Origin: a virus
Virus record (IMG/VR): IMGVR_UViG_3300023097_000002
Location: 1 to 64,000 of that record
Length of the DNA: 64,000 nt
Reading direction: 5' to 3' (one strand)
How positions within the stretch are numbered: position 1 is the stretch's first letter; the number at the start of each line of letters is the position of its first letter. This document shows positions 1-64,000 of this stretch, piece by piece. The notes under the pieces are model-generated. The model saw only the letters and a list, made by a program, of their open reading frames with translations. It was not told the origin of the DNA and did no database searches. Position numbers and translations under genes: made by a program.

Positions 1-402
1 CTGGGCCATGAGGCACGAAAGCTGCTGGACGCCCTGCTGAAGCACGTGAACGAGGCGGGGCGGGCCCAGGTGGCAACGACCACCCTCCTCAAGGACAGCG
101 GACTGACGCAGGGCGCCCTGGTGCGAGCCAGGGCCGAACTCACCCGGAGCGGACTGCTGCGCACCGAACCGGGCTTCTCTGCCACCGGCCTGCGGGGGGC
201 GAACGTCTACGTACTGAACCTGACCGCAATCGACCCCCCTTCCGAGCAGGTTCTGGAAGACGAAACCGGACGAATTGAGGCAGACGATCCCGACGCCGCT
301 GGTCACCAGGTTTCCGAGGAGATTCCGACTCCTTCCGGACGGCATCGCAGCGAACGGAAGGGCTTCCTTTACGGCCTCTTCCGGAGGTCCCGCTCTTCCT
401 GA
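1..402 (+). CDS. Partial winged-helix-like protein, 5' end outside window
   Basis: The frame is open from base 1; a GTG at 46 is an internal start option, but the residues before it (LLDALLKHV) read as coding, so the gene probably begins to the left. The visible part looks like a small winged helix (a TTTLLKDSGLTQ-type helix, then a LTRSGLL recognition helix and hairpin), followed by an acidic stretch and a basic tail ending RRSRSS. It resembles in layout the two small DNA-binding proteins at 46080 and 46511. The role could be replication initiation or transcription control; neither is shown. Confidence 0.6.
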   Translation: MGHEARKLLDALLKHVNEAGRAQVATTTLLKDSGLTQGALVRARAELTRSGLLRTEPGFSATGLRGANVYVLNLTAIDPPSEQVLEDETGRIEADDPDAAGHQVSEEIPTPSGRHRSERKGFLYGLFRRSRSS

Positions 403-504
403 AGCGTGGAAGAGGTTCCGTCCCGTCGGAAGAAGCCGAAGAAAGGGTGGTTGTTCTCCACTCGAATCGGACGAATGAGGGCACGACGGGGCGGCACTTC
501 GTAT

Positions 505-522
505 CATGATTCTCGAATCATG
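505..522. promoter_or_regulatory. Perfect 8-bp inverted repeat, candidate operator
   Basis: CATGATTC and GAATCATG are separated by two bases. The palindrome lies about 50 bases upstream of the -35 box at 571 in a gap with no gene. Its right arm and flank (TCATGGTGA) recur near 45670 in the other long non-coding gap. Confidence 0.4.
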
Positions 523-570
523 GTGAATTCGGACAGAACGGACCACTTCCCGAATCTGGCCCTGGTTCGC

Positions 571-600
571 TTGACACGGCCTAGGCCACGCTGGCACAGT
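571..600 (+). promoter_or_regulatory. Promoter of the 666 gene with GGCCTAGGCC inside the spacer
   Basis: TTGACA at 571-576 is followed by an 18-base spacer and CACAGT at 595-600. The perfect palindrome GGCCTAGGCC at 578-587 fills the spacer, so a protein bound there would block RNA polymerase. Related sites occur at 4639, 6740, 20042 and 63698. The gap 403-665 otherwise holds only the palindrome at 505 and the hairpin at 625. Confidence 0.6.
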
Positions 601-624
601 CATGCCTAACGCCCCCAAGCGAGG

Positions 625-650
625 TTTCCAAAACCGGGGGTTTTCGGAAA
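625..650 (+). promoter_or_regulatory. Leader hairpin overlapping the ribosome binding site of the 666 gene
   Basis: TTTCC plus AAAACC pairs with GGTTTT plus GGAAA around a GGG loop, with one bulged base. The 3' arm runs into the Shine-Dalgarno stretch GGAAAGGGAG, so folding could limit translation of the membrane protein. Confidence 0.4.
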
Positions 651-665
651 GGGAGAAACCCAGAC

Positions 666-1826
666 ATGGATAAGACGGAAAACAACGAGAAGGTCGCGAA
701 GGTCGACATCGACGAGGACGGTCCGAAGCGTTTCTCCGTTCTGGTTCTGATGGCGAGCATCCTCTCGATCGGCTCCCTCGCCTGGAGCACCTGGTCCTTC
801 ATCGACCTGTACAAGGTCGACGCGCTCACCATCGACAAGCTGGGCGGGCTCAGCCTGATCTCCCTCTCGGCCGCCGCGACGATGGACGTCGTCTGGAGCG
901 CGACGATGGTGGCCCAGTACCAGGGTCAGAAGCTGATGGGCAAGCTGCCCAAGGGGAAGAAGCCCTTCGACTTCCTGCCGGTCATCGGCTGGGTCGAGGC
1001 CCTGTTCGTCGCCGGTCTGCTCGGCTACCACGGAACGACGATCGGCGGCGGCGCGGCGGGGTTCGCGGCGGTCCTCCCGGTCTTCACGAAGCTCACGTGG
1101 ACGATGGCCCTGAACGGCCTGAAGGACCCGAGCGACCTGACCGACGACGAGAAGGCGCAGATGGCCGCGAAGAAGCGGAAGTCCCGCCTCACCCGGGCCG
1201 ACGCCGAGGCGACCGCCGAGCAGCACGAGGCCGACATGATCCTGAAGAACCGCGAGCACGAGGCGGCCCTGGCCGAGCAGCGGCGCCTGGCGGCCATCGA
1301 GCACGAGAAGGTCCAGGCCGAGATCGAGCGCAAGAAGCTGGAACAGCAGGCCCAGTTTGAACTGGAGAAGGCCAAGCTGGAGGGCGAGGCCGAGACCAAG
1401 CTGATGCGTCAGCAGCTCAACGCGCGACTCCAGATCGAGACCCTGCGCAGCCAGCAGGGCATCAGCCTGGAGCGGATGGACGCCGAGCAGGAACTGCGTC
1501 TGCGGGCTCCGCTGGACCTCGGCTTCAACGTCATCCAGGGGCAGGTCTCCCGGCCGCAGCTCACCAAGGGCGGCGTTTCCTTCGAGGAGGAGGACGACGC
1601 GGAGGGCATCAGCCTGGACGGCCTGAACCTGACCGACGCCGAGCGCCGGAAGGTGAACCTGGCGGCCCGCTACTACGCCGCCGACGCGGCCGAGGGCGGC
1701 ATCACCAAGGCCGCCTTCGCGAAGGCCAACCAGACGGGCGCCCCCCGGGTGACCGAGGCGACCACCGCCTTCCCGCTGGAGTGGTTCGTCGAGAACGGTC
1801 TCGCGAGCTGGATGAACCAGGGCTGA
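666..1826 (+). CDS. Membrane protein with long C-terminal coiled coil, SpdB/DUF2637-like arrangement
   Basis: 386 residues. Hydrophobic segments lie near 24-47, 61-84, 102-122 and 126-146. They are followed by a charged Ala/Glu/Lys/Arg-rich coiled coil at about 178-272 and a C-terminal domain of about 90 residues. Membrane segments followed by a large cytoplasmic coiled coil recall the Spd/DUF2637 proteins that help plasmid spread in Streptomyces mycelium, but no decisive motif is visible. It has its own promoter with a GGCCTAGGCC operator-like site and ends at a strong terminator. An anchor for another intracellular complex is the main alternative. Confidence 0.75.
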   Translation: MDKTENNEKVAKVDIDEDGPKRFSVLVLMASILSIGSLAWSTWSFIDLYKVDALTIDKLGGLSLISLSAAATMDVVWSATMVAQYQGQKLMGKLPKGKKPFDFLPVIGWVEALFVAGLLGYHGTTIGGGAAGFAAVLPVFTKLTWTMALNGLKDPSDLTDDEKAQMAAKKRKSRLTRADAEATAEQHEADMILKNREHEAALAEQRRLAAIEHEKVQAEIERKKLEQQAQFELEKAKLEGEAETKLMRQQLNARLQIETLRSQQGISLERMDAEQELRLRAPLDLGFNVIQGQVSRPQLTKGGVSFEEEDDAEGISLDGLNLTDAERRKVNLAARYYAADAAEGGITKAAFAKANQTGAPRVTEATTAFPLEWFVENGLASWMNQG

Positions 1827-1844
1827 CAAGCCCGCACGGCAGAG

Positions 1845-1880
1845 AAGCCCCCGCTCCGGCGGGGGCTTCCTGTTTTCCCC
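1845..1880 (+). terminator. Intrinsic terminator after the 666 gene
   Basis: GCCCCCGC and GCGGGGGC form a GC-rich stem with a short loop, followed by a T-rich stretch (CCTGTTTT). Confidence 0.8.
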
Positions 1881-1925
1881 AACTTGCCTGTATTCTGGCT
1901 GTGTTGACTAGGAGAGGAGAATGAC

Positions 1926-2240
1926 ATGGCGTGGCGAATCGAGGCATCCGGAGGAACCGGATCCGCCAATTACGTTGTGATCCAGCCGATGATGGACGAC
2001 GACCCGGAGAGTGAAATCCGGCATGCGCTGATCACCATCTCGCCGAAGGGCGGTCGCGAGCACCCGACGATTCCGATGCTTCCGACGGGTGCCCTCTACC
2101 GCGACCGGCTCGGCATGGCGTACCGCATCCAGGAGGCCACCATCGTCGAGACCGGAACCGACGACGGCGAACATTCCATGTGGCGTTACGAGTACCTGGT
2201 CGCCTACAGCGCGACCCTGCCGCTCCGGCCCGTCTCATGA
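1926..2240 (+). CDS. Small hypothetical protein
   Basis: 104 residues. The ATG follows AGGAGAGGAG. No membrane segment or signal peptide is seen, and the composition suggests a small soluble beta-rich domain. It begins a run of four genes joined by short overlaps (1926 to 3820): its stop overlaps the ATGATG start of the next gene. No family recognised. Confidence 0.7.
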   Translation: MAWRIEASGGTGSANYVVIQPMMDDDPESEIRHALITISPKGGREHPTIPMLPTGALYRDRLGMAYRIQEATIVETGTDDGEHSMWRYEYLVAYSATLPLRPVS

Positions 2241-2446
2241 TGGAGAAGGTCGTCACCTGGGCCATCGCCAAGGCGGTCGAGGATGTCGACGACAGTGTGA
2301 CTACGGCTGCCCTGCTGGGGGCCGCACTGGACACCGCCACGTTCTCCGCGATCGGCGTTCCGGCAACCGGTGCCGTAATCGCAGGAGCCGCCACGGGCGT
2401 GGGCCTGAACGTGGCTCGGAAGATGATGAAGGGGGAGAAGGAGTGA
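2237..2446 (+). CDS. Small hydrophobic Ala/Gly-rich protein
   Basis: 69 residues, starting at an ATGATG that overlaps the previous stop. Residues 23-60 are rich in Ala, Gly, Val and Thr with GA and GxA steps and could form one helical hairpin or membrane segment. The C-terminus is basic (ARKMMKGEKE). Its stop overlaps the GTG of the next gene, implying coupled translation with the membrane-anchored protein downstream. Function unknown. Confidence 0.65.
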   Translation: MMEKVVTWAIAKAVEDVDDSVTTAALLGAALDTATFSAIGVPATGAVIAGAATGVGLNVARKMMKGEKE

Positions 2447-3102
2447 CCGACTGGTGGAACACGTCTGCACCGCAACAGGAGGGTGAGCCGGTTCGCGTGG
2501 AACCGGCCATCGGGTGGGATCCGGAACCCGCACCGTCGATGCCCGCCCCTCCGCCCGATCCTCCAGTTCGGCAGGAAGGGCCGAATCCGCAGAAGCCGGA
2601 TCGGCGTAAGAGCCTTCTTCTCGGAGCGGCCGGTGCTGCTGCCGTAGGGGTTCTGGTCTTCACCGTCATGCCGCACGACGGCTCGACTCCGGCCGACACC
2701 CCTGGCGGATCCTCATCGTCTTCCGCTGAGCAGTTCCCCCCTGCTGCCGGTGGAGGTCCCTCCGAAGGTACGCAGGACCGGGCCGAGGCATCTCAGGCGC
2801 CCGCTCCGCAGAAGCCGAAGGTGGTCACCCTCACTGCCGTACCCGACGGCTCCGGCACGGTCGGCGCCATCGTGAAGGTGACGGTCGTGAACGACACCGA
2901 CGAGACCGTGGTGGTCATGTCGTCGATGGTGAAGGGCGACGGTCGCCCGGCCGTCATCGGTGAGGGAACGCTGGCCCCCGGCTCTCGCCGGGTCGAGCCC
3001 GGCGAGACGGCGACCGGAACCGTCGAGTTCGCCGCGAAGAAGGCCCCCGCTCAGGTGGCTCTCGTGGATCTCAGCGGGAACGTGGTGGCGGCCAGTGGCT
3101 GA
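2443..3102 (+). CDS. Membrane-anchored protein with external Ig-like domain
   Basis: 219 residues. The proline-rich cytoplasmic N-terminus (about 1-48) ends in basic KPDRRK, followed by one transmembrane helix at about 52-70. A Ser/Pro/Gly-rich linker leads to a C-terminal beta domain (about 125-219) of the FxLYD/DUF4352 type, with repeated V-x-V strands. The topology suggests a cell-surface or periplasmic-side component of the envelope module. The GTG start overlaps the preceding gene and the stop overlaps the next. Confidence 0.7.
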   Translation: MTDWWNTSAPQQEGEPVRVEPAIGWDPEPAPSMPAPPPDPPVRQEGPNPQKPDRRKSLLLGAAGAAAVGVLVFTVMPHDGSTPADTPGGSSSSSAEQFPPAAGGGPSEGTQDRAEASQAPAPQKPKVVTLTAVPDGSGTVGAIVKVTVVNDTDETVVVMSSMVKGDGRPAVIGEGTLAPGSRRVEPGETATGTVEFAAKKAPAQVALVDLSGNVVAASG

Positions 3103-3820
3103 ACCGCTGCTGCACCGCCTCCCGTCGACCGGGAAGTACGACAAGAAGTACCAGGTGCACGGTCACGACCATCTGATCGTCGAGGCGTACTACTCGGACG
3201 CCGAAGACGGCAAGCCGGAGTTCGGCTGCTGGTGGGTGATCGACACCAGATTCTCCGCACTCGACCGGCACCGCCGCCAGATCGTCTTCTCCTCCACGTA
3301 CCTCTCCGACATCCGGAGCTGGCTGAAGGCCGGAGGGGCGAAGCTGTGGGACCCCGAGAAGAGGAAGACCGACAAGGGCTGGAAGCCGATCCCCGAGGGC
3401 TGGCTTCCTGATGACGGGCGACTGGAGGCGAAGCGCCGTGTGCCCTTCAGGCCGTTCGGCGAGACGGGTTCACGGGCGCATCAGGTGGCGCGGCGGACGG
3501 AAGGGCAAGAGCAGGAGCCCAGTGACTACCCGCTCCACCCTCGCGGCCTGACGGGCAAGAAGTACGCCGTCGTCCCCGGGTGGATCACCTCTGTCAACGA
3601 CGGCCAGCGGCACTGGATCGGCTTCGGTGCGCTCACCTGGCTGTACGGAGTCAGTCCGGCCGAGTGCATCAAGGTCGACGACGAGACCGAACGAGGCTGG
3701 AACGACGACATGCGGGCGCACCTGATCTGGCTGTATCCGCAACGCAGGCACGAGGACTACGAGTCGATGAAGGAGGAGCTGGCCAGAGGCGAGGACGCCT
3801 TCAAACTGATCGAGCCCTGA
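3095..3820 (+). CDS. Hypothetical soluble protein, last gene of the 1926 operon
   Basis: 241 residues, starting at a GTG inside the end of the previous gene. It is rich in Trp, Arg and Asp with no membrane segment. Clustered aromatic patches (GCWWVIDTRFS near 50 and WIGFGALTWLYG near 178) suggest a globular alpha/beta domain. No family recognised. It converges on the GntR-type regulator, with a terminator between them. Confidence 0.65.
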   Translation: MAEPLLHRLPSTGKYDKKYQVHGHDHLIVEAYYSDAEDGKPEFGCWWVIDTRFSALDRHRRQIVFSSTYLSDIRSWLKAGGAKLWDPEKRKTDKGWKPIPEGWLPDDGRLEAKRRVPFRPFGETGSRAHQVARRTEGQEQEPSDYPLHPRGLTGKKYAVVPGWITSVNDGQRHWIGFGALTWLYGVSPAECIKVDDETERGWNDDMRAHLIWLYPQRRHEDYESMKEELARGEDAFKLIEP

Positions 3821-3827
3821 GCATGCG

Positions 3828-3861
3828 AAAGCCCCCGTTGCAACGGTGCGACGGGGGCTCT
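3828..3861. terminator. Terminator between convergent genes
   Basis: AGCCCCCGT and ACGGGGGCT form a stem between the + strand stop at 3820 and the - strand stop at 3881. It could serve both strands. Confidence 0.7.
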
Positions 3862-3880
3862 GCACATCCGCATGGGGTCC

Positions 3881-4615
3881 TCACAGGGGCACGTGGAACG
3901 AGACCGGCCGGTTGCCCTCGCAGACCTTCACCGCGACCTCGACGACCTTGCCATTGGCCAGCAGGACCCGGCGTGCCGTCTGCGTGACGATCGCGTACGC
4001 GCCCTTGAGTTCCAGAAGCTCCCGCTCCCGGTCGGTCGCCAGTCGCGACGTGATGACGGGGATCAGATCCTTCTGCCGGGATCCCATGCGCTCGGCGGCC
4101 AGCTCGCGCGAACCGCGCGGCGTGGCCTCCGCCATCGCCAGCTCGGGGGTCACGGCCGTCACCTCGGGCGGGTAGTACGAGTGCCCGGTGGCGACCGGCT
4201 TGCCGTCGATCCGGTTCAGGCGCTCCCGGTAGACGACGCCCTCACCCGGTTCGACCCCCAGCGCGGTGGCGATCTCGGCAGGGCATGGAACCGTCTCGAC
4301 CCGAAGGATCTCCGAGGTCTCCCGGGCGCCGAGCGCCCGGCCGCTTGCCGCGTAGTTCCCGACCCGGTCCTGAACCGTGGCCGTGCGGCCCGAGATGTCC
4401 GCCACGACGGGCGGCCGGTTGCCGCTGGACGGCTCCAGGACCCCTTCAGCCGTCAGCAGTTCCACGACCTTGTCGATGGTGACGCGCGACGTCTTGTGGG
4501 TCTTGGCGAGCCTGCGGCGCGACTCCAGCGGAGTACCCGGCGCCAGCTCACCAGAGGTGATCCTGGATCGGTAATGTGCCGCAATGGCACGGTACTTGGG
4601 AATCTGCTCGCTCAC
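3881..4615 (-). CDS. GntR/HutC-family transcriptional repressor with UTRA domain
   Basis: 244 residues from a GTG preceded by GAGGAG. The N-terminal winged helix (about 1-72) has the GntR pattern KYRAIAAHYRSRI, then a LESRRRLAKTHKTSR recognition region and a beta-wing. The rest (about 80-240) is a UTRA-type effector domain with VVYRERLNRIDGKPV and the GHSYYPPE segment. Related proteins (KorSA, TraR, KorA types) control transfer genes on Streptomyces plasmids. It is the only - strand gene in the left module, and GGCCTAGGCC lies 24 bases upstream of its start, suggesting autoregulation. The frame stays open upstream into 6712, but that extension is antisense to membrane genes and lacks a start signal. 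Confidence 0.88.
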   Translation of the reverse strand: MSEQIPKYRAIAAHYRSRITSGELAPGTPLESRRRLAKTHKTSRVTIDKVVELLTAEGVLEPSSGNRPPVVADISGRTATVQDRVGNYAASGRALGARETSEILRVETVPCPAEIATALGVEPGEGVVYRERLNRIDGKPVATGHSYYPPEVTAVTPELAMAEATPRGSRELAAERMGSRQKDLIPVITSRLATDRERELLELKGAYAIVTQTARRVLLANGKVVEVAVKVCEGNRPVSFHVPL

Positions 4616-4634
4616 TTTTTCTCCTCGCGTTCGC

Positions 4635-4663
4635 TTGTGGCCTAGGCCGTATTGTGTCATGCT
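4635..4663. promoter_or_regulatory. Divergent promoter region with GGCCTAGGCC
   Basis: The palindrome is at 4639-4648. On the + strand TTGTGG (4635-4640), 17 bases, then CATGCT (4658-4663) can serve the 4703 operon. On the - strand ATGACA (4660-4655) is a possible -35 for the repressor gene. One bound protein could control both directions. Confidence 0.5.
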
Positions 4664-4702
4664 GGACTCCACAACGCCAGCAGAGACCGAAGAGAGGGTG
4701 GC

Positions 4703-4867
4703 ATGGAAGGTAACGGGGAGGTTCAGGAGCCGGTTGCGTCGCATGATCGGCCCGTGCCGGAAGCGACTCTCGGGCAGCTTTCTGACTTCGCTGCCAACCA
4801 GGATATCGCCCGATTGGAGGCAACCGTAGAGGCCAACATCGGACTCGCTTCCGATGGAAAGCCGTAA
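4703..4867 (+). CDS. Small acidic hypothetical protein
   Basis: 54 residues. The ATG follows a GAGAGGGTGG ribosome site. It is soluble and rich in Glu, Ala and Asp, with no motif. First gene of the operon divergent from the GntR-type repressor and 15 bases before the membrane protein at 4883. Possibly a small regulator or chaperone for that protein; function unknown. Confidence 0.6.
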   Translation: MEGNGEVQEPVASHDRPVPEATLGQLSDFAANQDIARLEATVEANIGLASDGKP

Positions 4868-4882
4868 CACGGAAGGAGAGAC

Positions 4883-5845
4883 GTGGCGACGAAGGCAGCC
4901 ATTCCGCCGAAGCCGAAGACGGCCCCCACCGTGCACCTCAAGGGCCGGAAGCGGAAGCCGCCACGGACCCTGAAGGGCGACCTCAAGGCATTGAAGGGGA
5001 AGCTCGGCTCGGCCACCACTCGGTGGACTGAGAGTCAGGGCAAGGCGGAAGAGAAGAAGGAAAAGGTACGCCAGGAGGCCGAAAAGATCCTGGCCCCTGT
5101 CAAGGAAAAGGCCGCAGAGGAGAAGAAGCTCGCGGCCGAAGTGATGAAGCCGGTTCAGGCGGCTGCCGCCGCCATCAAGAACGGGCTGGACCCGGCCAAC
5201 GGAAAGACCCGGCCGTACGTCACTTCGTTCATGATCTCCTCGGTGATGTCGTGGGCTGTCGGACCGCAGATTCTGACCGCTCTGTACGAGCGAATCCGCT
5301 TCGGCACCTCGACCACCGGATGGGGGATTCTGAACGGCCCTGGCAGGTGGTTCAGGGACACGATCGGCATGGCGTACGAGTCGGACCGGCTCGGCAGCCT
5401 GATCTGGGCGGCGGTCATGGGGCTTGCCCCCATGTTCCTCATGTTCACCCGGAACCAGGTCGCCGGATACCTGGCCCAGAGCACGTACCGGGGGCGGATG
5501 GTCGCCTTCAGCATCACGTGGCTGACGCGCTCGGCGTGGCTGGTCCCGATCCTGTTCTTCATCGGGGTCTCGTACCCCGATGAGGTCACGGCGATCTTCG
5601 GTTCGCCGTGGACCTTCCAGATGTGGCAGTTCTGGGTCGCCGGTCTGTTCTGCATGGCGTTCTACGCGACCATGTGGACCTTCGACCGGATCGAACGACT
5701 CACCCGCGAACGGGCGGCCATGTCGGAGGAGGAGCTGGAGAAGTCCCAGAGCATGGGGCCTGGCATCTTCCACATCGTGCTCATGATCCCGCTGGCGTCG
5801 ATCGTCACGGGGATCCTGCTCTACGCACCGGGCGCCGCCTGGTGA
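4883..5845 (+). CDS. Multi-pass membrane protein with N-terminal Lys/Glu coiled coil
   Basis: 320 residues, GTG start after GGAAGGAGAG. Residues 1-40 are strongly basic and 45-95 form a Lys/Glu/Ala coiled coil. Hydrophobic segments follow near 113-135 (weak), 172-190, 208-232, 246-268 and 295-316. A basic cytoplasmic arm plus polytopic membrane domain would fit a channel or assembly platform in a conjugation- or secretion-like apparatus, but no VirB/Tra family motif is recognisable. Lies between the repressor and another membrane protein. Confidence 0.75.
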   Translation: MATKAAIPPKPKTAPTVHLKGRKRKPPRTLKGDLKALKGKLGSATTRWTESQGKAEEKKEKVRQEAEKILAPVKEKAAEEKKLAAEVMKPVQAAAAAIKNGLDPANGKTRPYVTSFMISSVMSWAVGPQILTALYERIRFGTSTTGWGILNGPGRWFRDTIGMAYESDRLGSLIWAAVMGLAPMFLMFTRNQVAGYLAQSTYRGRMVAFSITWLTRSAWLVPILFFIGVSYPDEVTAIFGSPWTFQMWQFWVAGLFCMAFYATMWTFDRIERLTRERAAMSEEELEKSQSMGPGIFHIVLMIPLASIVTGILLYAPGAAW

Positions 5846-5965
5846 TGCACAAGGGCCTTCGCTGCCGAGTGGCAGCCCGGCCGGGTTCACCCCGGCCGGA
5901 AGCCGGTTCGCATCCGGCCGAAGGTACGAAGCGGACGAACGAGCCGCTTGGAAAGGGGACGAGTC

Positions 5966-6031
5966 GTGTTCCAGAAGGACGACGACCTCGACGGGCTGCC
6001 GATACTGAAGCCCGCCGGTCCCGGCCGGTGA
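5966..6031 (+). CDS. Possible 21-residue peptide
   Basis: A GTG with GGAAAGGGGAC upstream opens a short frame (FQKDDDLDGLPILKPAG) whose codons almost all end in G or C, like real genes here. Lies in the 230-base gap between two membrane-protein genes. A longer overlapping frame from 5842 has poorer codon use. The gap otherwise shows only a CCGGCC-rich stem near 5877-5902. Confidence 0.4.
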   Translation: MFQKDDDLDGLPILKPAGPGR

Positions 6032-6079
6032 GTCTGTAGGGCCGCTGGAGGGCGGCCCCACAGAGAAGGTGAGGGAAAA

Positions 6080-6658
6080 GTGATTCTGGCACTTACGCAG
6101 CAGCAGCAGATCGAGGTTCCGGAGAACTCGTGGATCGGTCACACCACGATGGCGGGCTTCGGAATCATCCTGCTGGTGCTCTCGTTCCTCTGCATCAAGG
6201 GGAACAAGAAGGGTCAGCAGATGTTCCTCTGGGGCGGGCTGACCAAGGCGCTGATGACCAAGGCTGTGCAGCAGCCGACCAGCCGCATGATGACGAAGGT
6301 TCACGGAGGTCCGAGCGAAGGGTTCGACTGGCGGTCCGCAATGACATTCCTCGTGGGAATGTGGGCCATGACGTCGATCGTCAGCTCGACCGGTGGATTC
6401 GTCGTCGACCTGGTCGACTGGTTCCAGGGCCTCGTCATGGCGCTGGCCGACTGGCCGGTCCTGTCCGACATCGGAGCCGGGGGCATCTGCCTCTTCCTCG
6501 GGTTCCTCGCGATGCGGAACAAGGACGACGACAAGCAGGATCTGATGTACGGCGCCATCTGCGGGTTCTTCTTCCCGCTCGGCGGTGGCACCTGGGCCGA
6601 GATCACGCTCCAGATCGGCAACTGGATCCCGCAGCTCATGCAGAGCCCGTTCCACTGA
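6080..6658 (+). CDS. Polytopic membrane protein
   Basis: 192 residues, GTG start after AAGGTGAGGG. Hydrophobic segments lie at about 21-39, 86-106, 130-146 and 155-172, with a short polar N-terminus (TQQQQIEVPE) and a charged RNKDDDKQD loop between the last two. Follows the 4883 membrane gene in the same operon and ends at a strong terminator. May be a pilin-like or channel subunit by size and position, but nothing in the sequence proves it. Confidence 0.7.
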   Translation: MILALTQQQQIEVPENSWIGHTTMAGFGIILLVLSFLCIKGNKKGQQMFLWGGLTKALMTKAVQQPTSRMMTKVHGGPSEGFDWRSAMTFLVGMWAMTSIVSSTGGFVVDLVDWFQGLVMALADWPVLSDIGAGGICLFLGFLAMRNKDDDKQDLMYGAICGFFFPLGGGTWAEITLQIGNWIPQLMQSPFH

Positions 6659-6669
6659 GGTGGGCGGTT

Positions 6670-6701
6670 CGAACGGCCGGACTCTTCGGGGTCCGGCCGT
6701 T
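6670..6701 (+). terminator. Intrinsic terminator ending the 4703-6658 operon
   Basis: GAACGGCCGGAC and GTCCGGCCGTTC form a 12-bp stem around a TCTTCGGG loop, followed by a short T-containing stretch. Confidence 0.8.
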
Positions 6702-6730
6702 CTGCGTTTCAACTCCGTTGCAGGTTCGCC

Positions 6731-6760
6731 TTGTTGGCTGGCCTAGGTCAATGTTAGAGT
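6731..6760 (+). promoter_or_regulatory. Promoter of the cell-wall hydrolase operon with GGCCTAGGTC in the spacer
   Basis: TTGTTG (6731-6736), 18 bases, TAGAGT (6755-6760). GGCCTAGGTC at 6740-6749 lies within the spacer, the same arrangement as at 571. Confidence 0.6.
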
Positions 6761-6785
6761 GGAGCCCGGAGAAGGGAGGAGCGTG

Positions 6786-7424
6786 ATGCCACGCAGAGCG
6801 GGCGGAGTATTCGTCGGTGTGTTTTTCGCGGTTGGAGCAGTTCAGGCCGTCACCGGTTTCATTCCGGCGGTCCCGTCTGCTGCGTCCGTCGCGGCACCCA
6901 CGAAGCAGGAGGCCAGCCAGGACTACAAGTTCACCGGCACCTCCGCACCGATCAAGCCTGGCTCGGTCCCGAAGAAGCGCTGGGAAGAGCTGATCAACAA
7001 GTGGGGCAACAAGTGCAAGACGTTGACCCCGGCACTCCTCGCGGCCCAGCTCGATCAGGAGAGCATGGGTTTCAAGCCCGAGGTCATCGACGGGCGCCTG
7101 GACTCCCCCGCCTCCGCGAAGGGGATGGCCCAGTTCATCGACGGAACCTGGGCGACCGAGGGGATCGACGCCAACGGGGACGGCAAGCGGAACAAGTACG
7201 ACCCCGAGGACGCGATCCCGTCGGCCGCGAGCCTGGACTGCAAGCTCGCGAAGGGACTCAAGGACATTCCGGGACCCACCTGGAAGAACATGCTCGCCGG
7301 GTACAACGCGGGCGGCTTCCGGGTGCAGCAGTACAACGGCGTTCCGCCGTGTTCGTTCGCCCGCTGCGAGACGTACAACTACGTGAAGATCATCGAGCAG
7401 AAGACGAGGAAGTACGAGCAGTGA
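6786..7424 (+). CDS. Secreted lytic transglycosylase-like protein
   Basis: 212 residues. A start at ATG 6786 gives a signal peptide (MPRRAGG then a hydrophobic run to about 37). The SLT/goose-lysozyme-type domain spans about 66-205. The likely catalytic Glu is E92 in AAQLDQESMGF, followed by SAKGMAQF and AGYNAGG, all typical of the fold. It would cleave peptidoglycan glycan strands outside the membrane. Conjugative elements use such enzymes (VirB1-like) to open the wall; a phage lysis role is the alternative. Its stop overlaps the GTG of the NlpC/P60 gene. Confidence 0.88.
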   Translation: MPRRAGGVFVGVFFAVGAVQAVTGFIPAVPSAASVAAPTKQEASQDYKFTGTSAPIKPGSVPKKRWEELINKWGNKCKTLTPALLAAQLDQESMGFKPEVIDGRLDSPASAKGMAQFIDGTWATEGIDANGDGKRNKYDPEDAIPSAASLDCKLAKGLKDIPGPTWKNMLAGYNAGGFRVQQYNGVPPCSFARCETYNYVKIIEQKTRKYEQ

Positions 7425-8020
7425 ACCGGATCCAGCGAGCGGCCCTGGCGGTCGCCTCCGTGGCGCTGCTCGTGCCCGTCACGTCATCCTGTGCCGCCCT
7501 CAAGGCAGCCCCGATCTCGAACGCCACGGCGAACCCCAACCCGGAGATCGAGAAGATCAACTGGTACTCGCCGGAGCAGCGCGCCAAGGAGGCGAAGCGG
7601 CAGGAGCAGGACACCAAGGTCTCCAGCTCCAGGTCCGGCGACGCGGCGGCGGTGGCCATCGCATACGCCCGTACGAAGATCGGAGTTCCCTACCTGTGGG
7701 GAGGCACCGGAACGGCCGCCGAGGGCGGTCGGTTCGACTGCTCCGGCCTGACCCAGGCGGCATACGCGAAGGCGGGAATCAAGATTCCCCGAGTCGCGAA
7801 CGACCAGTACAACACGACCAGCAACCACCCCTCCTGGGATGATCTGAAGCCGGGCGACCTGGTCTTCTTCGGCCAGAAAGGGAACTCGCGCTCGATCCAT
7901 CACGTCGGCATCTACATCGGCGGCGGCAAGATGCTGCACGCGCCACGGACCGGAACGAAGATTCGCGTCAACAACGTGCACTACATGAACGACTACTTCG
8001 GAGCGACGAGGGTGGCCTGA
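7421..8020 (+). CDS. NlpC/P60 peptidoglycan endopeptidase, probably lipid-anchored or secreted
   Basis: 199 residues. The N-terminus has a signal-like hydrophobic stretch ending VTSSC at residue 24, an imperfect lipobox. The NlpC/P60 domain occupies about 76-199, with Cys107 in RFDCSGL, His161 in HHVGIYIG and His173 in MLHAP as the catalytic triad candidates, and GVPYLWGG before them. It would cut peptide stems of peptidoglycan. Paired and translationally coupled with the transglycosylase, so the two probably open the wall together, as split versions of bifunctional conjugation hydrolases. Confidence 0.92.
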   Translation: MNRIQRAALAVASVALLVPVTSSCAALKAAPISNATANPNPEIEKINWYSPEQRAKEAKRQEQDTKVSSSRSGDAAAVAIAYARTKIGVPYLWGGTGTAAEGGRFDCSGLTQAAYAKAGIKIPRVANDQYNTTSNHPSWDDLKPGDLVFFGQKGNSRSIHHVGIYIGGGKMLHAPRTGTKIRVNNVHYMNDYFGATRVA

Positions 8021-8316
8021 TGGCTGAACACACGGTGCGCGTATGGCGCAGGACAAGGCCCGTCACGGGCGACCCGACCCGGGTCGTCGGCCTGGAGCGG
8101 GATGAGATCACCCTGGAGGCGCCGAGCCTGAAGTCGGCCCTGGAGCAGGTGGTCGACGCCGAATACAAGGAGGGCGGCAATCGGCTCCGGGTGTATGCCC
8201 AGATCGAGCGGCCCGAGGGCGGTCACCTCGGGATCGGCGATTACACCCTCTGTGAACTGGCCTTCGCCGAGGACGAGAAACGCCGGGCCGAACAGTCCGG
8301 CGACATCGAGAAGTGA
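8020..8316 (+). CDS. Small hypothetical protein
   Basis: 98 residues. The ATG overlaps the previous stop. Predicted soluble alpha/beta protein with a basic first strand (VRVWRRTRP) and acidic C-terminus. No signal peptide. Belongs to the wall-hydrolase operon, so it may be a cytoplasmic partner. Family not recognised. Confidence 0.65.
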   Translation: MAEHTVRVWRRTRPVTGDPTRVVGLERDEITLEAPSLKSALEQVVDAEYKEGGNRLRVYAQIERPEGGHLGIGDYTLCELAFAEDEKRRAEQSGDIEK

Positions 8317-8804
8317 CGGAAACGGAGAAGCACGTGGAACCCAGTCTCGGCACGCCGGACGACATGCTGCGTCAGTCGATGAAGCAGTTCGGCATCGACC
8401 GCGAGACGGCCATCTCTCTGGCCGTGAAGGGCTTCGAAGCGGCCCTTCGAATCGAAGGTGAGGTGACCGAGGAGAAGGTCGACCGCAAGCTGGCCGAACT
8501 CTTCGTCGCCGAGAGCCGCAACCGGTCCCCCTGGTTCGTGGCCCTGATGCAGGCGCACTACCGCAAGAACCTCCCCGCCTGGGAGAAGCTGCACGACGAC
8601 GCGGTGGAGCGCGGCCAGGACCCGGCGACGAAGATGTCCATCACCGAGAGCGTGATCATGGAGATGGCGCAGGAGCGCGTCGAGCTGGTGAAACTCGCCA
8701 AGCAGGGCAAGTCGATCGAGGAGATCACCGAGGCGGCCTTCGCCTTCGACGACAAGCGCCCCGACAGCGAGATGTACCTGCTCCTCGCGCGACAGATGGG
8801 CTGA
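8313..8804 (+). CDS. Helical hypothetical protein
   Basis: 163 residues from a GTG overlapping the previous gene; GTG 8334 is another possible start. Almost entirely alpha-helical and charged, with no membrane segment, Cys or known motif. Last gene before a strong terminator at 8815. Cytoplasmic accessory role likely but unknown. Confidence 0.65.
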   Translation: MTETEKHVEPSLGTPDDMLRQSMKQFGIDRETAISLAVKGFEAALRIEGEVTEEKVDRKLAELFVAESRNRSPWFVALMQAHYRKNLPAWEKLHDDAVERGQDPATKMSITESVIMEMAQERVELVKLAKQGKSIEEITEAAFAFDDKRPDSEMYLLLARQMG

Positions 8805-8814
8805 CGAAGGACCC

Positions 8815-8847
8815 CGACGGGCGGCCGACGCGAACGGCCGCCCGTCG
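8815..8847 (+). terminator. Intrinsic terminator
   Basis: CGACGGGCGGCC and GGCCGCCCGTCG form a perfect 12-bp stem with a 9-base loop, just after the stop at 8804. Confidence 0.75.
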
Positions 8848-8872
8848 CCACACCCCGGAAAGGAAGAAGGGC

Positions 8873-9202
8873 ATGACGAAGAACACCAAGCGGGCTGGCG
8901 TCATCACGATCGAGGTCGAACTGCTGAAGCCGCTCAGCCGTATGCGGAAGGTGGTCCTGGAGCTGGCTTGGGAGGACATGCTGGACCTCCCCCTGTCGAC
9001 CGACAAGCTCCAGATCGACCGCATGGAGATCGCCCTGACGCTCGGCCCGGCCGACGACGAGACGATCCTCGACGCGCCGAACTCGCTCCAGGACTTCACC
9101 TGGCAGGGAACCTACGACAGCGGCGAATGGGTGGCCGCCGAGACCTTCATCGCCAACGCCCGGCACGACCGTCGAGTGCTGAACGCCAAGGCGATTCGGT
9201 GA
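8873..9202 (+). CDS. Small hypothetical protein coupled to the YdjM-like gene
   Basis: 109 residues, ATG after GGAAAGGAAGAAGG. Predicted beta-rich (GVITIEVELL, KVVLELAW) and soluble. The stop overlaps the GTG of the membrane protein at 9199. Function unknown. Confidence 0.65.
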   Translation: MTKNTKRAGVITIEVELLKPLSRMRKVVLELAWEDMLDLPLSTDKLQIDRMEIALTLGPADDETILDAPNSLQDFTWQGTYDSGEWVAAETFIANARHDRRVLNAKAIR

Positions 9203-9912
9203 AGGGGTCGGTGCACGCGGCGATCGGAGCCTCGGCACCGGCAGGTCTCGTGCTCACTCAGCACGTCAGCGTCCTTCAGGGCGCGGTGATGGCAGCGGTC
9301 TCGGCGGGCTTCTCCCTGATGCCCGACCTGGATCACCCCAACGCCTGCGCCACGAAGGCTCTCGGCAAGCCTGTCCACAAGGTTGTCCACAGCCTGTGCA
9401 AGGCGGCCGTGAAGGGGACGGCGCTCGGTCGCGACCGGAGCTACCTGACTTTCCGGAAGGCCCGGGGTCAGGACCCGTACCACCGGACCCTGACGCATAC
9501 CCTGCTCGCCTCGGTGGCGACGGGAGCCCTGGCCTACGTTCTGGCGATGATCTCCCCCATCGCCTGTGGGGCGCTGGCTGCGTTCGGAGTCTTCATGCTC
9601 TGGCCGCTGTACCGGAAGACCATCGGCCTGGTCGTCCTCGGCGCCGCCGTGGCGGCCGTCGGATCGGTGATCTACCTGGACCCCTGGCTGATGGCGCTGG
9701 CCGTGACCGGCGGATATGCAAGTCACGTGGTGGCCGACGGCTGCACGACTGCCGGTGTTCCGGCGTTCTGGCCGATGACCATCCAGGGCAAGCGCTGGTG
9801 GAACATCCGGCTCTTGGGGGGATCCGTCTCCTCCGGGTCAGCCGCAGAGAAGGGACCGGCGATCGGGGTGGCGATGGCCTCCAACGCACTTCTGGTCCTG
9901 CTCAGCATGTAG
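9199..9912 (+). CDS. YdjM-like membrane-bound metal-dependent hydrolase
   Basis: 237 residues, GTG start. Motifs of the YdjM/LexA-regulated membrane hydrolase family are in order: LMPDLDHPN near 40-47, HRTLTHTLL near 95-103, and SHVVADGCTTAGVPAFWP near 175-192. Hydrophobic segments surround them. The His and Asp residues could bind a metal at the membrane. Members of this family are common on actinobacterial plasmids and integrative elements, but the substrate is unknown. Followed by a terminator. Confidence 0.82.
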   Translation: MKGSVHAAIGASAPAGLVLTQHVSVLQGAVMAAVSAGFSLMPDLDHPNACATKALGKPVHKVVHSLCKAAVKGTALGRDRSYLTFRKARGQDPYHRTLTHTLLASVATGALAYVLAMISPIACGALAAFGVFMLWPLYRKTIGLVVLGAAVAAVGSVIYLDPWLMALAVTGGYASHVVADGCTTAGVPAFWPMTIQGKRWWNIRLLGGSVSSGSAAEKGPAIGVAMASNALLVLLSM

Positions 9913-9913
9913 G

Positions 9914-9940
9914 GAAGCCCGGCCTCTGGCCGGGCTTTTC
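9914..9940 (+). terminator. Intrinsic terminator after the YdjM-like gene
   Basis: AAGCCCGGCC and GGCCGGGCTT form a stem around TCT, followed by TTCT. Confidence 0.8.
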
Positions 9941-9945
9941 TGCTC

Positions 9946-9975
9946 TTGGCGAATGACCTACATCTGGCGCACAAT
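9946..9975 (+). promoter_or_regulatory. Promoter for the 10013 gene
   Basis: TTGGCG (9946-9951), 18 bases, CACAAT (9970-9975). Because it overlaps a possible ATG at 9953, it argues that translation begins downstream at 10013. Confidence 0.5.
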
Positions 9976-10012
9976 TGAAGACGGAAGTGGAGGGAAAGGT
10001 GATGCGATTCCG

Positions 10013-10447
10013 GTGACGCACGAGAAGGACGAGGTCTACGGCACGACGACGCGCCGGACTCTGGCGTACACGCGTACCCAGGACGAGCCGCCCACGGCGG
10101 ACTTCCGGCCCCGCGCGGTACCCGTACCCGTTCAGCCACAGGAACGCATGGCCCCGCTGCCGCCCGAGGAGACCAGCCCGTACGGACCGGAGGCGGTCGT
10201 CCGCGCCCGCGAGATGGACTACGAGCTGACGACGCGCATCCAGCAGGAGTCGCCGTACGTGGCGCAGGAAGTCGTCGAGCACAAGATCCACGACTACCGG
10301 CTCTACATCGGCATGTGGATCGTGGCCGGTCTGAGTGCCGTCACGGCCTTCCTCACGTTCGACCTGGTGCACCTGGCCATAGCCGGTGTCGCGGTCGTCT
10401 TCGCCCTGATGTCCTCCCCCGGGCAGCAGTACCGAGACGTGGATTGA
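10013..10447 (+). CDS. Small membrane protein with cytoplasmic N-terminus
   Basis: 144 residues from GTG 10013, chosen because the upstream ATG at 9953 lies inside the likely promoter. Residues 1-95 are charged and soluble, and two hydrophobic helices lie near 98-116 and 120-138, separated by only a few residues. Ends shortly before a separate promoter. No family recognised. Confidence 0.65.
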   Translation: MTHEKDEVYGTTTRRTLAYTRTQDEPPTADFRPRAVPVPVQPQERMAPLPPEETSPYGPEAVVRAREMDYELTTRIQQESPYVAQEVVEHKIHDYRLYIGMWIVAGLSAVTAFLTFDLVHLAIAGVAVVFALMSSPGQQYRDVD

Positions 10448-10473
10448 CGCGGGCTGCATGGCTGCCATAAACT
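10444..10473 (+). promoter_or_regulatory. Promoter for the 10501 operon
   Basis: TTGACG (10444-10449), 18 bases, TAAACT (10468-10473). The -35 overlaps the stop codon of the previous gene. Confidence 0.6.
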
Positions 10474-10500
10474 GAACTTACCCGAACGGAAGGGAAGTTC

Positions 10501-10722
10501 ATGGGAGTCCTCAGCCGCGTCAAGCACTTCTTGACGCGAGACGGCGCCACGGTCGTCATCGAGAACACCGGTCCGGCCACCAGTTCGAACGGCGGGGCGG
10601 CGGTCACCGGATACAGCGGGCCGTCGCCGAAGTCCGGCGGAAGCGTCACGGTGAAGAACACCGGTCCGGCGACCGCATCCGGTCCCGGCAGTCGGTCCGT
10701 CTCCGGAATCGACTACACCTGA
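10501..10722 (+). CDS. Small protein with two NTGPAT repeats, possible amyloid-motif peptide
   Basis: 73 residues, ATG after GGAAGGGAAG. After a basic N-terminus (VLSRVKHFLTR), two imperfect repeats of about 35 residues appear: VVIENTGPATSS near 18-29 and VTVKNTGPATAS near 49-60, each followed by Gly/Ser-rich sequence. An alternating V-x-V/I then N-x-G-x-A pattern resembles RHIM-like and bacterial amyloid signalling motifs in actinobacteria. That resemblance is a judgement by eye. Coupled to the next gene by an overlapping stop/start. Confidence 0.6.
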   Translation: MGVLSRVKHFLTRDGATVVIENTGPATSSNGGAAVTGYSGPSPKSGGSVTVKNTGPATASGPGSRSVSGIDYT

Positions 10723-10925
10723 TGGCCGGGCGGAAGAAGTCCGAACAGGGACCGGAAAAGCGCGAAGAGCGGACCGTCGTGCGCTGGACGAGCAGCGAGA
10801 AGAAGCGGCTCGCCGAGGCCAAGAAGAACATGGGCGTCCCGTACGACGTGGATGTGGTGCGGATTCTGACCCTTCGGGGTCTCGATTCCCTGCTGGGCAA
10901 GGAGCCGGAAAACGTGGCAGAGTGA
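10722..10925 (+). CDS. Small basic protein, possible ribbon-helix-helix
   Basis: 67 residues. The strongly basic N-terminus (AGRKKSEQGPEKREER) is followed by TVVRWTSSEKKRLAEAKKNMG, which looks like the strand and first helix of a ribbon-helix-helix fold, then a second helix. DNA binding is plausible. Lies between the repeat protein and an AlpA-like protein. Confidence 0.6.
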   Translation: MAGRKKSEQGPEKREERTVVRWTSSEKKRLAEAKKNMGVPYDVDVVRILTLRGLDSLLGKEPENVAE

Positions 10926-11116
10926 TCGCCATGACGAACAGCATCTCCTCGGATCCCCTGGTCGACATCACCGAGGCTGCCGCGCGCATGGGCGTGAAGG
11001 AACGCCGCGCGCGCCGGATCCTCGCCCAGAACCTCATCCAGCCGGTCCGGACCGCCCAGGGAATCCGCTATCGGCTCGACGACATCCGCGACGTGAAGCG
11101 GATGTACCAGCAGTGA
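10922..11116 (+). CDS. AlpA/excisionase-type helix-turn-helix protein
   Basis: 64 residues from the overlapping GTG; ATG 10931 is a second start option. The core LVDITEAAARMGVKERRARRIL, then IQPVRTAQGIRYRLDDI, matches the winged helix of MerR/excisionase (AlpA) proteins. It could be an excision factor, though no integrase is in the window, or a small transcription regulator. Confidence 0.72.
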   Translation: MIAMTNSISSDPLVDITEAAARMGVKERRARRILAQNLIQPVRTAQGIRYRLDDIRDVKRMYQQ

Positions 11117-11238
11117 AGGCGTTTCTCAGGCAAGCCGCGAAGGAGCTGACGTTTGCCGTCGTGGCAGCGGCCATCTTCTCGGCCCTGTTCATCCTGGGTC
11201 ATCTCGTGATCTACCAGGAGTGGCCCCGCTGGAAGTAG
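11113..11238 (+). CDS. Single-pass membrane peptide
   Basis: 41 residues from a GTG overlapping the previous stop. A basic N-terminus (KAFLRQAAKE) precedes one hydrophobic helix at about 14-34, ending in an aromatic, charged tail (YQEWPRWK). Its stop lies within a terminator stem. By size and form it could be a holin-like or regulatory membrane peptide; no evidence decides. Confidence 0.6.
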   Translation: MKAFLRQAAKELTFAVVAAAIFSALFILGHLVIYQEWPRWK

Positions 11239-11245
11239 CGGGGCC
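11222..11245 (+). terminator. Terminator-like hairpin over the stop of the 11113 gene
   Basis: GGCCCCGC and GCGGGGCC form an 8-bp stem around TGGAAGTA. No clear T tract follows. Confidence 0.5.
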
Positions 11246-11260
11246 TGGAATGGAGAAGAA

Positions 11261-11800
11261 GTGAACGATCAGGAAATCCGTGCTGCCGCCGCCCAGGCTG
11301 CGGCCACGCTCATGGCTCCCATGCAGCCCATGCCCGCCGACTTCGTCGCCGTGGCCGAGGTCGTTGAGGCGTTCATCCGAGACGGCAAGGAGGCGGCCTT
11401 CGCTCTCACGGTTCCCGTGGACGCCCCGGCCCAGCTCCCGGCCCCCGATCCCGAGCCGCCTGCCCAGGTGGGCCAGGTTCCGGTCGAGGACGCCCCTCCC
11501 GTCCAGGATGCGACACCCCCGGAGGAGCCCAGTCCTGCGCCCGAGCCGGAGGCCCAGGTGATCCAGATGGTGGGCCGTGTCGCTTCCCCGAAGCAGCAGG
11601 AAGCCCGGAGCATCATCGAACGCAAGAAGAAGGAGCGCGTCGACTCGATCGTGGCCGAAGCGTCCGTCGCCAAGGTCAAGGCGCACAAGCAGCGCCTCCT
11701 CGACGACGCCGAGGGCGCCGGACTGGCGGACTACCCCGTCATCATCAAGGGTTCGACGATGACCCTGGGAACGTATCTCGGTTCCCTGCTTGGAAGTTGA
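11261..11800 (+). CDS. Pro/Ala-rich hypothetical protein
   Basis: 179 residues, GTG start after GGAGAAGAA. Helical N-terminus (1-50), a long Pro/Ala/Glu-rich linker (51-105), then a basic helical region (111-150) and a short hydrophobic end. No enzymatic motif. The linker makes it look like a tether or scaffold. Last gene before the Xre-type repressor promoter. Confidence 0.6.
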   Translation: MNDQEIRAAAAQAAATLMAPMQPMPADFVAVAEVVEAFIRDGKEAAFALTVPVDAPAQLPAPDPEPPAQVGQVPVEDAPPVQDATPPEEPSPAPEPEAQVIQMVGRVASPKQQEARSIIERKKKERVDSIVAEASVAKVKAHKQRLLDDAEGAGLADYPVIIKGSTMTLGTYLGSLLGS

Positions 11801-11819
11801 CCTCTTCTGGTGATAGAAT
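11790..11819 (+). promoter_or_regulatory. Promoter for the Xre-type repressor and helicase
   Basis: TTGGAA (11790-11795), 18 bases, TAGAAT (11814-11819), overlapping the end of the preceding gene. Confidence 0.55.
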
Positions 11820-11877
11820 CGCAGAAGAAGGGAAAACGCCGGTATCTTTGAGTGACCAGTTCACGAGGAGGTACCGA

Positions 11878-12168
11878 ATGCTCAGCACAGGCGCGACCAT
11901 CAGCCGGACCGTCGAGAATCTGCTGGCCATCATGGTCAGTGAAGACCGAGATCGACTGGCTGGAAGCACGGTCCGCAAGGTGTACTCGGAGAAACTGAAG
12001 GCGCTGGCAACGCACCTCGGAGTCTCTGAAGCGTACCTGCCGAGGAAGATCCAGGCAGGTACATGGGATGCGAAGGAACTCGATCAACTCGCCGAGTTCT
12101 TCGAGATGTGGCCCGGCGATTTCGTTCCGGGCCCAGAAGATGAGAAAACGGAAACGGAGAAGGCGTGA
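11878..12168 (+). CDS. Xre/Cro-CI-type helix-turn-helix regulator
   Basis: 96 residues. ATG 11878 is chosen for its GAGGAGG site; the open frame to the left lies over the promoter. A five-helix HTH spans about 10-85: RTVENLLAIMV, then YSEKLKALATHLGVSEAYLPRKIQAG, where the latter is the turn and recognition helix. The acidic tail ends ETEKA. It heads the replication operon, so it may be the lysogeny or copy-control repressor. Its stop overlaps the helicase start. Confidence 0.75.
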   Translation: MLSTGATISRTVENLLAIMVSEDRDRLAGSTVRKVYSEKLKALATHLGVSEAYLPRKIQAGTWDAKELDQLAEFFEMWPGDFVPGPEDEKTETEKA

Positions 12169-13679
12169 AGTTCACGGACGAACAGCAGGCCGCGATCGAC
12201 CTCGCCCTCAAGGGTGAGAACTTCTCCCTCGTGGCCCCGGCCGGTTCGGGCAAGAGCGCCACGGCGCTCGGCATCGCCGTCGCGATGAAGTCCACGCTGG
12301 TCAGCCAGGGCCTCAAGGGTCTCTACTTGGTCTACAACACGCAGGCACGGAAGGAAGCGGAGGCGAAGTTCAAGCGGGCGGGTATCACCTGGTTCGACGT
12401 CCGCACCACGAGCCAGCTCGCCTGGCGCGCGTACGCCAACACGCACAAGGAGCGCATGGCGATCGACGCCCCGGCGGTCCCCGCCAAGGAGGTCGCGAAG
12501 GCGCTGGACCTGACCCCGAAGGACTTCGGCGACAAGCTGATCCTCGACGGGTTCACCCAGGCGCGGCTCGCCTCCGACACGATCGAGCGCTTCTGCAACT
12601 CCGACCACGTCCAGATCACCGAGAAGGACGTCTACATTCCGATCGCCGGTCCCGGCGAGGCGGCCATGACGGCGGCCCGTGGGTTCATCGCGAAGCTCGC
12701 GTGGGCCCTGTGGAAGCAGTCCATCATGCCGAACTCCCGTCTCCGCTTCACGATGAACCACGCCTTCAAGCTGGTCGCCGAGAGCGGCAAGGACTACGGC
12801 TACGGCGTCGTCCTGATCGACGAGGCCCAGGACAGCAACGACGCCACGATGAAGTTCCTGCTCAACCAGAAGCACGCGCAGGGCATCCTCATCGGCGACC
12901 CGGCGCAGTCCCTGTATGCCTGGCGCGGCGCCTCCGACCAGATCATGCGGTACGACGCCCCGCGCCTGTACCTCACCCAGTCGTTCCGCTTCGGTGACGG
13001 CGTCGCCGAGGAGGCGATGAAGCACCTTCCCCACACCGAGACCGGCGTCACGATCAAGGGTCTGCCCTCGATCTCCGACCTGGTCACCGAGGACGACATG
13101 GAGGAGCCGAACGTCGTCCTGACCCGCACGAACGCGGGTGCCATGACCTACGCGATGAGCTACCTGAAGGCAGGCAAGCGGGTCGCGATGGTCAAGGGAA
13201 CGAAGGAGATCGTCGATCTGGCCTACGCCGCTCGTGACCTCATGGCTGGAAAGAAGGCGAGGAGCCTCAAGCTCAGCGCCTTCGACAACTGGGCGGAGCT
13301 GGTCGAGTACACCAAGGAGCCCGGCGGCGGTGAGCTGAAGGCGATCGTGAAGCTGATCAACGTGTACGGCATCAGCGACCTGATCTCCGCATGCAACCGT
13401 ATGGCCCGCTACACCGAGCCGCACGATGTGGCGGTCTCCACGTGCCACTCGATCAAGGGCCTGGAGTGGAAGAAGGTTCAGATCGGCGACGACTTCTTCG
13501 AGCCGGAGCCGTTCGAGAACCCGCTCACCCAGCAGATGGAGCCAGGCGTCATCGACCGGCACGAGGCCATGATTCACTACGTGGCCGTCACGCGGGCCCA
13601 GGAGCACCTGGACCGTGGTGGCCTGAAGTGGATCGACAACTACCCGGCGCCGGTCGGCGGCCATGCCCTCCGGAAGTGA
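12165..13679 (+). CDS. UvrD/Rep-like superfamily 1 DNA helicase
   Basis: 504 residues, GTG start. Motifs in order: DEQQAAI (Q motif), APAGSGKSAT Walker A with Lys30, VLIDEAQDS (motif II) near 220, GDPAQSLYAWRGAS (III) near 245, LTQSFRFG (IV) near 268, STCHSIKGLEWKKV (V) near 425, and VAVTRAQEHL (VI) near 470. Shorter than UvrD (about 720), with reduced inserted subdomains. Likely ATP-driven unwinding in replication or recombination of the element. Confidence 0.92.
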   Translation: MKFTDEQQAAIDLALKGENFSLVAPAGSGKSATALGIAVAMKSTLVSQGLKGLYLVYNTQARKEAEAKFKRAGITWFDVRTTSQLAWRAYANTHKERMAIDAPAVPAKEVAKALDLTPKDFGDKLILDGFTQARLASDTIERFCNSDHVQITEKDVYIPIAGPGEAAMTAARGFIAKLAWALWKQSIMPNSRLRFTMNHAFKLVAESGKDYGYGVVLIDEAQDSNDATMKFLLNQKHAQGILIGDPAQSLYAWRGASDQIMRYDAPRLYLTQSFRFGDGVAEEAMKHLPHTETGVTIKGLPSISDLVTEDDMEEPNVVLTRTNAGAMTYAMSYLKAGKRVAMVKGTKEIVDLAYAARDLMAGKKARSLKLSAFDNWAELVEYTKEPGGGELKAIVKLINVYGISDLISACNRMARYTEPHDVAVSTCHSIKGLEWKKVQIGDDFFEPEPFENPLTQQMEPGVIDRHEAMIHYVAVTRAQEHLDRGGLKWIDNYPAPVGGHALRK

Positions 13680-14205
13680 CCGCGACTGGCTGAAGGCCGA
13701 ACTGGCGGGGCCCCTCGAAGGATTCCGCCAGTTCGGCTGGAGCGTGGAGACCGGTTACACGAAGAAGACGTTCCAGGAGTTCGCCCACGGGCGGCACCGG
13801 AACCCCTTCGGGATGGACGAGTCTCTGGTCACCGCCCGTTTCACTGACGACGGGCGGCTGGAGCTGAAGAGGTACGCACTCCCGCGCGGCATCGCCGAGT
13901 GGGTCGAGTGCGACGAGGCGGCCTTCCTGGGCTTTCTCGCCGAGGGTGAAGCCGGACTCGACAAGGGCTCGCACTTCACCCGGCCCACGTACTGCCCGTG
14001 CGACAAGAAGCGCCACCGCTCTGCACTGCGGGGCGAGGCGTTCGCCCGGCGGGTGGCCCAGGAGGCTGGCAGCGACGGCCTCCAACGCGCCTACCGGTGC
14101 GACTGGAACGCGCGGGCCGTGCACCTCTCCAGCAAGAAGCGCGGCACGCTCGGCGAGCCGATCCCCGGCGCCTATGTGGTGCTGGCCGAAGGGTGGAACT
14201 CGTGA
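13663..14205 (+). CDS. Hypothetical protein after the helicase
   Basis: 180 residues, ATG inside the last 17 bases of the helicase gene. Soluble and rich in charged and aromatic residues, with one CPCDKKRH segment near 108 that might bind metal. No family recognised. Translation is probably coupled to the helicase and to the next gene. Confidence 0.65.
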   Translation: MPSGSDRDWLKAELAGPLEGFRQFGWSVETGYTKKTFQEFAHGRHRNPFGMDESLVTARFTDDGRLELKRYALPRGIAEWVECDEAAFLGFLAEGEAGLDKGSHFTRPTYCPCDKKRHRSALRGEAFARRVAQEAGSDGLQRAYRCDWNARAVHLSSKKRGTLGEPIPGAYVVLAEGWNS

Positions 14206-14621
14206 AGCACGAAACACCGGCCCTGTGGCGCCCCGTGGAGGGGCGCCTGGTCATCAAGATGCCCTTCGCGAAGACGAACAGGGCCTGGTTCAAGAGCGTG
14301 CTCGGAAGCCGGATCCGGCCCGACTGGAACGGCGAGACGAAGCGCTGGGAGATCGCCCGGGATCACTTCGGTCCGCTGGTGCAGGCGCTCGCGCAGCGGT
14401 ACGGCAAGGTCGACGTCTACATGGACTTCCGCCAGACCGAACGGTGCGACACCCGGTGCCGGAACGCCCGGAGCCGTGAGTGCACCTGCTCCTGCCTCGG
14501 CAAGAGCCACGGCCAGGGCGTCAGCTTCGGCTGGAAGGTGGTCAGCGACAACCACACGATGGTGCGCACCACCGGCACCATCCGGCGGCACATCGTCGTC
14601 GAACGCGACGAGGAGGAGTGA
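14202..14621 (+). CDS. Cys-rich small protein
   Basis: 139 residues, GTG overlapping the previous stop. The N-terminal half is alpha/beta (GRLVIKMPFAKTNRAWFKSV). The middle has a Cys cluster at about 82-97 (C, RC, C, C, C) likely to bind zinc. The last 40 residues are beta-rich with HTMVRTTGT. Function unknown; nucleic-acid binding would fit the operon. Confidence 0.65.
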   Translation: MKHETPALWRPVEGRLVIKMPFAKTNRAWFKSVLGSRIRPDWNGETKRWEIARDHFGPLVQALAQRYGKVDVYMDFRQTERCDTRCRNARSRECTCSCLGKSHGQGVSFGWKVVSDNHTMVRTTGTIRRHIVVERDEEE

Positions 14622-14833
14622 TGGGCCAGCCGACACCCCGCATCGCCTGTCACCTCTGGCAGCCGTTCAACCATGTCGGCCACGCCTACCGGCGCGGCGA
14701 CCAGACCGTTCACTGTCCCGGGCGAAACTGGCCCGGGATGCCCTGGGTGAGCCCGAAGCCCAGCCGGGCCGCCCGCCGGGTGGCCGTCACGACGGCCTGG
14801 GTGGAGCAGCACCCCGAGAGTTTCGTTCCGTGA
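14621..14833 (+). CDS. Small basic protein
   Basis: 70 residues, ATG overlapping the previous TGA. Rich in Trp, Pro, Arg and His, with two Cys (IACHLW and HCPGRNWPG). May bind metal. No family recognised. Confidence 0.6.
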   Translation: MGQPTPRIACHLWQPFNHVGHAYRRGDQTVHCPGRNWPGMPWVSPKPSRAARRVAVTTAWVEQHPESFVP

Positions 14834-14841
14834 GGAGAGAG

Positions 14842-15216
14842 ATGACGCAGGAGCAGGAGAGGGTCCCCGAGATCCACCAGGTGATCCGGTCGCTGACCGA
14901 CTGGCTCGGGCCCTCGCTGATCGGTGAGTTGTGCGGCCTCCCGGGGGCGGCGCCGCTGAAGCGCTGGCTGGTGCAGCCGCCCGACATCGGGATCGAGGCG
15001 AAGCTGCGCACCGGGTACGAGGTGTTTCAGATTCTCCGCAAGGCGGAGGGTGTCGACATCGCCCGCGCCTGGATGATCGGCATGAACCCGCACCTGGAGA
15101 ACCACGACGGCGGCAACTACCCCGACGGCTGCCCCACCACGGAGATCGGACTGGGGTACGGCAGGGACGTCCTTGTGGCGGCCCGCGCCTACGTACAGGA
15201 TCCGAGCGTCACGTGA
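14842..15216 (+). CDS. MbcA/ParS-like (DUF2384) domain protein, orphan antitoxin-like
   Basis: 124 residues; ATG 14842 chosen for the GAGGAGAG before it. Residues 10-80 follow the MbcA/ParS/Xre antitoxin-C pattern: a helix pair with WLGPSLIGEL, then LRTGYEVFQILRKAEG and the ending AWMIGMNPHL, like the A-x-x-W-L-x-x-x-N-P-x-L signature. Such domains normally bind RES toxins. No RES gene is nearby, so it may block a host toxin or be a regulator. Family match moderate. Confidence 0.55.
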   Translation: MTQEQERVPEIHQVIRSLTDWLGPSLIGELCGLPGAAPLKRWLVQPPDIGIEAKLRTGYEVFQILRKAEGVDIARAWMIGMNPHLENHDGGNYPDGCPTTEIGLGYGRDVLVAARAYVQDPSVT

Positions 15217-15494
15217 AGCGCGAGTGGCAGGGGAAGTCCCTGGACTCCCTGCTGGCCAAGAGGCGGGAGATCGGCCGGATCAACAGGCAGATGTTCCGCC
15301 TCTCCAATCAGCGCCGCCAGATCGAGCGTGAGTTCCTGGATGAGTTGGCCGTGCTGCTGGGTTGTCCAGACGCGGCCCTCATGGACTCCCATCACATCTG
15401 TCCCGAGTCCCCCATCGAGCACTGCGTGTTCGAGGTGGTCATGAGCATTGAGGATCCAGGCTGCATGTTCTGCGGCGGCAAGATCAACCGATAG
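15213..15494 (+). CDS. Small protein with helical N-terminus and C-terminal CxxC
   Basis: 93 residues, GTG overlapping the previous stop. Residues 8-50 are a charged helix or coiled coil (LLAKRREIGRINRQMFRLSN). The C-terminal half has Cys and His residues ending CMFCGGKIN, a likely half zinc knuckle. No family recognised. Confidence 0.6.
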   Translation: MKREWQGKSLDSLLAKRREIGRINRQMFRLSNQRRQIEREFLDELAVLLGCPDAALMDSHHICPESPIEHCVFEVVMSIEDPGCMFCGGKINR

Positions 15495-15508
15495 CGGAAA
15501 GAGAGAAG

Positions 15509-16135
15509 ATGAAGGCCACCTACCCCGGCTTCGAGTTCGTCTACGCCGACTCCGAGTTCACCCCCGACAACCACACCCCGGCGGGCCTGGTGTCCACGGC
15601 CCTCCAGGCGGACCACGACTGGCTGTACCTGGTGAACGCCGACGCCGACCGTGAGGACTTCTGCTCCGACCCGTTCCGGCGCGACCGCATCTGGTCGAAG
15701 CTGCCGCTGCGGGCCGACGGCTCCCTCGATCGCAGCAGTCCCTACGTGGTGCCCTACACGGCCATCCGCTCGGCAGTCGGCTCGTACTTCGACGGCCTCA
15801 CCGACAAGCAGAAGTACAAGAACCGGATCGGCTTCGTCGCAGATCACTGCACCCAGGACATGCAGCGGATCCACAACCTCTTCCACAACGACTGGTTCGG
15901 CGAGATGCCCCAGTCCGTCCCGAAGCACCCGTTCGTGGACCTGGCCTCCCTGGAGATGCTGGCCGGAGTCGAGGACGACCATCTGCCGAGCGGGCTGCGG
16001 CTGCCCGAGAAGTACGCCGAGCGTGCCCACCACGCCCTCTACGACGCCCGGTGGGACAAGGAGGTCCACGAGTTCCTGCTGGCCCACTCCAGGGCCGTAC
16101 GGGTGGCTTCCGGCGTCGAACGCCTGGAGGACTGA
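15509..16135 (+). CDS. DEDDh 3'-5' exoribonuclease-like protein (Rv2179c-like)
   Basis: 208 residues. The DnaQ/RNase T fold signature is visible: Asp14 and Glu16 in YADSEF, Asp112 in FVADHCTQD, and His175 with Asp179 in HHALYDAR, the DEDDh set. Layout and length resemble actinobacterial Rv2179c-type exoribonucleases. Expected to trim RNA or DNA 3' ends with two metal ions. Alternatives are a proofreading subunit or a host-RNA-degrading early protein. Confidence 0.72.
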   Translation: MKATYPGFEFVYADSEFTPDNHTPAGLVSTALQADHDWLYLVNADADREDFCSDPFRRDRIWSKLPLRADGSLDRSSPYVVPYTAIRSAVGSYFDGLTDKQKYKNRIGFVADHCTQDMQRIHNLFHNDWFGEMPQSVPKHPFVDLASLEMLAGVEDDHLPSGLRLPEKYAERAHHALYDARWDKEVHEFLLAHSRAVRVASGVERLED

Positions 16136-16479
16136 TGGCCGAGGGGCACCGATATCTACTGAGCCCGGTGTACATCCTGAAGGCCGAGATCGACCACGAC
16201 CGGATGGACTGCGAGGACGACGACCCGCGCAAGGTGTGGGTGGTTGCTACCTGGTCCCTGCGCCGCGCGGTGCTGACCCATGCCGAGCCGTTCCTGGAGG
16301 CGGCCGGTACCACGGACGTGATGTCCCTGGAGGGCAAGCACTTCATGACACGGATCGACCTGAGCGACCCACCTCCCTTCGAGCACGAGGGTGGCGAACG
16401 TCTGGAGTGGCCCGAGTTGAGGCTGGCCAGGCCGATCTCGGAGGTCTGCGCAGAACTGGGCATCGAGCCCCCGCAGTGA
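16135..16479 (+). CDS. Hypothetical protein
   Basis: 114 residues, ATG overlapping the exoribonuclease stop. Soluble alpha/beta protein; an acidic patch EDDDPRKVW near 28 and a Pro-rich DPPPFEHEGG loop near 76. No family recognised. Coupled to the nuclease, so possibly a partner of it. Confidence 0.6.
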   Translation: MAEGHRYLLSPVYILKAEIDHDRMDCEDDDPRKVWVVATWSLRRAVLTHAEPFLEAAGTTDVMSLEGKHFMTRIDLSDPPPFEHEGGERLEWPELRLARPISEVCAELGIEPPQ

Positions 16480-16565
16480 GATTCGCGCCGCTGGCGCGTC
16501 ATACAAGAAGGTGGCGTTCCCGGGCCCCGCTGAAGCGGGGCCCGTCCGCCCGGACTGGAGAAGAG

Positions 16566-17111
16566 ATGTCCAAGCCCTTGCTGCTGATCGACGTGGACGG
16601 GCCACTGAACCCGCACGCCGCGAAGCCGCACCGCCGCCCCGAGGGGTACAGCACGCACCGTCTGAACCCCACCGACCAGAATGGCGAGCACTGGACGAAC
16701 GTCTACGGCAAGCCGTTGCGCGTCTGGCTCAACGAGTCGCACGGTGTCGAGCTGCTGAAGCTGGCCAAGCACTTCGATCTGGTGTGGGCCAGCATGTGGG
16801 GCCCCGAGGCGAACGAGTGGATCGGCCCGCTCATCGGCCTGCCCGAGCTGGAGTACGTGGACTTCTGGGCCAACGACCCGCACCCGGAGAAGAGCGGCCG
16901 GACCGACGGCGTCTTCTGGAAGACGCCGCACATCGTGACGTGGGCCGACGGGCGTCCGTTCGCCTGGATCGACGACGAGATCCAGACCGGTGACCGCGAG
17001 TTCGTGACATCCGGCCATCTGGGTCACGCACTGCTGCACTACGTCAGCCCGAGAACCGGGCTGCTCGACGAGGACTTCAAGACGCTCGCGGCGTGGGTCG
17101 TCGGGCTGTAG
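16566..17111 (+). CDS. HAD-like hydrolase/phosphatase
   Basis: 181 residues, ATG after GGAGAAGAG. It opens LLLIDVDGPLN, the HAD motif I with the nucleophile Asp in D-x-D-G. VWASMWG near 77 could be motif II, and AWIDDEI near 135-141 gives the acidic motif IV. Length suits a capless HAD enzyme. The substrate is unknown; phage HAD enzymes often act on nucleotides or nucleic-acid ends. Confidence 0.7.
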   Translation: MSKPLLLIDVDGPLNPHAAKPHRRPEGYSTHRLNPTDQNGEHWTNVYGKPLRVWLNESHGVELLKLAKHFDLVWASMWGPEANEWIGPLIGLPELEYVDFWANDPHPEKSGRTDGVFWKTPHIVTWADGRPFAWIDDEIQTGDREFVTSGHLGHALLHYVSPRTGLLDEDFKTLAAWVVGL

Positions 17112-17125
17112 GAGAGGGGAAGATC

Positions 17126-17623
17126 GTGAAGCAGGAGCAGGACGTACCGGTGCGCGGGTGCTGCGACCGCACCGAGGAGCTGGCCGAGAGGGCGCACGAG
17201 AACGGGGAGATCTTCTACCTGACCCGTGACGGCCACCCCATGGCCGCTGTCGTGCCGGTCGGCATGAAGTCCACGGCGGTTCCCGGGGCGCTCGACGCTG
17301 CGTACGACGCCGCCTTTCCTGGCCTCCCGGGCGGTATGACCGAAGGCGAGGCGCGACGACGCCTGACGGCCGCCCTGAACGCCGCGTACATGCACTACGC
17401 CGACGGTCTGGAGAAGTCCGAGCAGTACGGCGCCCAGCGGGCGATGTCAGAGGCGTGGCGTAGGTTCGAGTTGAACGCGGAGGAGCCCGACAACCCCTCG
17501 GCCGACGCGCTCGCCCGGCACATCGCGGACCACCCGGTCTCGACGATCCAGGCTGCCATGCGGATCCTGGGTTGGAAGGTTTCCTTCGAACTCGTCATGC
17601 AGGAAAGCGACGAGAACGCCTGA
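17126..17623 (+). CDS. Phd/YefM-like N-terminal domain with unknown C-terminal extension
   Basis: 165 residues, GTG after GGAGAGGGGAAG. Residues 13-47 (ELAERAHENGEIFYLTRDGH, then PMAAVVPV) match the core of Phd/YefM antitoxins. Residues 70-160 form a separate helical domain not usual for antitoxins. No toxin gene is adjacent. Together with the 14842 gene, this is a second orphan antitoxin-like protein. Confidence 0.55.
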   Translation: MKQEQDVPVRGCCDRTEELAERAHENGEIFYLTRDGHPMAAVVPVGMKSTAVPGALDAAYDAAFPGLPGGMTEGEARRRLTAALNAAYMHYADGLEKSEQYGAQRAMSEAWRRFELNAEEPDNPSADALARHIADHPVSTIQAAMRILGWKVSFELVMQESDENA

Positions 17624-17640
17624 TCGTCGATTCTGAGAAC

Positions 17641-17676
17641 GATGATTCGCGAAAATCTCGCAGATCTCTGGTAGAG
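17641..17676 (+). promoter_or_regulatory. Probable promoter of the 17724 gene
   Basis: TAGAGT at 17671-17676 is a good -10 of the type used elsewhere in this element, though no clear -35 is seen. Upstream bases contain repeated GATTC elements and an imperfect inverted repeat, GATTCGCGAAAATC. Confidence 0.4.
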
Positions 17677-17723
17677 TAGTACTCACAAGCCCCGGAAGCC
17701 GGGGCTTCGGAAGGGGAACGAAC

Positions 17724-18431
17724 GTGAGCCTGGACAGCATCGTCGGCAAGCAGATCTACTTCAACGTCCGCACGAAGAAGATCGTTGCCGTACTCGACAA
17801 GGACGACCGCGAGGCGAACATCGCGACGGTCAACGACGGCAGCCTGGGCCGCCGCCGCACCGTGCGGGCCTCGCTCATCCACTCGGAGTACCTGGCCTCC
17901 GACGGGCAGCCGCAGGACAACGGCTACGTGCCGCTGACGGCCCTCCCGGAGGACCACCCCCACGCCGTCAAGGCGCCGGAGAACAACTGGAGCGGCATGA
18001 ACCCCGATGACATCGACAACCTCGACGACGCGGCGCTGGCCGTGTTCATCCTGGAGCAGGAGCGCATCAAGAAGGAGGCGGCCGACCTGGTCGACCGCGC
18101 CAAGGCCGTCGCGAAGTACCGCCGGGGCGGCAACCTGGGGATCGACATCCAGGACGGCGTGGCCCTGGTCTACACGTCCGGCACGAAGTTCGACGCCGCG
18201 ACCGCCAAGCGGAACCTGTCGCCCGACGACTACAAGCGGATCCTCCTGCCGAAGCCCGACGCCACGATGGCGCGCAAGCTCTTCGAGCACGAGCAGGACA
18301 AGCTGGACGCGTGCCTGAAGGACAACGGGCCGACGCTGACGGTCCGCCGGGCGACCGACGAGGACAAGGAGAAGTACCTGGCCTCCCGTCCCTCCGGCGA
18401 GGACGACGAGGACTTCAGCTTCGAGGGCTGA
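17724..18431 (+). CDS. Hypothetical protein of the replication region
   Basis: 235 residues, GTG after GGAAGGGGAACG. The beta-rich N-terminus (GKQIYFNVRTKKIVAVL) could be an SH3-like barrel. A helical middle follows (DDAALAVFILEQERIKKEA), then an alpha/beta region and a very acidic tail (GEDDEDF). Acidic tails are common on phage single-strand-binding or DNA-mimic proteins, but no family is recognised. It stands alone between a promoter and a strong terminator. Confidence 0.65.
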   Translation: MSLDSIVGKQIYFNVRTKKIVAVLDKDDREANIATVNDGSLGRRRTVRASLIHSEYLASDGQPQDNGYVPLTALPEDHPHAVKAPENNWSGMNPDDIDNLDDAALAVFILEQERIKKEAADLVDRAKAVAKYRRGGNLGIDIQDGVALVYTSGTKFDAATAKRNLSPDDYKRILLPKPDATMARKLFEHEQDKLDACLKDNGPTLTVRRATDEDKEKYLASRPSGEDDEDFSFEG

Positions 18432-18446
18432 TCCTCCGGCCGCAGG

Positions 18447-18485
18447 AAACGGGCCCCGCTGTCCCCTGAGCGGTGGCCCGTTTCC
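18447..18485 (+). terminator. Intrinsic terminator after the 17724 gene
   Basis: GAAACGGGCC and GGCCCGTTTC form the outer stem, extended inside by CCGCT/AGCGG; it ends with TTTCC. Confidence 0.75.
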
Positions 18486-18501
18486 ATGTCAGGATACGGC
18501 C

Positions 18502-19209
18502 ATGAACGACATCGCCGTCCTGATCCCTTACGGGAACGAAACGCCCTGGCGCAAGCAGGCGCTGGAGCACGTGAAGTCCTGGTACACCAGCGAGCTGGAA
18601 AGTCCCAGGATTCAGGTCGGGTTCGGTGAGCAGCCGTGGTGCAAGGCGAAGGCCGTGGCCACCGCGCTGGCATCCTGCCCCGAACCGATCGTGATCGTGG
18701 CCGACGCAGACTCGATCACACCGGGCCTGAAGCAGGCCGTGCGTGCGGTACGGCAGGGGGCGGCCTGGGCGGTTCCGCACCTGAAGGTGTACCGGATGGG
18801 CCAGGTGGCCACGAAGCACATCTTCGAGGGCGCCAACCCGGGCTCCTTCACCGGGCAGCTCAGGTGGCTCGACCAGAGGCCCTACAAGGGATTCGAGGGC
18901 GGCGGCATTACGGTGCTGCGACGCGAGGTCTACCTGGACTGCCCGCTGGATCCCGGGTTCGCCGGATGGGGGCAGGAGGACGAGGCGTGGGCGCTGGCCC
19001 TGAACGGCCTCTACGGTCCGTCGTGGCGCGGCCGGGCTCCGCTCTATCACCTCTGGCACGAGAAGCCAGCGCGGATCACCCGGTACGCAGGGTCGGCCGA
19101 GTCGCTGGCCAGGCTGAAGCTCTACAAGGAGACGGCGGCCGGAGGGTCGTGGGACACGCTGCTGGCCGCCGGTCGCGACCTGACCTCCACTGTCAGTGCC
19201 CCGGTGTAG
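18502..19209 (+). CDS. Glycosyltransferase, GT2/GT7-C type
   Basis: 235 residues. It starts IAVLIPYGNE, typical of GT-A folds, and has a D-x-D metal site DAD near 69-71 (VIVADADS). FEGGGITVLRREVY and FAGWGQEDEAWAL near 158-168 form the Glyco_transf_7C signature. It likely transfers a sugar from a nucleotide sugar to a protein or DNA. Located in the replication half, away from the two glycosyltransferases in the virion operon. Target unknown. Confidence 0.85.
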   Translation: MNDIAVLIPYGNETPWRKQALEHVKSWYTSELESPRIQVGFGEQPWCKAKAVATALASCPEPIVIVADADSITPGLKQAVRAVRQGAAWAVPHLKVYRMGQVATKHIFEGANPGSFTGQLRWLDQRPYKGFEGGGITVLRREVYLDCPLDPGFAGWGQEDEAWALALNGLYGPSWRGRAPLYHLWHEKPARITRYAGSAESLARLKLYKETAAGGSWDTLLAAGRDLTSTVSAPV

Positions 19210-19218
19210 GGTTGCGAC

Positions 19219-20061
19219 ATGACAGCAGAAGATCAGGAAAATATTCGCACTTTCGTCGAAGGAATCGCGGTGGCCACCATCACCCGGCCATCGACCCGCG
19301 ACAAGCAACGGGCTCCCGGTCCAAGCGATCTCGCCGACAAGTGCGATCTCTGCGTGGCACGGAAGATCGCCGCCTCGCTGGGCATGGGCTCCCATACCGA
19401 ACGGGGGTTCAGCCTGAAGGCGTGGCTCGGCACGGCAGTGCACGAGAAGCTGGAGCGCGACCTGCCCAGCGTGTACGCCCACGCCGAACAGGAGATCACT
19501 GTGGACGTGGCGCAGATTCCTGGCATCGGCCTGGTGCGTGGCCACGTGGACGTGTTCCTGCCACGCAAGAAGACCCTGGTCGACTGGAAGACGACCGACC
19601 TGAAGAAGCTGAAGAAGTACCAGACCCAGGCTGGCCCCGGCGCCTACGTGCACGGGCTGACCGCGCCGGAGCGCGAGGATCTGACCAAGCTCAAGGCGAT
19701 GGACCGGGCCGGGCTGCTCACCGAGGCGGACCTGGGCCGGATGGTCATGCTGATGTCGCGCTCCGAGGAGCACTCGGGCGGCGTGCCGTCGGAGTACATG
19801 GGCCAGACGATGCTGTACCTGTACGGACTGCGGGCGATGGGGCGCGAAGCGGACTACGCTGTCCTCGCGTTCATCCCTCGGGACTCGAACAACGTGAGCG
19901 ACATCTGGGTGGCTTCCTGTGCCTACCGGCCCGACGTGGCCCAGGGCGTCATCAACAGGGCCGCCCACCTGGCCTCTCTCGTGCGCACCGGCAAGATCGG
20001 TGAGTTGACGGCCCACCCCGAGTGCTTCCCGTGCTCGATTCGGCCTAGGCTGCGCGGCTAA
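19219..20061 (+). CDS. RecB/Cas4-like PD-(D/E)XK nuclease
   Basis: 280 residues. Core motifs: GTAVHEKLE (motif I His) near 75, GHVDVF (Asp of motif II) near 115, VDWKTT (D-x-K motif III) near 126-131, and QTMLYLYGL (motif Q) near 200. Two Cys pairs, C42-x-x-C45 and C269-x-x-C272, flank the domain, as the iron-sulphur Cys do in Cas4 and AddB, though here in a 2+2 arrangement. Directly before the RecT-like gene, so it is probably the exonuclease of a phage recombination pair. Confidence 0.82.
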   Translation: MTAEDQENIRTFVEGIAVATITRPSTRDKQRAPGPSDLADKCDLCVARKIAASLGMGSHTERGFSLKAWLGTAVHEKLERDLPSVYAHAEQEITVDVAQIPGIGLVRGHVDVFLPRKKTLVDWKTTDLKKLKKYQTQAGPGAYVHGLTAPEREDLTKLKAMDRAGLLTEADLGRMVMLMSRSEEHSGGVPSEYMGQTMLYLYGLRAMGREADYAVLAFIPRDSNNVSDIWVASCAYRPDVAQGVINRAAHLASLVRTGKIGELTAHPECFPCSIRPRLRG

Positions 20062-20074
20062 ATAGTGGTAGAGT
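20035..20074 (+). promoter_or_regulatory. GGCCTAGGCT site and probable promoter of the RecT-like gene
   Basis: GGCCTAGGCT is at 20042-20051, overlapping the end of the nuclease gene. TAAATA (20059-20064) lies at the distance seen in the other sites and TAGAGT is at 20069-20074. The -35 is weak. The A-rich leader to 20144 carries a direct repeat. Confidence 0.45.
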
Positions 20075-20077
20075 GGA

Positions 20078-20123
20078 GACACAAGAACACGACACCACGC
20101 GAACCAAAAACGACACAAGAACA
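20078..20123 (+). repeat. Direct repeat in the RecT-like leader
   Basis: GACACAAGAACA occurs at 20078-20089 and 20112-20123, and the core ACAAGAACA recurs at about 21322 just before the next gene. The leader is A-rich with only a weak ribosome site, unlike its surroundings. Confidence 0.55.
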
Positions 20124-20144
20124 AGCACTGAAAACGAGGCACGC

Positions 20145-21302
20145 ATGACTGAGCTTGTCCGTCGTACAACCGGCGAGGTGGATCCCGCCGAAGCAGCGCG
20201 GCTGTCGAAGTCGAAGCTGATGCCGGAGCACATCGCAGGTGATGCAGCCTCCGCCGAGTACATGATGCGCTTCGGCGCCGCCCTGGGCATCGACCCGATG
20301 TCCTCCTTCCAGCACATCTTCGTCTTCCCCGACGGCAAGGGCCGCCTGAAGGCGGGCATGAGCGCCCACCTGATGCAGGCGCTCGCCGTCGCTGCCGGTC
20401 ACACCGTGCACATCGAGGGCAACGCCGTGAAGGCGACCGCCGTCCTGGTGCGCAAGACGTCGGACGAAGACCTCCAGCGCTTCCAGCGGATGCGCGAGGA
20501 GGAGCGGCGCCAGAAGCTGGCCCGACTGGAGGACATGGACCGGCTGTACAGGATGCAGCGCGGCCAGATCCTGGAGCGCATCGAAGACATCCGAGCCCTT
20601 GCCGAGTTCGACGAGAATGCGTCCCCCGAGGAGATCGCGGCCCTGCGCAAGCAGATCGCGGCCCTGCACGGGCAGTACAACTTCGACGAGCTGCGCGAAT
20701 CCATCTCCACCACGAACTTCGATCTGTCCAAGCTGGTCCGGTTCGAGTCCGTGTGGTCGATGGCGCGAGCCAACCAGATCGGCCTCAACTCCAAGAGCAC
20801 CTGGCAGAACTACGGCCCCGAGATGCTGAAGAGCCGGGCCAAGTCGGGTGTGGTGCGAGACGGTGCGATCGACGTCATCCTCGGCGTCAAGAACATCCTC
20901 GGCGAGATGGGCCTGTCCCTCTCCGAGGACGATCACGACCATCTGGCCATGGCCTCCGCCGCCTACACCCCCGAAGAGCTGGGGGCCGAGGTGAACGAGG
21001 AAGGCGTGCCGATCCAGGGTGAGGTCATCGACGTCACCAAGGGCGGCAGCAAGAAGCAGAAGGTCATGCTCGACGCAGCCCGCAAGGCCGTCGACAAGGG
21101 GACCCCGCAGCAGCTCGCCGACTGGGCCACCCGCATGACCGGCGACGACAGCGCGTCTGTCGACGACAAGATCTCCCGCATCTACGCCATTCAGGAAGCG
21201 GCGCGAGAGGCGGGCAAGGGGGACGAGGTGGTGGTCCAGGGCGATGCCTCGGCACCGCTGAGCCTCCACCTGGAATCCATCGTCAACTCCCTCCGCAACT
21301 GA
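20145..21302 (+). CDS. RecT-like single-strand annealing protein with coiled-coil insert
   Basis: 385 residues; ATG 20145 is preferred to an upstream GTG that lies in the promoter. Residues 20-85 (AEYMMRFGAALGIDP, FVFPDGKGRLKAG, LMQALAVAAGHTV) follow the RecT/Bet pattern of phage annealing proteins. A charged helical insert at about 88-175 interrupts the domain, and helices continue to 250. The C-terminal 80 residues look like a separate small domain. It would anneal strands processed by the adjacent nuclease. Family call rests on the N-terminal pattern. Confidence 0.7.
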   Translation: MTELVRRTTGEVDPAEAARLSKSKLMPEHIAGDAASAEYMMRFGAALGIDPMSSFQHIFVFPDGKGRLKAGMSAHLMQALAVAAGHTVHIEGNAVKATAVLVRKTSDEDLQRFQRMREEERRQKLARLEDMDRLYRMQRGQILERIEDIRALAEFDENASPEEIAALRKQIAALHGQYNFDELRESISTTNFDLSKLVRFESVWSMARANQIGLNSKSTWQNYGPEMLKSRAKSGVVRDGAIDVILGVKNILGEMGLSLSEDDHDHLAMASAAYTPEELGAEVNEEGVPIQGEVIDVTKGGSKKQKVMLDAARKAVDKGTPQQLADWATRMTGDDSASVDDKISRIYAIQEAAREAGKGDEVVVQGDASAPLSLHLESIVNSLRN

Positions 21303-21333
21303 CGCGGACCACAAGGACAAGGACAAGAACACC

Positions 21334-22569
21334 ATGAGCGACAACGCCGAGTTCGACCCGTTCAACCAGCCCGAGGGTGCCCAGGGTGCCGACGTGAACG
21401 ACGCGGCCCCGGCCGACGACGTCCTCGCGAACGTCGACCTGGACGCCGAGCTGGACGACCTCTTCGCGGGCGCCGAGATGGAGCTGGAGGAGGAGGAGTC
21501 CGACGAGGAGGTGCGCGTCTACGAGGCGGGCAACACCTACGTCAACCCGCTCGACGTCGGCCTGAAGGACAAGATGTGGGTCCCGATCCGGATCTCCGTC
21601 GCCGAGTTCAAGGAGAAGCACACCCCCCGCCTCTCCTCCAAGGTCTGCGTCGCGGTGAAGGTCGGCGACGACGGCAAGAAGCGCGTCTACGTGCCGTTCG
21701 ACCAGGTCGAGGCCGCGCTTCAGACCGGCGCCACCGAGGTCGTCACCGAGATGGAGCTGCCCTACTTCATCTGCGAGGCCAACCACGTCGCGCCGGAGTT
21801 CGGCCAGCGCCGGTACCCGTACGAGATCGAGAGCCCCGCGCTCACGATCAAGACGGCCTTCTTCAAGGAGCAGCGCTCCGGCCGCAAGGGCTACAAGAAC
21901 GAGGACGGCCGCACCCTGCGCGTCGCCGCCAGCGCCACGCAGCCCGGTGAGAAGGTCAGCCTGAAGACCATGCCGGAGATCGCCAAGCGCATCGAGGGCA
22001 AGATCGTGATGGCGTGCATCTCGCTGTCCACGAAGACGAAGAGCCGCCCGCGCCTCGACGGCAACAACCAGCCGATCAACGTGCTGGTGGACCCGGAGAC
22101 CGGTGCCCCGGTCACCGTCTTCTCCCCGCAGGACGGCACCGGCTACATCCTCAACGACGGCTCCGGCCAGGTGTGGGAGGGCAACGAGAAGCTGCTGGTC
22201 AAGGTCGACGACCGGGTCTTCGCCATCGCGGACCGGGGCGAGAACTCCGCGCCGCTGATGGAGGACTACGCGCAGACCACCGACTACCTGAAGACCAAGT
22301 TCCTGCCGGTGCCGGAGCGCAAGGTCGAGGTCGAGCTGCGCAACGGCAACACCGTCAAGGGCGAGATCACCTGGGGCACGGTCGGCGCCATCGCGCAGGA
22401 CAAGACGCCGGGCGTGTTCGTGGACGTCATGCTCGGCGCGGGCGCGGGCGACATGACCGGCAAGACGATCACCGCCGTCTGGCTGGGCACCCAGTGGACG
22501 GAGGTCGCCAAGGACAACGAGGGCGAGGGTGGCGGGCTCGACGAGTTCGCGGGCGCCAAGAACCTCTGA
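21334..22569 (+). CDS. Large hypothetical protein with acidic N-terminus
   Basis: 411 residues. The first 60 are very acidic (AELDDLFAGAEMELEEEE), followed by mixed alpha/beta sequence and a C-terminal beta region (VEVELRNGNTVKGEITWGTV) that may be a small barrel. No catalytic motif. Strict GC-ending codons and an A-rich leader suggest high expression. Lies between the annealing protein and the primase-helicase, so DNA binding is likely but unproven. Confidence 0.7.
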   Translation: MSDNAEFDPFNQPEGAQGADVNDAAPADDVLANVDLDAELDDLFAGAEMELEEEESDEEVRVYEAGNTYVNPLDVGLKDKMWVPIRISVAEFKEKHTPRLSSKVCVAVKVGDDGKKRVYVPFDQVEAALQTGATEVVTEMELPYFICEANHVAPEFGQRRYPYEIESPALTIKTAFFKEQRSGRKGYKNEDGRTLRVAASATQPGEKVSLKTMPEIAKRIEGKIVMACISLSTKTKSRPRLDGNNQPINVLVDPETGAPVTVFSPQDGTGYILNDGSGQVWEGNEKLLVKVDDRVFAIADRGENSAPLMEDYAQTTDYLKTKFLPVPERKVEVELRNGNTVKGEITWGTVGAIAQDKTPGVFVDVMLGAGAGDMTGKTITAVWLGTQWTEVAKDNEGEGGGLDEFAGAKNL

Positions 22570-22586
22570 TCGCAACAAGATGAGCT

Positions 22587-22650
22587 GGGCGGATACGATC
22601 GGTTATCCGCCCGGTTCATGACGGGCGGGGCCTTCCGGGGTCCCGCCCGT
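22587..22650 (+). terminator. Double hairpin, terminator
   Basis: GGGCGGATA/TATCCGCCC (22587-22612) is followed by ACGGGCGGG/CCCGCCCGT (22621-22650) and TTCTGCG. It separates the 21334 gene from the primase-helicase operon. Confidence 0.7.
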
Positions 22651-22690
22651 TCTGCGTCCGGAAAGTCGCACGAGAAAGGGAGGGACGCGG

Positions 22691-24976
22691 GTGAGCTTCG
22701 TCTTCTTCGACACCCTCTTTCCGAAGATCAATGACGACGGAAAGGATCTGGGCTTCGTCGCGATCTCGTTGTTCCCGGGCGGCATATACGACCCGGACGA
22801 AAAGACGGGACCGACGCAGACCACCTTCTTCGCGTGGCCGTCGCAGCGCGATGACCTCGTTGCCTTCTGCCTGGGAAGCAGCGACAAGGACGTCTACACC
22901 GTCCCTGCCCTGTTCCGCACCAGGAGCAGCCGCAAGGGCAACAACATCGCCCACCAGTGGGCCGCGTACGCCGACGCCGACACGCTTCCGCTGGACCGTC
23001 TCAAGGTCGAGCCGACCATGGTCGTCGAGACGTCCGAGGGGCGTCATCACCTGTACTGGGTGACCGAGACCGACGATCCGCAGCAGCTCATCGACATCTC
23101 CCGGGCCATCGCCTCCGAGCACACCCGCGACGGATGCGACCCGAGCGGCTGGGATGCGGGCCAGCTCCTGCGCGTGCCGGGCACGGCGAACAACAAGTAC
23201 TCCCGGCACGGGCGTCCGCGCTGGCAGGTTCCGCAGCCGAAGATGGGCGCCACGTACACGATGAAGGCGCTGGTTAGCGCCTATCCTCCCTACAGCACGC
23301 AGGACCGGCCGAGCGTTGCCAGCGACATGCCGCCGAAGTCCGACTGGTACTTCTCGCAGCAGTCGATCCGCGAGTCCGCCGAGGTCTTCCGCTCCAGCCC
23401 GGAAGTCCACGACCTATACGCGGCCGACCTGAAGCCGGACCAGGACCGCTCGAAGACCCTGTGGAAGCTGCTCAGCCTGCTGTCGCGGCTGAACGTCTCC
23501 CGCATCACGGCCATGCACATCGGCTGGTCGGCGAAGTGCAACAAGTACAAGATCGACGGCCGTCCCGAGGAAGAGCTGTGGCAGCAGCTCTGCAAGGCGT
23601 ACGACCACCCCGACAACCAGCCCAAGCGCAACAGCTTCTCCGACATCGGCTTCCGCAAGGAGGCCGATGAGAGCGAGGAGAACCCCGAGAAGAAGCTCGC
23701 CGACTTCGCCGAGGCCGTCTCGATCCTTCTTCCGGAGGAGCGCGACCGTGTCCCGATGGACACCTTCGTTGACCGGTATCAGCAGTGGGCCGAGACGCGC
23801 ACCGACGCCCCGTCCTGCTATCACCGGGCGGGCGCCGCGACGGTCCTGTCCACCGTGCTGGGCGAGTTCGGAAAGTGCCCGACGAAGTTCGACACGAACC
23901 TGACCCTGTGGTTCTTCATCCTCGGCCCGACCACCCGGGCCCGGAAGACGACCGCGATGATGATGTGGGTCGACTTCCTGGACGAGCTGTCCAACGACAC
24001 CTTCCCGTACCTGCTCGGCTCCGATGTCACGTCGGAAGCCCTGAGCGTCATCCTCCCTGACCGCAACGGCCGGTCCTCGGTGTTCTACCGGGATGAGGCC
24101 CACGGCCTGCTGTACGAACAGGCGGCGAAGCGGTACCTGGCGGGCGTGCGCGAGCACATGACGGAGCTGTTCACCGGCCGCGTCCGGATCGCTCTGCGCG
24201 TCGGCAACCTGAAGGAGCACGAGGACCGCGACCTGTCGGTCATCCGCACGAACTTCCTGATGTTCCTGTGCGGCACGCTCCAGCAGGTCACCGAGCACCT
24301 GACGATCGGCGACTACCAGTCCGGCCACTTGGCCCGCTTCCTCATCGCGGAGGCCGACCCGCCGCCGATGACCGAGGAGGGCATGTTCACCGAGCAGTTC
24401 GACGGCCAGACCCCGGCCGACGACGTGATGCGCCAGGGGCTGCTCAACGACATGTTCGCGGCGCGGGCCTTCTGGATGGAGGAGACCAAGCCGGGCGACA
24501 CGGTGATGATCCCCTTCGACGACCCGACCTGGCGCCGCCTCCAGAAGGCCAAGTGGGAACTGTACGCGGCGGCCGACAAGCACGAGCTGGCCGAAGTGCT
24601 GCTGCCCACGACCTCGCGCATGGGCGACTCGATGATGAAGATGGCCGTCCTCATCGCGATGTCCGAGCGGGAGAAGATCGTGCGGATGCCGCACCTGCTG
24701 AAGGCGATGCACCTGACCGAGGAGTGGTACCGCTCGACGGCACGCGTCGCGGGCAAGATTCTCCACTCGGAATGGGCGGCCCGGCAGAACGAAATCCTCA
24801 CCGCGATCCAGGCACGGAAGGAGGGCGTCACGGAGCAGGACATCTACTCGCGATTCCGCTCTAAGATCCAGGAGAGGGACATCGAGTCGGACCTGCACGT
24901 GCTCGCCAAGGCGGGCCTGATTCACAAGACGATGGAACGCGGAAGGGTGCGGTACGTACCGATCGCGCGAAGCTGA
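22691..24976 (+). CDS. Phage primase-helicase (RepB-type prim-pol plus SF3/DnaB-like ATPase)
   Basis: 761 residues, GTG after GAAAGGGAGGGACG. The N-terminal part has HQWAAYADADTLP and PTMVVETSEGRHHLYW near 115-125, then AGQLLRVPGTANNK near 160, typical of the archaeo-eukaryotic-type primase of RepB-like proteins. The ATPase domain has GPTTRARKTT (Walker A) near 411-420 and SVFYRDEAHG (Walker B) near 463-472. The C-terminus ends in a winged helix (TEQDIYSRFR). Expected to prime and unwind at the replication fork. Coupled to the 24989 gene. Confidence 0.85.
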   Translation: MSFVFFDTLFPKINDDGKDLGFVAISLFPGGIYDPDEKTGPTQTTFFAWPSQRDDLVAFCLGSSDKDVYTVPALFRTRSSRKGNNIAHQWAAYADADTLPLDRLKVEPTMVVETSEGRHHLYWVTETDDPQQLIDISRAIASEHTRDGCDPSGWDAGQLLRVPGTANNKYSRHGRPRWQVPQPKMGATYTMKALVSAYPPYSTQDRPSVASDMPPKSDWYFSQQSIRESAEVFRSSPEVHDLYAADLKPDQDRSKTLWKLLSLLSRLNVSRITAMHIGWSAKCNKYKIDGRPEEELWQQLCKAYDHPDNQPKRNSFSDIGFRKEADESEENPEKKLADFAEAVSILLPEERDRVPMDTFVDRYQQWAETRTDAPSCYHRAGAATVLSTVLGEFGKCPTKFDTNLTLWFFILGPTTRARKTTAMMMWVDFLDELSNDTFPYLLGSDVTSEALSVILPDRNGRSSVFYRDEAHGLLYEQAAKRYLAGVREHMTELFTGRVRIALRVGNLKEHEDRDLSVIRTNFLMFLCGTLQQVTEHLTIGDYQSGHLARFLIAEADPPPMTEEGMFTEQFDGQTPADDVMRQGLLNDMFAARAFWMEETKPGDTVMIPFDDPTWRRLQKAKWELYAAADKHELAEVLLPTTSRMGDSMMKMAVLIAMSEREKIVRMPHLLKAMHLTEEWYRSTARVAGKILHSEWAARQNEILTAIQARKEGVTEQDIYSRFRSKIQERDIESDLHVLAKAGLIHKTMERGRVRYVPIARS

Positions 24977-24988
24977 CCCGGAGGAAGC

Positions 24989-25936
24989 GTGGCCCGAAAG
25001 CCGACCGGGCGCCCGCCGGGGAGGCCGCCCGGGGACCGCTACGGAACGCCCCAGGAGCGCGTCTCCCGGGCCAGGACGCTCGTTCCCTCACTGCACCGCT
25101 TCCCACACCTCGTGAGGGCCGTGGAGCGCGTCATGGACGCCCCCAACCGGACCGTCTTCCGCAGCCCGTACAACACCAACCCGGCCGACGTCGACCTGCT
25201 CCACGTGTACAGCCCGGCGGAGAGAGGGCAGATCCTTTCCTTCACCTGGTGGGCCCACGTGAACCGCCGCAGGTGGAGCAGGCGGCGTCGGCTGGCGGCA
25301 GTGACCCTGCTCAGCCCGCTGATGCTCTTCAGCTCCTCCTTCTTCGAGGAGATGACCGAGCTGTCCTCGACGACCTGTCAGAAGTGGATGGTCCGGCCCG
25401 AGGGAATGCAGGCCACGCGAGTGCTCGGTTCGTGCGACATGCGGGTGGTGCACCTGGCCCTGGAGGCGGCGACGCGCGGCGACACCGCCTTCCGGCTGTT
25501 CGCGGCCGACATCGTCCGGGACAAGGGCGTGCCCGAGGCCATGGCCTCGCGGCTCACGGGCGTCCCGAAGGTGGTTCTCCTGGAGCCCTCGCGCGGCGTG
25601 CAGTTCACGCCGGTCGGCCCCGACCTGGACACCCTGTCGGTGCGTTCGCGTGAGGACCAGATGTTCTGGCAGGGCATGGCGAGCCAGCGGGACGTGGAGC
25701 TGGCGCCGTACGTCTACGGCCAGGAGTGGGTCCGCGATCTGTTCCCGGAAATGCTCCTGAAGGAGAACATCTTCACTGCGACTCCCGTCCCTAGAAACGG
25801 TGAGGACTGCTACCATTTGTGCATCCCCGAGCTGCCTAGGCCACATCGCGCCCGGCACCTCGGAAGCAGGTACTACGACCTGCTCTACTCGTGGGAGGAG
25901 AAGTACCTCCTGCCCGCGACCACGGGAATCGCGTGA
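24989..25936 (+). CDS. Unknown basic protein with AT-hook-like N-terminus
   Basis: 315 residues, GTG start. Residues 3-16 (RKPTGRPPGRPPGDR) contain two GRPPG elements like AT-hooks. The rest is helical with basic patches (NRRRWSRRRRLAAV near 92) and a conserved-looking C-terminus with many aromatics. No family recognised. Being between primase-helicase and DNA polymerase it may be an origin-binding or loader protein. A GCCTAGGCC at 25834 inside this gene is probably chance. Confidence 0.65.
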   Translation: MARKPTGRPPGRPPGDRYGTPQERVSRARTLVPSLHRFPHLVRAVERVMDAPNRTVFRSPYNTNPADVDLLHVYSPAERGQILSFTWWAHVNRRRWSRRRRLAAVTLLSPLMLFSSSFFEEMTELSSTTCQKWMVRPEGMQATRVLGSCDMRVVHLALEAATRGDTAFRLFAADIVRDKGVPEAMASRLTGVPKVVLLEPSRGVQFTPVGPDLDTLSVRSREDQMFWQGMASQRDVELAPYVYGQEWVRDLFPEMLLKENIFTATPVPRNGEDCYHLCIPELPRPHRARHLGSRYYDLLYSWEEKYLLPATTGIA

Positions 25937-25950
25937 CGGAGGGGGAAGAG

Positions 25951-27918
25951 ATGGCCGGTGTAGTCGGCTTCGACATCGAGACCGCCAGCGCCGACCTGCT
26001 CTTCAAGGGGGGCTACGAAGGCCCGTTCGTCCGGCTCGTCGGCTGGGTGATCGACGACGGCGAGCCGCAGATATCCACGGATCCCCAGGATCTGCTCGAC
26101 GTCCTGCGCGACGCCAGCGTGATCTACGGGCACAACATTCTCGGATTTGACCTCGTGGCCCTGGCCGTCCACTGCGGTGCGGACTACCACGAGCTGGCAG
26201 AGAAGGCGATCGACACCCTCGTGGGCGAGCGCACCATCAACCCGCCGTACCCGAAGCTCCGGCCCGGCGTGAAGCTCAACTTCAAGGCTCTCGCGAAGCG
26301 TGGCCTCACCCCCTCCGACCTGCGCATCAGCTACCGCCTCAACGACGTGGCCGTGCGCTACGGATTCGAGGGGAAGACAGACCACCTGCCCCGGCTGGCC
26401 ACGCAGTACGGCGGCTACGACAAGATCCCCCTGAAGCTGGCCGAGTACTGGGACTACCTGCGCGGCGACCTCATCGCCTCCCGCCAGGTCTACCGCGAGA
26501 TGGGCCAGCGGGCCTACCGCAAGAACCTGATCCCCGTGGTCAAGCGCGAGATGCTGATCTCGGCGATCCAGAACGGCATGTACCTCAAGGGCCTCGGCGT
26601 GGACATGGACGAGGTCCACCAGCAGATCAAGATGGCCGAGCAACAGCGGGCGCAAGCGTACGAGCTGCTGCACGAGAAGGCCGGGGTCCCGCTCCCCCAC
26701 TCCGAGGTCCACTGGCAGGAGCGCGTCGAGGTACGCATCCCCCGCACGACCAAACACGGCAAGCGGGTTCGGTCCCTGTACGAGTCGCTGTTCAACCGGC
26801 CGTGCCCCGACCTCCGTATGGGATGGAAGTGGCGCACCAAGACGATCGGCGCCTCCCCGCTCACGACGACCGAAGGGCGCGACGCCTTCGAGCGGGCCTT
26901 GCGCCGGGCCGGGGTCCGCGACCAGGACGTTCCGTACACCCTGAACGGCGGCAAGCTCGCTCTCTCGAAGGACGCGCTCGGCAAGGAGTCCTGGCTGCGC
27001 GGCCAGGAGTCGATACCTGGCCTGAGCCGGAAGTACGCCGACAATCCCGACGTGCTGGAGCTGTGCGAGGCGGCCATCATGGTCGGATCGGCCAGCGCCA
27101 AGGCGGAGGAGGTGCTGGAGAACGTCTGTCCCGACGGGCGCGTGCATCCGCAGATCGGCGACATCCAGGCTTCCGGCCGCTGGGCCCACATCAAGCCCTC
27201 GGTCACGAACATCGGCAAGCGCGGCGCCGCGCTGCTCCAGCGCCGGATGTTCAGGGCGAAGCGGGGGCACGTCTTCATCGCCATTGACCTCGACCAGGTC
27301 GACGCCCGCGCCGTGGCCGGATGGTGCCAGGACCCCGAGTACATGAAGCTCGCCCGGCCGGGGATGGACATGCACCGGGAGGTCGCGTTCCGCGTCTTCG
27401 GCAGCCGCGACGACGACGCGCGCGGCCGGGCCAAGGCGATCACCCACGCCTGGAACTACGGCCAGGGCCCGAAGGGCGCCTCAGCCCACACCGGGCTGCC
27501 GCTGGAGGTCACCAGGAAGTTCGACGACGGGATGAAGCGGGCCTTCCCGGTCCTGTGCCGCTGGCGCGACCGCATCCGGCGCCGGGCCGAGCAGACGGGC
27601 CTGGTGCCCAGCAAGTGGGGTCGCGTGCTGCGCGTCATCCCTGGCCAGGAGTACACGCAGGCGCCCGCCCAGGTCGGCCAGTCGACGACGAGGGACTTGC
27701 TCTGCGACGGCCTGCTGAGGATGGACCGCGAGGTGCTGGAGATGCTGGTCCTCGTGATCCACGACGAGATCGTGCTGGAGGTCCCGCAGGAGCGCGTCGA
27801 GGAGATCGCGGCGAAGGCCATGAAGGCGCTGACGACCTTCTTCGAGACCGTTCCGATCACGTGCGGGTCGAGTCCGGCGTCGCGGTCGTGGATCGGCTGC
27901 TACGAGAAGGCCGCATAG
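25951..27918 (+). CDS. Family A DNA polymerase with 3'-5' exonuclease
   Basis: 655 residues from ATG 25951, preceded by GGAGGGGGAAGAG. Exonuclease motifs: FDIETA (Asp8, Glu10) and GHNILGFDL near 60. Polymerase motif A AIDLDQVDARAVAG near 444, motif B RGRAKAITHAWNYGQG near 491-506, and motif C VIHDEIVLEVP near 602-612. Compact compared with bacterial Pol I because the 5' nuclease domain is absent, as in many phages. Replicative polymerase of the element. Confidence 0.95.
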   Translation: MAGVVGFDIETASADLLFKGGYEGPFVRLVGWVIDDGEPQISTDPQDLLDVLRDASVIYGHNILGFDLVALAVHCGADYHELAEKAIDTLVGERTINPPYPKLRPGVKLNFKALAKRGLTPSDLRISYRLNDVAVRYGFEGKTDHLPRLATQYGGYDKIPLKLAEYWDYLRGDLIASRQVYREMGQRAYRKNLIPVVKREMLISAIQNGMYLKGLGVDMDEVHQQIKMAEQQRAQAYELLHEKAGVPLPHSEVHWQERVEVRIPRTTKHGKRVRSLYESLFNRPCPDLRMGWKWRTKTIGASPLTTTEGRDAFERALRRAGVRDQDVPYTLNGGKLALSKDALGKESWLRGQESIPGLSRKYADNPDVLELCEAAIMVGSASAKAEEVLENVCPDGRVHPQIGDIQASGRWAHIKPSVTNIGKRGAALLQRRMFRAKRGHVFIAIDLDQVDARAVAGWCQDPEYMKLARPGMDMHREVAFRVFGSRDDDARGRAKAITHAWNYGQGPKGASAHTGLPLEVTRKFDDGMKRAFPVLCRWRDRIRRRAEQTGLVPSKWGRVLRVIPGQEYTQAPAQVGQSTTRDLLCDGLLRMDREVLEMLVLVIHDEIVLEVPQERVEEIAAKAMKALTTFFETVPITCGSSPASRSWIGCYEKAA

Positions 27919-28099
27919 TCCGGCACCAGCAGGTTGGCAGGTGAACGTAACGCACCCGCCCGGTTTCCGCGTTCTCCTGGTACTGCACCTGGTGCCGGTT
28001 CCCGGCCGTGTCGGTCATGGGTACAGGCCACGCATGTACGTACCGCCAGGCATTTTCATCCATTAGGCACCAATTATCGGAGAGGAAAGGGATGTTCGG

Positions 28100-28681
28100 A
28101 TGGATCCCGAGACGATGGCGCAGGGCTACTTCCTCGACTGCATGGACCCCGGCGGCGAAACCGGGATGAGCCTGCTGCACATCCGGCCGCGCGAATTCGA
28201 GCTGATCGACTGGACCACCGTTCCCTACGACCCCCGACTGGGGAGTCTGGGCGCCATGCCGTCGATGCAGCTCATCGAGTGGAACGCCAGGTATCCCGGC
28301 AGGCATCACCTGCTCTACGAGAACTTCCACCTGCGCAACAACGACGCCCAGAAGGACGTCACGGCGCTGCGAGTCATCGGTTCCGTGGAGCAGGTGATGT
28401 TCGAGCGGGACCTGTTCGAGGCCGTGCATCCCCAGGAGCCCGTCGAGGCCAAGCACATGGTCCCCGACGAGGTGCTGGAGATACTGGGCCTCCACATGGG
28501 ACACGAGCACGCCCAGCGGCACGTCAGGGACTCCCTGCGGCATGCCGTGGCCCACCTGACCCGCATGCGGTACCTCCCGGTGTGCCGGGTGGCCTACCCG
28601 AGGGGCGGCAGGACTACGACCCCTCCAGCCCCTCGTTCGCGCCGGTCAGGCGGTTCCACTCGGGCCACGGCAGCACCGTGA
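28100..28681 (+). CDS. RuvC-like Holliday junction resolvase
   Basis: 193 residues; ATG follows GAGAGGAAAGGG. FLDCMDPGGETGMSLL near 11-26 is the RNase H-fold start of RuvC-like phage resolvases, with Asp13 and Asp16. The acidic H-x-x-P-DEVLE region near 122 and the HEHAQRHVRDSLRHAVAHL helix near 137-155 complete the fold. The last 30 residues are Arg/Thr/Pro-rich and overlap the convergent - strand gene, so the natural end may be shorter. Likely resolves recombination or packaging intermediates. Confidence 0.72.
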   Translation: MDPETMAQGYFLDCMDPGGETGMSLLHIRPREFELIDWTTVPYDPRLGSLGAMPSMQLIEWNARYPGRHHLLYENFHLRNNDAQKDVTALRVIGSVEQVMFERDLFEAVHPQEPVEAKHMVPDEVLEILGLHMGHEHAQRHVRDSLRHAVAHLTRMRYLPVCRVAYPRGGRTTTPPAPRSRRSGGSTRATAAP

Positions 28682-29087
28682 CGGTCCCCAGCTCGATGGT
28701 CTCGGTCATCGTGCTGGGCTGGCCGCCCTCGTCCGGGTTCAGGGCGCCCGTGCCGGACTCGGTCTGGGCGCCCCAGGCGTACGCGGTGATGGTGCAGCCG
28801 GGCTGAAGCGTGATGCCCTCGTTCACCCAAGCCTCGGCCTGCTGCGGCGCGTTCAGGGCCTCCTGGAACTGGGCCACGAACGTCTGGCTCATCGGGCCGC
28901 TGGCGCTCTCACTGAACGCCACACTCTGGCCGCCGATCAGCAGCTTCGGGTAGAACGGGCTCGGGTTGTCTTGGCCGAAGACGAAGTAGACGCGCACCCC
29001 GCCGATGGTGGGGAAGTCGCCCGGCTGGGGAACCTCGAACGGCAGCTTCGCGATCACGCCGTCCGGCGGAATCTGGACGTCGGTCAT
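28614..29087 (-). CDS. Tail-tip or fibre-associated protein, last gene of the virion operon
   Basis: 157 residues, ATG overlapping the previous stop. Beta-rich (GGVRVYFVFGQ, TLQPGCTITAYAWG), with a C-terminus rich in Trp and Gly. Position at the very end of the tail genes suggests a minor tail or host-range protein. Its 3' end overlaps the RuvC-like gene by 68 bases. Confidence 0.65.
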   Translation of the reverse strand: MTDVQIPPDGVIAKLPFEVPQPGDFPTIGGVRVYFVFGQDNPSPFYPKLLIGGQSVAFSESASGPMSQTFVAQFQEALNAPQQAEAWVNEGITLQPGCTITAYAWGAQTESGTGALNPDEGGQPSTMTETIELGTVTVLPWPEWNRLTGANEGLEGS

Positions 29088-29263
29088 GCCGCCTCCTGCG
29101 ATTCTTCCTGAAGTCCCTGCTGACTGGCGATACGAGTGCGCGATGCAGCGCGCTGCTCGCGCTCCAGGGCCGCTTCCAGCATCGCGATCTTCCTGTGTGC
29201 CTCGCTGAGCTGGCGCTCGTACGACGCCATGACGTCCTCCGAGGACACCGTTCCTACATCCAC
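29084..29263 (-). CDS. Small coiled-coil protein in the tail operon
   Basis: 59 residues from a GTG with GGAGGAG five bases before it. Residues 12-45 are a charged helix (SYERQLSEAHRKIAMLEAAL) with heptad spacing. Overlaps both neighbours (ATGA at its end), so it is certainly within the translated operon. Possibly a small chaperone or a tail-tip trimer peptide. Confidence 0.65.
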   Translation of the reverse strand: MDVGTVSSEDVMASYERQLSEAHRKIAMLEAALEREQRAASRTRIASQQGLQEESQEAA

Positions 29264-30024
29264 GTGTTCTCCTCCAGAATGCCGCGCCTGACGGCGGCGG
29301 CCACCACCCGCTTGCGCATGATCTCGGGCACGCTGCTCGTCATCAGGGCGTGGTTCACGAACCCGTCCCGAGCTGTTTCCAGTTCACCCTCCCGGTCCGT
29401 CAGGAGCTGGCGCACTTCGTCGAGCGGCGCCGAGGGGACCAGGGTGAGGCGCTGGGTCTGCTCCTCCATGCGCGTCATCGTGTCGCTCCGGGCGCCGACC
29501 GTATCGGTCGACAGTCCGGTCATCCCCTTGCAGGGGAACGTCTGCTGCTGGTCCGACGCCAGGCAGCCCTTCACATCATCGAGCCCCGACAGCACCGTGT
29601 CCAGGCACATCTTCACCACGCCGTCCGTCGTTCCGGGCAGCGCGGTGAGCCGGGATTCGACGCGGTCCAGGACGTAGTCCGGGCCGAAAGACCTCATGCG
29701 GACCGGAGGCACATCGAAGTAGTGCTCCGTGATGGTCGCAAGCGGATGCACGCCGTAGTCCTCGTCGTCGGACTCCCGGGCGTAGTACCGCTCCAGATCC
29801 TTCAGCTCCATGTCGATGGTGCTGGCGTAGTCCCCCAGTCCCCACATCTCCTTGCGGTACGCCACCACGCTCAGGCGGATGTGATGGCCGAACTCGACTG
29901 GATCGTCAGGGTCGTTGGGATTCTTGTGGACAACAATCAGCATGTCCTGCGTCGGGTCGTACTCCTCACCCTTGGCGGGCTGATGCGGCCGGATTACGTG
30001 CCGGATCACGTCGATTTCAGCCAT
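29254..30024 (-). CDS. Minor tail protein, unknown
   Basis: 256 residues. N-terminal region with HVIRPHQPAKGEEYDP and VVHKNPNDPDDPVEF, then helical sequence with two Cys near 140-165 and Thr/Ser-rich C-terminus. Follows the large tail-tip protein by a few bases. No family recognised. Confidence 0.65.
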   Translation of the reverse strand: MAEIDVIRHVIRPHQPAKGEEYDPTQDMLIVVHKNPNDPDDPVEFGHHIRLSVVAYRKEMWGLGDYASTIDMELKDLERYYARESDDEDYGVHPLATITEHYFDVPPVRMRSFGPDYVLDRVESRLTALPGTTDGVVKMCLDTVLSGLDDVKGCLASDQQQTFPCKGMTGLSTDTVGARSDTMTRMEEQTQRLTLVPSAPLDEVRQLLTDREGELETARDGFVNHALMTSSVPEIMRKRVVAAAVRRGILEENTWM

Positions 30025-30030
30025 CGTTCC

Positions 30031-33000
30031 TCACGGGGTTCCGCACATGCAGATGAAGAATACTTCGGTCACGCCCGAGCTGGAAACGTACTGGAATCCG
30101 CCCTCGGTTCCGCTGGGGAACTGATAGATCGAACTAGTTACTGCCGTAGACCCACCATTGGGGCAGAGAATCGGGTAATACCGACGGGTTGTGACCGATC
30201 CGTACGAATATGTTCCGTTCTGGAACCCGACACGGTCCATGCGGAACATGTCGTTCTGGAAGTGACCCGTATTGAACATTCCGCCGATACGGAATCGAGC
30301 AACCGAGGAATCCCAGTAGATTCCCTGAACGGAAATTGTTTCCGTGCCGTACTGCCGGGTGATTTTCGAGTTCGCAACTCCGTAGGCGAACTGCATGTCG
30401 ACTCGGCCGGAGGAGTTCACCGTCTGCTCAGGGCCCGTGATGACGAAGCCGCGCGGGTCCCAGCCTCCAGTGCCGGAGGCGTCGGCCTGGAAGATGCGGG
30501 GACCATAGTTCGTCAGGCCGTCCCAGCGGATTCCGGACTGGCCGTTGAAGTTGGCGTTCTCTGTGATCTTGATGACGGCGCCGCCGGACTGACTCGTCAT
30601 CTCGTAGTACGCCGAGCGAATCGAGTGCTTGGCCGTGATGGCATCCGCATCCAGCTTGTCGGTGGTGATGGCATTCGCTGCCACCAGCGGAGCCGTGATC
30701 CGGCCGTCACCGATGAAGACCGAACCCTCCTGCCAGATTTCGATCTGGCTGAACTCCAGGGCCACATCGACGGAAACGCCGTTCTCGAACTTCACGTAGA
30801 AGTACGGAATGAGGCCAACGATTCCTGCGGGAACGTTGTACCCGGTGGTCGACGTGACGGTGTACGTGCCGTTCGCCGAGATCGTGAAGTCAGAGATCAG
30901 CACGCCGGAGGTTGCCGTGCCCGCGCCGGATCGCTGGAAGTTGCGCGCCAGTACGGCCACGTTGATGGTCGCGGCGCCAGGGCTGGCCGGGATTCCAGTG
31001 GCGGTCACCACGAACCTGGCCTTGAAGTTACCCGTCGGGCCACTGGAGTTCTGCGGCCGGGTCACCGGAATGGCCAGCTCGGGGGAAGTCAGGCCAGGGC
31101 CGGGATGGGTCTGAAGCGGGTAGTTCACCAGCGTGTTGTTGGTGAAACCGAACCGGTTGAAGCTGCTCGCCGTGGTGTTGTTGTCGATCCTCGGGTTTCC
31201 GTCGGCCGTGATGGTCCAGGCGACACCCCCAGCGGACGATGCAGCGGCCTGGGTGAGGCGGGCCGCGTTCAGGGTGGCGGAGCTGAAGGCCGGGTCGACC
31301 ACCAGGTTCGCCGGGTCGCCGACGGAGAGGGTTTCCACCGAGAGGCTGTGCGCTTTGATCTGTTCGGCCGTGATCGTACCGGCCAGGATGTTGTTTGCCG
31401 TGATGGTGTTGGCGGCGATGTCGGGTCCGGTCACACCGAGCACCACGATGGAGGTGACAGCCGAGGTGGCGGAAATGACCGAGGCGCTGTTCATCGCCTT
31501 GAAGCGGACGTAGACCGTGTTGCCGACGTTCCAGGTCGGTATGCCGCCCTTGCCGCTCATGATGAGTCCGGCGCCACCCGAGAAGACTTCGCCCGCGTGG
31601 AACCATGTGGAGTTATTGGTCGAGACCTCGACCTGCACCTCACGGAATTCCGGCGGGTAGGCGTTCCCGTCCTCGTCCTTGCCGTCCCACTCGGCCTTCA
31701 CCGTGCTGAGCTTCGACGACAGAATCGGCGCCGAAGGGATTTCGGGTGCCGTCGTCGGGTAGCCCATCGTCTGCACGATGGCGTTCGACCAGTCCGAGGC
31801 GTAGCCGGAGTCGCGGATCGCCTGCACCCGGAACTCATAGCTGTAGCCCGAGTCCAGCAGCGGCACCTTGGCGTGGATCACCTGCCCGGTGGACGGCGAA
31901 TCGGGCTGCGTCACCTGGACGGTAAACGCCTGCTGCCAGTTGAAGTCCGACCGGCGCGCAGCCACGTTGTACCGCAGGATGTCGATCGTGCGGTTCTCGA
32001 CGTCCTTGGTGGCGACCTGGAAGGCAACGTCGGCCATCGAAACCGGATCGCCCAGCGTCGAGAAGTACGGCTCGTTGGTGACCGAGTTGAGGATCGGCGC
32101 CTTGGGGGGCGTGGAGTCGATCGGGGCGGGCTTCTGGGGCTTCGTACCGGCACCGGTACCTCCGCCGCCCGTGGGGCCGCCTGCTCCCGACACGCGGGAA
32201 ACCCAGCGCTCTGTCTGGAGGGCGCGGTCGGTGAACCGGTCGTTGAGGGTGAGCGCGACGCCGACACCGTACGGATCCGTCCCCGACAAGGTGATCTGGT
32301 AGACGCGCATCGACGCCTTCTGGGCGCCGGTCGTCGCGTCACTCATGGCCCGAATGAAGTCGCCCGGCCGGTAGTCCACGAGCGGCACCGGGGCGCCCTC
32401 GGTCCAGACGAACTTCTTCGTGTACTGGGTGCGGCTCTTGTACTTCGTGAGCAGCAGGTTGTCGGTGATCTGGGCGAGCGTCTGCACGTCGGTGACGCCT
32501 GACGCCGAGATCGACTCGTCCCACTTTCCCCAGGGGTACTCGACGGAGTCCGGCGCCTCGACCATGCCGGAGATGAGCTGCTGGTCACCGACGGCCACAA
32601 TGAATCCGGCCAGGTCTTCCCAGGTGCGCTCGACCGGCTCCTCGGTGGTGCCGACCATGCTATGGACGTGCACGCCCGTGTCGCTGTCGAGCTGGCGGCG
32701 CAGTGTCGTGTCCGCCTTGTACATCTGGAGGACGCGCTTGTTCATCCGCCAGTCGAAGAAGCCCTGGCGGGAGAGGGCATCGATCATCGACCAGGCGTCC
32801 TGGCCGTAGTCGAAGTTGCCCTTCATCGTGACGCCCCACGCGGTACCTGCGGAGTCCACGCTGCCGGTGAAGTCGTACGTCATCCCGGGGATGTTTCCCC
32901 GGTTCTTGGCCAGGTCGATAATCTCCTTGACGGGAAGCGCGGGGGACACGGATGTCTTGTAGGCGATCTGCCCGTCCTTGTTCAGGCGCGGGTTGTCCGG

Positions 33001-33348
33001 GTCCATCCAGCGGACCTTCTTGAGCTGCCACCCGTACGACGGCATCGTGAAGGAGAGGATGCGCGGCCGGGCGGCCAGATCGAACGACCGGCGGACGTTC
33101 ATGAACCGGCATCCGGGCTGCTCGGTGAACGTACCGGTGTTGGGATCGCGCAGCTCAAGCGCGACTTCGCAGGGCGACTTCAGCAGGTTGGCCGCGTCCG
33201 ACCCATCCGGGTAGGTCATCGTCAGCGAGGGCATGTCGTTGAGCGGGATGCCCGCTTCCCAGGAAAGCGGATGAGGCAGGATCCCGATCGCCGCACCGTT
33301 TGCGGCGTACGCCCGGAAGCGAACGACCAGCGTATTGACCAGCGCCAT
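30031..33348 (-). CDS. Large tail-tip protein (Gp37/Tal-like) with fibronectin-like domains
   Basis: 1105 residues. The first 390 resemble the tail-associated hub of actinobacterial siphophages (PLSWEAGIPLNDMPSL, then GNIPGMTYDFTGSVD). A Gly/Thr/Pro linker at about 395-425 leads to two fibronectin type III-like domains at about 425-640. DIAANTITANNILAGTITAE near 648-667 is the repeated helix of phage fibre proteins. The last 400 residues are beta-rich and probably form the host-binding part. Lies directly after the distal tail gene. Confidence 0.82.
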   Translation of the reverse strand: MALVNTLVVRFRAYAANGAAIGILPHPLSWEAGIPLNDMPSLTMTYPDGSDAANLLKSPCEVALELRDPNTGTFTEQPGCRFMNVRRSFDLAARPRILSFTMPSYGWQLKKVRWMDPDNPRLNKDGQIAYKTSVSPALPVKEIIDLAKNRGNIPGMTYDFTGSVDSAGTAWGVTMKGNFDYGQDAWSMIDALSRQGFFDWRMNKRVLQMYKADTTLRRQLDSDTGVHVHSMVGTTEEPVERTWEDLAGFIVAVGDQQLISGMVEAPDSVEYPWGKWDESISASGVTDVQTLAQITDNLLLTKYKSRTQYTKKFVWTEGAPVPLVDYRPGDFIRAMSDATTGAQKASMRVYQITLSGTDPYGVGVALTLNDRFTDRALQTERWVSRVSGAGGPTGGGGTGAGTKPQKPAPIDSTPPKAPILNSVTNEPYFSTLGDPVSMADVAFQVATKDVENRTIDILRYNVAARRSDFNWQQAFTVQVTQPDSPSTGQVIHAKVPLLDSGYSYEFRVQAIRDSGYASDWSNAIVQTMGYPTTAPEIPSAPILSSKLSTVKAEWDGKDEDGNAYPPEFREVQVEVSTNNSTWFHAGEVFSGGAGLIMSGKGGIPTWNVGNTVYVRFKAMNSASVISATSAVTSIVVLGVTGPDIAANTITANNILAGTITAEQIKAHSLSVETLSVGDPANLVVDPAFSSATLNAARLTQAAASSAGGVAWTITADGNPRIDNNTTASSFNRFGFTNNTLVNYPLQTHPGPGLTSPELAIPVTRPQNSSGPTGNFKARFVVTATGIPASPGAATINVAVLARNFQRSGAGTATSGVLISDFTISANGTYTVTSTTGYNVPAGIVGLIPYFYVKFENGVSVDVALEFSQIEIWQEGSVFIGDGRITAPLVAANAITTDKLDADAITAKHSIRSAYYEMTSQSGGAVIKITENANFNGQSGIRWDGLTNYGPRIFQADASGTGGWDPRGFVITGPEQTVNSSGRVDMQFAYGVANSKITRQYGTETISVQGIYWDSSVARFRIGGMFNTGHFQNDMFRMDRVGFQNGTYSYGSVTTRRYYPILCPNGGSTAVTSSIYQFPSGTEGGFQYVSSSGVTEVFFICMCGTP

Positions 33349-33351
33349 ATG

Positions 33352-34194
33352 TCACACCACCGCGTACCTGGATCGCACCTGCACTCCGTTGTTTCCGCCA
33401 GCAGTTGTAACGGTGAATGTACCGGTCCTGTTCCCGAAAGAACCGGAGCCGCGCGACGTGAAAGTCAGCGGCCCGTTTCCACGGAATTCCAGGGCGCCCG
33501 TCACGTTCGTTCCCGTGGTGAAAGTCCACACTTCCGAGGACTGAAGCCGAGCCCTCATGTAGCGGGGGTCGATGAGCAGCCACTGTGCCGAACTGACCGA
33601 GGATGATCCGTCACCCCAGAAGACCGATGTCGTCGAGGTGTTGTCGGTGACCGTGAGGGAGGTGGCCGGGCCCTTCAGCAGCAGGAGCGAGTCGGCGATG
33701 GGAACCGTCGAAGCGAGCGCGTTGGCCAGGGTGTTCGAGGAGCTGTTGAAGAAGGTCACCGTCGTCTCGGCGCCACGCCAGGCGCCGCCGGGGACATTGA
33801 AGATGATCGTCGCGTCGGCCCGGTTGCTCGGGCAGGAGAAGTCCGGGGTGTTCATCGAGACGAGCTGGGCGTCGGCCGTCTCCTCGATCGTCCCCCGGAC
33901 CCGCGTGAGGGTGATGGGCTGGTTGGTGCCCATCCCGAGCAGGCCCATCAGGGTGTTCCACCGTGAGGCCAGCGCCTCCGGCGTGAGGTCGACGATGCGG
34001 ATCTTCAAGGAGACCGTGATCTGCGACAGCGGATCGTCCCACTGGGGGATCGAGAAGTGTGTGTTCGGCACTTCGATGACGGCACGGCGCGGCGCCAGGG
34101 CCGGTGCGTACTCGGTGCCCTCCAGGAGGTACATGCCCGAGGTGATGGCCTTGCCGCCGATCGTGAACCCGTTGATCTTGTATGCCGTCGCCAT
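33352..34194 (-). CDS. Distal tail protein (Dit-like)
   Basis: 280 residues. KINGFTIGGKAI at the start and PQWDDPLSQITVSLKIRI near 50 fit Dit proteins, which form the hexameric ring joining tail tube and tip. The beta-rich C-terminus may add a galectin-like fold. Sits between tape measure and tail-tip hub, the standard order. Confidence 0.8.
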   Translation of the reverse strand: MATAYKINGFTIGGKAITSGMYLLEGTEYAPALAPRRAVIEVPNTHFSIPQWDDPLSQITVSLKIRIVDLTPEALASRWNTLMGLLGMGTNQPITLTRVRGTIEETADAQLVSMNTPDFSCPSNRADATIIFNVPGGAWRGAETTVTFFNSSSNTLANALASTVPIADSLLLLKGPATSLTVTDNTSTTSVFWGDGSSSVSSAQWLLIDPRYMRARLQSSEVWTFTTGTNVTGALEFRGNGPLTFTSRGSGSFGNRTGTFTVTTAGGNNGVQVRSRYAVV

Positions 34195-34197
34195 CGC

Positions 34198-37100
34198 TCA
34201 CACCCCGCTGATCGTCGCTGCGTAGGCCAGCGACCTGTTGATCGTAGTCGACGTGGGCTCGGCCTGCGGGTACTGGTTGTTGATGTTGAAGACGTTCGTC
34301 GGCCCGGTGTTCTGCGGCACCAGCCGGGCAGTGAACACCGACACGCTCTCCGGCGGCACCTGCTGCACCGCGCTGCTGCCGCCGAGCATCGTCGTTCCGG
34401 CGCCGCCCTGCCGCGCCCGGACCTGCTTCGAGCCGCCCGTCACGCCGGAGTCCAGCAGGCGCTTGGCGACGCCACCGAAGCCCCGGCCGCCCGACCGGTT
34501 GATGATCTCCAGCAGAGCGCCGAAGCGCTTGGCCGAGGCGGCGTTCACGACGAACTCGCCATTGGAGAGCATCGCCGGAATCACGTCGGACTTCGGGCCG
34601 CCAGGCCCGTTGATCCAGCCGCCGTTGGCCGCCGCGTAGCTCTTCGGCGGGGAGTTCTTCTGGTAGTAGTAGTAGCCCACCGAGACCGTGGCCTGCCGGG
34701 TCAGCGCGTTGGTGATCCGGCCACCGGCCGTGTATGCGGCCTGGACGATTCCGCCGAGCTGCCGGTTGAAGTTGCCGACACCGGCCAGGGTGACGGTGCC
34801 CTTCGGGTTCAGCTTGCCCTTATTCGCGTCGGCGACCGCGCGCTTCAGGGCCTCCAGCAGCGCCTTGAACTCGTCGTCGTCGAGCTTGCCGTCACCGTTG
34901 ACGTCGAACTCACCGGCCGCCTCCTTGCCCAGGATGAGCTGGGCGAGGGCCGTCATCTGGGCCCGGTACTCCTTGTCGTTGAGCTGCGCCTTGCCCTTCG
35001 GGTTCAGCAGGCCCTGGCCTTCCGTGGATGCCAGGAACTCGGTCATCGCGAGCACCTTCGCCCGGTACTCGGCGTCGCTCAGCTTGCCCTTGCCCTTCGC
35101 GTCCAGCTTGCCTTCAGCCTCCAGGCCGTCCACGAACGTGGTGAGCTGGGTGAGCTGCGACTGGAAGATCAGGGTGTTGAGGGTGGCCTTGCCCTCCTTG
35201 TTCAGGTTCGTGTTCTTCAGCAGCTCCTGGAGCTTGGCGATGTCGCCCTGGGCCTTGATGATGTCGATGGCGACCTCGGGCTTGACCTTCTTCTTTCCGA
35301 CGAGGTCGATGTACAGGCTCAGGTCACTGAGCGACTTGAACGCCTTCGCGTCGTCGGCGGAGATGTCGATCTTCACGCCCTTGACCTGGCTGAGCTGCGT
35401 CACCAGCTTGGCGTACTGGTTCGACACGTCGGCGAAGTCCTCGCTGGTCTTCGCCTTGTCGATCAGGTTACCGAAGACGTCGGCGATGATCGTCCTGGTC
35501 TGGAGGGTGGCGTTCTCGATCTTCCCGGAGTTCTGGATGATGGCCGCCGCGAGGTTGCTCGTGGCGTCGCCGCCGATCTCGGCCAGGCGCGGGCCCAGCT
35601 TTTCCAGCTCCTTCGCGGAGAGATCGGCCAGCTCGGCAACGGCCGGTGCCGCCTCCGGACCCATCTTGCGGAACTGCTCCGCGACCTCCGGGCCGAGAGT
35701 CGCGGAGATCTTGATCAGGTTCGCCGACCAGTCACGCTGCGCCTTGGCGATCTTCTCCAGTTCCTTGATATAGGCGTCCAGTCCGCCCTTGGTCTTCAGT
35801 GAGAACTTGTCAATCGCATCCTCGGCCTTGCCGAACGCCGACTCGGCCGCCGACTTGAAGGCATCGAGCGGAGTACCGAACTTCTCGAACGAGGTCGCGA
35901 GCTGGTCGATCGCCTGCTGCGCCTCCTCGCCCGTGGTGTCCAGGTCTTCCAGCGCGGACTTCGTCAGCTTGATCTTGCCGCTTGCCGAGCTGGCTGAGGT
36001 GCCCGTCTCGTCGAGCGCGTCGGCCAGCAGACCCTTCGTGATCGAGAGCTTCGTCGAGGCGCTGTCCTCGGCGGAGATCGTCGTACGCAGGGCCTCCAGG
36101 AAGTTCTTCAGGCGGATGGCCGCTGCCGCCTCGCTGTTGATCTGCTCGCCGAGCTTGCCGGAACCGGCGGGCGCGTAGTTGTCGGCCGTCTTGCCGACTT
36201 CCTTGATCGCCGCGTCGAGCTGCTTGAGCGCCTTCCCCGGGTCCTGGAGAGACAGCTCCAGGACATCGCCCACGTTCACGCCAGCCGTGGCGAGCTGGTC
36301 GAGGGCATCGGCGCTGATCTTGCTCCCGTCGGCGAGCTTCGACGTCTCGATGGCCGCCTGTGCGGTGTCGAGCAGCCACTGCTTGGTGTTCTCGCCGATG
36401 GCCGCCGTGTTCTCGCCCAGCGCCTCGGTCGTCTTGTTGATGACGCCCTCCTCCTTCGCGATCTCGCGAAGGTAGCGCTGGGCCGCCTGGGCTCCGGTGC
36501 CGTGCCCCTTGGCCTGCTCTTCCAGGGCCTCCTTCGAGCCCTTGGTGGCCTCGATCGCCCGCAGCCGCTCCTTGGCCTCGGTGCGCGCCGCCTCGGCCGA
36601 ACGCTGGTCGGCGTCAGCCAGGTCGCCCTTCGTGGTGGTGATCGTGCGGTACACGCCGATCGCGCCCAGGGCCTCCTTCGAGCCGTCCCGGATCGCCGCG
36701 TTGTACTGCTTCACGCCACCGGCCGCCAAGACCGCCGCATCGGTGTCGGCCTTGATGGCGTTGGCCAGGGCCTGCGTGCCGCCACTCGCCTCGAACGCGG
36801 CATCGGCGATCCTCTCGGACTCCGAGCGGAAGTCGAACATCTTGCCGATGAGCGGGCCCAGCAGGATGCCCGCCGTGGCGATGGCGATACCCCACGGACC
36901 GAAGGCGAACGCTGCCGCTCGGGCCGCCAGGCCGGAGGCCGTGATGCCGGTGGTCGCCCGGGTGAAGGCGCCCGCAGCAACAGTGCTTGCCGCAGCGGCC
37001 GTTCCCATACCGGCACCCATCTGAGCACCGGCCGCCGCCGCGTTGCGCATGGAGGCCGACATCAGGTTCGTCGTCGGCACCGCACGGGCCGTCGTGGTGT

Positions 37101-39417
37101 TCAGACCTGCCACAGCCGCCGCCGAAATGGCCGTCTGACCGGCGAAGACGCGAGAAGAGTTCGCGATCTGCGTTTGCGTGAGCGCCAGGTTCCGGTTGAC
37201 GTTCGAGACGTTGGCCATGGCCAGGGCGGAGGCGGTCGCCTGGGCGCTGAGCTGGCGCATGGAGGTCTGCGTGGCCAGCGTCGAGGCGAACAGGGCGTCC
37301 TGTCCGCGCACCGCGTTGAGGCTGGCCGTGCTCATCGCGTTCAGGCCGGTCGCCGACTGGGCCGCCGCCAGCGAGTAGCCCCGGATCGTCGTGGACGACG
37401 CGGCGAGCGCCGTCGACAGCGCCTCCGTGCTGACCGTGAGCTGCCGCTGGGAGTTGGCCGCTGCCGCCTGCGCCGCCGTCGTGCCCTGGAAACCGTTGCG
37501 GTAGATGTCGAGCGCGACGCGAGCGCTCAGCGTGCTGACCTTCAGGCGTTCCTGGAGTTCCCGGGCCGCGATCAGGGACTGGATCGTCTTCGACAGTGCC
37601 ACCTGGTACAGGGCCCATCCGGCTGCTGCCGTGACCGCCAGGGCGCCGAGGGTGCCGACGATCGGAACAACCGGTCCGAGGTGGGCGAGGAAGCCGATGA
37701 CGTTGGCCAGGTTGCCCGCGACGGAACCGATGGCCGTGGCCAGCGGACCGCCGAGAGTGGCCAGCAGGGTCTGGAAGGCGTCGGAGAGGTTCTGGAGTTC
37801 GGCCGCCGTGGTCTGGTAGATGCCCTTGGACTGGCGGTTCAGTTCGGTGCCCTTGGCGAACTCCTGGTTGGCCCGGTCGAAGGACTCGCTGACGATGTCG
37901 GCGTTGTTGGCCAGTCGGGAGAACACGTCGATGTCGCGGACCGCGTTGACGCCCAGCTCGCGGAGTACGCCCTGAACGTCGCCACCGGCTCCGGCCGCCC
38001 GGCTGAGGCCCTGGATGAAGGCCAGCAGGAAGTCGCCGCGCGTCGCCGGGTTGTTGTAGAGCTTCGAGACCTCGGAGTCGGTCATCCCCATGACCTTGGC
38101 GAGCTTGCTCAGCTCGGTGCCACCGTCGGAGACGGCCGTGGACAGCTCGTTGAACACACGGGTCAGGGCACCGCGTGACAGCTCGGGCCGGACCTGGAGG
38201 GTGGCAAGGGCGGCGGAGAGACCGGCCGTCTGCTGGGCCGTGAGGCCGAACAGGTTCGACACGGTGGCGATCGAGGCGTTGACGCGCAGGATCTCCTGAT
38301 CGGTCGCGGCCGACGCGGTACCGAGGGCCAGAATCGCGGAACCGAGCTGGTCGATCTCGGAGATCGGCACATCCTGCATCTGGGCGATACGGCCGAGGAG
38401 CAGCGTTGCCTCGTCGGCCGCCACACCCGTGGTCAGCGAGAACTTCACGATCGTGTCGGTGAAGTCGCCGAGGTTCTGTTCCGAGATGCCGATGGCCGCA
38501 CCGAGCTGACCGATGCGGGCGACTTCCTCGAAGGAGATCGGCGCCTGCTGGGCGATCTCCTGGAACCTCGCGAGCAGGCCAACCGAAGCGGCTTCCGCCT
38601 CGCCGACGACTCGGGCCACCTGCGCGAACGCCGCCTCCTGCGAGATGGCCGCTCCGGCGAGCGCGGTGGGCACCTTCGACAGGACGTTGAACAGCGACTG
38701 GAAGGCGCTCTCCAGCTCGCCGACGGTGTTGCGCAGGGCGAACGTGGAGCCCGAGTAGGAAACCGTCGACTGATGGGCACTCTGGGTCGCCTGGGCGGTG
38801 CGGGCGCGGGCGGCGGCCAGGGCCTGCTCCTGCTGGGCGATGCGCTGAGCCGACTGGGCCAGCTTCTCCCGCTGGATGGCCAGCTTCTGCTCTTCGAGCG
38901 CGAGCCGCTGGGAGGTCTCGGCGGCCTTCCTCTTGGCCTGCTCCTCCTTCTGCTGCGCGGCGATGGCGTTCTGAGTGATCGACGACATCGACTTCTGCGC
39001 GCTGGCGAGCTGGTTGATCACTGCGGCCAGCTTCTGGTACAGCGTGACCGTACGGTTCAGCCGCTGGTATTCCTTCTCGCTCAGGCCCTGAACGGATGCC
39101 AGGGCGGAGCGGAGCTGCTGGAACGCCTGCGTCATCAGCTTGGCGCCGTTGGCCGACGCCGACTCATTCTTCTGGAGCGCCTGAACTGCGGAGGCGTAGT
39201 TCTTGGTGGCCGACGTGATCTGGTTGTAGACGGTCAGCGAGGTGCGGAGCTTGGCGGCAAGGCCGCTCTCGACCAGGGCGACCTTGCTCAGAACGGTGTT
39301 CAGATTGGAGAAGACCTTCTCCATCTGGCCGCCGGACTTGGTGACGGCCTGAGCGCCCTGCGCGAAAGAGCGGATGTCCAGGTTGATGCGAGCTGTCGCA
39401 TCGAAGCCCGTTGCCAC
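34198..39417 (-). CDS. Tail tape measure protein with EF-hand-like repeats
   Basis: 1739 residues. Long heptad regions lie at about 1-230. TP901-type tape-measure sequence spans about 230-640, and hydrophobic segments lie near 560-610 and 835-865, as expected for a protein released into the host membrane. Residues 1406-1545 hold 33-residue repeats, one with a perfect EF-hand loop at 1505-1516. The length suggests a tail of roughly 260 nm using the usual 1.5 angstrom per residue. It precedes the distal tail gene. Confidence 0.93.
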   Translation of the reverse strand: MATGFDATARINLDIRSFAQGAQAVTKSGGQMEKVFSNLNTVLSKVALVESGLAAKLRTSLTVYNQITSATKNYASAVQALQKNESASANGAKLMTQAFQQLRSALASVQGLSEKEYQRLNRTVTLYQKLAAVINQLASAQKSMSSITQNAIAAQQKEEQAKRKAAETSQRLALEEQKLAIQREKLAQSAQRIAQQEQALAAARARTAQATQSAHQSTVSYSGSTFALRNTVGELESAFQSLFNVLSKVPTALAGAAISQEAAFAQVARVVGEAEAASVGLLARFQEIAQQAPISFEEVARIGQLGAAIGISEQNLGDFTDTIVKFSLTTGVAADEATLLLGRIAQMQDVPISEIDQLGSAILALGTASAATDQEILRVNASIATVSNLFGLTAQQTAGLSAALATLQVRPELSRGALTRVFNELSTAVSDGGTELSKLAKVMGMTDSEVSKLYNNPATRGDFLLAFIQGLSRAAGAGGDVQGVLRELGVNAVRDIDVFSRLANNADIVSESFDRANQEFAKGTELNRQSKGIYQTTAAELQNLSDAFQTLLATLGGPLATAIGSVAGNLANVIGFLAHLGPVVPIVGTLGALAVTAAAGWALYQVALSKTIQSLIAARELQERLKVSTLSARVALDIYRNGFQGTTAAQAAAANSQRQLTVSTEALSTALAASSTTIRGYSLAAAQSATGLNAMSTASLNAVRGQDALFASTLATQTSMRQLSAQATASALAMANVSNVNRNLALTQTQIANSSRVFAGQTAISAAAVAGLNTTTARAVPTTNLMSASMRNAAAAGAQMGAGMGTAAAASTVAAGAFTRATTGITASGLAARAAAFAFGPWGIAIATAGILLGPLIGKMFDFRSESERIADAAFEASGGTQALANAIKADTDAAVLAAGGVKQYNAAIRDGSKEALGAIGVYRTITTTKGDLADADQRSAEAARTEAKERLRAIEATKGSKEALEEQAKGHGTGAQAAQRYLREIAKEEGVINKTTEALGENTAAIGENTKQWLLDTAQAAIETSKLADGSKISADALDQLATAGVNVGDVLELSLQDPGKALKQLDAAIKEVGKTADNYAPAGSGKLGEQINSEAAAAIRLKNFLEALRTTISAEDSASTKLSITKGLLADALDETGTSASSASGKIKLTKSALEDLDTTGEEAQQAIDQLATSFEKFGTPLDAFKSAAESAFGKAEDAIDKFSLKTKGGLDAYIKELEKIAKAQRDWSANLIKISATLGPEVAEQFRKMGPEAAPAVAELADLSAKELEKLGPRLAEIGGDATSNLAAAIIQNSGKIENATLQTRTIIADVFGNLIDKAKTSEDFADVSNQYAKLVTQLSQVKGVKIDISADDAKAFKSLSDLSLYIDLVGKKKVKPEVAIDIIKAQGDIAKLQELLKNTNLNKEGKATLNTLIFQSQLTQLTTFVDGLEAEGKLDAKGKGKLSDAEYRAKVLAMTEFLASTEGQGLLNPKGKAQLNDKEYRAQMTALAQLILGKEAAGEFDVNGDGKLDDDEFKALLEALKRAVADANKGKLNPKGTVTLAGVGNFNRQLGGIVQAAYTAGGRITNALTRQATVSVGYYYYQKNSPPKSYAAANGGWINGPGGPKSDVIPAMLSNGEFVVNAASAKRFGALLEIINRSGGRGFGGVAKRLLDSGVTGGSKQVRARQGGAGTTMLGGSSAVQQVPPESVSVFTARLVPQNTGPTNVFNINNQYPQAEPTSTTINRSLAYAATISGV
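34770..35202 (-). repeat. Five 33-residue pseudo-EF-hand repeats in the tape measure
   Basis: Loop starts fall at residues 1406, 1439, 1472, 1505 and 1537. Only the fourth (DVNGDGKLDDDE, 34870-34905) has all calcium ligands. The others keep positions 8 and often 12 but replace ligand Asp residues with Lys (for example DAKGKGKLSDAE). Confidence 0.75.
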
Positions 39418-39430
39418 CTAGACCTCCGCT

Positions 39431-39766
39431 TCAGTCGCCGTCCGGCATGTCGTGCTGGTAGGAGTGCGCCCGGGAAGGGAGCGGAGTGCCCGCGCCCCAT
39501 ACGTTACGTGCAGAGACGTACCGGGTCTCTCCCTTCTGACGGATCTTCCCGCGCCGCTTCTCGCTGTCCTCGCGGTCCTTCTCGATCTCCGCGCAGCCGT
39601 AGCAGACGGCGCCCTTCAGATCGAAAACGATCTCGTTGTTCGTCGACATGCCGATCCAGGCAGGAGTGCCGCACTGCTTGCACGTCTCCTCCTCCAGGAT
39701 CGTCAGGGCCATGGCCAGCTTGCGGTTGCGTTCGTCGGCCCAGTCAGAGGGCCGTCCCGTCAGCAT
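39431..39766 (-). CDS. Second tail assembly chaperone segment (gpT-like), probably made by frameshift
   Basis: Given here as the frame from ATG 39766, 111 residues; no ribosome site precedes that ATG. It overlaps the end of the 39744 gene and lies directly before the tape measure gene. This is the lambda G/GT arrangement in which the second frame is reached by ribosomal slippage. Two CxxC pairs (CKQCGTPAW and CYGCAE) suggest a zinc-binding module. The C-terminus is charged. Confidence 0.75.
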   Translation of the reverse strand: MLTGRPSDWADERNRKLAMALTILEEETCKQCGTPAWIGMSTNNEIVFDLKGAVCYGCAEIEKDREDSEKRRGKIRQKGETRYVSARNVWGAGTPLPSRAHSYQHDMPDGD

Positions 39767-40544
39767 TGTCAGCGGGGGCACGGACCACGATCTCGCCGTT
39801 TTCAACAGCGGTCGCACCCATGCCGATTTCTTCCAGGTGAGAGCTTCCGCCAGGAAACCCGGCATCGAGCTTGTCGGCCCAGTCACGGGAAGCCGACAGG
39901 CCGGTCCCCACGGACTCCATCAGGCGCATCGTCTCGGAGGAGATGAGCTTCTTCAGAAGGAGGTCGGCGCCGCTGCGGCTCGGCGGCGGAACCGTGCGCC
40001 CGTCGGGCAGCTTCAGCTCGATGCAGAAGTGCGAGATCTGCGCGGTGAGCGTGTACCGGCTGCGGGCGGTGATGTAGTCGAGGTCGTTCTCGCTGGCGTC
40101 CTTGTACTGCGGGTTCTCCTTGTGGAACGTGCGCGTCGCCTCGCGGGTGACCGTTCCCAGCTCCTCCGGCGTCTTGACCTGGAAGACGAGCGTGATGCCC
40201 GACTTCACGATCTTCGCCTTCAGATCCTCGACCCGGCCGGAGAGAGCGTCGATCTTCTCCTCCAGCTCGGTGCGCTCTTCCTGGAGAGCATCCAGCACCG
40301 AGTCCACGAAGGAGTTCGCGGAGGTCTCGGTGCGCTTGCGGATGTCCTTCTCCACGCGCTCCAGGCTCTCGACCAGAGTCTCCAGCTCTTCGAGCACGCC
40401 GCCGAGTTCGGCACCGCTTCGCTGGTCCAGGTACGCCGTGTGCTCGAACACGGGGAACGTGGAGTTCCCCTCCAGGTAGTCCTCGAAGCTGAAGTTGTCG
40501 GGGCCGGGCTCCGGGTTGCCCGGCTCCGCAATGTCCTGCGCCAT
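39744..40544 (-). CDS. Tail assembly chaperone (gpG-like)
   Basis: 266 residues. ATG 40544 is inside a longer frame but follows GAAGGAAC and begins a Pro/Glu-rich start typical of these proteins. A long charged coiled coil spans about 55-105. The C-terminal half is alpha/beta. Placed between the major tail protein and the tape measure, it is expected to bind the tape measure during tail assembly. It may continue into the next frame. Confidence 0.8.
   Translation of the reverse strand: MAQDIAEPGNPEPGPDNFSFEDYLEGNSTFPVFEHTAYLDQRSGAELGGVLEELETLVESLERVEKDIRKRTETSANSFVDSVLDALQEERTELEEKIDALSGRVEDLKAKIVKSGITLVFQVKTPEELGTVTREATRTFHKENPQYKDASENDLDYITARSRYTLTAQISHFCIELKLPDGRTVPPPSRSGADLLLKKLISSETMRLMESVGTGLSASRDWADKLDAGFPGGSSHLEEIGMGATAVENGEIVVRAPADNADGTAL
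39773..39779 (-). other. Candidate ribosomal slip site
   Basis: GCCCCCG is read GCC CCC G in the chaperone frame. Moving +1 (or -2) puts the ribosome in the frame of the 39431 segment: CCC CCG CTG. It lies just upstream of the unsupported ATG at 39766. Confidence 0.5.
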
Positions 40545-40570
40545 GTCCGTTCCTTCGGTCGTACGGGTTG

Positions 40571-41137
40571 TCAGCTCGCGGTGCTGCCGACCTGCACAAG
40601 GCCGTCCGAGGACTGGCCCTGGGCGTACATGGTCGGCTGAAGCTGAAGGGGGGCGGTCGCGTCGTTGATGACGTTGGGGTCGCCGGAGAGGAACTTGTAG
40701 ACCGTGACCCAGTCGTCGTCCACCGCGTTCGGATCCCGAACGGGGTGCTTCGAGATCCGCTGGACCAGGAACCCCGAGCGCAGGGGCTTCTTGAACAGGC
40801 GCATCACGTCGTTGTAGATCGACGGGTCGAGCTTGTTCGGGTCGCGGTCCAGGAAGACGTTGAGCTGGCCTTCGTAGTTCTTCGCGGTCGGGGTCGCCAC
40901 GTTCGAGTCGTCGCAGAGGCCACGCGTGTCGTCCGTGTCGCGGTCCGTCCAGCCGAGCGTGATGTCGGTGGTCAGTGCGCACGAGATGTTCAGACCCGCG
41001 TTGATCTCTGCGGCGGTCGGGTGGTCGATGTCCGCGAAACCCTCGCCGTACGTGCCCTCGTACCCCTCGGACGTCTGGTCCGATTCGTCGACCCACCAGA
41101 TGGTGAGCGACGGGGGGAGGCTCTTCACTGCTGCCAT
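40571..41137 (-). CDS. Major tail tube protein
   Basis: 188 residues, ATG after CCGGAGG. Beta-rich, with KSLPPSLTIWWVDE at the start, GWTDRDTDDTRGLCDD near 62 and NYEGQLNVFLDRD near 88, the style of actinophage tail tube proteins. The separate strong ribosome site and a probable own promoter in the 92-base gap fit the high amounts needed. Located before the chaperones. Confidence 0.78.
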   Translation of the reverse strand: MAAVKSLPPSLTIWWVDESDQTSEGYEGTYGEGFADIDHPTAAEINAGLNISCALTTDITLGWTDRDTDDTRGLCDDSNVATPTAKNYEGQLNVFLDRDPNKLDPSIYNDVMRLFKKPLRSGFLVQRISKHPVRDPNAVDDDWVTVYKFLSGDPNVINDATAPLQLQPTMYAQGQSSDGLVQVGSTAS

Positions 41138-41229
41138 TCGTACCTCCGGCCGGAAGGCATGATCGTGCCTGACCGGAGTCTAACCGCGAAAGCCCCTGCC
41201 TGGGACGCTGGGCGCCCGAAGCGAATTCT
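41138..41229 (-). promoter_or_regulatory. Possible promoter before the tail tube gene
   Basis: On the - strand the gap contains TTAGACT as a candidate -10, a GC-rich stem (GGGCGCCCAGCG...) and inverted repeats around the ribosome site. The -35 is unclear. Confidence 0.3.
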
Positions 41230-41715
41230 TTACGAACCCGTTCCGGTGTGCTGACCCACATTCACGACACCCTGGAACCCGATCGCCAGGTAGAAACGCA
41301 GCGTGTCGCCGACACCAACCGGGTAGGGATCGCGGACTGTTCCCGATCCGGCTTCGCTGATCTCGCCCTGGTCGGCGGGCGTGTATCCGACGAGCAGATC
41401 CCGGCACGCCTGGGCGAGCTGAAGAAGCGAAAGTCCAGATGGCGCCACGGATTCGACAATGAATCCCGCCTTCTTCGTGACGCCCTTGTCCTCTCCGGAA
41501 ACACCGCAGAGGTCCGCCACAGACAGGCGGCCACCGAATCCGGAGATGTCGAATGCCTGGCCGAACCAGAGGATGACGCTCGGCTTGTAGAAGCCCGAGG
41601 GGTCCTTGATGACGTCGGTGTTCTCGGGCACACCTTCCAGGAAAACGGGCGTGTTGGGCAGCCCCGTATCCAACCGGCTGTAGATGTCCATCTGCCAGTC
41701 CAGCAGAGAGGCCAT
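41230..41715 (-). CDS. Tail terminator-like protein
   Basis: 161 residues, ATG at the stop of the 41715 gene. ASLLDWQMDIYSRLDTGLPN at the start and a later alpha/beta region fit tail terminator proteins that cap the tail tube. The assignment rests on gene order (before the tail tube) and size. Confidence 0.6.
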   Translation of the reverse strand: MASLLDWQMDIYSRLDTGLPNTPVFLEGVPENTDVIKDPSGFYKPSVILWFGQAFDISGFGGRLSVADLCGVSGEDKGVTKKAGFIVESVAPSGLSLLQLAQACRDLLVGYTPADQGEISEAGSGTVRDPYPVGVGDTLRFYLAIGFQGVVNVGQHTGTGS

Positions 41716-42128
41716 CAGCGACCACCCACTCGCGCCTGAAGCTCGGCGGTCACCTGGTTGAAGGCGTCGAGCACGGCCATCATCGGGGTGATGCCGTTCC
41801 GTGTACCGAACTCCTGGAAGGGTGCGTAGTACGGGTTGTTGGACTCCCACCCGAAGGAGATCTTCAGGATGTCCGTACCGAAGTCGCCCGTACCGGTGAC
41901 GGAGGACTTCATCCGCCCCGTGTCCACGCGCGACTTCGCCCGCACCAGACCCTCGCCCCGGCGCCGGGCGTTCGACATGTCCAGAACCAGTCGCTGACGG
42001 GACTTGTTCAGGTGGTCGATGACGAACGCGGAGAGGCCGATGTCGAAGGCGCCGTTCGGAGTGCCGCCGCCGTAGTACCGCTGGGCACCGCCGAACCGGT
42101 AGTTGTACTTGATCCCGATATACGCCAT
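41715..42128 (-). CDS. HK97 gp10-like tail completion protein
   Basis: 137 residues. AKSRVDTGRMKSSVTG near 67-81 followed by YYAPFQEFGTRN near 101-112 is the pattern of the HK97-gp10 family, which joins head and tail. An N-terminal NYRFGGAQRYYGGG stretch is extra. Coupled to the glycosyltransferase upstream by ATG/stop overlap. Confidence 0.78.
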   Translation of the reverse strand: MAYIGIKYNYRFGGAQRYYGGGTPNGAFDIGLSAFVIDHLNKSRQRLVLDMSNARRRGEGLVRAKSRVDTGRMKSSVTGTGDFGTDILKISFGWESNNPYYAPFQEFGTRNGITPMMAVLDAFNQVTAELQARVGGR

Positions 42129-42958
42129 TACAGGGCCTCCCTCACCTCGTCGACCGGAAGGTTCTCGTCCAGGTCGATGACCTCATGGTCCTTCATCAGA
42201 CCCGCCATCGCATTCATCTCTTCCGAGGTCATCGAGAGGATCCTCTCCGACCGGCGCTCGATCGAGCCCGAGAGTTTCCGGCCCGTCCGGTTGTACCCGT
42301 AGAACCCCGCATGGAAAGCCCGGGGCTGCGCGGGGTACACCGTCACCCCCCGGCCGCTCTCCCGGATCCGGTTGAACAGGCCGTCCTGCTCCGCGTGCCC
42401 CGGCGGGATCTGACTGCCGGGGAAGGTGCGGCGGCAGTAACCGACCATGTCGCCGTAGTACACCGGCTTGTTGTGGGCAACCGCGCGGCGGGCCACCTCG
42501 GGCCGGAAAGACACTCCGAGCGACTGGTAGGAGGGGTGCCGGTAGGCCGCCGCTGGGGGTTCTCCGGTCAGGTTCTGGTTCCGGCAGGCACTCACCGAGA
42601 AAGCATCCGGAGCCGCCGAGTGGGCTGCTTCGTGATACGCGAAGTAACCGAGCGAGACCATGATGTCGTCCTCGACCACGTGAATCAGGTCGGCTTCGAT
42701 GGACAATGCATCCTTCAGTCCAGACAGGATGTTGTAGGAATTCCCGTGGAACTGGTGATGGTGCATCACGCGCAGAAAAATCTCGGAGAACGAGCTGGAA
42801 AAGGATTCGGCCACCTGGCGGCATTCCAGGGTGCCCTTCCGGTCCAGCGTCACCACCACTCGCACGTCATAACCCGCCGCCGCCTTGGCCAGCCGGGTGA
42901 GGCAGGCATGCAGCATGTCGGGCCTGCGCCACGCCGGAACCAGAACCGTGTGCTTCAC
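42128..42958 (-). CDS. GT2-type glycosyltransferase in the virion operon
   Basis: 276 residues. TVLVPAWRRPDML at the start, a VEDDI acidic metal site near 95-99, and PVYYGDMVGYCRRTF with a downstream HAEQDGLFNR give a GT-A fold. It likely adds a sugar to a virion protein, since it sits between connector genes. Overlaps the GT4-type gene by four bases. Confidence 0.85.
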   Translation of the reverse strand: MKHTVLVPAWRRPDMLHACLTRLAKAAAGYDVRVVVTLDRKGTLECRQVAESFSSSFSEIFLRVMHHHQFHGNSYNILSGLKDALSIEADLIHVVEDDIMVSLGYFAYHEAAHSAAPDAFSVSACRNQNLTGEPPAAAYRHPSYQSLGVSFRPEVARRAVAHNKPVYYGDMVGYCRRTFPGSQIPPGHAEQDGLFNRIRESGRGVTVYPAQPRAFHAGFYGYNRTGRKLSGSIERRSERILSMTSEEMNAMAGLMKDHEVIDLDENLPVDEVREAL

Positions 42959-43869
42959 CGCTCCACCAGCCTCAGTGCGATTTCCTTGAACTCGGCATTG
43001 CGCTTCAGGAAGCGGGCGCGAACCGCTTTACCGATCTGCTCACGTCGTTCCGGGGTGAGGGCTGCGGCCCGGCGTACCGCCTCGGCAACGAGCGTCGGAG
43101 AGGTGTACGTGAGGATCGCCTGGTGGTGGTTGCGCGTGCTGGTCACTCCGACCAGGTAGCCCCACTCCGGCCTGATGTGCTCATTCATCGGTGAGGCGTC
43201 GGTCGTCACCACGATGGCGCCCACCGACATGGCCTCGGTGATGTAGTGGCCCCACCCCTCGGCAATGGAGGGGCAGACGTGGATCTGCGCCTCGTTCATC
43301 AGGCGATTGCGCTCCTCGTCGGAAGGCGAGAGGACGACGGTGATGCGGTCTTCAAGCCCCGCCGGAATGTGCACCTCATCCTTCGAGATGATCGTCAGGG
43401 GCGGCAGGGTCGAGTCCTTCTGCCAGGCGCCGATGACCTGTTCCGTGCCCTTCATCCCTGACCGGCCGCGCAGATGCATGCACTTCAGCTCACGCTTTAC
43501 GTCTGGATCATGGAGATCTGTTCCCAGAAACCCGGTGAGCTGCACGTTCTTGCCGCCACGATTGCGGCAGAACCGCAGTGCGTAGTTGCTCTTGGCCCAG
43601 ATCTGATCGAACGCCGCAAGGTATTTCATCCACTCCCGTGGATACCATTCCAGGTTCAGAATGGCGATGTTCTTGTCGGCGAACTGGGCGAGGTTCCGGC
43701 TGACCAGTTCGAGATGGAAAGCGACGTCCGTCCGGGGCATCTCCTTCGCCTGCCAGTCATGGAATTCCACTTCGTGCCCAGCCGACTCGAAAAGCTCGGT
43801 GAGCAGTGCGGCATCCAGCGACAGACCCACGCCATTGTCCCGGCTGAGCAGCGCAATCTTCAGGCCCAC
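42955..43869 (-). CDS. GT4-type glycosyltransferase in the virion operon
   Basis: 304 residues. The N-terminus has KIALLSRDNGVGLSLDAALL. The nucleotide-sugar half has VCPSIAEGWGHYITEAMSVG near 200-219, the E-x7-E-type motif of GT4 enzymes (GT-B fold). Coupled to the GT2-type gene, so the two may build a disaccharide or act on two targets. Not needed for assembly in most siphophages. Confidence 0.87.
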   Translation of the reverse strand: MGLKIALLSRDNGVGLSLDAALLTELFESAGHEVEFHDWQAKEMPRTDVAFHLELVSRNLAQFADKNIAILNLEWYPREWMKYLAAFDQIWAKSNYALRFCRNRGGKNVQLTGFLGTDLHDPDVKRELKCMHLRGRSGMKGTEQVIGAWQKDSTLPPLTIISKDEVHIPAGLEDRITVVLSPSDEERNRLMNEAQIHVCPSIAEGWGHYITEAMSVGAIVVTTDASPMNEHIRPEWGYLVGVTSTRNHHQAILTYTSPTLVAEAVRRAAALTPERREQIGKAVRARFLKRNAEFKEIALRLVER

Positions 43870-43888
43870 GTGGTTCCCTCTCCCCTGG

Positions 43889-44458
43889 TCAAGGACCCAT
43901 CACGCCGTTGTTCATGGCGACGGGCTCCATCGAGAACGGCGGCGGCAGCGTCTGCGGGTGCGCCGCGTCCACGTCACAGAGGACATTCCTCAGCCATGCA
44001 TTCGAGGACATGAGCGGGTTGCGTACGTGGAAAAGGTAATGGACCAGCTCCGGATCTCCGAGGATCAGATGGCCGAGTTCCGGATCGTTCGGGTCGGGCT
44101 CAAGTGCACGTACCAGATCGTTGGCATGCACTGGCGGGCATGTGCGGATCGGCACCTGTACGCGGATCGCGTGGTCGGTACCCATATCGCCCCGCTGGGT
44201 GCGGACCCTCGCGCGCCAGTCCTTGTTGTTGGCGATGCGGCCCGGCCCCCGGTACAGCAGGATCAGTTCGGGGAATTTCTCGCCGCCCTGACCGTCGGGA
44301 ATCGTGAGGCCGCCCGAGATGGGGTCGAAGCCGTACTCACCGCCCTGCGACGGCCTGCGGAAAATCTCCACCGCCGCGTTCATGTGGCCGCGAGGAACCG
44401 ACCGCTGGTGCAGTTGCCAGCGGGGATCCAGAGCGCTGCGCCTGTTGAGTGAGGCCAT
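43889..44458 (-). CDS. Head-tail connector-like protein (DUF6093-like)
   Basis: 189 residues. ASLNRRSALDPRWQLHQRS at the start, then RPSQGGEYGFDPISGG and a TCPPVHANDLVRALEPDP region near 115, resemble a family found between head and tail genes of actinophages. Probably part of the neck. The family name is tentative. Confidence 0.6.
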   Translation of the reverse strand: MASLNRRSALDPRWQLHQRSVPRGHMNAAVEIFRRPSQGGEYGFDPISGGLTIPDGQGGEKFPELILLYRGPGRIANNKDWRARVRTQRGDMGTDHAIRVQVPIRTCPPVHANDLVRALEPDPNDPELGHLILGDPELVHYLFHVRNPLMSSNAWLRNVLCDVDAAHPQTLPPPFSMEPVAMNNGVMGP

Positions 44459-44463
44459 GGGGC

Positions 44464-44652
44464 CTATTCTGCACGCAGACGCCCCGGAAGATCGCACTTC
44501 AGCGCGTTGAAGATGCGGCAGGCGAGGGGCGGGGTGCCGCTGGGCACCGGTCCGTTCTCAGGGATGGAGACCTCGGTCTGGTCGTAGGAGATGGTGATCT
44601 TTCCGCCTCCCTCGGTGACAGTGATCGGCGGCTCGTATTCCTTCTTTTCCAT
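44464..44652 (-). CDS. Small hypothetical virion-operon protein
   Basis: 62 residues, ATG after GGGCAGGGACC. Acidic first half, then PENGPVPSGTPPLACRIFNAL. No motif beyond that. Lies between the two connector-like genes. Confidence 0.55.
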   Translation of the reverse strand: MEKKEYEPPITVTEGGGKITISYDQTEVSIPENGPVPSGTPPLACRIFNALKCDLPGRLRAE

Positions 44653-44754
44653 GGTCCCTGCCCTCTTGGAAGCTGGATCCACGGAAGCTACCCGCCTACG
44701 CACCAGTAGGATCCAGGTTCGGGGAATCTTCACCCGAATCCCGGATCCTCCTTG

Positions 44755-45243
44755 TCAGAGCCAGCGCGCGAAGGTAGGGCCGCCGATTCCGGCAGTCCAC
44801 CCCTGGGGAAAACCGTGCAGGCTGTAGGGGAAGCCGTCCTGCGGCACCGGCTGGAAGTCCACGATCACCATGATCTCGGAGTCCTCGTCGGCCGCATCCG
44901 CCCGGTCTTCGAGCTGCTTCGCTCCGGCGAGCAGGGCACCGGCCAGCTTCGCACCGTCGGTCTGAAGGTCTTCGGTGCGGATGACCTTCTGGATCAGACC
45001 TTCGGAAACGGCGAGCGCCCGCAGGGCCGAGGCCGCCGCCCGGTAGATGCGTGCCGAACCCTCACCGATGGCGATCGTGTACAGCCCGCGCAGGTGGGCG
45101 TCGCTGAACATGTACTCGGCGATCCCGGAGTCCGAGTAGTCGACCTGCTCGACATCCGGAATGAGCGCCCGGATCTGTCCGATCACGGAGCCGAAGTCGA
45201 CGGGATACACGTCCTGTGAAGCGGTCGTTCCTACGGCTGCCAT
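44755..45243 (-). CDS. Head-tail connector-like protein
   Basis: 162 residues, ATG after GGGAGG. Mostly helical: FGSVIGQIRALIPDVEQ, then MFSDAHLRGLYTIAIG and ASALRALAVSEGLIQKVI near 70-90, like gp6-type connectors that recognise the portal. First gene of the right-to-left tail segment after the non-coding gap. Confidence 0.65.
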   Translation of the reverse strand: MAAVGTTASQDVYPVDFGSVIGQIRALIPDVEQVDYSDSGIAEYMFSDAHLRGLYTIAIGEGSARIYRAAASALRALAVSEGLIQKVIRTEDLQTDGAKLAGALLAGAKQLEDRADAADEDSEIMVIVDFQPVPQDGFPYSLHGFPQGWTAGIGGPTFARWL

Positions 45244-46079
45244 CAGCCACCTCCCGGGTCTGTTGTCCCTGATCGTACGGGTCGCGATCCCCACGGTCAG
45301 CCCGCTGTCGACAGCCTTCGAAGGTACGAAGGTTCTCCCACGATGTCCCAGTTTGACTGGTGGTCTGCGCGGTCAACTTGACATGCCACCAACAAGAGCA
45401 GCCCGAGTTGCAGGGTTTATTACCAATAAGTCCGAATTAATACCCTCAGTGGGTATGACTTGCCTGACCTGCGGTTCTGTTTGGTTCGGGGACCGAATCG
45501 AACTTGGAAGCTGGAGGGTAACCCGAATCTGCCAGGGGGTGCGCACCTATGTGTCGATGTATGCGCAGGTCAAATGGTGTGACGGGCGCAGGGCAAGCAG
45601 GGGTTTCGATGTCGACATTGAACCCTGGCAACCAGGTGACAGGGAGGGGTATGCAGTGCCCGATTCGTGCTGATTCATGGTGATTAACTTTGGCTGCCAG
45701 TCGTCCGGAAAAAAGAGAGTATCGAACCCCTACTTGTGCCCTGACCTGCGGAACCACCCACTCTTTAAGAACAGAAACATCCTCCTCTCTCCTGTCTGTA
45801 CCTGTAGGCAAGGGCCCGCCATCCGGGCTGGCGCCCGGCTTGGCGGCGGGAGGACGGAGGAGTCGCTTCGCTCCAAAAAGATCTGGGGGCTGAGGCGATG
45901 GGCAGGGTGCGGGCCGGAAGGGGGCTGGGCGGCGCTCCAGGGCGCGCGCAGGGGTCGGTGCGGCCCTGCGGCGGTCAGTGGGTGGGTGAGGCCGTCAGGC
46001 GGGCTCAGGTGGCCTCGTGGCGGAGGAGGTACGTGAGGTTCACGGAAATCTGATAGAGTTCTCGGTAAAGGAGGAGATC
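45244..46079. other. Long non-coding region, candidate origin or control region
   Basis: No convincing gene lies here; several frames are open but have poor codon use and no ribosome sites. Features: an AT-richer patch at about 45415-45445, CCTGACCTGCGG at about 45465 and 45741, a CCTGGCAACCAGG hairpin near 45627, and a GATT-rich cluster near 45662-45688 sharing TCATGGTGA with the site at 505. A GC-rich stretch follows to 46020. A -10-like TAGAGT lies at 46054-46059 for the next gene. Confidence 0.4.
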
Positions 46080-46454
46080 GTGAACCTAGTCGAAGAGCGC
46101 CTTTGCGCTGCCCTCGTGAACCGCAATCTGACTCACAACTCGTTCCGGGTGTATGCCGCCCTGGTCTTCTTGCTGGACGGCAAGATCAGTCGTGAGCGAA
46201 CCACGGCCATCTCCGTACCGTTGCTGAAGGAGTTGGTCCCGGGAGTGCGAGGCAAACCACCAGGGGAAACGGCCTTCCGTGACGCACTGCGCGAGTTGCA
46301 GGAGGAGGGCCTGATCGAAGTCATCGGTCCTCAGTGGTCGAAGACCCAACTGCATCTTCGGCTGCTGGATCTACGCGAAGACCCGGGGTCGACTCTGGAG
46401 CGAATCAAGCAGGCCCTGCTGAACGTGCCCGGCTGGATTCGTTCTTCTCGCTAA
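46080..46454 (+). CDS. Winged-helix protein, paralogue of the 46511 gene
   Basis: 124 residues from GTG 46080 after AAAGGAGGAGATC. Pattern LCAALVNRNLTHNSFRVYAAL, then IAVP-like LLKELVPG, FRDALRELQEEGLIEVIG. This is the helix-turn-helix and wing seen in small plasmid replication or helper proteins. Aligns by eye with the next gene over about 80 residues. Likely binds DNA, perhaps the adjacent non-coding region. Confidence 0.65.
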   Translation: MNLVEERLCAALVNRNLTHNSFRVYAALVFLLDGKISRERTTAISVPLLKELVPGVRGKPPGETAFRDALRELQEEGLIEVIGPQWSKTQLHLRLLDLREDPGSTLERIKQALLNVPGWIRSSR

Positions 46455-46457
46455 CCC

Positions 46458-46486
46458 TTGCGCTCGACGGTGGAAAAGGGTGTACT
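46458..46486 (+). promoter_or_regulatory. Promoter for the 46511 gene
   Basis: TTGCGC (46458-46463), 17 bases, TGTACT (46481-46486), between the two winged-helix genes. Confidence 0.5.
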
Positions 46487-46510
46487 GTGGTTCTCGGAAA
46501 GGAGAAGCAC

Positions 46511-46867
46511 ATGCAGCCGACCGACCGCGTCCTTGCGGCAGCCCTGACCCCGAACCTTCCGCACGGCGCCTTCCGGCTCTACGCGATTCTCGACGCCGCC
46601 TCCCGTGAGGCCGACGCCGTGGACGAGTACTTCCCGGTGACGCTGGAGGGCCTGATGCGGCTCCACCCGGGTATCGCCGGGCGCAACGCCGGGGCCACCA
46701 CGATCATCAAGCAGATCGCCGCACTGCGCGGGGCCGGTCTCCTGGACACCCGGGCTGCCATGCACCGTAACGAACCGAAGATGCCGGTGCTCGTGAAGCT
46801 CTTCGCTCCCCACGTCAGCCCCGGAGAGAAGCCCCTTTCGGTCGCATCGGTGGCGAACTCGCAGTAA
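46511..46867 (+). CDS. Winged-helix protein, paralogue of the 46080 gene
   Basis: 118 residues, ATG after GGAAAGGAGAAG. RVLAAALTPNLPHGAFRLYAI at the start and GATTIIKQIAALRGAGLLDT near 66-85 mirror its neighbour. The C-terminus is Pro/Ser-rich. With own promoter, so the two could be regulated differently. Replication or late-gene control are the main options. Confidence 0.65.
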   Translation: MQPTDRVLAAALTPNLPHGAFRLYAILDAASREADAVDEYFPVTLEGLMRLHPGIAGRNAGATTIIKQIAALRGAGLLDTRAAMHRNEPKMPVLVKLFAPHVSPGEKPLSVASVANSQ

Positions 46868-46972
46868 ACGGATACCTGCATATCGAACATTCCTGTTTCA
46901 CAAGCAAGTTCCGTTCGAACAGTGCGCTATTCTCCATGCGGCCCGGCTCGCCGGGTGGAAGGGAGGAAGCGC

Positions 46973-47137
46973 ATGTGCTCGGACGCAGAAGGTCCACCGG
47001 AAGGGATTGATCCCGGACAGTGGGCTCTCGATCAGTACAGAGCATGGAGGGTCGTCACCTTCGGGGACGGCCGTACCCCGCCGGTCAGCTCGATGGATGA
47101 GCTGCTGGCGCGGGTGAGGGAAGAGCCGCCCGGCTGA
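46973..47137 (+). CDS. Small hypothetical protein
   Basis: 54 residues, ATG after GGGAGGAAGC. Pro/Gly-rich N-terminus and a helical C-terminus (MDELLARVREEP). No motif. Confidence 0.6.
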   Translation: MCSDAEGPPEGIDPGQWALDQYRAWRVVTFGDGRTPPVSSMDELLARVREEPPG

Positions 47138-47164
47138 CGGGCGGCATCGGAGAGGAGAAGGAAC

Positions 47165-47446
47165 GTGGCGACGAAGAGGCCGACCTACACCTGGAAGTAC
47201 GTGCCGTTCACGGCGGCGGCGCCGCTCCCGGAGAAGAAGTTCCGCTCGAAGCCGACCTGCTACGCGGGCATCAACGGCGAACGCGAGCTGATCCGTGAGG
47301 GCTCCAGCCGGGTGATCCGCGTGACGGTCTACGAGTGGCAGAAGGACACCGGCCGCTGGATGACCTACGAGCGTCTGGACCTGAAGGCCGACATCGACGC
47401 GGAGAAGGCCCACCAGGAGAAGCTGGCGAAGGGTGACGAGAAGTGA
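47165..47446 (+). CDS. Small basic protein
   Basis: 93 residues, GTG after GGAGAGGAGAAGG. Begins ATKRPTYTWKYVPF, beta-rich then a charged helix (KADIDAEKAHQEKLAKG). No family recognised. The stop overlaps the next GTG. Confidence 0.6.
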   Translation: MATKRPTYTWKYVPFTAAAPLPEKKFRSKPTCYAGINGERELIREGSSRVIRVTVYEWQKDTGRWMTYERLDLKADIDAEKAHQEKLAKGDEK

Positions 47447-47943
47447 AGCTCGCCGTCGCGCTGATGTCGCTCACCGAGGGGTCCAACACGGTCTACGTCT
47501 CCCGCAGGGCGAGGCGTTTCCACGAGGACCCCGAGTGCCGGGCCCGTGGGGCGGGTCACATGATCTTCGCCTGCCGGTGCGGCGACCCGTACTGCGGATG
47601 CGCGGGCGACAAGCCCCCGGCCGCCGAGGCGATCTCGATTGACCAGGCCGCGATCCGTGACCTGGACCCCTGCGCCGTCTGCTACCCGCGCTTCCAGGAG
47701 ATCGCGGTCCAGCTCGTCGCCGACGACGACTTCGGCCACCGGCCCACCGAGGAGTACGGCGCGAACCGCGCCAACGTGAGCCGGAAGATCTGCGCCCGCT
47801 GCATCGACTGGAAGTGGGTCAAGGTCCACAACCAGGACACCGGGTCCGACGAGTTCTACCGCATGGGCCGTCGCGTTTCCTGGCCCTGCACGAGCGCCCA
47901 GATCCTGAACATCGCACCCCGCCAAGAGGAGTGGATTTCGTGA
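47443..47943 (+). CDS. Cys-rich zinc-finger-like protein
   Basis: 166 residues, GTG overlap start; ATG 47464 also possible. Eleven Cys in clusters: ECRARG, CRCGDPYCGC near 45-53, DPCAVCYPR near 77, and ICARCIDWKW near 115. At least two zinc sites are likely. Nucleic-acid or protein binding is probable; no enzyme motif. Confidence 0.65.
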   Translation: MKLAVALMSLTEGSNTVYVSRRARRFHEDPECRARGAGHMIFACRCGDPYCGCAGDKPPAAEAISIDQAAIRDLDPCAVCYPRFQEIAVQLVADDDFGHRPTEEYGANRANVSRKICARCIDWKWVKVHNQDTGSDEFYRMGRRVSWPCTSAQILNIAPRQEEWIS

Positions 47944-48278
47944 GGCAGTACGCGAGGGGCTACCTGGCTTTCTGCGTGAAGGTCGGCAGCCACTTCAAGG
48001 AACTCCTGGAGGAGAAGGGCGCCCTGCGGAAGTACAACGCGGAGACCGGCGCCGACCTCGGATACCTGGAGGCGGGCAGCTACGCCAACCAGGAGCTGTT
48101 CATCACCACGTACTGCGAGAGCGCCGAGCCGCTGGAACCGCACCCGGTCGACATGGCCGATTTCACCGAGGAGCAGATGGCGGTCTGGCGCGGCCAGATC
48201 CAGCGCTTCCTGCGGCAGGCGGAGATCCCGCCGGTCAACGCGATCGGCTTCCGGATCATCGCGGATCTGAGCAACTGA
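47940..48278 (+). CDS. Hypothetical protein
   Basis: 112 residues, GTG overlap start. Alpha/beta, with two lone Cys and FTEEQMAVWRGQIQRFLRQ helix near 72-90. No family recognised. Coupled to both neighbours. Confidence 0.6.
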   Translation: MRQYARGYLAFCVKVGSHFKELLEEKGALRKYNAETGADLGYLEAGSYANQELFITTYCESAEPLEPHPVDMADFTEEQMAVWRGQIQRFLRQAEIPPVNAIGFRIIADLSN

Positions 48279-48688
48279 TGGCCGTGCTCGACATGGCGGA
48301 CGTCGAAGCGGCCCGGAGTGACATCCGGGCCGCACGCAAGATCCTGATGCGGCTGTACACCGTCTCCGGCAACAACTCGGGCATGGACTGGCAGCTCGCG
48401 GTCGAGAAGGCCGAGGATGACCGGCGCGTGGTCGGGGTGATGAGCGAGCGCGGCGACATGGTCATGGGTGACTGCATGTCGGACCCGAACAACGAGGTGA
48501 CCGTGGCCGACGCGCAGCTCATCGCGCTCATGGACCCCCGGTTCGCTCGCATGGTGATCGATCTGTTCAATTCGGCGCTGGAGGAAATCGACCGGTACGG
48601 CGCCTTCGAACATCTCGTGATCCACGCCAGAAGGATGGCGCAGAAGATCGTGAAACAGTGGGAAGGAGGGGTGAGCAATGAGCAGTGA
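48278..48688 (+). CDS. Helical hypothetical protein
   Basis: 136 residues, ATG overlap start. Charged helices throughout (VEAARSDIRAARKILMRLY, then MVIDLFNSALEEIDRYG). No Cys cluster or membrane segment. Function unknown. Confidence 0.6.
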   Translation: MAVLDMADVEAARSDIRAARKILMRLYTVSGNNSGMDWQLAVEKAEDDRRVVGVMSERGDMVMGDCMSDPNNEVTVADAQLIALMDPRFARMVIDLFNSALEEIDRYGAFEHLVIHARRMAQKIVKQWEGGVSNEQ

Positions 48689-48944
48689 ACCGCTGAAGGT
48701 GGGCGACGTGATCCACGGATTCGCCCAGGGCGGCTTCGGCCGTGACCACTACGACTGCGTGAAGATCGAAGCAGCCGGTACGGACTGGATCGTCGCCCGG
48801 GATGCCGACGGCGACGTGGCATTCGCCAGCGGGGAGCGCAGCCTGAAGCACCTCATCATGGTCCGCGACACGGATCGGTGCCCCGAGGACGAGTGCCCGG
48901 TGGAGAAGAAGGCGACCGGCCTGACGGTTCCGGGCGGATGGTGA
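48678..48944 (+). CDS. Small beta-rich protein
   Basis: 88 residues, ATG after GGAAGGAGGGG. LKVGDVIHGFAQGGFGRDHY, then VARDADGDVAFASGER, suggests a small SH3-like barrel. Two Cys near the end. Function unknown. Confidence 0.6.
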   Translation: MSSEPLKVGDVIHGFAQGGFGRDHYDCVKIEAAGTDWIVARDADGDVAFASGERSLKHLIMVRDTDRCPEDECPVEKKATGLTVPGGW

Positions 48945-48945
48945 C

Positions 48946-49257
48946 GTGAAGATCCACGAAGTGCTGGACGGTGACGGGAAGGAGAACCCGGCGGTCTGCT
49001 GCGGCACGCTTCCGCTTCTCCTTCCCTCCGGGGATCTGATCACCGAGCATCCGGAGATCGTCACCTGCGACAACAGGGCGCCGCGCTGCCCCGGCTGCAA
49101 GGGTGAGGCGGGCTACATCGGCATGCGCACCGAGCCGCCCGCGTTCGCCACGGACGACGCGGCGGTCATCATGAAGGTCGATCCCTGCGCGCACGAATTC
49201 CGGGTCAGGGTCGGCATCCAGGATTCCAAGATCCGACTGGAGAAGAGGGGCACGTGA
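48946..49257 (+). CDS. Small Cys-rich protein
   Basis: 103 residues, GTG start one base after the previous stop. Cys at AVCCGTL, VTCDNRAPRCPGCKG (near 40-54) and DPCAHEF give a probable zinc site. No other motif. Confidence 0.6.
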   Translation: MKIHEVLDGDGKENPAVCCGTLPLLLPSGDLITEHPEIVTCDNRAPRCPGCKGEAGYIGMRTEPPAFATDDAAVIMKVDPCAHEFRVRVGIQDSKIRLEKRGT

Positions 49258-49850
49258 GCGAGGCGACGGAAGGTCTGGGCGGCGTTCTGCTGGAACTGCT
49301 GAAGCGGGTCAGCCCCAAGGCCGCGAAGAAGCTCCCCGAGCAGGATGCCCAGCAGGTGGTCGAGGCTCTGCTGGAGGACGCGGTCGCCCAGCGCTGGATC
49401 ACGGAGCAGATGGCGCAGGTCGGCATCCGGGCCGCCGAGTACCGAAACGGCACCGCGACGATGGACCTGGAGCCCGCCCGCGAGATGGTCGCGATGTGGG
49501 TCGGGGCGTGCCGTGGCCTGATCGGCACTGGGCCGAACTACTCCGAGACGGTTCTCACTGATCGCGTGGACCATCTGGCCAACCGTGGCGACAAGGTGGA
49601 GATGGGCGTGAAGGTGGCCGAGTCCACCGACAAGTACATCATCACGGTGCAGCGCGACGCGTTCGGCACGATGACGCCCCACGAGGCACGCATGAAGGCC
49701 GAAAGGCGGGCCGAGGAGCTGTCGAGCGAGGTGTGGGGCTGGATCATCGCAGTGAACGACGGCGCCGGGTACGACGCCGACGACCTGATCCAGATCATGG
49801 AACGGCTCGGCTTCCCGCCTCCGCCGGACCCGGACGAGGAAAAGGACTGA
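49254..49850 (+). CDS. Helical hypothetical protein
   Basis: 198 residues, GTG overlap start. Two helical regions separated by an alpha/beta core (KYIITVQRDAF near 127). Acidic C-terminus with PPPPDPDEEKD-like end. No family recognised. Confidence 0.6.
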   Translation: MSEATEGLGGVLLELLKRVSPKAAKKLPEQDAQQVVEALLEDAVAQRWITEQMAQVGIRAAEYRNGTATMDLEPAREMVAMWVGACRGLIGTGPNYSETVLTDRVDHLANRGDKVEMGVKVAESTDKYIITVQRDAFGTMTPHEARMKAERRAEELSSEVWGWIIAVNDGAGYDADDLIQIMERLGFPPPPDPDEEKD

Positions 49851-50029
49851 TGGGCGTCCTGGCCCGGCTGATCCTGGGCTGGCGGCACCACAAGACGATC
49901 GTCCTGTTCGGCCTGAACTGGCGGTATTGCAGTCATCGGTCTCACCGATGGAACATGCCATGTTGGAAGTGGATGGCTGTAGACGGTTTCTGCGCCAAAC
50001 ACACGCTCCGCTGCTGGGGCGATCACTGA
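49850..50029 (+). CDS. Small basic Cys/His/Trp-rich protein
   Basis: 59 residues, ATG overlap start. RYCSHRSHRW near 25, MPCWKWM and FCAKHTLRCW form a compact possible zinc fold. Codon use is a little poorer than neighbours in the second half. Function unknown. Confidence 0.55.
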   Translation: MGVLARLILGWRHHKTIVLFGLNWRYCSHRSHRWNMPCWKWMAVDGFCAKHTLRCWGDH

Positions 50030-50049
50030 AAACGGAAAGAGAGAAGAAC

Positions 50050-50745
50050 GTGAATGTTCTGCTGAAAGGTGTCGTGGGCTCCACGGCCTACGGCTTGAAC
50101 CACGAGAATTCCGATGTGGACTACATGGGGGTTTTCGCGGCGCCGACGAGTGAAGTTCTCGGGCTGGACGACGTGAAGGAATCGGTGGTGTCCAAGGACC
50201 CTGACACCACCTTCCACGAGGCGAAGAAGTTCGTCACCCTCTGCCTCAACGGAAACCCCTCGGTCTCTGAGCTGCTGTGGCTGGGTCAGTACGAGCAGAT
50301 GAGCGACCTGGGGGCGATGCTGGTGAACCTGCGTCACTCCTTCCTCTCGAAGGCCCGGGTGCGCGACGCCTACCTTGGGTACGCGACCAGCCAGTTCACC
50401 CGGCTGAAAGATCGAGGCGACGGGTCTTTTTCGGCCGACACGCGCAAGCGCACCGAAAAGCACGCCCGCCACCTGGTTCGACTCGTCGAACAGGGCTTCC
50501 ACCTGTACATCACGGGCGAGCTGGTCGTCGACCTGCGCAGCAACGCGAGCGAGATCAGCCCTGAGCGCGTCTTCGAACTGGGGCAGGCCATTGCCCAGGA
50601 TCCCGCTCGGGGAGAGAAGTACATGCGGCTGGCCGGGGCCCGGTTCGACCAGGCGAAAAGTCCGCTGCCAGAAAAGCCCAGCCGCAAGGTCGTCGAGAGC
50701 TGGCTGATCAAGGTCAGGCGTTCCGACTGGGGGATGAACGGATGA
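50050..50745 (+). CDS. RlaP-type nucleotidyltransferase
   Basis: 231 residues from GTG 50050 after GAAAGAGAGAAG. GVVGSTAYGLNHENSDVDYMGVF at the start holds the G-S-x-A-Y and S-D-x-D-x-x-G pattern of the pol-beta-like RlaP family, with Asp residues for two metals. A helical C-terminus follows. RlaP relatives accompany RNA-repair ligases, but no ligase is nearby. It may modify tRNA or nucleotides, or act against host defence; this is the only enzyme clearly named in the block. Confidence 0.8.
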   Translation: MNVLLKGVVGSTAYGLNHENSDVDYMGVFAAPTSEVLGLDDVKESVVSKDPDTTFHEAKKFVTLCLNGNPSVSELLWLGQYEQMSDLGAMLVNLRHSFLSKARVRDAYLGYATSQFTRLKDRGDGSFSADTRKRTEKHARHLVRLVEQGFHLYITGELVVDLRSNASEISPERVFELGQAIAQDPARGEKYMRLAGARFDQAKSPLPEKPSRKVVESWLIKVRRSDWGMNG

Positions 50746-51086
50746 TCATCCCTTCACGCACCCGCTGGGAGTTCCGGCTTTCCGACGACGGCTACCGGAT
50801 GGCCTTCTGGGATCCGGGCAACGAGCCGTGGTTCATGCCCGTGGCCAACATGCAGGGCAGGTTCTACGGCCCGGTCGAGCTGGACACCATGAAGGACCAC
50901 AACGGCCGGAAGATCGACTGGGTTCGCTTCCTGCCCACGGACCGGGCGGCTCGCGAGGTTCTTCAGGTGGTGGCCGAATGGGCGGAAGGCGAGCCCGCAG
51001 ACAGTGAGGCTGTCGGCCGTCTGGCTTTCCAGCTCGGCCGCAAGGGCTACCGGATCCCGGAGCCCGGAGAGGAGGACGATGAGTGA
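50742..51086 (+). CDS. Hypothetical protein
   Basis: 114 residues, ATG overlapping the RlaP stop. Trp/Phe-rich beta start (TRWEFRLSDDGYRMAFW), then a helical end with VGRLAFQLGRKGY. Coupled to the nucleotidyltransferase. Function unknown. Confidence 0.6.
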   Translation: MIIPSRTRWEFRLSDDGYRMAFWDPGNEPWFMPVANMQGRFYGPVELDTMKDHNGRKIDWVRFLPTDRAAREVLQVVAEWAEGEPADSEAVGRLAFQLGRKGYRIPEPGEEDDE

Positions 51087-51330
51087 CGAACGCGTTCGCG
51101 CCCTGGAGATCGGTCTGCGTCAGCTCCGCGTGGCCAGCGCCCTGCTGATCGACGAGTACGAGCGGATGCAGCGCACCGGTCAGTTCGAGAATCCGCAGCT
51201 CGCCGCTGCGGCGCTGCACGAGGTGGATCGGATGGTCACCTTTCTCGCAGTGGCCGGTCTGGACAAGGTCAGGTACGACGGCAGCCACGTGAACGAGCTG
51301 CTGCGCCGTGGCAAGGAGGAAGAATCGTGA
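51079..51330 (+). CDS. Small helical protein
   Basis: 83 residues, ATG overlap start after GGAGAGGAGG. Long amphipathic helices (RVRALEIGLRQLRVASALLI). No motif. Function unknown. Confidence 0.6.
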   Translation: MSDERVRALEIGLRQLRVASALLIDEYERMQRTGQFENPQLAAAALHEVDRMVTFLAVAGLDKVRYDGSHVNELLRRGKEEES

Positions 51331-51701
51331 GCGAGGACAAGACGGCCGCCGACGAGGACACGATCAGCGTGCCCCTCCCGGAGGCCGAGCAGGAGACCGA
51401 GCCCGAGCAGGTGAGTGACGCCGAGCGCCTGGAGAAGCTGGCGGTCGATCTCGGTGACGTGCGTTCCGCGATGGAGTCGGTGGGCCGGGCCCTGGCGGTT
51501 CTGTCGACCGAGTTCGAGCGGCTGAGCACGCTCGTGATCGGCGAGGAGGACACCATCATCCACGCCTGCCCGCCCAGCGGTTCCGGGCTGATGCCCTGCT
51601 GCGGCCGGAGCCCGATCGACGTACCGCTCACGGAGCGCATCTCCATGGACGGTACGGCCGTTACGTGTGCCGGGGTCCAGAAGGCTCTCCCGCCAAGCTG
51701 A
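51327..51701 (+). CDS. Hypothetical acidic protein
   Basis: 124 residues, GTG overlap start. Very acidic first 40 residues, then a heptad helix (LEKLAVDLGDVRSAMESVG) and a C-terminus with three Cys. Function unknown. Confidence 0.6.
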   Translation: MSEDKTAADEDTISVPLPEAEQETEPEQVSDAERLEKLAVDLGDVRSAMESVGRALAVLSTEFERLSTLVIGEEDTIIHACPPSGSGLMPCCGRSPIDVPLTERISMDGTAVTCAGVQKALPPS

Positions 51702-51715
51702 AGGAGGTGAGCTGC

Positions 51716-52123
51716 ATGGCCAGTCACCAGACGAACGCGCTCAGGGATTTCTCCGCGTCGCTCGGCTGTGTCGCGGTAAGCGTCCTGTTCGTGGTGGCTG
51801 GCCTGTGGCCGCTCTCCCTCATCTCCTTGTACGTCGCGGCACTCCTTCTGTGGAGCGGATGGCGACAGAAGGCGAAGGCGGAACGCCGCGAGGCGGAGAT
51901 CGAATGGTGGGCCCGAGCGAAGAAGGGGATCGAGCAGGATCCACTGAATCCCTGCTGCCTCCAGTTCGACGACACCGGCCATTTGCACGACGAGACGGTT
52001 TGCACTCGGTACCGATATCGGCGACCCAGGCAGATCACGCGCGAAGAGCGCATTGAGATCGATCGGGAGTGGCAGCAGATCATTTCACGTCTGCACGATC
52101 CCGAATACGGAGAAGAGGCGTGA
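51716..52123 (+). CDS. Small membrane protein
   Basis: 135 residues, ATG after GAAGGAGGTGAGC. Two hydrophobic helices at about 16-31 and 33-46 form a hairpin, then a basic, helical cytoplasmic part with a CC pair near 81. No family recognised. The only membrane protein in this block. Confidence 0.62.
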   Translation: MASHQTNALRDFSASLGCVAVSVLFVVAGLWPLSLISLYVAALLLWSGWRQKAKAERREAEIEWWARAKKGIEQDPLNPCCLQFDDTGHLHDETVCTRYRYRRPRQITREERIEIDREWQQIISRLHDPEYGEEA

Positions 52124-52755
52124 TGCTGGAAGACCTGAACACGGTGCATGACCTGACGGGGCGGATCGAGAGACTGCGCGCCGGAGAGGACCGCAGCGAA
52201 CCCGCCGAGGGGGTCCGGCTCAGCCCCGGCCAGTGGTGGCACCGCCTCCTGGAGCTGGAGCCGCAGGATCGCCTGACCCGCCTGGAAGAGCTGCTGAAGT
52301 GCGTCGACAAGGGCCTCGCCTGCGAAGCCCACATGCACGAGGAGAACCTGGAAGACCTCCGGCAGCACGCCGTTCTGGTGTCGCACCGGAGCCAGCAGTG
52401 GCAGACGGCCCGGCGGCTGCTCAGCATCTACGTTCAGACGCTCCGTAAGGACGCGGAAGGGGAAACCACCAGGGGCCACGTGGCCGACAAGCTGGAGCTG
52501 TTCCTGACGTCGGGCGAGGAGAAGGTGGACAGCCGGTGCCGCCGGGTTCTCTGCGGTCACACCTGGACGGAGGCGGGCCGGACCTTCGAATGCGCTGAGC
52601 CGGTCGGACCCGACGGCGGTCACTTCGGCGAGCACTACGCGTACGTGCGTGAGGGATCGGCGGCCGATGAAGAGCTGCGGATGCAGTACCTGGAGGAGGA
52701 GAACCGTGAGCTTCGTGCCCGTCTGGGTCTCCCGCCGAACCCCGCCAGGACATGA
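52123..52755 (+). CDS. Hypothetical protein with C-terminal coiled coil
   Basis: 210 residues, ATG overlap start. Helical N-terminal half, then Cys/His residues at about 140-170 (CRRVLCGHTW, FECAEPVG, HFGEHY) of zinc-binding type, and a heptad helix at the end (EELRMQYLEEENRELRARLG). Function unknown. Confidence 0.62.
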   Translation: MLEDLNTVHDLTGRIERLRAGEDRSEPAEGVRLSPGQWWHRLLELEPQDRLTRLEELLKCVDKGLACEAHMHEENLEDLRQHAVLVSHRSQQWQTARRLLSIYVQTLRKDAEGETTRGHVADKLELFLTSGEEKVDSRCRRVLCGHTWTEAGRTFECAEPVGPDGGHFGEHYAYVREGSAADEELRMQYLEEENRELRARLGLPPNPART

Positions 52756-52879
52756 ACCCGCGCTGGACCGCCTGACCGAGCTGTGGTGGGCGGTGTTCCG
52801 CTGGCCGGAGAGCGAGAGGGAAGCGGCCCGGCGTGACGTCAACCAGCAGCAGCGCGAGAGGGAAGCGCGCGATGGGTGA
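52706..52879 (+). CDS. Small hypothetical protein
   Basis: 57 residues from GTG 52706 with GGAGGAGGAG directly before it, inside the end of the previous gene. Trp-rich helix (LTELWWAVFRWPESERE) and a Gln/Arg-rich end. No motif. Confidence 0.55.
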   Translation: MSFVPVWVSRRTPPGHEPALDRLTELWWAVFRWPESEREAARRDVNQQQREREARDG

Positions 52880-52997
52880 ACACGCCGCACCCCGGACGTA
52901 CGGAGTGCGCTCCGCATGGATGAAGCTGATGCGCTGCTTGCGGTGGCGTACGGCGAAAGAGCTTTCAGAGAGGTGGGGCGGCTGGCGCCGCCCCTGA
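52872..52997 (+). CDS. Small basic Trp/Arg-rich peptide
   Basis: 41 residues from an ATG overlapping the previous TGA (GATGGGTGA). Codons mostly end in G or C, unlike the other open frame here from 52916, so this frame is preferred. Sequence is basic (MRCLRWRTAKELSERWGG). Function unknown. Confidence 0.5.
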   Translation: MGEHAAPRTYGVRSAWMKLMRCLRWRTAKELSERWGGWRRP

Positions 52998-53008
52998 GAA
53001 GGGAAGAC

Positions 53009-53218
53009 GTGGAGAGCTTTACGGCGCAAGGGCGCTGGAACGAGCAGGGCAAGAAGTGGGTCGTCTCGGTGGACAACCCGCCGCACTTCGGGGCGGCAAC
53101 CGCAGAGGGGCACAGCAGGACCGAGGCGAAGGACGGAATCACCGACCTGCTCGCCATGCTGCTGGGCCACCGCAACTTCAACGTGCAGGTGTCGTTCGAG
53201 GAGGAGCTTCGTGGCTGA
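53009..53218 (+). CDS. HicB-like small protein
   Basis: 69 residues from GTG 53009, which follows GAAGGGAAGAC. The start is placed here because upstream codons in this frame have low GC at third positions. GKKWVVSVDNPPHFGAATAE, then SRTEAKDGITDLLAMLLG resembles the partial RNase H-like HicB fold. No HicA partner is visible. Tentative. Confidence 0.5.
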   Translation: MESFTAQGRWNEQGKKWVVSVDNPPHFGAATAEGHSRTEAKDGITDLLAMLLGHRNFNVQVSFEEELRG

Positions 53219-53639
53219 CGTCAGAGATCCCGAGAGGGATCAGCCCGCACCCAAGCCGGGCAAGCTGCCGGTCCAGGAGATCATGATCCTGGCGATCCAG
53301 GAGCGCCGCGCCTACGGCAAGAGGAAGTACGGCCGGATCCTGGAGACCGACAATGGCCGCGACGCCCTGAAGGACGCCTGGGAAGAAGCTCTCGACCTGT
53401 TCACGTACCTCACCCAGGCCCGCCTGGAGCGCGGGGATCACATCGAGGGCATGGAGAATCTGGCCGGATCACCTGAGCTGGAGTTCGATCCCGACCAGGG
53501 TCTGGCCGATCAGCGCGTCGCTTCCGAGGCGAGGGCCCTGATCCCGGAGAGCTGCGCCCTGTGCAGGCATGAGCCCCACGTTCCGGGCCGCTGCCGGTTC
53601 CGGCCGCCTGGCCGACTGGCGTGCACCTGCGGACTGTGA
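53211..53639 (+). CDS. MazG-like nucleotide pyrophosphohydrolase-like protein
   Basis: 142 residues, GTG overlap start. RRAYGKRKYGRILE near 32-45 and GRDALKDAWEEALDLFTYLTQA near 49-70 follow the E-E-x-x-D helix pattern of the MazG superfamily, as in many actinophages. The C-terminus has CALCRHEPH and CTCGL, possible zinc ligands. It could clear unusual or excess dNTPs. Last gene of the + strand block. Confidence 0.6.
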   Translation: MADVRDPERDQPAPKPGKLPVQEIMILAIQERRAYGKRKYGRILETDNGRDALKDAWEEALDLFTYLTQARLERGDHIEGMENLAGSPELEFDPDQGLADQRVASEARALIPESCALCRHEPHVPGRCRFRPPGRLACTCGL

Positions 53640-53644
53640 GCATG

Positions 53645-53683
53645 CCGAAGGCCCGACCTGTAGGAACAAGGCCGGGCCTTCGG
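53645..53683. terminator. Terminator between convergent genes
   Basis: CCGAAGGCCCG and CGGGCCTTCGG form a perfect 11-bp stem between the + strand stop at 53639 and the - strand stop at 53695. Confidence 0.8.
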
Positions 53684-53694
53684 TGTCTTCCGGG

Positions 53695-54510
53695 TCAGGC
53701 GGTGAACGGAACCGTCACGGCCTGGCTGCCGCCACGGGTGGCGTTGTCGTCGTCGGTGACCACGAGGGTGTAGTCGCCCGGCGCCGCGTAGGCGTGGGTG
53801 ACCGGCGTGCCGTCGCCCGGGTTGGCCAGGACGCCGCTGCCGTCACCCGGATCCACGGAGACCGAACCCTCGCCCTTGTTGTCGACGGTGACGGTGACCG
53901 TCATGCGCGAGGCGTCGGTGGTGTCCTCGGTGACGGTGAGCGCCAGCGGGTCGGGCTGCGGGTCCTGCTCCGGCACGGCCGGACCGGCGTTGATCTGGAC
54001 GGTCGCGGTACCGGCGGGCACCACGTCCACGGCCAGGGTCGCCTCCAGCGGCGGCTCGACATCGGTGACGCGCACGGTCAGTACGGTGCTGCCGGGGGCG
54101 CCGGAGATGACCCAGCCCTTCTGGTCGTCGCCCGCGTCGAGCTGGACGGTCGCCACGGTCTCGTCGGCCACCGACCACTCCACGGTGGCGTCGGTCGGGT
54201 AGCCCGCCGCGTCCCGGGTGTCGATCGCGACGCTGAACTTCTCGCCAGTGTTGATCTGCACGGTTTCTCCCTCTTCGGCAGTGTGCTTCGGCCAGGTCAC
54301 GTCGGAGTCTTCGCCGACCGCTGGGCCGACTCTGAGGATGAGCCGGGTTACGCCAACGAGCCAGCCGTAGAAGCGGTTCGCCCTCTCCAGCATCACCTGC
54401 GTCGCCGCGTCGGTGTACTCACCCGGCTCTGGCAGGGTGGTGGCGAAGGTGCCCGCCGCTTCCCGGAGAGCTGCGATCCTGAGATCCCGCGTCTCGTCGG
54501 GTGTTGCCAC
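53695..54510 (-). CDS. Ig/PKD-domain virion decoration protein
   Basis: 271 residues; GTG 54510 is chosen because AAGGAG lies five bases before it. Helical first 70 residues (RDLRIAALREAAGTFATTLP). Then a Big_2-like Ig domain (VEWSVADETVATVQL, VLTVRVTD) near 125-180, and a PKD-like domain (VSVDPGDGSG, GTPVTHAYAAPGDYTLVV) near 220-265. Surface Ig-like domains are common on phage capsids and tails. The position after the capsid gene suggests head decoration. Confidence 0.72.
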   Translation of the reverse strand: MATPDETRDLRIAALREAAGTFATTLPEPGEYTDAATQVMLERANRFYGWLVGVTRLILRVGPAVGEDSDVTWPKHTAEEGETVQINTGEKFSVAIDTRDAAGYPTDATVEWSVADETVATVQLDAGDDQKGWVISGAPGSTVLTVRVTDVEPPLEATLAVDVVPAGTATVQINAGPAVPEQDPQPDPLALTVTEDTTDASRMTVTVTVDNKGEGSVSVDPGDGSGVLANPGDGTPVTHAYAAPGDYTLVVTDDDNATRGGSQAVTVPFTA

Positions 54511-54516
54511 GGTCAC

Positions 54517-54885
54517 TCCTTGTCTCTCAGGAGGAGCGTACGGCATCTCGGACCAACGGCAGAAAAATGGCCCAGAAAATCCGGAAGCCCCCACCTTGCG
54601 GCGGGGGCTCTTCGGAAAGGAGAAGAAACGTGGCCGTGACGGAGTCCTGGGGACTCGCACAAGGACGGTTCCTTCTTGGGCGGGGAGGGTGAGTCCTCGC
54701 CACACCCATAAGATACCCGAGGTGGGGGGCTTTACGCCAGTTCCTGCTGGCCTCGTCGTGCAATTGCACGCGAAGAGGGCCCCCCAGTCGCACATGGGGG
54801 GCCCTCTTGCTGCCCGGCAGGAACGGGGACCGGGCAGGGGCGGTCGGGATCAATCCCGGGTCACCCGCCGCCCGGCTTCATCGGT
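54517..54885. other. Non-coding gap between capsid and Ig-protein genes
   Basis: It holds the hairpin AGCCCCC/GGGGGCT (54587-54609), the capsid terminator at 54773-54808 and a possible 20-codon + strand frame at 54630. A promoter for the Ig-protein gene is expected here but none is clear. Confidence 0.5.
54773..54808 (-). terminator. Terminator after the major capsid gene
   Basis: AAGAGGGCCCCCCA and TGGGGGGCCCTCTT form a perfect 14-bp stem with an 8-base loop. Confidence 0.8.
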
Positions 54886-56199
54886 TCAGGAACCCGAGGG
54901 ACCCGAGACCGAACCGCCGCCGATGGAGGCCATGGACAGCGCCGCCTCTTCGCCCGTACCCAGCGAGACCGCCACCGCCGAGGCGTCGATACCGGCAGCG
55001 CCGATGATCGAGCGGACCCGGTACTGGATGTCGTCGTGGGAGAACGAGCCCTCGAAGGCGTTGATCTCGCCACCGCCGAGCGCACGGCCCGTGTCGCCCA
55101 TCACGCGGACCTCGGGGGTCTCGTGACCGCGCAGGAACGCGGTGACGATGGCCGGGCCGCGCTCCGTCTGGCCACCGGCCGGAACCAGGTACCAGGTCGA
55201 AGCGGCGTTCGCCGAGGTGTCGATGAGCGGCAGCCACGGGGACTCCACGACCGTGAAGCGGCCCGCGACCGGCGAGGAGACGTTCTGGCGCATCTCCGTG
55301 CCGTCGGGAAGCTGGCGCACCCGCAGGTACGTGGTTCCCTGGGCGATCTCCTGCGCCGTGAGCGCGAGAGACGGCGGAACGAGGAGCACGAAGTTCTGCA
55401 CCCGGACCTGGCGGCCGTTGACCTGCCGCATCCCGATGTAGTTGATCGCGTGCTCCAGCGCGTCGAGCGTCAGCGGCGGGTTGCCCGGCACGTAGTTGCC
55501 CGCCGGGGCCTGACCGCCGAAGTCCTCGGTCGTGTTGAAGAAGTCCGCGTTCGGGCCCGTTGCCGTGGCCAGAACACCGGTCGTCAGCACGTCCTCGGTG
55601 TCGCGCGCCCACCGTGCCATCTCGGTGGGGAGCTGCTGGAGAACCCGCAGCTCGTCGTTCATGAACGCTTCCCACGAGAAGGGGAAACGCGCACCGTACT
55701 TGTTGACGAAGTAGTCCGTGCCCTCGGTCGTGAGGTTGAAGGTCGGGTACTCCGTCAGCTCCGGGATGCGCGGCAGGGCCCGGACGTGGCGCTCGGCGCC
55801 GCCGTTGTAGTCGGTCGTCTGCGACTGACCGGCCACGGTGTCCCAGCGGACCATGCGGGCCGGACGGAAGTCCGGAACCGTGGTGCGCACCGAGAAGGTC
55901 GGCCACTGCTGCGGAAGATCCGCATACTGGCCGAGCATGCTCGCCTGCGAGATCGACTGGAACAGCAGCGGGAAGTCGCCACTGGAGACGGCCTCGCGCA
56001 GGCGGCCCATTGCGACCGGGGAGCCGAACTCCGCCTCACGCTTGAGGCGCAGGAACTCGACGGCCTTGTTGAGCTTCAGCAGGCGGGAGTCCGCCGACTC
56101 GCGGATGGCGACCCGACGCTTGTTGTGGGCCTCGGCGATGCGCTCGAACTCGGGGTTCGTGGTCGCCTTGATTCCGTCGAGGAAGGTGATCGCGCTCAT
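54886..56199 (-). CDS. Major capsid protein
   Basis: 437 residues, ATG after GAGAGGAGG. A helical N-arm (IAEAHNKRRVAIRESADS), the E-loop-like GGAERHVRALPRIPELTEYP region near 133-152, and FPFSWEAFMNDELRVLQQLP near 171-190 fit an HK97-fold capsid protein of the actinophage type. Order protease, decoration, capsid supports it. Ends at a strong terminator, so it is made at high level. Confidence 0.88.
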   Translation of the reverse strand: MSAITFLDGIKATTNPEFERIAEAHNKRRVAIRESADSRLLKLNKAVEFLRLKREAEFGSPVAMGRLREAVSSGDFPLLFQSISQASMLGQYADLPQQWPTFSVRTTVPDFRPARMVRWDTVAGQSQTTDYNGGAERHVRALPRIPELTEYPTFNLTTEGTDYFVNKYGARFPFSWEAFMNDELRVLQQLPTEMARWARDTEDVLTTGVLATATGPNADFFNTTEDFGGQAPAGNYVPGNPPLTLDALEHAINYIGMRQVNGRQVRVQNFVLLVPPSLALTAQEIAQGTTYLRVRQLPDGTEMRQNVSSPVAGRFTVVESPWLPLIDTSANAASTWYLVPAGGQTERGPAIVTAFLRGHETPEVRVMGDTGRALGGGEINAFEGSFSHDDIQYRVRSIIGAAGIDASAVAVSLGTGEEAALSMASIGGGSVSGPSGS

Positions 56200-56216
56200 G
56201 TCTCAGATTCCTCCTC

Positions 56217-56705
56217 TCAGGAACCGGTGGCCAGCTTGTCGGCCACTGCGTTGGCGTCGCCCGGCGTGGGCTGGACGACTCGGACGATCGGAACTCCGGC
56301 CGTGGTCTGGCCGACGATGACGCCGAACCACCCGTCGGCCTCGGAGTTCGCAACCAGCGTGGCGCGCGTCGAACCGGCGGCGACGTTGATGCCGACCGGC
56401 GTACCCGAACCCATCTCCTCCGCATCCCAGCCGGTGACCGGGAAGGCGAAGGCACCGGTGAGGGCGATGGACGCCCAGCCCGGCTCCAGCGAGTTCGCGG
56501 TGTTGCGCGCGATGGAGACCGTGGTCATGCCGGTCGTGTAGGAAACCGGCTTGCCGCCGACCTCCTGCGCGAAGCCGACGATCGAACCGATCTTGACCGG
56601 GTCCCCGTTGATCGTGGGGTCGTCGTTGACCGCCGGGTCACTTCCCCGGAGCGGCAGCGGAAGGGAGATCCAGTCCGCGTACTTGAAGATCTCGTTCGTG
56701 GCCAT
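56217..56705 (-). CDS. Head decoration/stabilisation protein (DUF2190-like)
   Basis: 162 residues. FVG-type GFAQEVGGKPVSYTTG near 45 and the beta-rich WASIALTGAFAFPVTG and TRATLVANSEADGWFGVIV regions resemble small capsid-stabilising proteins with an SH3-like barrel. Lies between protease-scaffold and capsid genes; starts with TGATG overlap. Confidence 0.72.
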   Translation of the reverse strand: MATNEIFKYADWISLPLPLRGSDPAVNDDPTINGDPVKIGSIVGFAQEVGGKPVSYTTGMTTVSIARNTANSLEPGWASIALTGAFAFPVTGWDAEEMGSGTPVGINVAAGSTRATLVANSEADGWFGVIVGQTTAGVPIVRVVQPTPGDANAVADKLATGS

Positions 56706-57781
56706 CAGTAGGCACCCCCGCCCAGCAGGCTTCGGATCTCGGCGAGATCGCTGTCGCCCGCAGAGGAGAAGGTCGTCGAGGACTCGGTCAGACCGAGACC
56801 CGACGGCTCGCGGCCCTCGTTGAGTGCGCCGCGCTCGGTCTCCCGGCGGAGCTGCTTCAGGTACTCGCGCTCGTGGGTGATCGACTCGTGCAGGTCCTGG
56901 TCCGGACGGTAGGACTGCGCGATGCGGATCATGGAGGGAAGCGGCAGCTTCGCCTCCAGGAGTTCGGTGAGAACGTCACCGGTCGTCTTGCTCTCCTTGA
57001 GCGCCTTGTCGGCGGTCTCGGCGCGGTCACGCAGGAACGTGATCGCTTCCTGGAGCTTGGCGTTCTCGGCTGCCTGCTTCTCGGACTGGCGGCGCGACTC
57101 CTGGATCTGCGAAGCCATGCGCGCCACGTCGACGGAAAGCTGCTCGACGCGGTCGGAGAGAGTGTCCTTGAGGGCTGCCACCTCGCTGAGGAGGGCGCCC
57201 GTTCCGATGGTGGACGGAATCGCGGTTGCGGCCTGAGTGGCGGCACTCGCGGTCTGCTCGGCCGGAGGGGACTCCGGCGTGGCCGACTCGGTCATGGTGA
57301 CGAGCCTTCCTCCCGCTCCAGCGCGGGTGACGAGGTCAACAGAGAGACCTTGCTGAATGCTGCGCACAATACGCTGCCCAGCGGTCTCCTCGATCTGGCC
57401 TGCTGCACGGATCGAGAGACCGATCACGCTGTGCAGCTCCTTGGCGATCGGCTTGGCCTTCTCCGTGAACTGGATTCGGGAGAAGAGCCCGCGCCCCTCC
57501 GGTGTCTCTTCGAAGGTTGCGTCGTCGAGAAGGTACCCGGCGATTTTCAGGACGCTGCGTTCGGGCAGGTCCATCTCTTCCGACTCGGAAGGATGGTCGA
57601 AGTAGATGTGAGTCCCGGCAGGAAAGGCGCGAGCGCCATCCCGCTTGAGTACTTCGGCGGGGTAGTACCCGCTGGAGCCCTGCACGTCGGCAGCGATGAG
57701 GAGTGCTCGCCAGATGCCCTTCTCCGGCGACTGGGCGTCCTCGGAGAGGATCGCGGTTTCCCGCAGTGTTTCCGTGGACAT
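56705..57781 (-). CDS. Prohead protease fused to scaffold
   Basis: 358 residues; ATG 57781 preferred for its ribosome site over one four codons earlier. The protease half (1-150) has HIYFDHPSE near 57 (His), GLSIRAAG near 120 (Ser) and VDLVTRAGAGG near 147, the herpes/HK97-type serine protease pattern. The second half is a long coiled coil (about 185-270), typical of internal scaffolds, and is probably removed during maturation. Confidence 0.85.
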   Translation of the reverse strand: MSTETLRETAILSEDAQSPEKGIWRALLIAADVQGSSGYYPAEVLKRDGARAFPAGTHIYFDHPSESEEMDLPERSVLKIAGYLLDDATFEETPEGRGLFSRIQFTEKAKPIAKELHSVIGLSIRAAGQIEETAGQRIVRSIQQGLSVDLVTRAGAGGRLVTMTESATPESPPAEQTASAATQAATAIPSTIGTGALLSEVAALKDTLSDRVEQLSVDVARMASQIQESRRQSEKQAAENAKLQEAITFLRDRAETADKALKESKTTGDVLTELLEAKLPLPSMIRIAQSYRPDQDLHESITHEREYLKQLRRETERGALNEGREPSGLGLTESSTTFSSAGDSDLAEIRSLLGGGAY

Positions 57782-57849
57782 GAGCCCCCTCACTGATCAT
57801 CGACGAGCACAGCGTAATAGCATCCGAGGCCAAAAGTCTCGGCAGGATG

Positions 57850-59589
57850 CTATGAAGTTGATTCGTCTCGCAGTTCGTGGTCCGCGTAGGACATCGGTTC
57901 CGGCTGCTTCGGTGCGTCAGTTGAACGCGAATTTCCTGCCTTCAGCGGGGATGGGGCACCGGGTCCACCGGTTCCTTCGGTGCCACTTCCTTCTGAATTA
58001 CCGGGGGTTTCTGAGGAATTAGGCTCCTCCGTCTTCGGAGGTTCACCCTGTCCACTTCCGCCCGCAACATAGGGAAGATCCTCGACATCGGGCGCCTCGC
58101 GGTCGAAGTCCTGCCACTTGTCACCCCATGCGTCGACCACCATGGCCCGTGCCTCATCGGCGGAGAACAGTCCGAGCCGGATCGCCATGTCGAGCGCCTG
58201 GAGCCTGCGGTGCACCGGCTCCTCGGAGATCTCCGGCCAGCGCAGGCGGACCTTCAGACCCAGCGTCTTGAAGATCTCCTTGAACATCTCGTCCATGACC
58301 TTCTGCCGGGCCTGCATCACGAGAATCGTGGAAGTGTCCAGCGAGGTGGCAGCCGCGTTGTTCGCGATCGAGGGATCCTCCAGCAGGGCCGGAAGTGGAA
58401 CGTCGAGAGCTGCGGCGATCATGGCGGCGAGCGGGCGACCGGCGTCGAAGTCCACCTTCGTGTTGCCGCCGACGGCCGACAGATCCTGCCCGGCGCCCAG
58501 AACGGCCGAGGCTCCCACGTTCAGCGGCTGGCCGGTGGAAGGGTCGGTGCGCGGGGCCTGCGCCATCGCGGCGGCCGTACGGCGTACGGACCGAGAGCGG
58601 TCCGACGTGACCTTCCAGGCGAACCGTGCGTACGCCTTGGTCAGGGTGGCGCAGTTCTCCAGGTACTCCTTGTACGCCTTCGTCCACCAGACGGCAGGCA
58701 GCACGTCGGGGATTCCCCAGCGCCAGCCGGTGAGCCGGTTGAAGGGAACATGGACGAGCACCTTCGTGTGGTCGACCTTGTCGCCTGCGATCTGCGCGGC
58801 ACCCCGGTTGCGGCCGAGCGCCCGGATGCCAGCGGGTGTCGGGTACCAGACGTCCCGGAAGGAGAACCCGGCCCGGGTGGACCCGCCCGACACGCTGTCC
58901 CGGTCGGCCTTCATCCAGGTGCGCCCGCGCGCCGCCGCCTTCGGTGACGTGATCGGGTTCAGCTCGATGTTCGCCTCGAAGTCCAGCTCCAGATCCCAGT
59001 CGTTCCAGGTGCGCCGGATGTACAGCAGGCGTTCCCGGTTGCCGCGCTGGCTGACGCCTTCCGTGATCTCCTCGAACGGCACACGCAGGACTTCCTTGGT
59101 CCGGCGGTCCACCAGGAAGAAGAGATTCCCGTCGGTGCCGGAGGTCCGCTCCAGTTCGAGCTGGGCGAGTGTCCCGGTCAGCACCTCGTTGATTCCCTCG
59201 GGAAGCTCGGGCTCCAGGTTCACCGTCCTCGGACGGCCGGGTCCCTGGATGAACTCCTTCGGTACCACAGAGACCCCGGACCCCCACACGTAACCGGTGC
59301 GCACCCTCAGCCCCCGGCCGACGAGCGGATTCACGGTCGCCACGGCCCGGCACAGCTCGCTCGCGTGATGCAGGGCGTCGAGTGTGAAGGAGTTCGCGCT
59401 GTCGGAGAGGCCCATCAGCGGGCGCCACCCGATGTCCTCGATGGCGAGCTGGGCCCGGCCGAATTCACCGGCTTCCCGCATCTCGTCAGAGACCAGACCC
59501 ATCAGCTCCTCGTTGCGCGCTTCGAGGTTGCTCACGAAGGTCGTGATTTCCGTGTGAGACATCTCTTCGAGGGGCTTGGGCATCTGCAT
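57850..59589 (-). CDS. Portal protein
   Basis: 579 residues. VNPLVGRGLRVRTGYVWGSGV near 89-109 is the classic start of actinophage portal proteins, followed by ELERTSGTDGNLFFLVD near 147 and VPFNRLTGWRWGIPDVLPAVWW near 278. The C-terminal 70 residues are Pro/Glu/Gly-rich and disordered. It forms the ring for DNA entry and is the first large gene after terminase. Confidence 0.92.
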   Translation of the reverse strand: MQMPKPLEEMSHTEITTFVSNLEARNEELMGLVSDEMREAGEFGRAQLAIEDIGWRPLMGLSDSANSFTLDALHHASELCRAVATVNPLVGRGLRVRTGYVWGSGVSVVPKEFIQGPGRPRTVNLEPELPEGINEVLTGTLAQLELERTSGTDGNLFFLVDRRTKEVLRVPFEEITEGVSQRGNRERLLYIRRTWNDWDLELDFEANIELNPITSPKAAARGRTWMKADRDSVSGGSTRAGFSFRDVWYPTPAGIRALGRNRGAAQIAGDKVDHTKVLVHVPFNRLTGWRWGIPDVLPAVWWTKAYKEYLENCATLTKAYARFAWKVTSDRSRSVRRTAAAMAQAPRTDPSTGQPLNVGASAVLGAGQDLSAVGGNTKVDFDAGRPLAAMIAAALDVPLPALLEDPSIANNAAATSLDTSTILVMQARQKVMDEMFKEIFKTLGLKVRLRWPEISEEPVHRRLQALDMAIRLGLFSADEARAMVVDAWGDKWQDFDREAPDVEDLPYVAGGSGQGEPPKTEEPNSSETPGNSEGSGTEGTGGPGAPSPLKAGNSRSTDAPKQPEPMSYADHELRDESTS

Positions 59590-59598
59590 GCGATCACC

Positions 59599-59847
59599 TT
59601 AACTGCTCGATTGACCTGGCGACCTGCGTCTGGCGGAGGGGTTTCCCGGGGATTGGCGAACCTTTTCCACGAGGGAGATTGCATTGTCGCAGGAGTCCGC
59701 CAGCTTCTTCAGTGCGCTCGTTCTGATCGGTGAATCAGGGGCGGTCATAAGGAGGTTCGCCAGTTCGGCATACTTTCGGCCGACCGGTCCGGCGTGCTGA
59801 GATCTGGTGAGGATCCTCCGGCGAGCCGCTTCGGCGTGGTCGTACAT
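59599..59847 (-). CDS. Small helical protein between terminase and portal
   Basis: 82 residues from ATG 59847, overlapping the previous stop. AEAARRRILTRSQHAGPVGRKY and a LADSCDNAISLVEKVR helix give a basic helical protein with SPGNPSARRR tail. No family recognised. It might bind DNA or the portal. Confidence 0.6.
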   Translation of the reverse strand: MYDHAEAARRRILTRSQHAGPVGRKYAELANLLMTAPDSPIRTSALKKLADSCDNAISLVEKVRQSPGNPSARRRSPGQSSS

Positions 59848-60266
59848 CACACGGATCCGTTGCCGGGTACCGGATCCTCCGGTGCGATCCGCATGAAGAA
59901 CGGCAGCACGTAGAAGTGCCCGGGGTAGGAGACCTGCATGATCTGGCGGTTGTAGAGATCGATGAACTGCTGCTGCTGGGCTCCGGACAGATGCTGGTAG
60001 TAGAACTTCGCCTGAATCTGCGCGGAGCCGTCGGACTCCGAGCGCGGCGGGTGCAGGTACGCCTTGTAGTTCTTGTCGGTCGGTCCGACCGACCATCCCT
60101 CGGCGACCAGCTTCAGGAACTTGCCCGGGTGCAGTGATCCGCAGAACGAGCAGTACGGCACCGCCTCTCCGGCGCGGCGCGGCTCCTCGCGCCACTCGTC
60201 CTGGCCCTCTGATCTGTCCCAGGGACCCATCTCCCGCATCCGGCGCGGGCAGGTCTGGATGTCCAC
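59847..60266 (-). CDS. Small zinc-finger-like protein downstream of terminase
   Basis: 139 residues; GTG 60266 follows AGGAGG. YCSFCGSLHPGKFLKLVAEGW near 37-57 is a half zinc knuckle, followed by KNYKAYLHPP and FYYQHLSGAQQQQFIDLYN. This pattern is common next to the terminase of actinophages, but the role is not known. Confidence 0.68.
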   Translation of the reverse strand: MDIQTCPRRMREMGPWDRSEGQDEWREEPRRAGEAVPYCSFCGSLHPGKFLKLVAEGWSVGPTDKNYKAYLHPPRSESDGSAQIQAKFYYQHLSGAQQQQFIDLYNRQIMQVSYPGHFYVLPFFMRIAPEDPVPGNGSV

Positions 60267-60329
60267 TTGTCCTCCTTGAGTTCCATGCACATGGTGCTCC
60301 TGGAACTACAGCTCACTTTGAGGATTCCG

Positions 60330-62699
60330 TCAGTAGGGTGAGATCATTTCCTCCTCCCAGTAGTCGTTGTCCTCGATGAGGGAGCTGGCCATCGTCTCGG
60401 CCGTCTCGGTCAGAACATCACCCTGGCGAAGACCCTCGGCCACCGGGGCGACCGCGTACGCGATGGCGTCGGCGTAGTCGGGGGACTTGCCGTACTCCTT
60501 GCGCATCTCCTCCTTGGAGGCGATGAGCAGGCGGCCGTTCTTGATCGAGTAGAAGACCATCTTCAGGTCGTCGGCGATCAGCTCGTCAGGGTCGATGAAC
60601 TTCGCCGAGCCGTTGCGCATCTTCTGGCGAAGCTGCTCGAACCAGTAGGCACGGGCGTTGTAGAAGCCGTAGACCGAACCACCGACATCCGCCGGAGGGG
60701 CCGCCGATCCGTGCATCTCGTAGACGGTGAACCACGGATCCGGCAGCAGCGTCGCACGGGCGTTCAGGGTGTCGACGACACCGGCACCGAGACCAACGGC
60801 GTCGACCCGGATCTCCACCCAGGGCGCCTTGCGCTCCTCCTTCAGGCGTTCGGCGATCTGGAGTACCTTGTGGGCCGAGGACACCGTGTCGGTCCCTGAC
60901 CAGGATTCCTCGATCTGCGCGGTCACGCCGGAGTACGAAGCGACCACCGTCTTGTCAGCACCGAAGCGCGCGACGTCGACACCCAGGCGCAGCACCGAGT
61001 ACAGCGAAGGCTTCGGAGTCTCGTCGATCGCGTCGGCCACCAGCGACGGGGCGAACAGCGACGACATGCTCTGCTCGGGGAATTTGGCCAGCACCTTCGC
61101 GATGTAGCGCGGGTCCTTCTCGCCCCAGTCGTCGAGGCGTTCCTGCACCCAGTCACGTGAGACGAGGACTTCGTTCAGGAGCTTGGGCACCGGCTCGCCC
61201 GTGAAGTTCGGAGTGCTCGACGCGGGGATCGAGATCCGATTCCACAGGTGCGCGGTCTTCGACTCCATGAAGTTCTTGCCGAAGTCCGTGTTCCGGTCGT
61301 CGGGGTTCCCGATGGCCAGGATGCGGCAGCCGACGTTCGTGGTGATGGCCTCGACGCCGGTCCAGATCTCCTCGGGAATGCCGCACGCCTCATCCAGGAG
61401 GGCCAGTACGTACCGGCGGTGAATACCGTGGAAGGAGTGGCGGTCGCCCTTGGCGGGCTTTCGGCCGAAGCCGACGATCTGCCCGTCGCCCAGCTTCCAC
61501 TCATCCGCCTGCGTCACGCGGCCCGGCATCGGATACTCGCCACGCAAGGCGTTCGAGTGGTGCTTGCGGATCTCCTCCCAGAGGATCTTGTTGACCTGCG
61601 CGTAGGTCGGTGCGGTCGAGACGACGATCGCCTGGCCCGGGGGCTTCGTCGAGACCCACCAGCAGGCCAGCACCGAAGCGATCATCGAGTTGTGGGTGGG
61701 AATCCCGCGCTCGCCGCAGAGGTACAGGTGGTCGGGCGAGTCGACCTGGATGCACTGCACGTCCCGCTCACCCACCGGCTTCACGGAGGTGATGCGCCAG
61801 CCGTCATCACCCCAGGACCCTTGCGTCAGCAGCAGATGCGACAGGGCGATGGCCCGCTGGTTGGCATCCGGAAGAAGGGTCGGAGCGTGAGATCCCATCA
61901 GGGCCAGGTGCCGCATCGTGATGCCGTACTGCCGCTCGCGCCGGTAGATCGTCTGAACGCCCGCCTCGCGCATCCGGTCCCTGACCGAGAAGATCTCCTC
62001 CGGCTCACCCTGGCGCGTCTTCCAGAGCAGCGCGGTGCGCCCGTGGGGATCGAGTCCGCCGCGCTCGGCCAGCAGTGCCTGCATCGCTTCGTCGGCCGTC
62101 CACGCGAGTCCGCGCGGAATGATCTCCGGTGCCCGCCCGGGAACGACGACCGTGCCGGGCCGCAGCTTGGCGATCTGCTTGGTGGTCAGGGTCTTCGCCT
62201 TGTGCATCCACAACCCGGTCTCCACCGGTACGCCCGCCCGGTCGGACTTGAGCTGGATGTCGGCCAGGCCCTGAAGGTCGAGCACTGGCCACAGGTGATC
62301 GGCCGAGGCGATGATCTCCTCGCAGGCGCCGCCCCTCTCCAGACGGACGACGTAACTCTCGGCCTTGTGCTCGCCCGTGACGGCCACCACCTCGACCGGC
62401 GAGCCATCGGAGCCCAGCACCTTCATGCCCTCGGTGATCTCACCCATCCTCACCGGGCCCGACGGGGTGTGAACCAGTTCGTCCAGCCCGAGCGCCTTGC
62501 CGGTGCCGTGACAGGAGGCGACGACCGTGCGCTTGTTCCGGATGAGAGAGGAGCAGATTTCCTGCTGCTTGCTCCACAGGTGGACGCCGAGAACGTCCCT
62601 GGCCCACCCCACCGGATCGTTGACCCATCCGGCCTGCCGCGCCTGATTGCGGAAGTATGCCTCCGCCTCGGCGGCGATCCGCTCTTCGTGTGAGGACAT
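60330..62699 (-). CDS. terL: Terminase large subunit interrupted by an intein
   Basis: 789 residues before splicing, about 520 after removal of a 269-residue intein. ATG 62699 follows GAAAGGAACGGC. The ATPase half has SCHGTGK then S after the intein (Walker A), and LALLDEACG (Walker B). The nuclease half has GVDVARFGADKT, DAVGLGAG and SPDYADAIAYA, giving the RNase H-type Asp residues. It cuts and pumps DNA into the head. The intein splits the Walker A motif between Lys and Ser, so activity depends on splicing. Confidence 0.94.
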   Translation of the reverse strand: MSSHEERIAAEAEAYFRNQARQAGWVNDPVGWARDVLGVHLWSKQQEICSSLIRNKRTVVASCHGTGKALGLDELVHTPSGPVRMGEITEGMKVLGSDGSPVEVVAVTGEHKAESYVVRLERGGACEEIIASADHLWPVLDLQGLADIQLKSDRAGVPVETGLWMHKAKTLTTKQIAKLRPGTVVVPGRAPEIIPRGLAWTADEAMQALLAERGGLDPHGRTALLWKTRQGEPEEIFSVRDRMREAGVQTIYRRERQYGITMRHLALMGSHAPTLLPDANQRAIALSHLLLTQGSWGDDGWRITSVKPVGERDVQCIQVDSPDHLYLCGERGIPTHNSMIASVLACWWVSTKPPGQAIVVSTAPTYAQVNKILWEEIRKHHSNALRGEYPMPGRVTQADEWKLGDGQIVGFGRKPAKGDRHSFHGIHRRYVLALLDEACGIPEEIWTGVEAITTNVGCRILAIGNPDDRNTDFGKNFMESKTAHLWNRISIPASSTPNFTGEPVPKLLNEVLVSRDWVQERLDDWGEKDPRYIAKVLAKFPEQSMSSLFAPSLVADAIDETPKPSLYSVLRLGVDVARFGADKTVVASYSGVTAQIEESWSGTDTVSSAHKVLQIAERLKEERKAPWVEIRVDAVGLGAGVVDTLNARATLLPDPWFTVYEMHGSAAPPADVGGSVYGFYNARAYWFEQLRQKMRNGSAKFIDPDELIADDLKMVFYSIKNGRLLIASKEEMRKEYGKSPDYADAIAYAVAPVAEGLRQGDVLTETAETMASSLIEDNDYWEEEMISPY
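61689..62495 (-). other. Class 3-type intein within terminase
   Basis: 269 residues inserted after the Walker A Lys. The first residue is Ala (ALGLDELVHT), not Cys or Ser. Block B has ADHLWPV (Trp), block F VQCIQVDSPDHLYL (Cys) and block G IPTHN then Ser, giving the Trp-Cys-Thr triplet that defines class 3 inteins. No LAGLIDADG motifs are seen, though about 130 residues between the blocks may be a degenerate endonuclease. Confidence 0.85.
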
Positions 62700-62823
62700 G
62701 CCGTTCCTTTCTGCTGCGACGCGTACAGCATTCCTCACCGGGGAACATTTTCGGTAACCTTGTGATGCCCCACCCGCGCAGCACTGGGCAGCGCGGACTC
62801 CACTTCCTGGGGCTGAGACTCAC

Positions 62824-62851
62824 GGGGACCCGGCCAACTGGCCGGGTCCCC
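62824..62851. terminator. GC-rich hairpin between divergent genes
   Basis: GGGGACCCGGCCA and TGGCCGGGTCCCC form a 13-bp stem. It lies between the terminase start and the 62872 gene. The gap 62700-62871 shows no further gene; possible - strand promoter elements are weak. Confidence 0.5.
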
Positions 62852-62871
62852 TTCCTCATGGGGAGGCAAGG

Positions 62872-63039
62872 ATGGCTTCTGAACTGGGACGTGTGGCCTA
62901 TGAGGCATACGGAGAAAGCGTCGGCTGGACCACGTTCTCGGGCACTCGGATGCCCACATGGGAAGAGCAGAATGAACGGCTGAAGCAGGCATGGAACTCG
63001 GCCGCCGCAGCCGTGGAAGCGCGAGTGCGCGAAGAGTAG
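62872..63039 (+). CDS. Small actinophage protein
   Basis: 55 residues, ATG after GGGGAGGCAAGG. AYEAYGESVGWTTFSGTRMPTW matches a widespread small actinophage pattern (AY-x5-GW-x-x-FSG-x-x-x-P-x-W), followed by a helix rich in Ala. Role unknown. It lies just upstream and divergent from terminase. Confidence 0.68.
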   Translation: MASELGRVAYEAYGESVGWTTFSGTRMPTWEEQNERLKQAWNSAAAAVEARVREE

Positions 63040-63117
63040 CGAGTTCCCTGAACTTCCCGCCCCCAATCGGACTTTCCTTTTGCGGCACTCTGTGTCATCC
63101 TCAAAAACATGAGGAAT

Positions 63118-63480
63118 ATGTACCCGAAACCATGTGGCGTCTGCCAGGGACGGGTGCCAGCCGGAGAGGGCAACGTCCAGGGGTCGCACGCATCCGGCTG
63201 GACCGTCACGCATGACGTCTGCCCGCGCGAATCGGTCCGTCACGGCCACGCCCAGGCGTACGCGCGCCGGGTGATGGGCGTGCTGCGCCGCAAGGAGTCC
63301 ACCGCCAACGACATCTCCGAGGCCCTGGCCGGTCTCGCCGCCCTCATGCGCACGGGATGGACCAGCCGTGAGGGGTGCGAGAAGGTCATCCTCCGGGCCC
63401 CGGCGTTCAGTGATCTGGATCGCCTGGAAGTCGAGGAGATCCTGAACCGGTCCCTCTCCGAGGAAGGAACGCGCTGCTAG
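63118..63480 (+). CDS. Small protein with N-terminal Cys/His cluster
   Basis: 120 residues from ATG 63118 (ATG 63109 is an alternative) after GAGGA. PKPCGVCQGRVPAGEG, then VTHDVCPRE give a probable zinc knuckle. The rest is helical (ISEALAGLAALMR, LDRLEVEEILNRSL). Overlaps the convergent - strand gene by four bases at its stop. Confidence 0.6.
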   Translation: MYPKPCGVCQGRVPAGEGNVQGSHASGWTVTHDVCPRESVRHGHAQAYARRVMGVLRRKESTANDISEALAGLAALMRTGWTSREGCEKVILRAPAFSDLDRLEVEEILNRSLSEEGTRC

Positions 63481-63668
63481 TCACGCAGCCCAAGAGCATC
63501 GAGAAGTTCAGAGAGGGCGGCCTTCTGGTCGCCCTCTTCTGCTTCTCCGCGCAGTGCGTACGACGCCATGTTCAGCATCGCTCGACGACGGCAGGGCTGG
63601 CACTGCCCGCAGGGTACGGCACCGCAGGTTCGGGGAATGGTGATCGTGCTGACCGGGGCGATATCCAT
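63477..63668 (-). CDS. Small Cys-rich protein
   Basis: 63 residues, ATG after AAAGAGAGAAACC. CGAVPCGQCQPCRRR near 15-29 is a four-Cys zinc cluster, followed by a helical C-terminus. It is divergent from the secreted-protein gene across the GGCCTAGGTC site. Function unknown. Confidence 0.6.
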   Translation of the reverse strand: MDIAPVSTITIPRTCGAVPCGQCQPCRRRAMLNMASYALRGEAEEGDQKAALSELLDALGLRD

Positions 63669-63689
63669 GGTTTCTCTCTTTCGTGGAAC

Positions 63690-63719
63690 TTGAATTTGGC
63701 CTAGGTCATGTGGTCTGAT
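63690..63719 (+). promoter_or_regulatory. Promoter of the secreted-protein gene with GGCCTAGGTC in the spacer
   Basis: TTGAAT (63690-63695), 18 bases, TCTGAT (63714-63719); GGCCTAGGTC at 63698-63707 inside the spacer, as at 571 and 6731. Confidence 0.55.
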
Positions 63720-63760
63720 GGATACAGCACGTCCCCACTTCGGAGAGGAACCCCGAACAC

Positions 63761-64000
63761 ATGAACAAGACGAGCATCGCGGCCGGTGCCGCCGCCATCG
63801 CGCTGACCGGATCCCTCGCCCTCGCGGGCACCGCCTCTGCCGACTCCTGCAAGCCCGGCCAGGTGCAGACCGCCTACGGCTGCGGCGACGTGACCGGCGA
63901 GATCAAGGGCGAGCAGGGCAAGTCCACCGGCATCACCTCCTTCGTCACCCCGGCCGTCGGCGTGGACTTCCGCGACGAGAACGGCAACAAGACGGGCTCC
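63761..64000 (+). CDS. Secreted protein, 3' end outside window
   Basis: 80 residues visible, ATG after GGAGAGGAAC. A Sec signal peptide (KTSIAAGAAAIALTGSLALA) ends at about TASA-D28. Two Cys at 30 and 41 may form a disulphide, followed by GEIKGEQGKSTGITSF and a beta-like region. Codon use is typical. It belongs to the GGCCTAGG-linked promoters, so it is probably co-regulated with the envelope module. Confidence 0.75.
   Translation, partial: MNKTSIAAGAAAIALTGSLALAGTASADSCKPGQVQTAYGCGDVTGEIKGEQGKSTGITSFVTPAVGVDFRDENGNKTGS

Follow-up and report, generated by a model that had tools for sequence, protein, structure and literature searches.

A conserved palindromic operator array and its candidate GntR/UTRA repressor in large Streptomyces phages

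The stretch of DNA analysed here (64,000 nucleotides; hereafter the window) comes from a BM-cluster-like siphophage of Streptomyces. Its closest named relative is Frankenweenie (200 kb), in which 287 of 351 genes have no known function (PMC10652959); the printed description of that phage presents it as non-temperate and without a repressor. Another relative, G001, is near-identical to the window's record, and terminal repeats of ~1 kb occur in Frankenweenie, JustBecause and Satis. The features that concern us are a GntR/UTRA regulator gene and several copies of the palindrome GGCCTAGGYC (Table 1).

Table 1. Operator copies in the window and the genes next to them.
Feature	Position	Strand	Remarks
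Operator GGCCTAGGCC	578..587	.	between -35 and -10 of the promoter of membrane protein gene 666-1826
Predicted membrane protein, orthologue of Frankenweenie gp114	666..1826	+	operator 78 nt upstream; 'membrane protein' is the deposited annotation
GntR/UTRA (HutC-subfamily) regulator, 244 aa; proposed operator binder	3881..4615	-	Pfam, arginine alignment
Operator GGCCTAGGCC, separating the regulator gene from the divergent operon	4639..4648	.	proposed autorepression site
Predicted membrane protein, orthologue of Frankenweenie gp107	4883..5845	+	divergent from the regulator
Operator GGCCTAGGTC, within the cell-wall hydrolase operon promoter	6740..6749	.	
SLT-domain transglycosylase, first gene after operator 6740	6819..7424	+	Pfam SLT 37.1 bits, above cut-off; PHROG endolysin
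Tail-lysin-like gene after the transglycosylase	7421..8020	+	PHROG 329 and others; Frankenweenie annotation 'hydrolase'
Degenerate operator GGCCTAGGCT	20042..20051	.	before the RecT-like gene, in the 3' end of an exonuclease-like gene
RecT-like single-strand annealing protein	20145..21302	+	PHROG 4171, E 2.3e-8
Operator GGCCTAGGTC in the promoter spacer of the secreted-protein gene	63698..63707	.	
Small secreted protein (start), orthologue of Frankenweenie gp24	63761..64000	+	continues beyond the window end; signal peptide judged by eye

The first-pass annotation had listed GGCCTAGGYC at five places. Four of them are exact (578, 4639, 6740 and 63698), but the one at 20042 has one mismatch; its counterpart in the relative G005 is GGCCTAGGCC with an off-consensus flank. 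The exact motif gives six strand-matches at the four places against a shuffle mean of 0.31, a number reached by none of 100 shuffles, and a search for it in the rest of the 72-kb record found no more copies. None of the four exact sites is fully coding in a record with an intergenic share of 11.8% (chance about 2e-4). We rejected the bare hexamer CCTAGG as the signal, since its copies are about as many as chance predicts (6 vs 6.81 expected); the signal lies in the extended 12-mer and its placement. The sole further CCTAGG in the window is the coding one at 25835, as had been noted. We rejected this coding copy (25833) as an extra operator and took it as chance, because Satis lists no CCTAGG there and G005 has a changed coding form (CCCCTAGGTG), the places in both genomes being matched by order and not aligned. 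Two further conserved CCTAGG elements differ from the operator and were discounted: a hairpin before a tRNA-cluster gene, and right-arm hairpins of the form GCCCTAGGGY that follow stop codons.

The proposed positions of the sites relative to promoters were largely recovered. Those at 578, 6740 and 63698 lie inside 18-base promoter spacers (TTGACA-N18-CACAGT, TTGTTG-N18-TAGAGT and TTGAAT-N18-TCTGAT, respectively), with hexamers that were chosen by eye and are perfect consensus in none of the three. The site at 4639 separates the GntR/UTRA gene (start 4615, minus strand) from a plus-strand operon. The site at 20042 had been placed beside the promoter of the RecT-like gene; it is indeed 93 nt before the RecT-like start, but falls inside a called gene (19354-20061), at its 3' end.

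We then compared the motif among relatives, whose site is a 12-bp operator, YGRCCTAGGYCR. GGCCTAGGYC is present in 15 copies each in Frankenweenie, JustBecause, Satis, G001, G002, G003 and G004, and in 31, 23 and 22 copies in G005, the NEAU-Y11 contig and G400, respectively; simulations for Frankenweenie, Satis and G005 gave means between 0.1 and 4.4. The comparison of intergenic with coding DNA that the first-pass annotation had proposed as a check was made on these relatives, and its outcome favours an operator. In Frankenweenie, where 13.7% of the DNA is intergenic, 15/15 sites are not fully coding. The same holds for 15/15 sites in JustBecause, Satis, G001, G003 and G004, 14/15 in G002 and 29/31 in G005, i.e. 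137/140 over nine records that include both the window's and the near-identical G001, and for 23/23 in the NEAU-Y11 contig and 22/22 in G400. Gene calls for these counts come from our own codon-usage caller, which gives 333 genes for Frankenweenie (vs 351 annotated proteins) from 200,000 of its 200,048 bases. The outer flank is a pyrimidine in 239 of 240 intergenic half-sites, and a flank-swapped control motif has 0 copies in each of 15 records.

The sites also keep preferred distances from a -10-like TANNNT. Among 65 site groups, which are not fully independent and of which some sites, chiefly in G002, may be wrongly oriented, TANNNT starts 6-7 bases before the site 15 times, 12-16 bases after the first base of the site 13 times and at any other offset at most 2 times; this count covers sites outside called genes with a start within 300 nt. 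Many sites are located in the -35/-10 spacer or immediately after the -10. More than half of the groups have TANNNT at neither preferred offset, and the promoter picture therefore rests on part of the sites.

Conservation of the array was assessed with the Frankenweenie operator genes as the starting set, without conditioning on the motif in the compared genome. The exact site precedes their orthologues in 13/13 cases in Satis, 13/14 in JustBecause, 10/11 in G005 and 9/11 in NEAU-Y11, while the remaining 10-mers of these upstream regions are retained at rates of 12.6%, 14.9%, 2.3% and 1.9%, respectively. Non-operator orthologues have a site in 0/248, 0/257, 8/164 and 6/131 cases in the same genomes. 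The operator precedes the orthologue of the 666-1826 gene in all eight other records tabulated, another precedes a tRNA gene, and the site of the RecT gene is degenerate in most genomes. Array placement and conservation thus support, at the level of sequence, the earlier proposal that the envelope, RecT-like and secreted-protein genes belong to one regulon. The membership first named was too narrow, however: the predicted regulon, tabulated with four one-mismatch forms of the site taken in, is wider and consists mostly of small genes of unknown function. The recombinase gene of G005 has an operator 849 nt upstream, and the ParA gene of NEAU-Y11 lies behind that of the regulator; maintenance genes are therefore not cleanly outside the regulon.

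The regulator had been singled out as the likely binder. Its product matches the GntR winged-helix DNA-binding domain (PF00392, 30.4 bits, cut-off 27) and the UTRA domain (PF07702, 62.7 bits, cut-off 23.8). In an AlphaFold model that is good for the DNA-binding domain only and says little on the UTRA part (whole-model pLDDT 55), the predicted N-terminal part resembles solved GntR-family domains such as those of AraR (5d4r_B; Z 12.3, rmsd 1.6, 71 aligned) and YvoA (4u0y_D; Z 11.6, rmsd 1.9, 70 aligned). Arg34 and Arg44 align with Arg38 and Arg48 of NagR, described in the available text of PMC4333415 as guanine-reading arginines, and both are retained in 8/8 aligned array-bearing orthologues. 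The wing is shortened in array-bearing regulators, and the NagR wing glycine therefore seems to be missing. The regulator has a dN/dS of 0.09-0.27.

The array co-occurs with the regulator. An operator lies 22-32 nt before the regulator gene in 11/11 array records measured. Only two large relatives, both possibly incomplete, are array-less: G401 holds a diverged regulator copy whose recognition helix is changed, with loss of the second recognition arginine, and in G403 neither regulator nor array was found. Further away, 29 homologues at 38-44% identity differ in the helix, and the motif occurs in 0/29 of their 4-7-kb loci. Among fragment contigs, G406 and G409 have sites with the regulator absent from the piece, G402 has sites and a weak partial regulator match only, and G404, G407 and G408 have neither. 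Our results suggest that the 3881-4615 product is the binder, as (i) the site recurs at its own promoter, (ii) relatives in which the protein, or the second of its recognition arginines, is missing have no array and (iii) by analogy, the operator resembles the DasR/NagR site. We put a probability of roughly 85% on the palindrome being the operator at which the phage's own GntR/UTRA protein would bind and repress.

Other phage DNA-binding proteins might read the operator, e.g. gp164 or the small HTH protein gp145, a possibility that we consider improbable. The HTH protein gp164 is present in all eight array genomes and was found in neither array-less one, a pattern shown by 31 Frankenweenie genes including gp164 and not strictly by the regulator, given the diverged copy in G401; gp164 also faces a stretch that in G005 and NEAU-Y11 contains an operator, placed before the orthologue of the adjacent gp163. 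However, no operator lies at the start of gp164 itself in the Frankenweenie group, and Pfam gives no match for its NEAU-Y11 orthologue. An operator lies 14-18 nt before gp145 in all eight large genomes tabulated, but a gp145 homologue is present in the array-less G403. Neither protein would explain the likeness to DasR/NagR operators or the arginine pattern. A host regulator such as DasR could equally be imagined to read the sites, plugging the phage into host metabolism without a binder of its own, since the site differs from the DasR core by one base per half (PMC4398421, available part). We rejected host DasR as the binder and regard this as very improbable: the 12-base core TGGTCTAGACCA has 0 copies in 15 records, the motif is ~96 times denser in the phage contig of the NEAU-Y11 assembly (23 sites) than in the rest (12 in ~9.3 Mb), and in the relatives without an array either the phage protein or its second arginine is missing. 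It is just as hard to credit that the sites are a promoter or activator element. They are located at promoters and conserved along with them, but they stand at two quite different distances from the -10, in the spacer or immediately downstream, and the site is palindromic. Activators usually need a fixed upstream distance.

From the observed sites, their positions, their conservation and their co-occurrence with the protein, we infer that a regulator dimer would bind YGRCCTAGGYCR at ~15 promoters, its two half-sites being read by Arg34 and Arg44. Since the operator overlaps either the spacer between -35 and -10 or the bases directly downstream of the -10, the bound protein would block RNA polymerase. 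The regulator would repress its own gene together with genes for membrane and secreted proteins, cell-wall hydrolases and mostly unknown small genes, and probably the RecT-like recombination gene, while the terminase-to-tail block would stay outside repression. Release may follow from binding of a small molecule to the UTRA domain.

Joint silencing had been suggested to suit a dormant plasmid or prophage state, an idea to which some relatives lend indirect support. A tyrosine recombinase and ParA are both encoded by the array-bearing NEAU-Y11, G005, G399 and G400, but neither tyrosine integrase nor ParA was found in the window's closest relatives, i.e. six Frankenweenie-like genomes (W01-W03, G001, G003 and G004; three complete and three IMG/VR contigs of 187-192 kb). 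A search for ParB_N (PF02195) in nine phage records and the NEAU-Y11 phage contig gave no match, and the gene behind ParA has no family match. The NEAU-Y11 element is a circular 185-kb contig in the assembly of a Streptomyces isolate; its 127-nt end overlap is not proof of a plasmid, because a terminally repeated linear genome could assemble likewise. A search for the capsid protein in 392 Streptomyces genomes gave one match, in the NEAU-Y11 assembly, which weighs against common stable lysogeny; a common chromosomal prophage was rejected on this ground.

The regulator of the array is best read as the master repressor in a family of phages that are, or once were, temperate, and these viruses, or their ancestors, may be able to lie low in the host. 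Because the array is common to the temperate-looking relatives with ParA and tyrosine recombinase, its original job would most likely have been the silencing of lytic and host-takeover genes in a prophage, and we consider such an origin rather probable. In the closest relatives without these genes, the array may persist under selection as a brake or immunity function. A serious though not favoured alternative keeps the same operator and binder, but here they would only time the switching-off of early genes in a phage that is strictly lytic and unconnected with a prophage state. The six genomes without integrase and ParA, the scarcity of the capsid gene and the naming of Frankenweenie as non-temperate by its authors agree with it; the four array-bearing relatives with both ParA and recombinase, one of them the circular contig of an isolate, do not. 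Returning to the master repressor, a fuller version is tentative and falls a little short of even odds: the array would serve lysogeny (immunity) in a family of Streptomyces phages of roughly 170-260 kb that are, or formerly were, partitioned phage-plasmids. A ligand-sensing DasR-type HutC repressor, new in its operator specificity, would control some 15-30 promoters simultaneously and a host metabolite would decide between dormancy and lysis, with 'non-temperate' isolates keeping the whole switch without the partition and recombinase genes.

No GntR repressor array in these phages was found in the available text of the literature matches listed. The array gives a ready-made regulatory map for a phage cluster of mostly unknown genes, and the predicted repressor contradicts the printed statement that Frankenweenie has none. 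If a UTRA ligand controls the switch, phage dormancy in Streptomyces would depend on a host metabolite, and the genes with operators would be those that have to be kept silent for phage and host to coexist. Within one phage family, a changed recognition helix together with missing operators also provides natural material for studying GntR specificity.

Compared with known systems, the regulator is closest in design to the GntR-HutC proteins DasR of Streptomyces coelicolor and NagR (YvoA) of Bacillus subtilis, which act at dre sites and have the same two domains and the same two arginines in the same places. The phage site shares the GG-N6-CC palindrome of dre sites, with guanine-bearing half-sites six bases apart (PMC4333415, available text), and, just as the many targets described for DasR in the part of PMC4398421 available take in tRNA genes, the array includes a site before a tRNA gene. 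By contrast, the regulator is phage-encoded with a shortened wing, and, as the absence of the DasR core implies, position 3 differs: the phage site has C/G instead of T/A there in each half and otherwise equals that core. The Cluster A mycobacteriophage repressor (L5, TipsytheTRex) likewise combines one phage repressor with more than 20 short sites scattered over promoters and short intergenic spaces; as far as the accessible text of PMC9283540 describes them, however, those stoperators are asymmetric, oriented and bound by a monomer with two DNA-binding domains, whereas the sites of the window's phage are palindromic and its protein is of the GntR/UTRA type. KorSA of pSAM2 and its homologue SCO3932 are also GntR/HutC-type repressors of Streptomyces mobile elements that bind their own promoter, but the accessible part of PMC8584621 describes two target promoters for KorSA (its own and pra) in an integrative conjugative element, not a phage. 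The GntR-like regulator of Streptomyces phage ZL12 is phage-borne and 41% identical to the window's regulator, but it lacks both arginines, and the ZL12 genome has 0 copies of the motif.

The virus record spans 72,269 bases, of which the window covers bases 1–64,000, and its gene set (terminase, portal, capsid/protease, tape measure, primase and DNA polymerase) marks it as a large siphophage. Its nearest named relatives are the Streptomyces phages Frankenweenie, JustBecause, Kela, Quantum, Kradal, EhyElimayoE and Satis; cluster BM holds Frankenweenie, JustBecause and Satis, and the primase is 98.7% identical between the window and Frankenweenie. The GntR/UTRA regulator is identical in the window and the related IMG/VR record G001, and the two are probably nearly the same phage.

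Five GGCCTAGGYC palindromes had been claimed in the window by the first-pass annotation; four are exact, while the fifth carries one mismatch. The array is far stronger in whole relatives than in the window alone: Frankenweenie, JustBecause, Satis and the related records G001–G004 carry 15 sites each, and G005 carries 31. Simulations (Markov orders 1, 3 and 5; 12 each) gave means of 0.1 to 1.7 in Frankenweenie and Satis, and 0.3 to 4.4 in G005. Over nine records, 137 of 140 sites are not fully coding, against 12–18% intergenic DNA by our own gene calls; the same holds for 23/23 sites in the NEAU-Y11 contig (Scaffold14 of the Streptomyces sp. NEAU-Y11 assembly) and 22/22 in G400. In Frankenweenie, Satis and G005, GGCCTAGGCC is the top intergenic 10-base palindrome and CCTAGG the 6-base palindrome with the strongest intergenic bias. 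A pyrimidine flanks the 10-mer in 239 of 240 half-sites (120 intergenic sites, six genomes), the exception being the RecT site of G005, and the operator would be 12 bases long. The 12-mer YGRCCTAGGYCR occurs 4, 15, 15, 15, 29, 15, 15, 15, 15, 23 and 23 times in the array-bearing records and is absent from ZL12 and pMLP1 (comparison records with regulator homologues) and from the related records G401 and G403. Its swapped-flank control has no copy in any of the 15 records, and other palindromes of the same form have 0–3.

Conservation was examined within 300 nt upstream of orthologues of the Frankenweenie genes that lie behind an exact site, the motif not being required. With one-mismatch forms allowed, Frankenweenie and NEAU-Y11 have 10 shared operators, 4 and 4 single and 124 genes with neither (p 1.3e-9); for G005 the figures are 12 shared, 5 and 2 single and 156 neither (p 4.5e-13).

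Conservation of exact sites in orthologues of Frankenweenie genes
Genome	Site kept, operator genes	Exact survival, other 10-mers, same regions	Site present, non-operator orthologues
G001	15/15	50%	0/290
G003	15/15	63%	0/281
JustBecause	13/14	15%	0/257
G004	13/14	14%	0/260
Satis	13/13	13%	0/248
G005	10/11	2.3%	8/164
NEAU-Y11	9/11	1.9%	6/131

The operator stands before 13 genes in every one of the six Frankenweenie-like genomes tabulated. In G005 and NEAU-Y11 it also precedes eight of these: the regulator gene, two genes of unknown product, and those for a secreted protein, a RecT-like protein, a transglycosylase, a membrane protein and gp145, a small HTH protein. One site lies ∼130 nt upstream of a tRNA-Ile gene, and the terminase-to-tail block of Frankenweenie has none. 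The gp145 protein has weak HTH matches and an operator 14–18 nt upstream in all eight large genomes tabulated; it is perhaps a second-tier regulator. A UCA-anticodon tRNA (called tRNA-SeC, only 73 bases) lies 3' of the operator-controlled membrane gene in the window and also adjoins this gene in Frankenweenie; the window copy may read UGA.

Sites oriented toward the next gene, with near-identical ones pooled, gave 151 oriented sites in 65 groups from eight genomes. TANNNT has two favoured starts, 6 or 7 bases ahead of the site (15 occurrences) and 12 to 16 bases past the first site base (13 occurrences), with at most two occurrences at any other offset; more than half of the groups have it at neither favoured offset. 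Thus, where a −10 element is recognizable, the operator lies in the −35/−10 spacer or directly past the −10, both placements being under the polymerase. This position argues for repression.

Two other CCTAGG elements were seen. In three phages, the tRNA cluster contains a hairpin, judged by eye, whose 3' arm takes in what is likely the ribosome-binding site of the gene that follows. Close to right-arm stop codons in Frankenweenie, a GCCCTAGGGY (or near form) repeat is accompanied by CCGGGAGTG and by a hairpin, judged by eye; it is found too in JustBecause, Satis and G005, and is possibly a structured RNA or terminator.

Positions of features (L-numbers are the sequence pieces compared)
Feature	Sequence	Position	Position in piece
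Exact operators	window	578, 4639, 6740, 63698
One-mismatch operator	window	20042
Regulator gene	window	3881–4615 (−)
UCA-anticodon tRNA	window	5855–5927
Terminase-to-tail block	Frankenweenie	12291–46822
gp145	Frankenweenie		L007 39809–40117
CCTAGG hairpin	Frankenweenie	135686–135715	L008 35686–35715
CCTAGG hairpin	JustBecause	123777
CCTAGG hairpin	Satis	126595
GCCCTAGGGY repeat	Frankenweenie	181291, 182596, 193626	L009 31291, 32596, 43626
Regulator copy	G401		L202 14313–15047

The GntR/UTRA protein had been proposed as the binder, and comparison makes it the best candidate, given together its own-promoter site, domains, arginines, their co-occurrence with the array and its homologues. An exact site precedes its gene in 11/11 cases measured, at a distance of 23 nt (nine records), 22 nt (NEAU-Y11) or 32 nt (G400), and the protein's GntR and UTRA domains both score above Pfam cut-offs. 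In NagR, Arg38 and Arg48 read two guanines per half-site at a half-site spacing of six bases (PMC4333415). The phage residues Arg34 and Arg44 align with them and are placed at the starts of the two HTH helices in a predicted structure model. The DasR consensus is A(G/C)TGGTCTAGACCA(G/C)T (PMC4398421), and its core is identical to that of the phage site except at position 3. Both arginines are kept in 8/8 aligned array-bearing orthologues, down to 49% identity. The G401 copy lacks the second arginine and has a changed recognition helix; its genome has no GGCCTAGGYC array, and a search for an operator of this copy found none. Neither a regulator copy nor a site was found in G403, and the ZL12 and pMLP1 copies miss both arginines in genomes with no site. 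Another 29 actinobacterial homologues (38–44% identity) have a different helix, and the motif occurs at 0/29 of their loci. GTAGCGCTAC (≤1 mismatch, within 300 nt upstream) is present at 11/29 of them versus 1.7% of random stretches (two of the 11 share one genome; the distant homologue L132, 23% identity, is excluded), and is likely the operator of a sister GntR/UTRA group. Such palindromes lie upstream of related Streptomyces GntR/UTRA genes at loci L107, L108, L113, L121 and L131.

Frankenweenie has been described as having 'no integrase or repressor' and is considered unlikely to be temperate (PMC10652959). Neither a tyrosine integrase nor ParA was found in W01–W03 (three complete Frankenweenie-like genomes), G001, G003 and G004. 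The NEAU-Y11 contig (185,382 bases; L133–L142), from the assembly of a Streptomyces isolate, has a 127-base end overlap, and 145 of its 273 called genes match Frankenweenie. This BM-like phage genome encodes a tyrosine recombinase, with ParA immediately behind the regulator gene, and is a possible phage-plasmid. G005, G399 and G400 each combine recombinase, ParA, regulator and array, and the NEAU-Y11 and G005 recombinases (58% identity) both lie close to the same metalloprotease gene. The array and regulator are therefore common to temperate-looking and stripped genomes. Among six array genomes, regulator dN/dS is 0.09–0.27, indicative of purifying selection. In the stripped phages, either the regulator serves the lytic cycle or superinfection exclusion, or the phages are still able to persist. 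A prophage role of the array is plausible; the capsid gene occurs in 1/392 Streptomyces genomes, which speaks against common lysogeny, as does the incomplete separation of the recombinase and ParA genes from the regulon.

In brief, the proposal that GGCCTAGGYC defines one regulon is supported by comparison, and the mechanism is likely an autoregulated HutC-type repressor acting over ∼15 promoters. Phage repressors with many operators are already known, as are HutC regulators; as far as our literature searches show, the novelty lies in their combination, in the specificity of the operator and in the conflict with the printed 'no repressor'.

Follow-up and report, generated by a model that had tools for sequence, protein, structure and literature searches.

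The locus examined here raises the question of whether a loop bearing the signature of an EF-hand, embedded in a tape measure protein (TMP) of a bacteriophage, is a genuine calcium site and, if that is the case, what use the phage may make of it. The window, i.e. the whole stretch of 64,000 nucleotides that was analyzed, is a portion of a 72-kb IMG/VR virus record, and the loop lies in the product of its tape measure gene.

The tape measure protein and its phage relatives

The gene and the conserved end of its product are located as follows:

34198..39417, minus strand: tape measure protein gene, 1739 aa, GTG start, an open reading frame
34201..34305, minus strand: TMP C-terminal segment (GPTNVFNINNQYPQAEPTSTTINRSLAYAATISGV), invariant across the four BM TMPs aligned

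The homology of its core and its position in the tail gene cluster together identify the 1739-aa protein as a tape measure: it matches PhageMin_Tail (PF10145) above the cut-off and the PHROG tape measure families at 4e-77, and it is 93% identical to the annotated gp67 of the Streptomyces phage Frankenweenie, 85% identical to its counterparts in JustBecause and Kela and 82% identical to those of Satis, Kradal, Quantum and EhyElimayoE. It is a member of the cluster BM Streptomyces phage TMPs, and Satis, JustBecause and Frankenweenie are cluster BM siphoviruses with large prolate heads (PMC6687918; PMC10652959). By analogy with the TMP of mycobacteriophage Douge (PMC13033339), the C-terminal segment is likely the hub-contacting end.

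Other features of the region deserve mention in their own right. Between its conserved ends the TMP has a stretch that varies among BM phages (residues about 590-880, positions 36780-37650), and in the middle of the protein Kradal is 26-61% identical per 100 columns as opposed to more than 70% elsewhere. Two adjoining genes at 42128-43869, annotated as glycosyltransferases in relatives, are found within the tail gene cluster, near the major tail protein gene, and ARAGORN predicts at 5855-5927 a tRNA-SeC whose anticodon, tca, would read UGA.

A tandem array with a period of 33 residues

The initial annotation had described loops at TMP residues 1406, 1439, 1472, 1505 and 1537, and these positions proved exact, with spacings of 33, 33, 33 and 32. 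In a BLOSUM62 self-comparison of residues 1346-1560, periods of 33 and 66 scored best among those between 5 and 89, and the observed period-33 maximum was reached by none of 2000 shuffles. The units and their loops are listed below; R-1 and R0, which we infer to be units as well, are strand-helix segments without EF character.

35290..35382, minus strand: unit R-1 (KGVKIDISADDAKAF...), residues 1346-1376, from sequence and alignment
35209..35289, minus strand: unit R0 (KVKPEVAIDIIKAQ...), residues 1377-1403, from sequence and alignment
35110..35208, minus strand: unit R1, residues 1404-1436, unit HMM 35.3 bits
35167-35202, minus strand: putative R1 pseudo-loop NKEGKATLNTLI, from residue 1406, by sequence
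35011..35109, minus strand: unit R2, residues 1437-1469, unit HMM 40.6 bits
35068-35103, minus strand: putative R2 pseudo-loop DAKGKGKLSDAE, from residue 1439, by sequence
34912..35010, minus strand: unit R3, residues 1470-1502, unit HMM 43.2 bits
34969-35004, minus strand: putative R3 pseudo-loop NPKGKAQLNDKE, from residue 1472, by sequence
34816..34911, minus strand: unit R4, residues 1503-1534, bearing the intact loop, unit HMM 38.8 bits
34870..34905, minus strand: predicted complete EF-hand calcium loop of R4, DVNGDGKLDDDE, residues 1505-1516, by PS00018, Pfam EF-hand_1 and conservation
34717..34815, minus strand: unit R5, residues 1535-1567, unit HMM 35.3 bits
34774-34809, minus strand: putative R5 pseudo-loop NPKGTVTLAGVG, from residue 1537, by sequence

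The unit HMM, built without the relatives L019 and L057, recovers the units of the window at 35-43 bits, five of five, as well as five of five in L019 and two clearly in L057. Tandem Repeats Finder detected no 99-bp array in the DNA, a result on which a recent tandem duplication was rejected and from which it follows that the duplication is probably old.

One complete loop among five

That one of the five loops, at residues 1505-1516, is a perfect EF-hand had also been claimed, and the claim was borne out: it is the sole match to PROSITE PS00018 in the TMP (1505-1517), and the expectation of 0.0027 such matches per shuffled TMP rules out a chance motif. Only R4 combines ligands at positions 1, 3, 5 and 12 with Gly at position 6 and a hydrophobic residue at position 8, and a signature search of the other reading frames of the window returned no second EF-hand. 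Pfam EF-hand_1 (PF00036) gives 28.5 bits on the array segment, where the cut-off is 25.4, and 23.0 bits, below the cut-off, on the whole TMP.

The remaining loops satisfy one to five of the six EF positions across the 12 aligned sequences, while Gly4 and the hydrophobic residue 8 are retained in nearly all rows. Lysine does stand at ligand positions in the window, as the initial annotation had it (position 5 in R1-R3; position 3 in R2, R3 and R5), and among the relatives position 5 is Lys or Arg in most rows of R1-R3, the R5 of the window having Thr. Judged by these residues, R1-R3 and R5 are most likely pseudo-loops that keep the residues of the fold, with the calcium ligands mostly replaced by Lys or Arg at position 5. 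The companion idea that Lys-Asp bridges take the place of calcium fared worse, as position 1 is Asn and not Asp in R1, R3 and R5, so that a bridge within the loop is not generally available. Among the relatives, R2 is the pseudo-loop unit that most resembles a true EF loop, as with DADGKGAFSDEE in L037.

It could be argued that R4 originated as a host module, an EF-hand or a dockerin, that was inserted into unrelated tape measure repeats, and two observations point that way: an HMM of R4 alone scores the sister units at only 5-6 bits, equal to shuffled segments, and a resemblance to dockerins is perceptible in the best Dockerin_1 (PF00404) score, which was obtained in L057 and remains below the cut-off of 22.9 (17.7 bits, E=0.004; the window gave no match). 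However, R4 has the same register and length as its neighbors, and in both L037 and L020 only one or two residues separate R2 from a complete loop. Moreover, when every R4 is withheld from the HMM, R4 is still recovered in five of the six sequences examined, at 15.1 bits in the window (the best of 200 shuffled segments reaching 6.2), 18.6 in L010, 14.2 in L037, 13.7 in L056 and 10.3 in L057, the R4 of L020 being the one not found. Since this HMM detects R4 without having been built on it, we read R4 as a sister of the pseudo-loop units, a relationship to which these profiles lend moderate support, and we regard an inserted module as distinctly improbable.

Conservation of the loop in relatives

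The TMP relatives retrieved from IMG/VR and from genome scans span identities of 99% to 20% across the array region. The initial annotation had suggested looking for the 33-residue period in related tape measures, and there the repeat units do recur, and 10 of the 12 sequences aligned have an intact R4 loop; all six EF positions are preserved in these down to 35% identity, and the loop is kept by all close relatives and by some distant ones. It occurs as DVNGDGKLDDDE, DANGDGKLSTGE, DVNGDGKLSTSE, DVNGDGKLNDDE, DVNGDGKLSTGE, DVNGDGILSDDE, DVDGSGDLDDDE and DVNGDGKFNDTE, with positions 9-11 variable and positions 1, 3, 5, 6, 8 and 12 constant, and the key positions are 94% conserved over the eight non-redundant EF-bearing rows. 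In L037 the stretch DVNGDGKL reads DVDGSGDL, so that N has changed to D, D to S and K to D, each of which the EF consensus allows, and in L057 (35% identity) R4 is intact even though R1 and R2 have lost their EF character. Selection on the protein is indicated by synonymous codon changes at D1, N3 and G4 of the loop.

Two distant TMPs, L038 and L041, have three units only, with pseudo-loops of the DPDG[KR]A type or similar and no intact loop; given that pseudo-loops stand where the intact loop would be, the EF site is not essential to this type of TMP. On these few rows, the loop may have been gained on one branch or lost on the other.

These two relatives, together with the fact that one loop in five is complete and that the sister loops do without calcium ligands, would be compatible with the R4 loop being a non-binding acidic turn, a coincidental sequence retained for folding in the same way as its sisters. 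We consider this unlikely in view of the retention of the six EF positions across large divergence, the ligand-for-ligand changes in L037 and a Pfam EF-hand_1 score above the cut-off on the segment. Because what is conserved is the ligand chemistry, the R4 loop likely binds calcium, and its sequence marks it as a genuine and conserved calcium loop of the EF-hand type, present in one of the units of the TMP repeat array.

A tblastn search with the array in 50,697 phage records gave credible matches in only seven BM phages, besides two stray matches at E=6-8; in a search of genome contigs the repeat region found no match and the TMP core found two. The window TMP shares with siphophage TMPs in general (PF10145; PHROG 17594) its core, gene order and conserved C-terminal segment, but seven other phage TMPs (Amavida, Commonplace, WaterT, Yappy, CMP1, Pavlo and Pan2) have neither a unit HMM match nor the EF loop, which rules out a general phage TMP repeat.

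The provenance of two relatives is worth recording. L056 (NZ_JANCLX010000014.1, 185,382 bases) is a BM-like TMP in the draft genome of Streptomyces sp. NEAU-Y11, an assembly that also encodes a portal protein (G001:C6:1668-3395) with 81% identity to that of the window; this 185-kb contig matches a whole BM phage genome in size, and the strain may carry a BM-like phage or be contaminated by one. L057 (CAMFDH010000008.1) is a distant BM-type TMP, with the EF loop intact, on a contig binned to an uncultured Actinomyces MAG.

Predicted structure and likeness to known calcium proteins

AlphaFold2 models computed from 9 and 12 rows had mean pLDDT values of 61.5 and 50.3, the larger set being the worse, and values near the R4 loop of about 57-70 and about 40. 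In both of these low-confidence models helices of about 15-20 residues are separated by loops at R2-R5, the R1 loop is drawn helical, and the helix that follows the R4 loop begins, as it does in EF-hands, at loop position 10 (residue 1514). The helix-loop-helix fold that had been anticipated is only weakly supported: helices and loops do alternate in the two low-confidence models, whereas the E helix finds no match in Pfam and a conserved glycine precedes the loop. A canonical E helix is doubtful, given that in nearly all rows the alignment to the 29-position EF-hand_1 profile opens only at position 7-8 (at 4 in L037) and that Gly1502, just before the R4 loop, is retained in EF-bearing rows; a loop followed by a single helix, as in dockerins, fits better than a canonical EF-hand with its E helix. 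Foldseek searches with these poor models returned from the PDB no fold below E=0.001 and from BFVD one match below 0.001, a viral protein with 85% identity that probably belongs to the same family as the window TMP.

With the EF-hand superfamily the array shares the complete 12-residue loop, the six key positions, the hydrophobic residue 8 and the helix after the R4 loop; it departs from the superfamily in the unmatched E helix and the glycine before the loop, in having one true loop out of five and in its setting in a TMP, and its spacing is 33 as compared with about 36 between the EF loops of calmodulin. Type I dockerins have a DVNGDGK-type loop, then a single helix, no clear E helix and a close loop spacing, and it is in loop type, single helix and spacing that the TMP array resembles them; it differs in having five units where dockerins have two, and in lacking ligands in four of the five. 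The array is not assigned to this family, which has two loop-helix repeats both with ligands, and PF00404 stays below its cut-off or gives no match. In S100 and similar proteins pseudo-EF-hands are paired with true ones, and the array likewise keeps degenerate loops beside one that is seemingly functional, its pseudo-loops being distinguished by Lys or Arg at position 5.

Calcium and the tail

The initial annotation envisaged a calcium-sensitive switch for tail opening, in which calcium at residue 1505 would alter the shape of the TMP in the virion and release the tip. That the final fifth of the TMP contains a complete, conserved loop is in keeping with such a role, and so are the calcium-induced opening of the purified baseplate of the lactococcal phage p2 (PMC7472080) and the calcium and magnesium that other Streptomyces phages reportedly need (PMC5336643); the propagation media of BM phages contain calcium too (PMC10652959), from which a calcium dependence does not follow. 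However, the calcium-binding loops of p2 belong to Dit, not to the TMP, and its virions were not activated by calcium alone (PMC7472080); p2 is at most a possible analogy for calcium in a siphophage tail, with the ion lying between Dit loops and not in an EF-hand. Distances also speak against a switch. The tail of Frankenweenie measures 303 +/- 11 nm (PMC10652959) and its TMP has 1739 residues, which amounts to about 1.74 A per residue; at 1.5-1.74 A per residue the array, separated from the C-terminus by 172-335 residues, would by this arithmetic lie about 26-58 nm above that end, whereas the part of the Douge TMP that was traced in the baseplate hub comprises just its last 42 residues (PMC13033339). 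Nothing observed connects the loop with the hub, L038 and L041 are without the site, and we therefore hold a tail-opening switch to be very improbable and less likely than a structural site.

Secreted RTX repeats, with their GGxGxD motif and many sites, undergo calcium-induced folding outside a channel. Their fold and motif differ from those of the TMP array, the shared idea being that of folding outside a channel: the array might be unfolded or stretched in the tail and fold on calcium outside or in the envelope, thereby helping to pull the TMP out. The roughly 1.74 A available per residue leaves little space for compact folds, and TMP release has been proposed to come before DNA ejection (PMC13033339), but the single site here contrasts with the many of RTX arrays, and such a role has only an outside chance of being correct. 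The chance is slimmer still that an EF-hand-type site folding on calcium after release helps to extract the TMP and makes BM-type infection calcium-dependent at the stage of ejection.

A probable structural calcium site in one copy of a repeat

The explanation that we prefer, with a probability of roughly 0.55, is that the array consists of five tandem homologous units in which R4 alone keeps a calcium site, binding one ion and stabilizing the packing with a neighboring pseudo-loop. The array occupies the last fifth of the TMP, and its repetition, the kinship of its units and the conservation of the R4 loop are established by the sequences. In each unit an EF-type loop of 12 residues, which includes a short strand, would be followed by a helix of about 19 residues, with the four sister copies degenerate or non-binding. 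One calcium ion at R4 would stabilize the loop-strand-helix array, and the strand of R4 would pair with the adjacent pseudo-loop in the manner of the pairs of true EF and pseudo-EF loops known elsewhere; calcium binding, loop pairing and structural use in the array are what we infer here. The compact form might exist mainly outside the narrow tail lumen, when the TMP is not yet assembled or has already been released, since there would hardly be space for three folded copies next to one another if BM tails have dimensions like those of another phage, Douge, whose lumen is about 35 A wide and holds a TMP trimer (PMC13033339). A literature search that was poor in subscription journals yielded no account of a TMP with an EF-hand, and the authors who screened the structural proteins of TP-84 for an EF-hand found none.

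Many phages require calcium to infect and the virion sites responsible are mostly unknown. Asp1505 offers one exact residue for testing in phages that are grown in the laboratory, namely Satis, JustBecause and Frankenweenie. The array also illustrates how a calcium site may be kept, or may arise, in just one of the copies that make up a structural repeat, the others being devoid of the full set of ligands.
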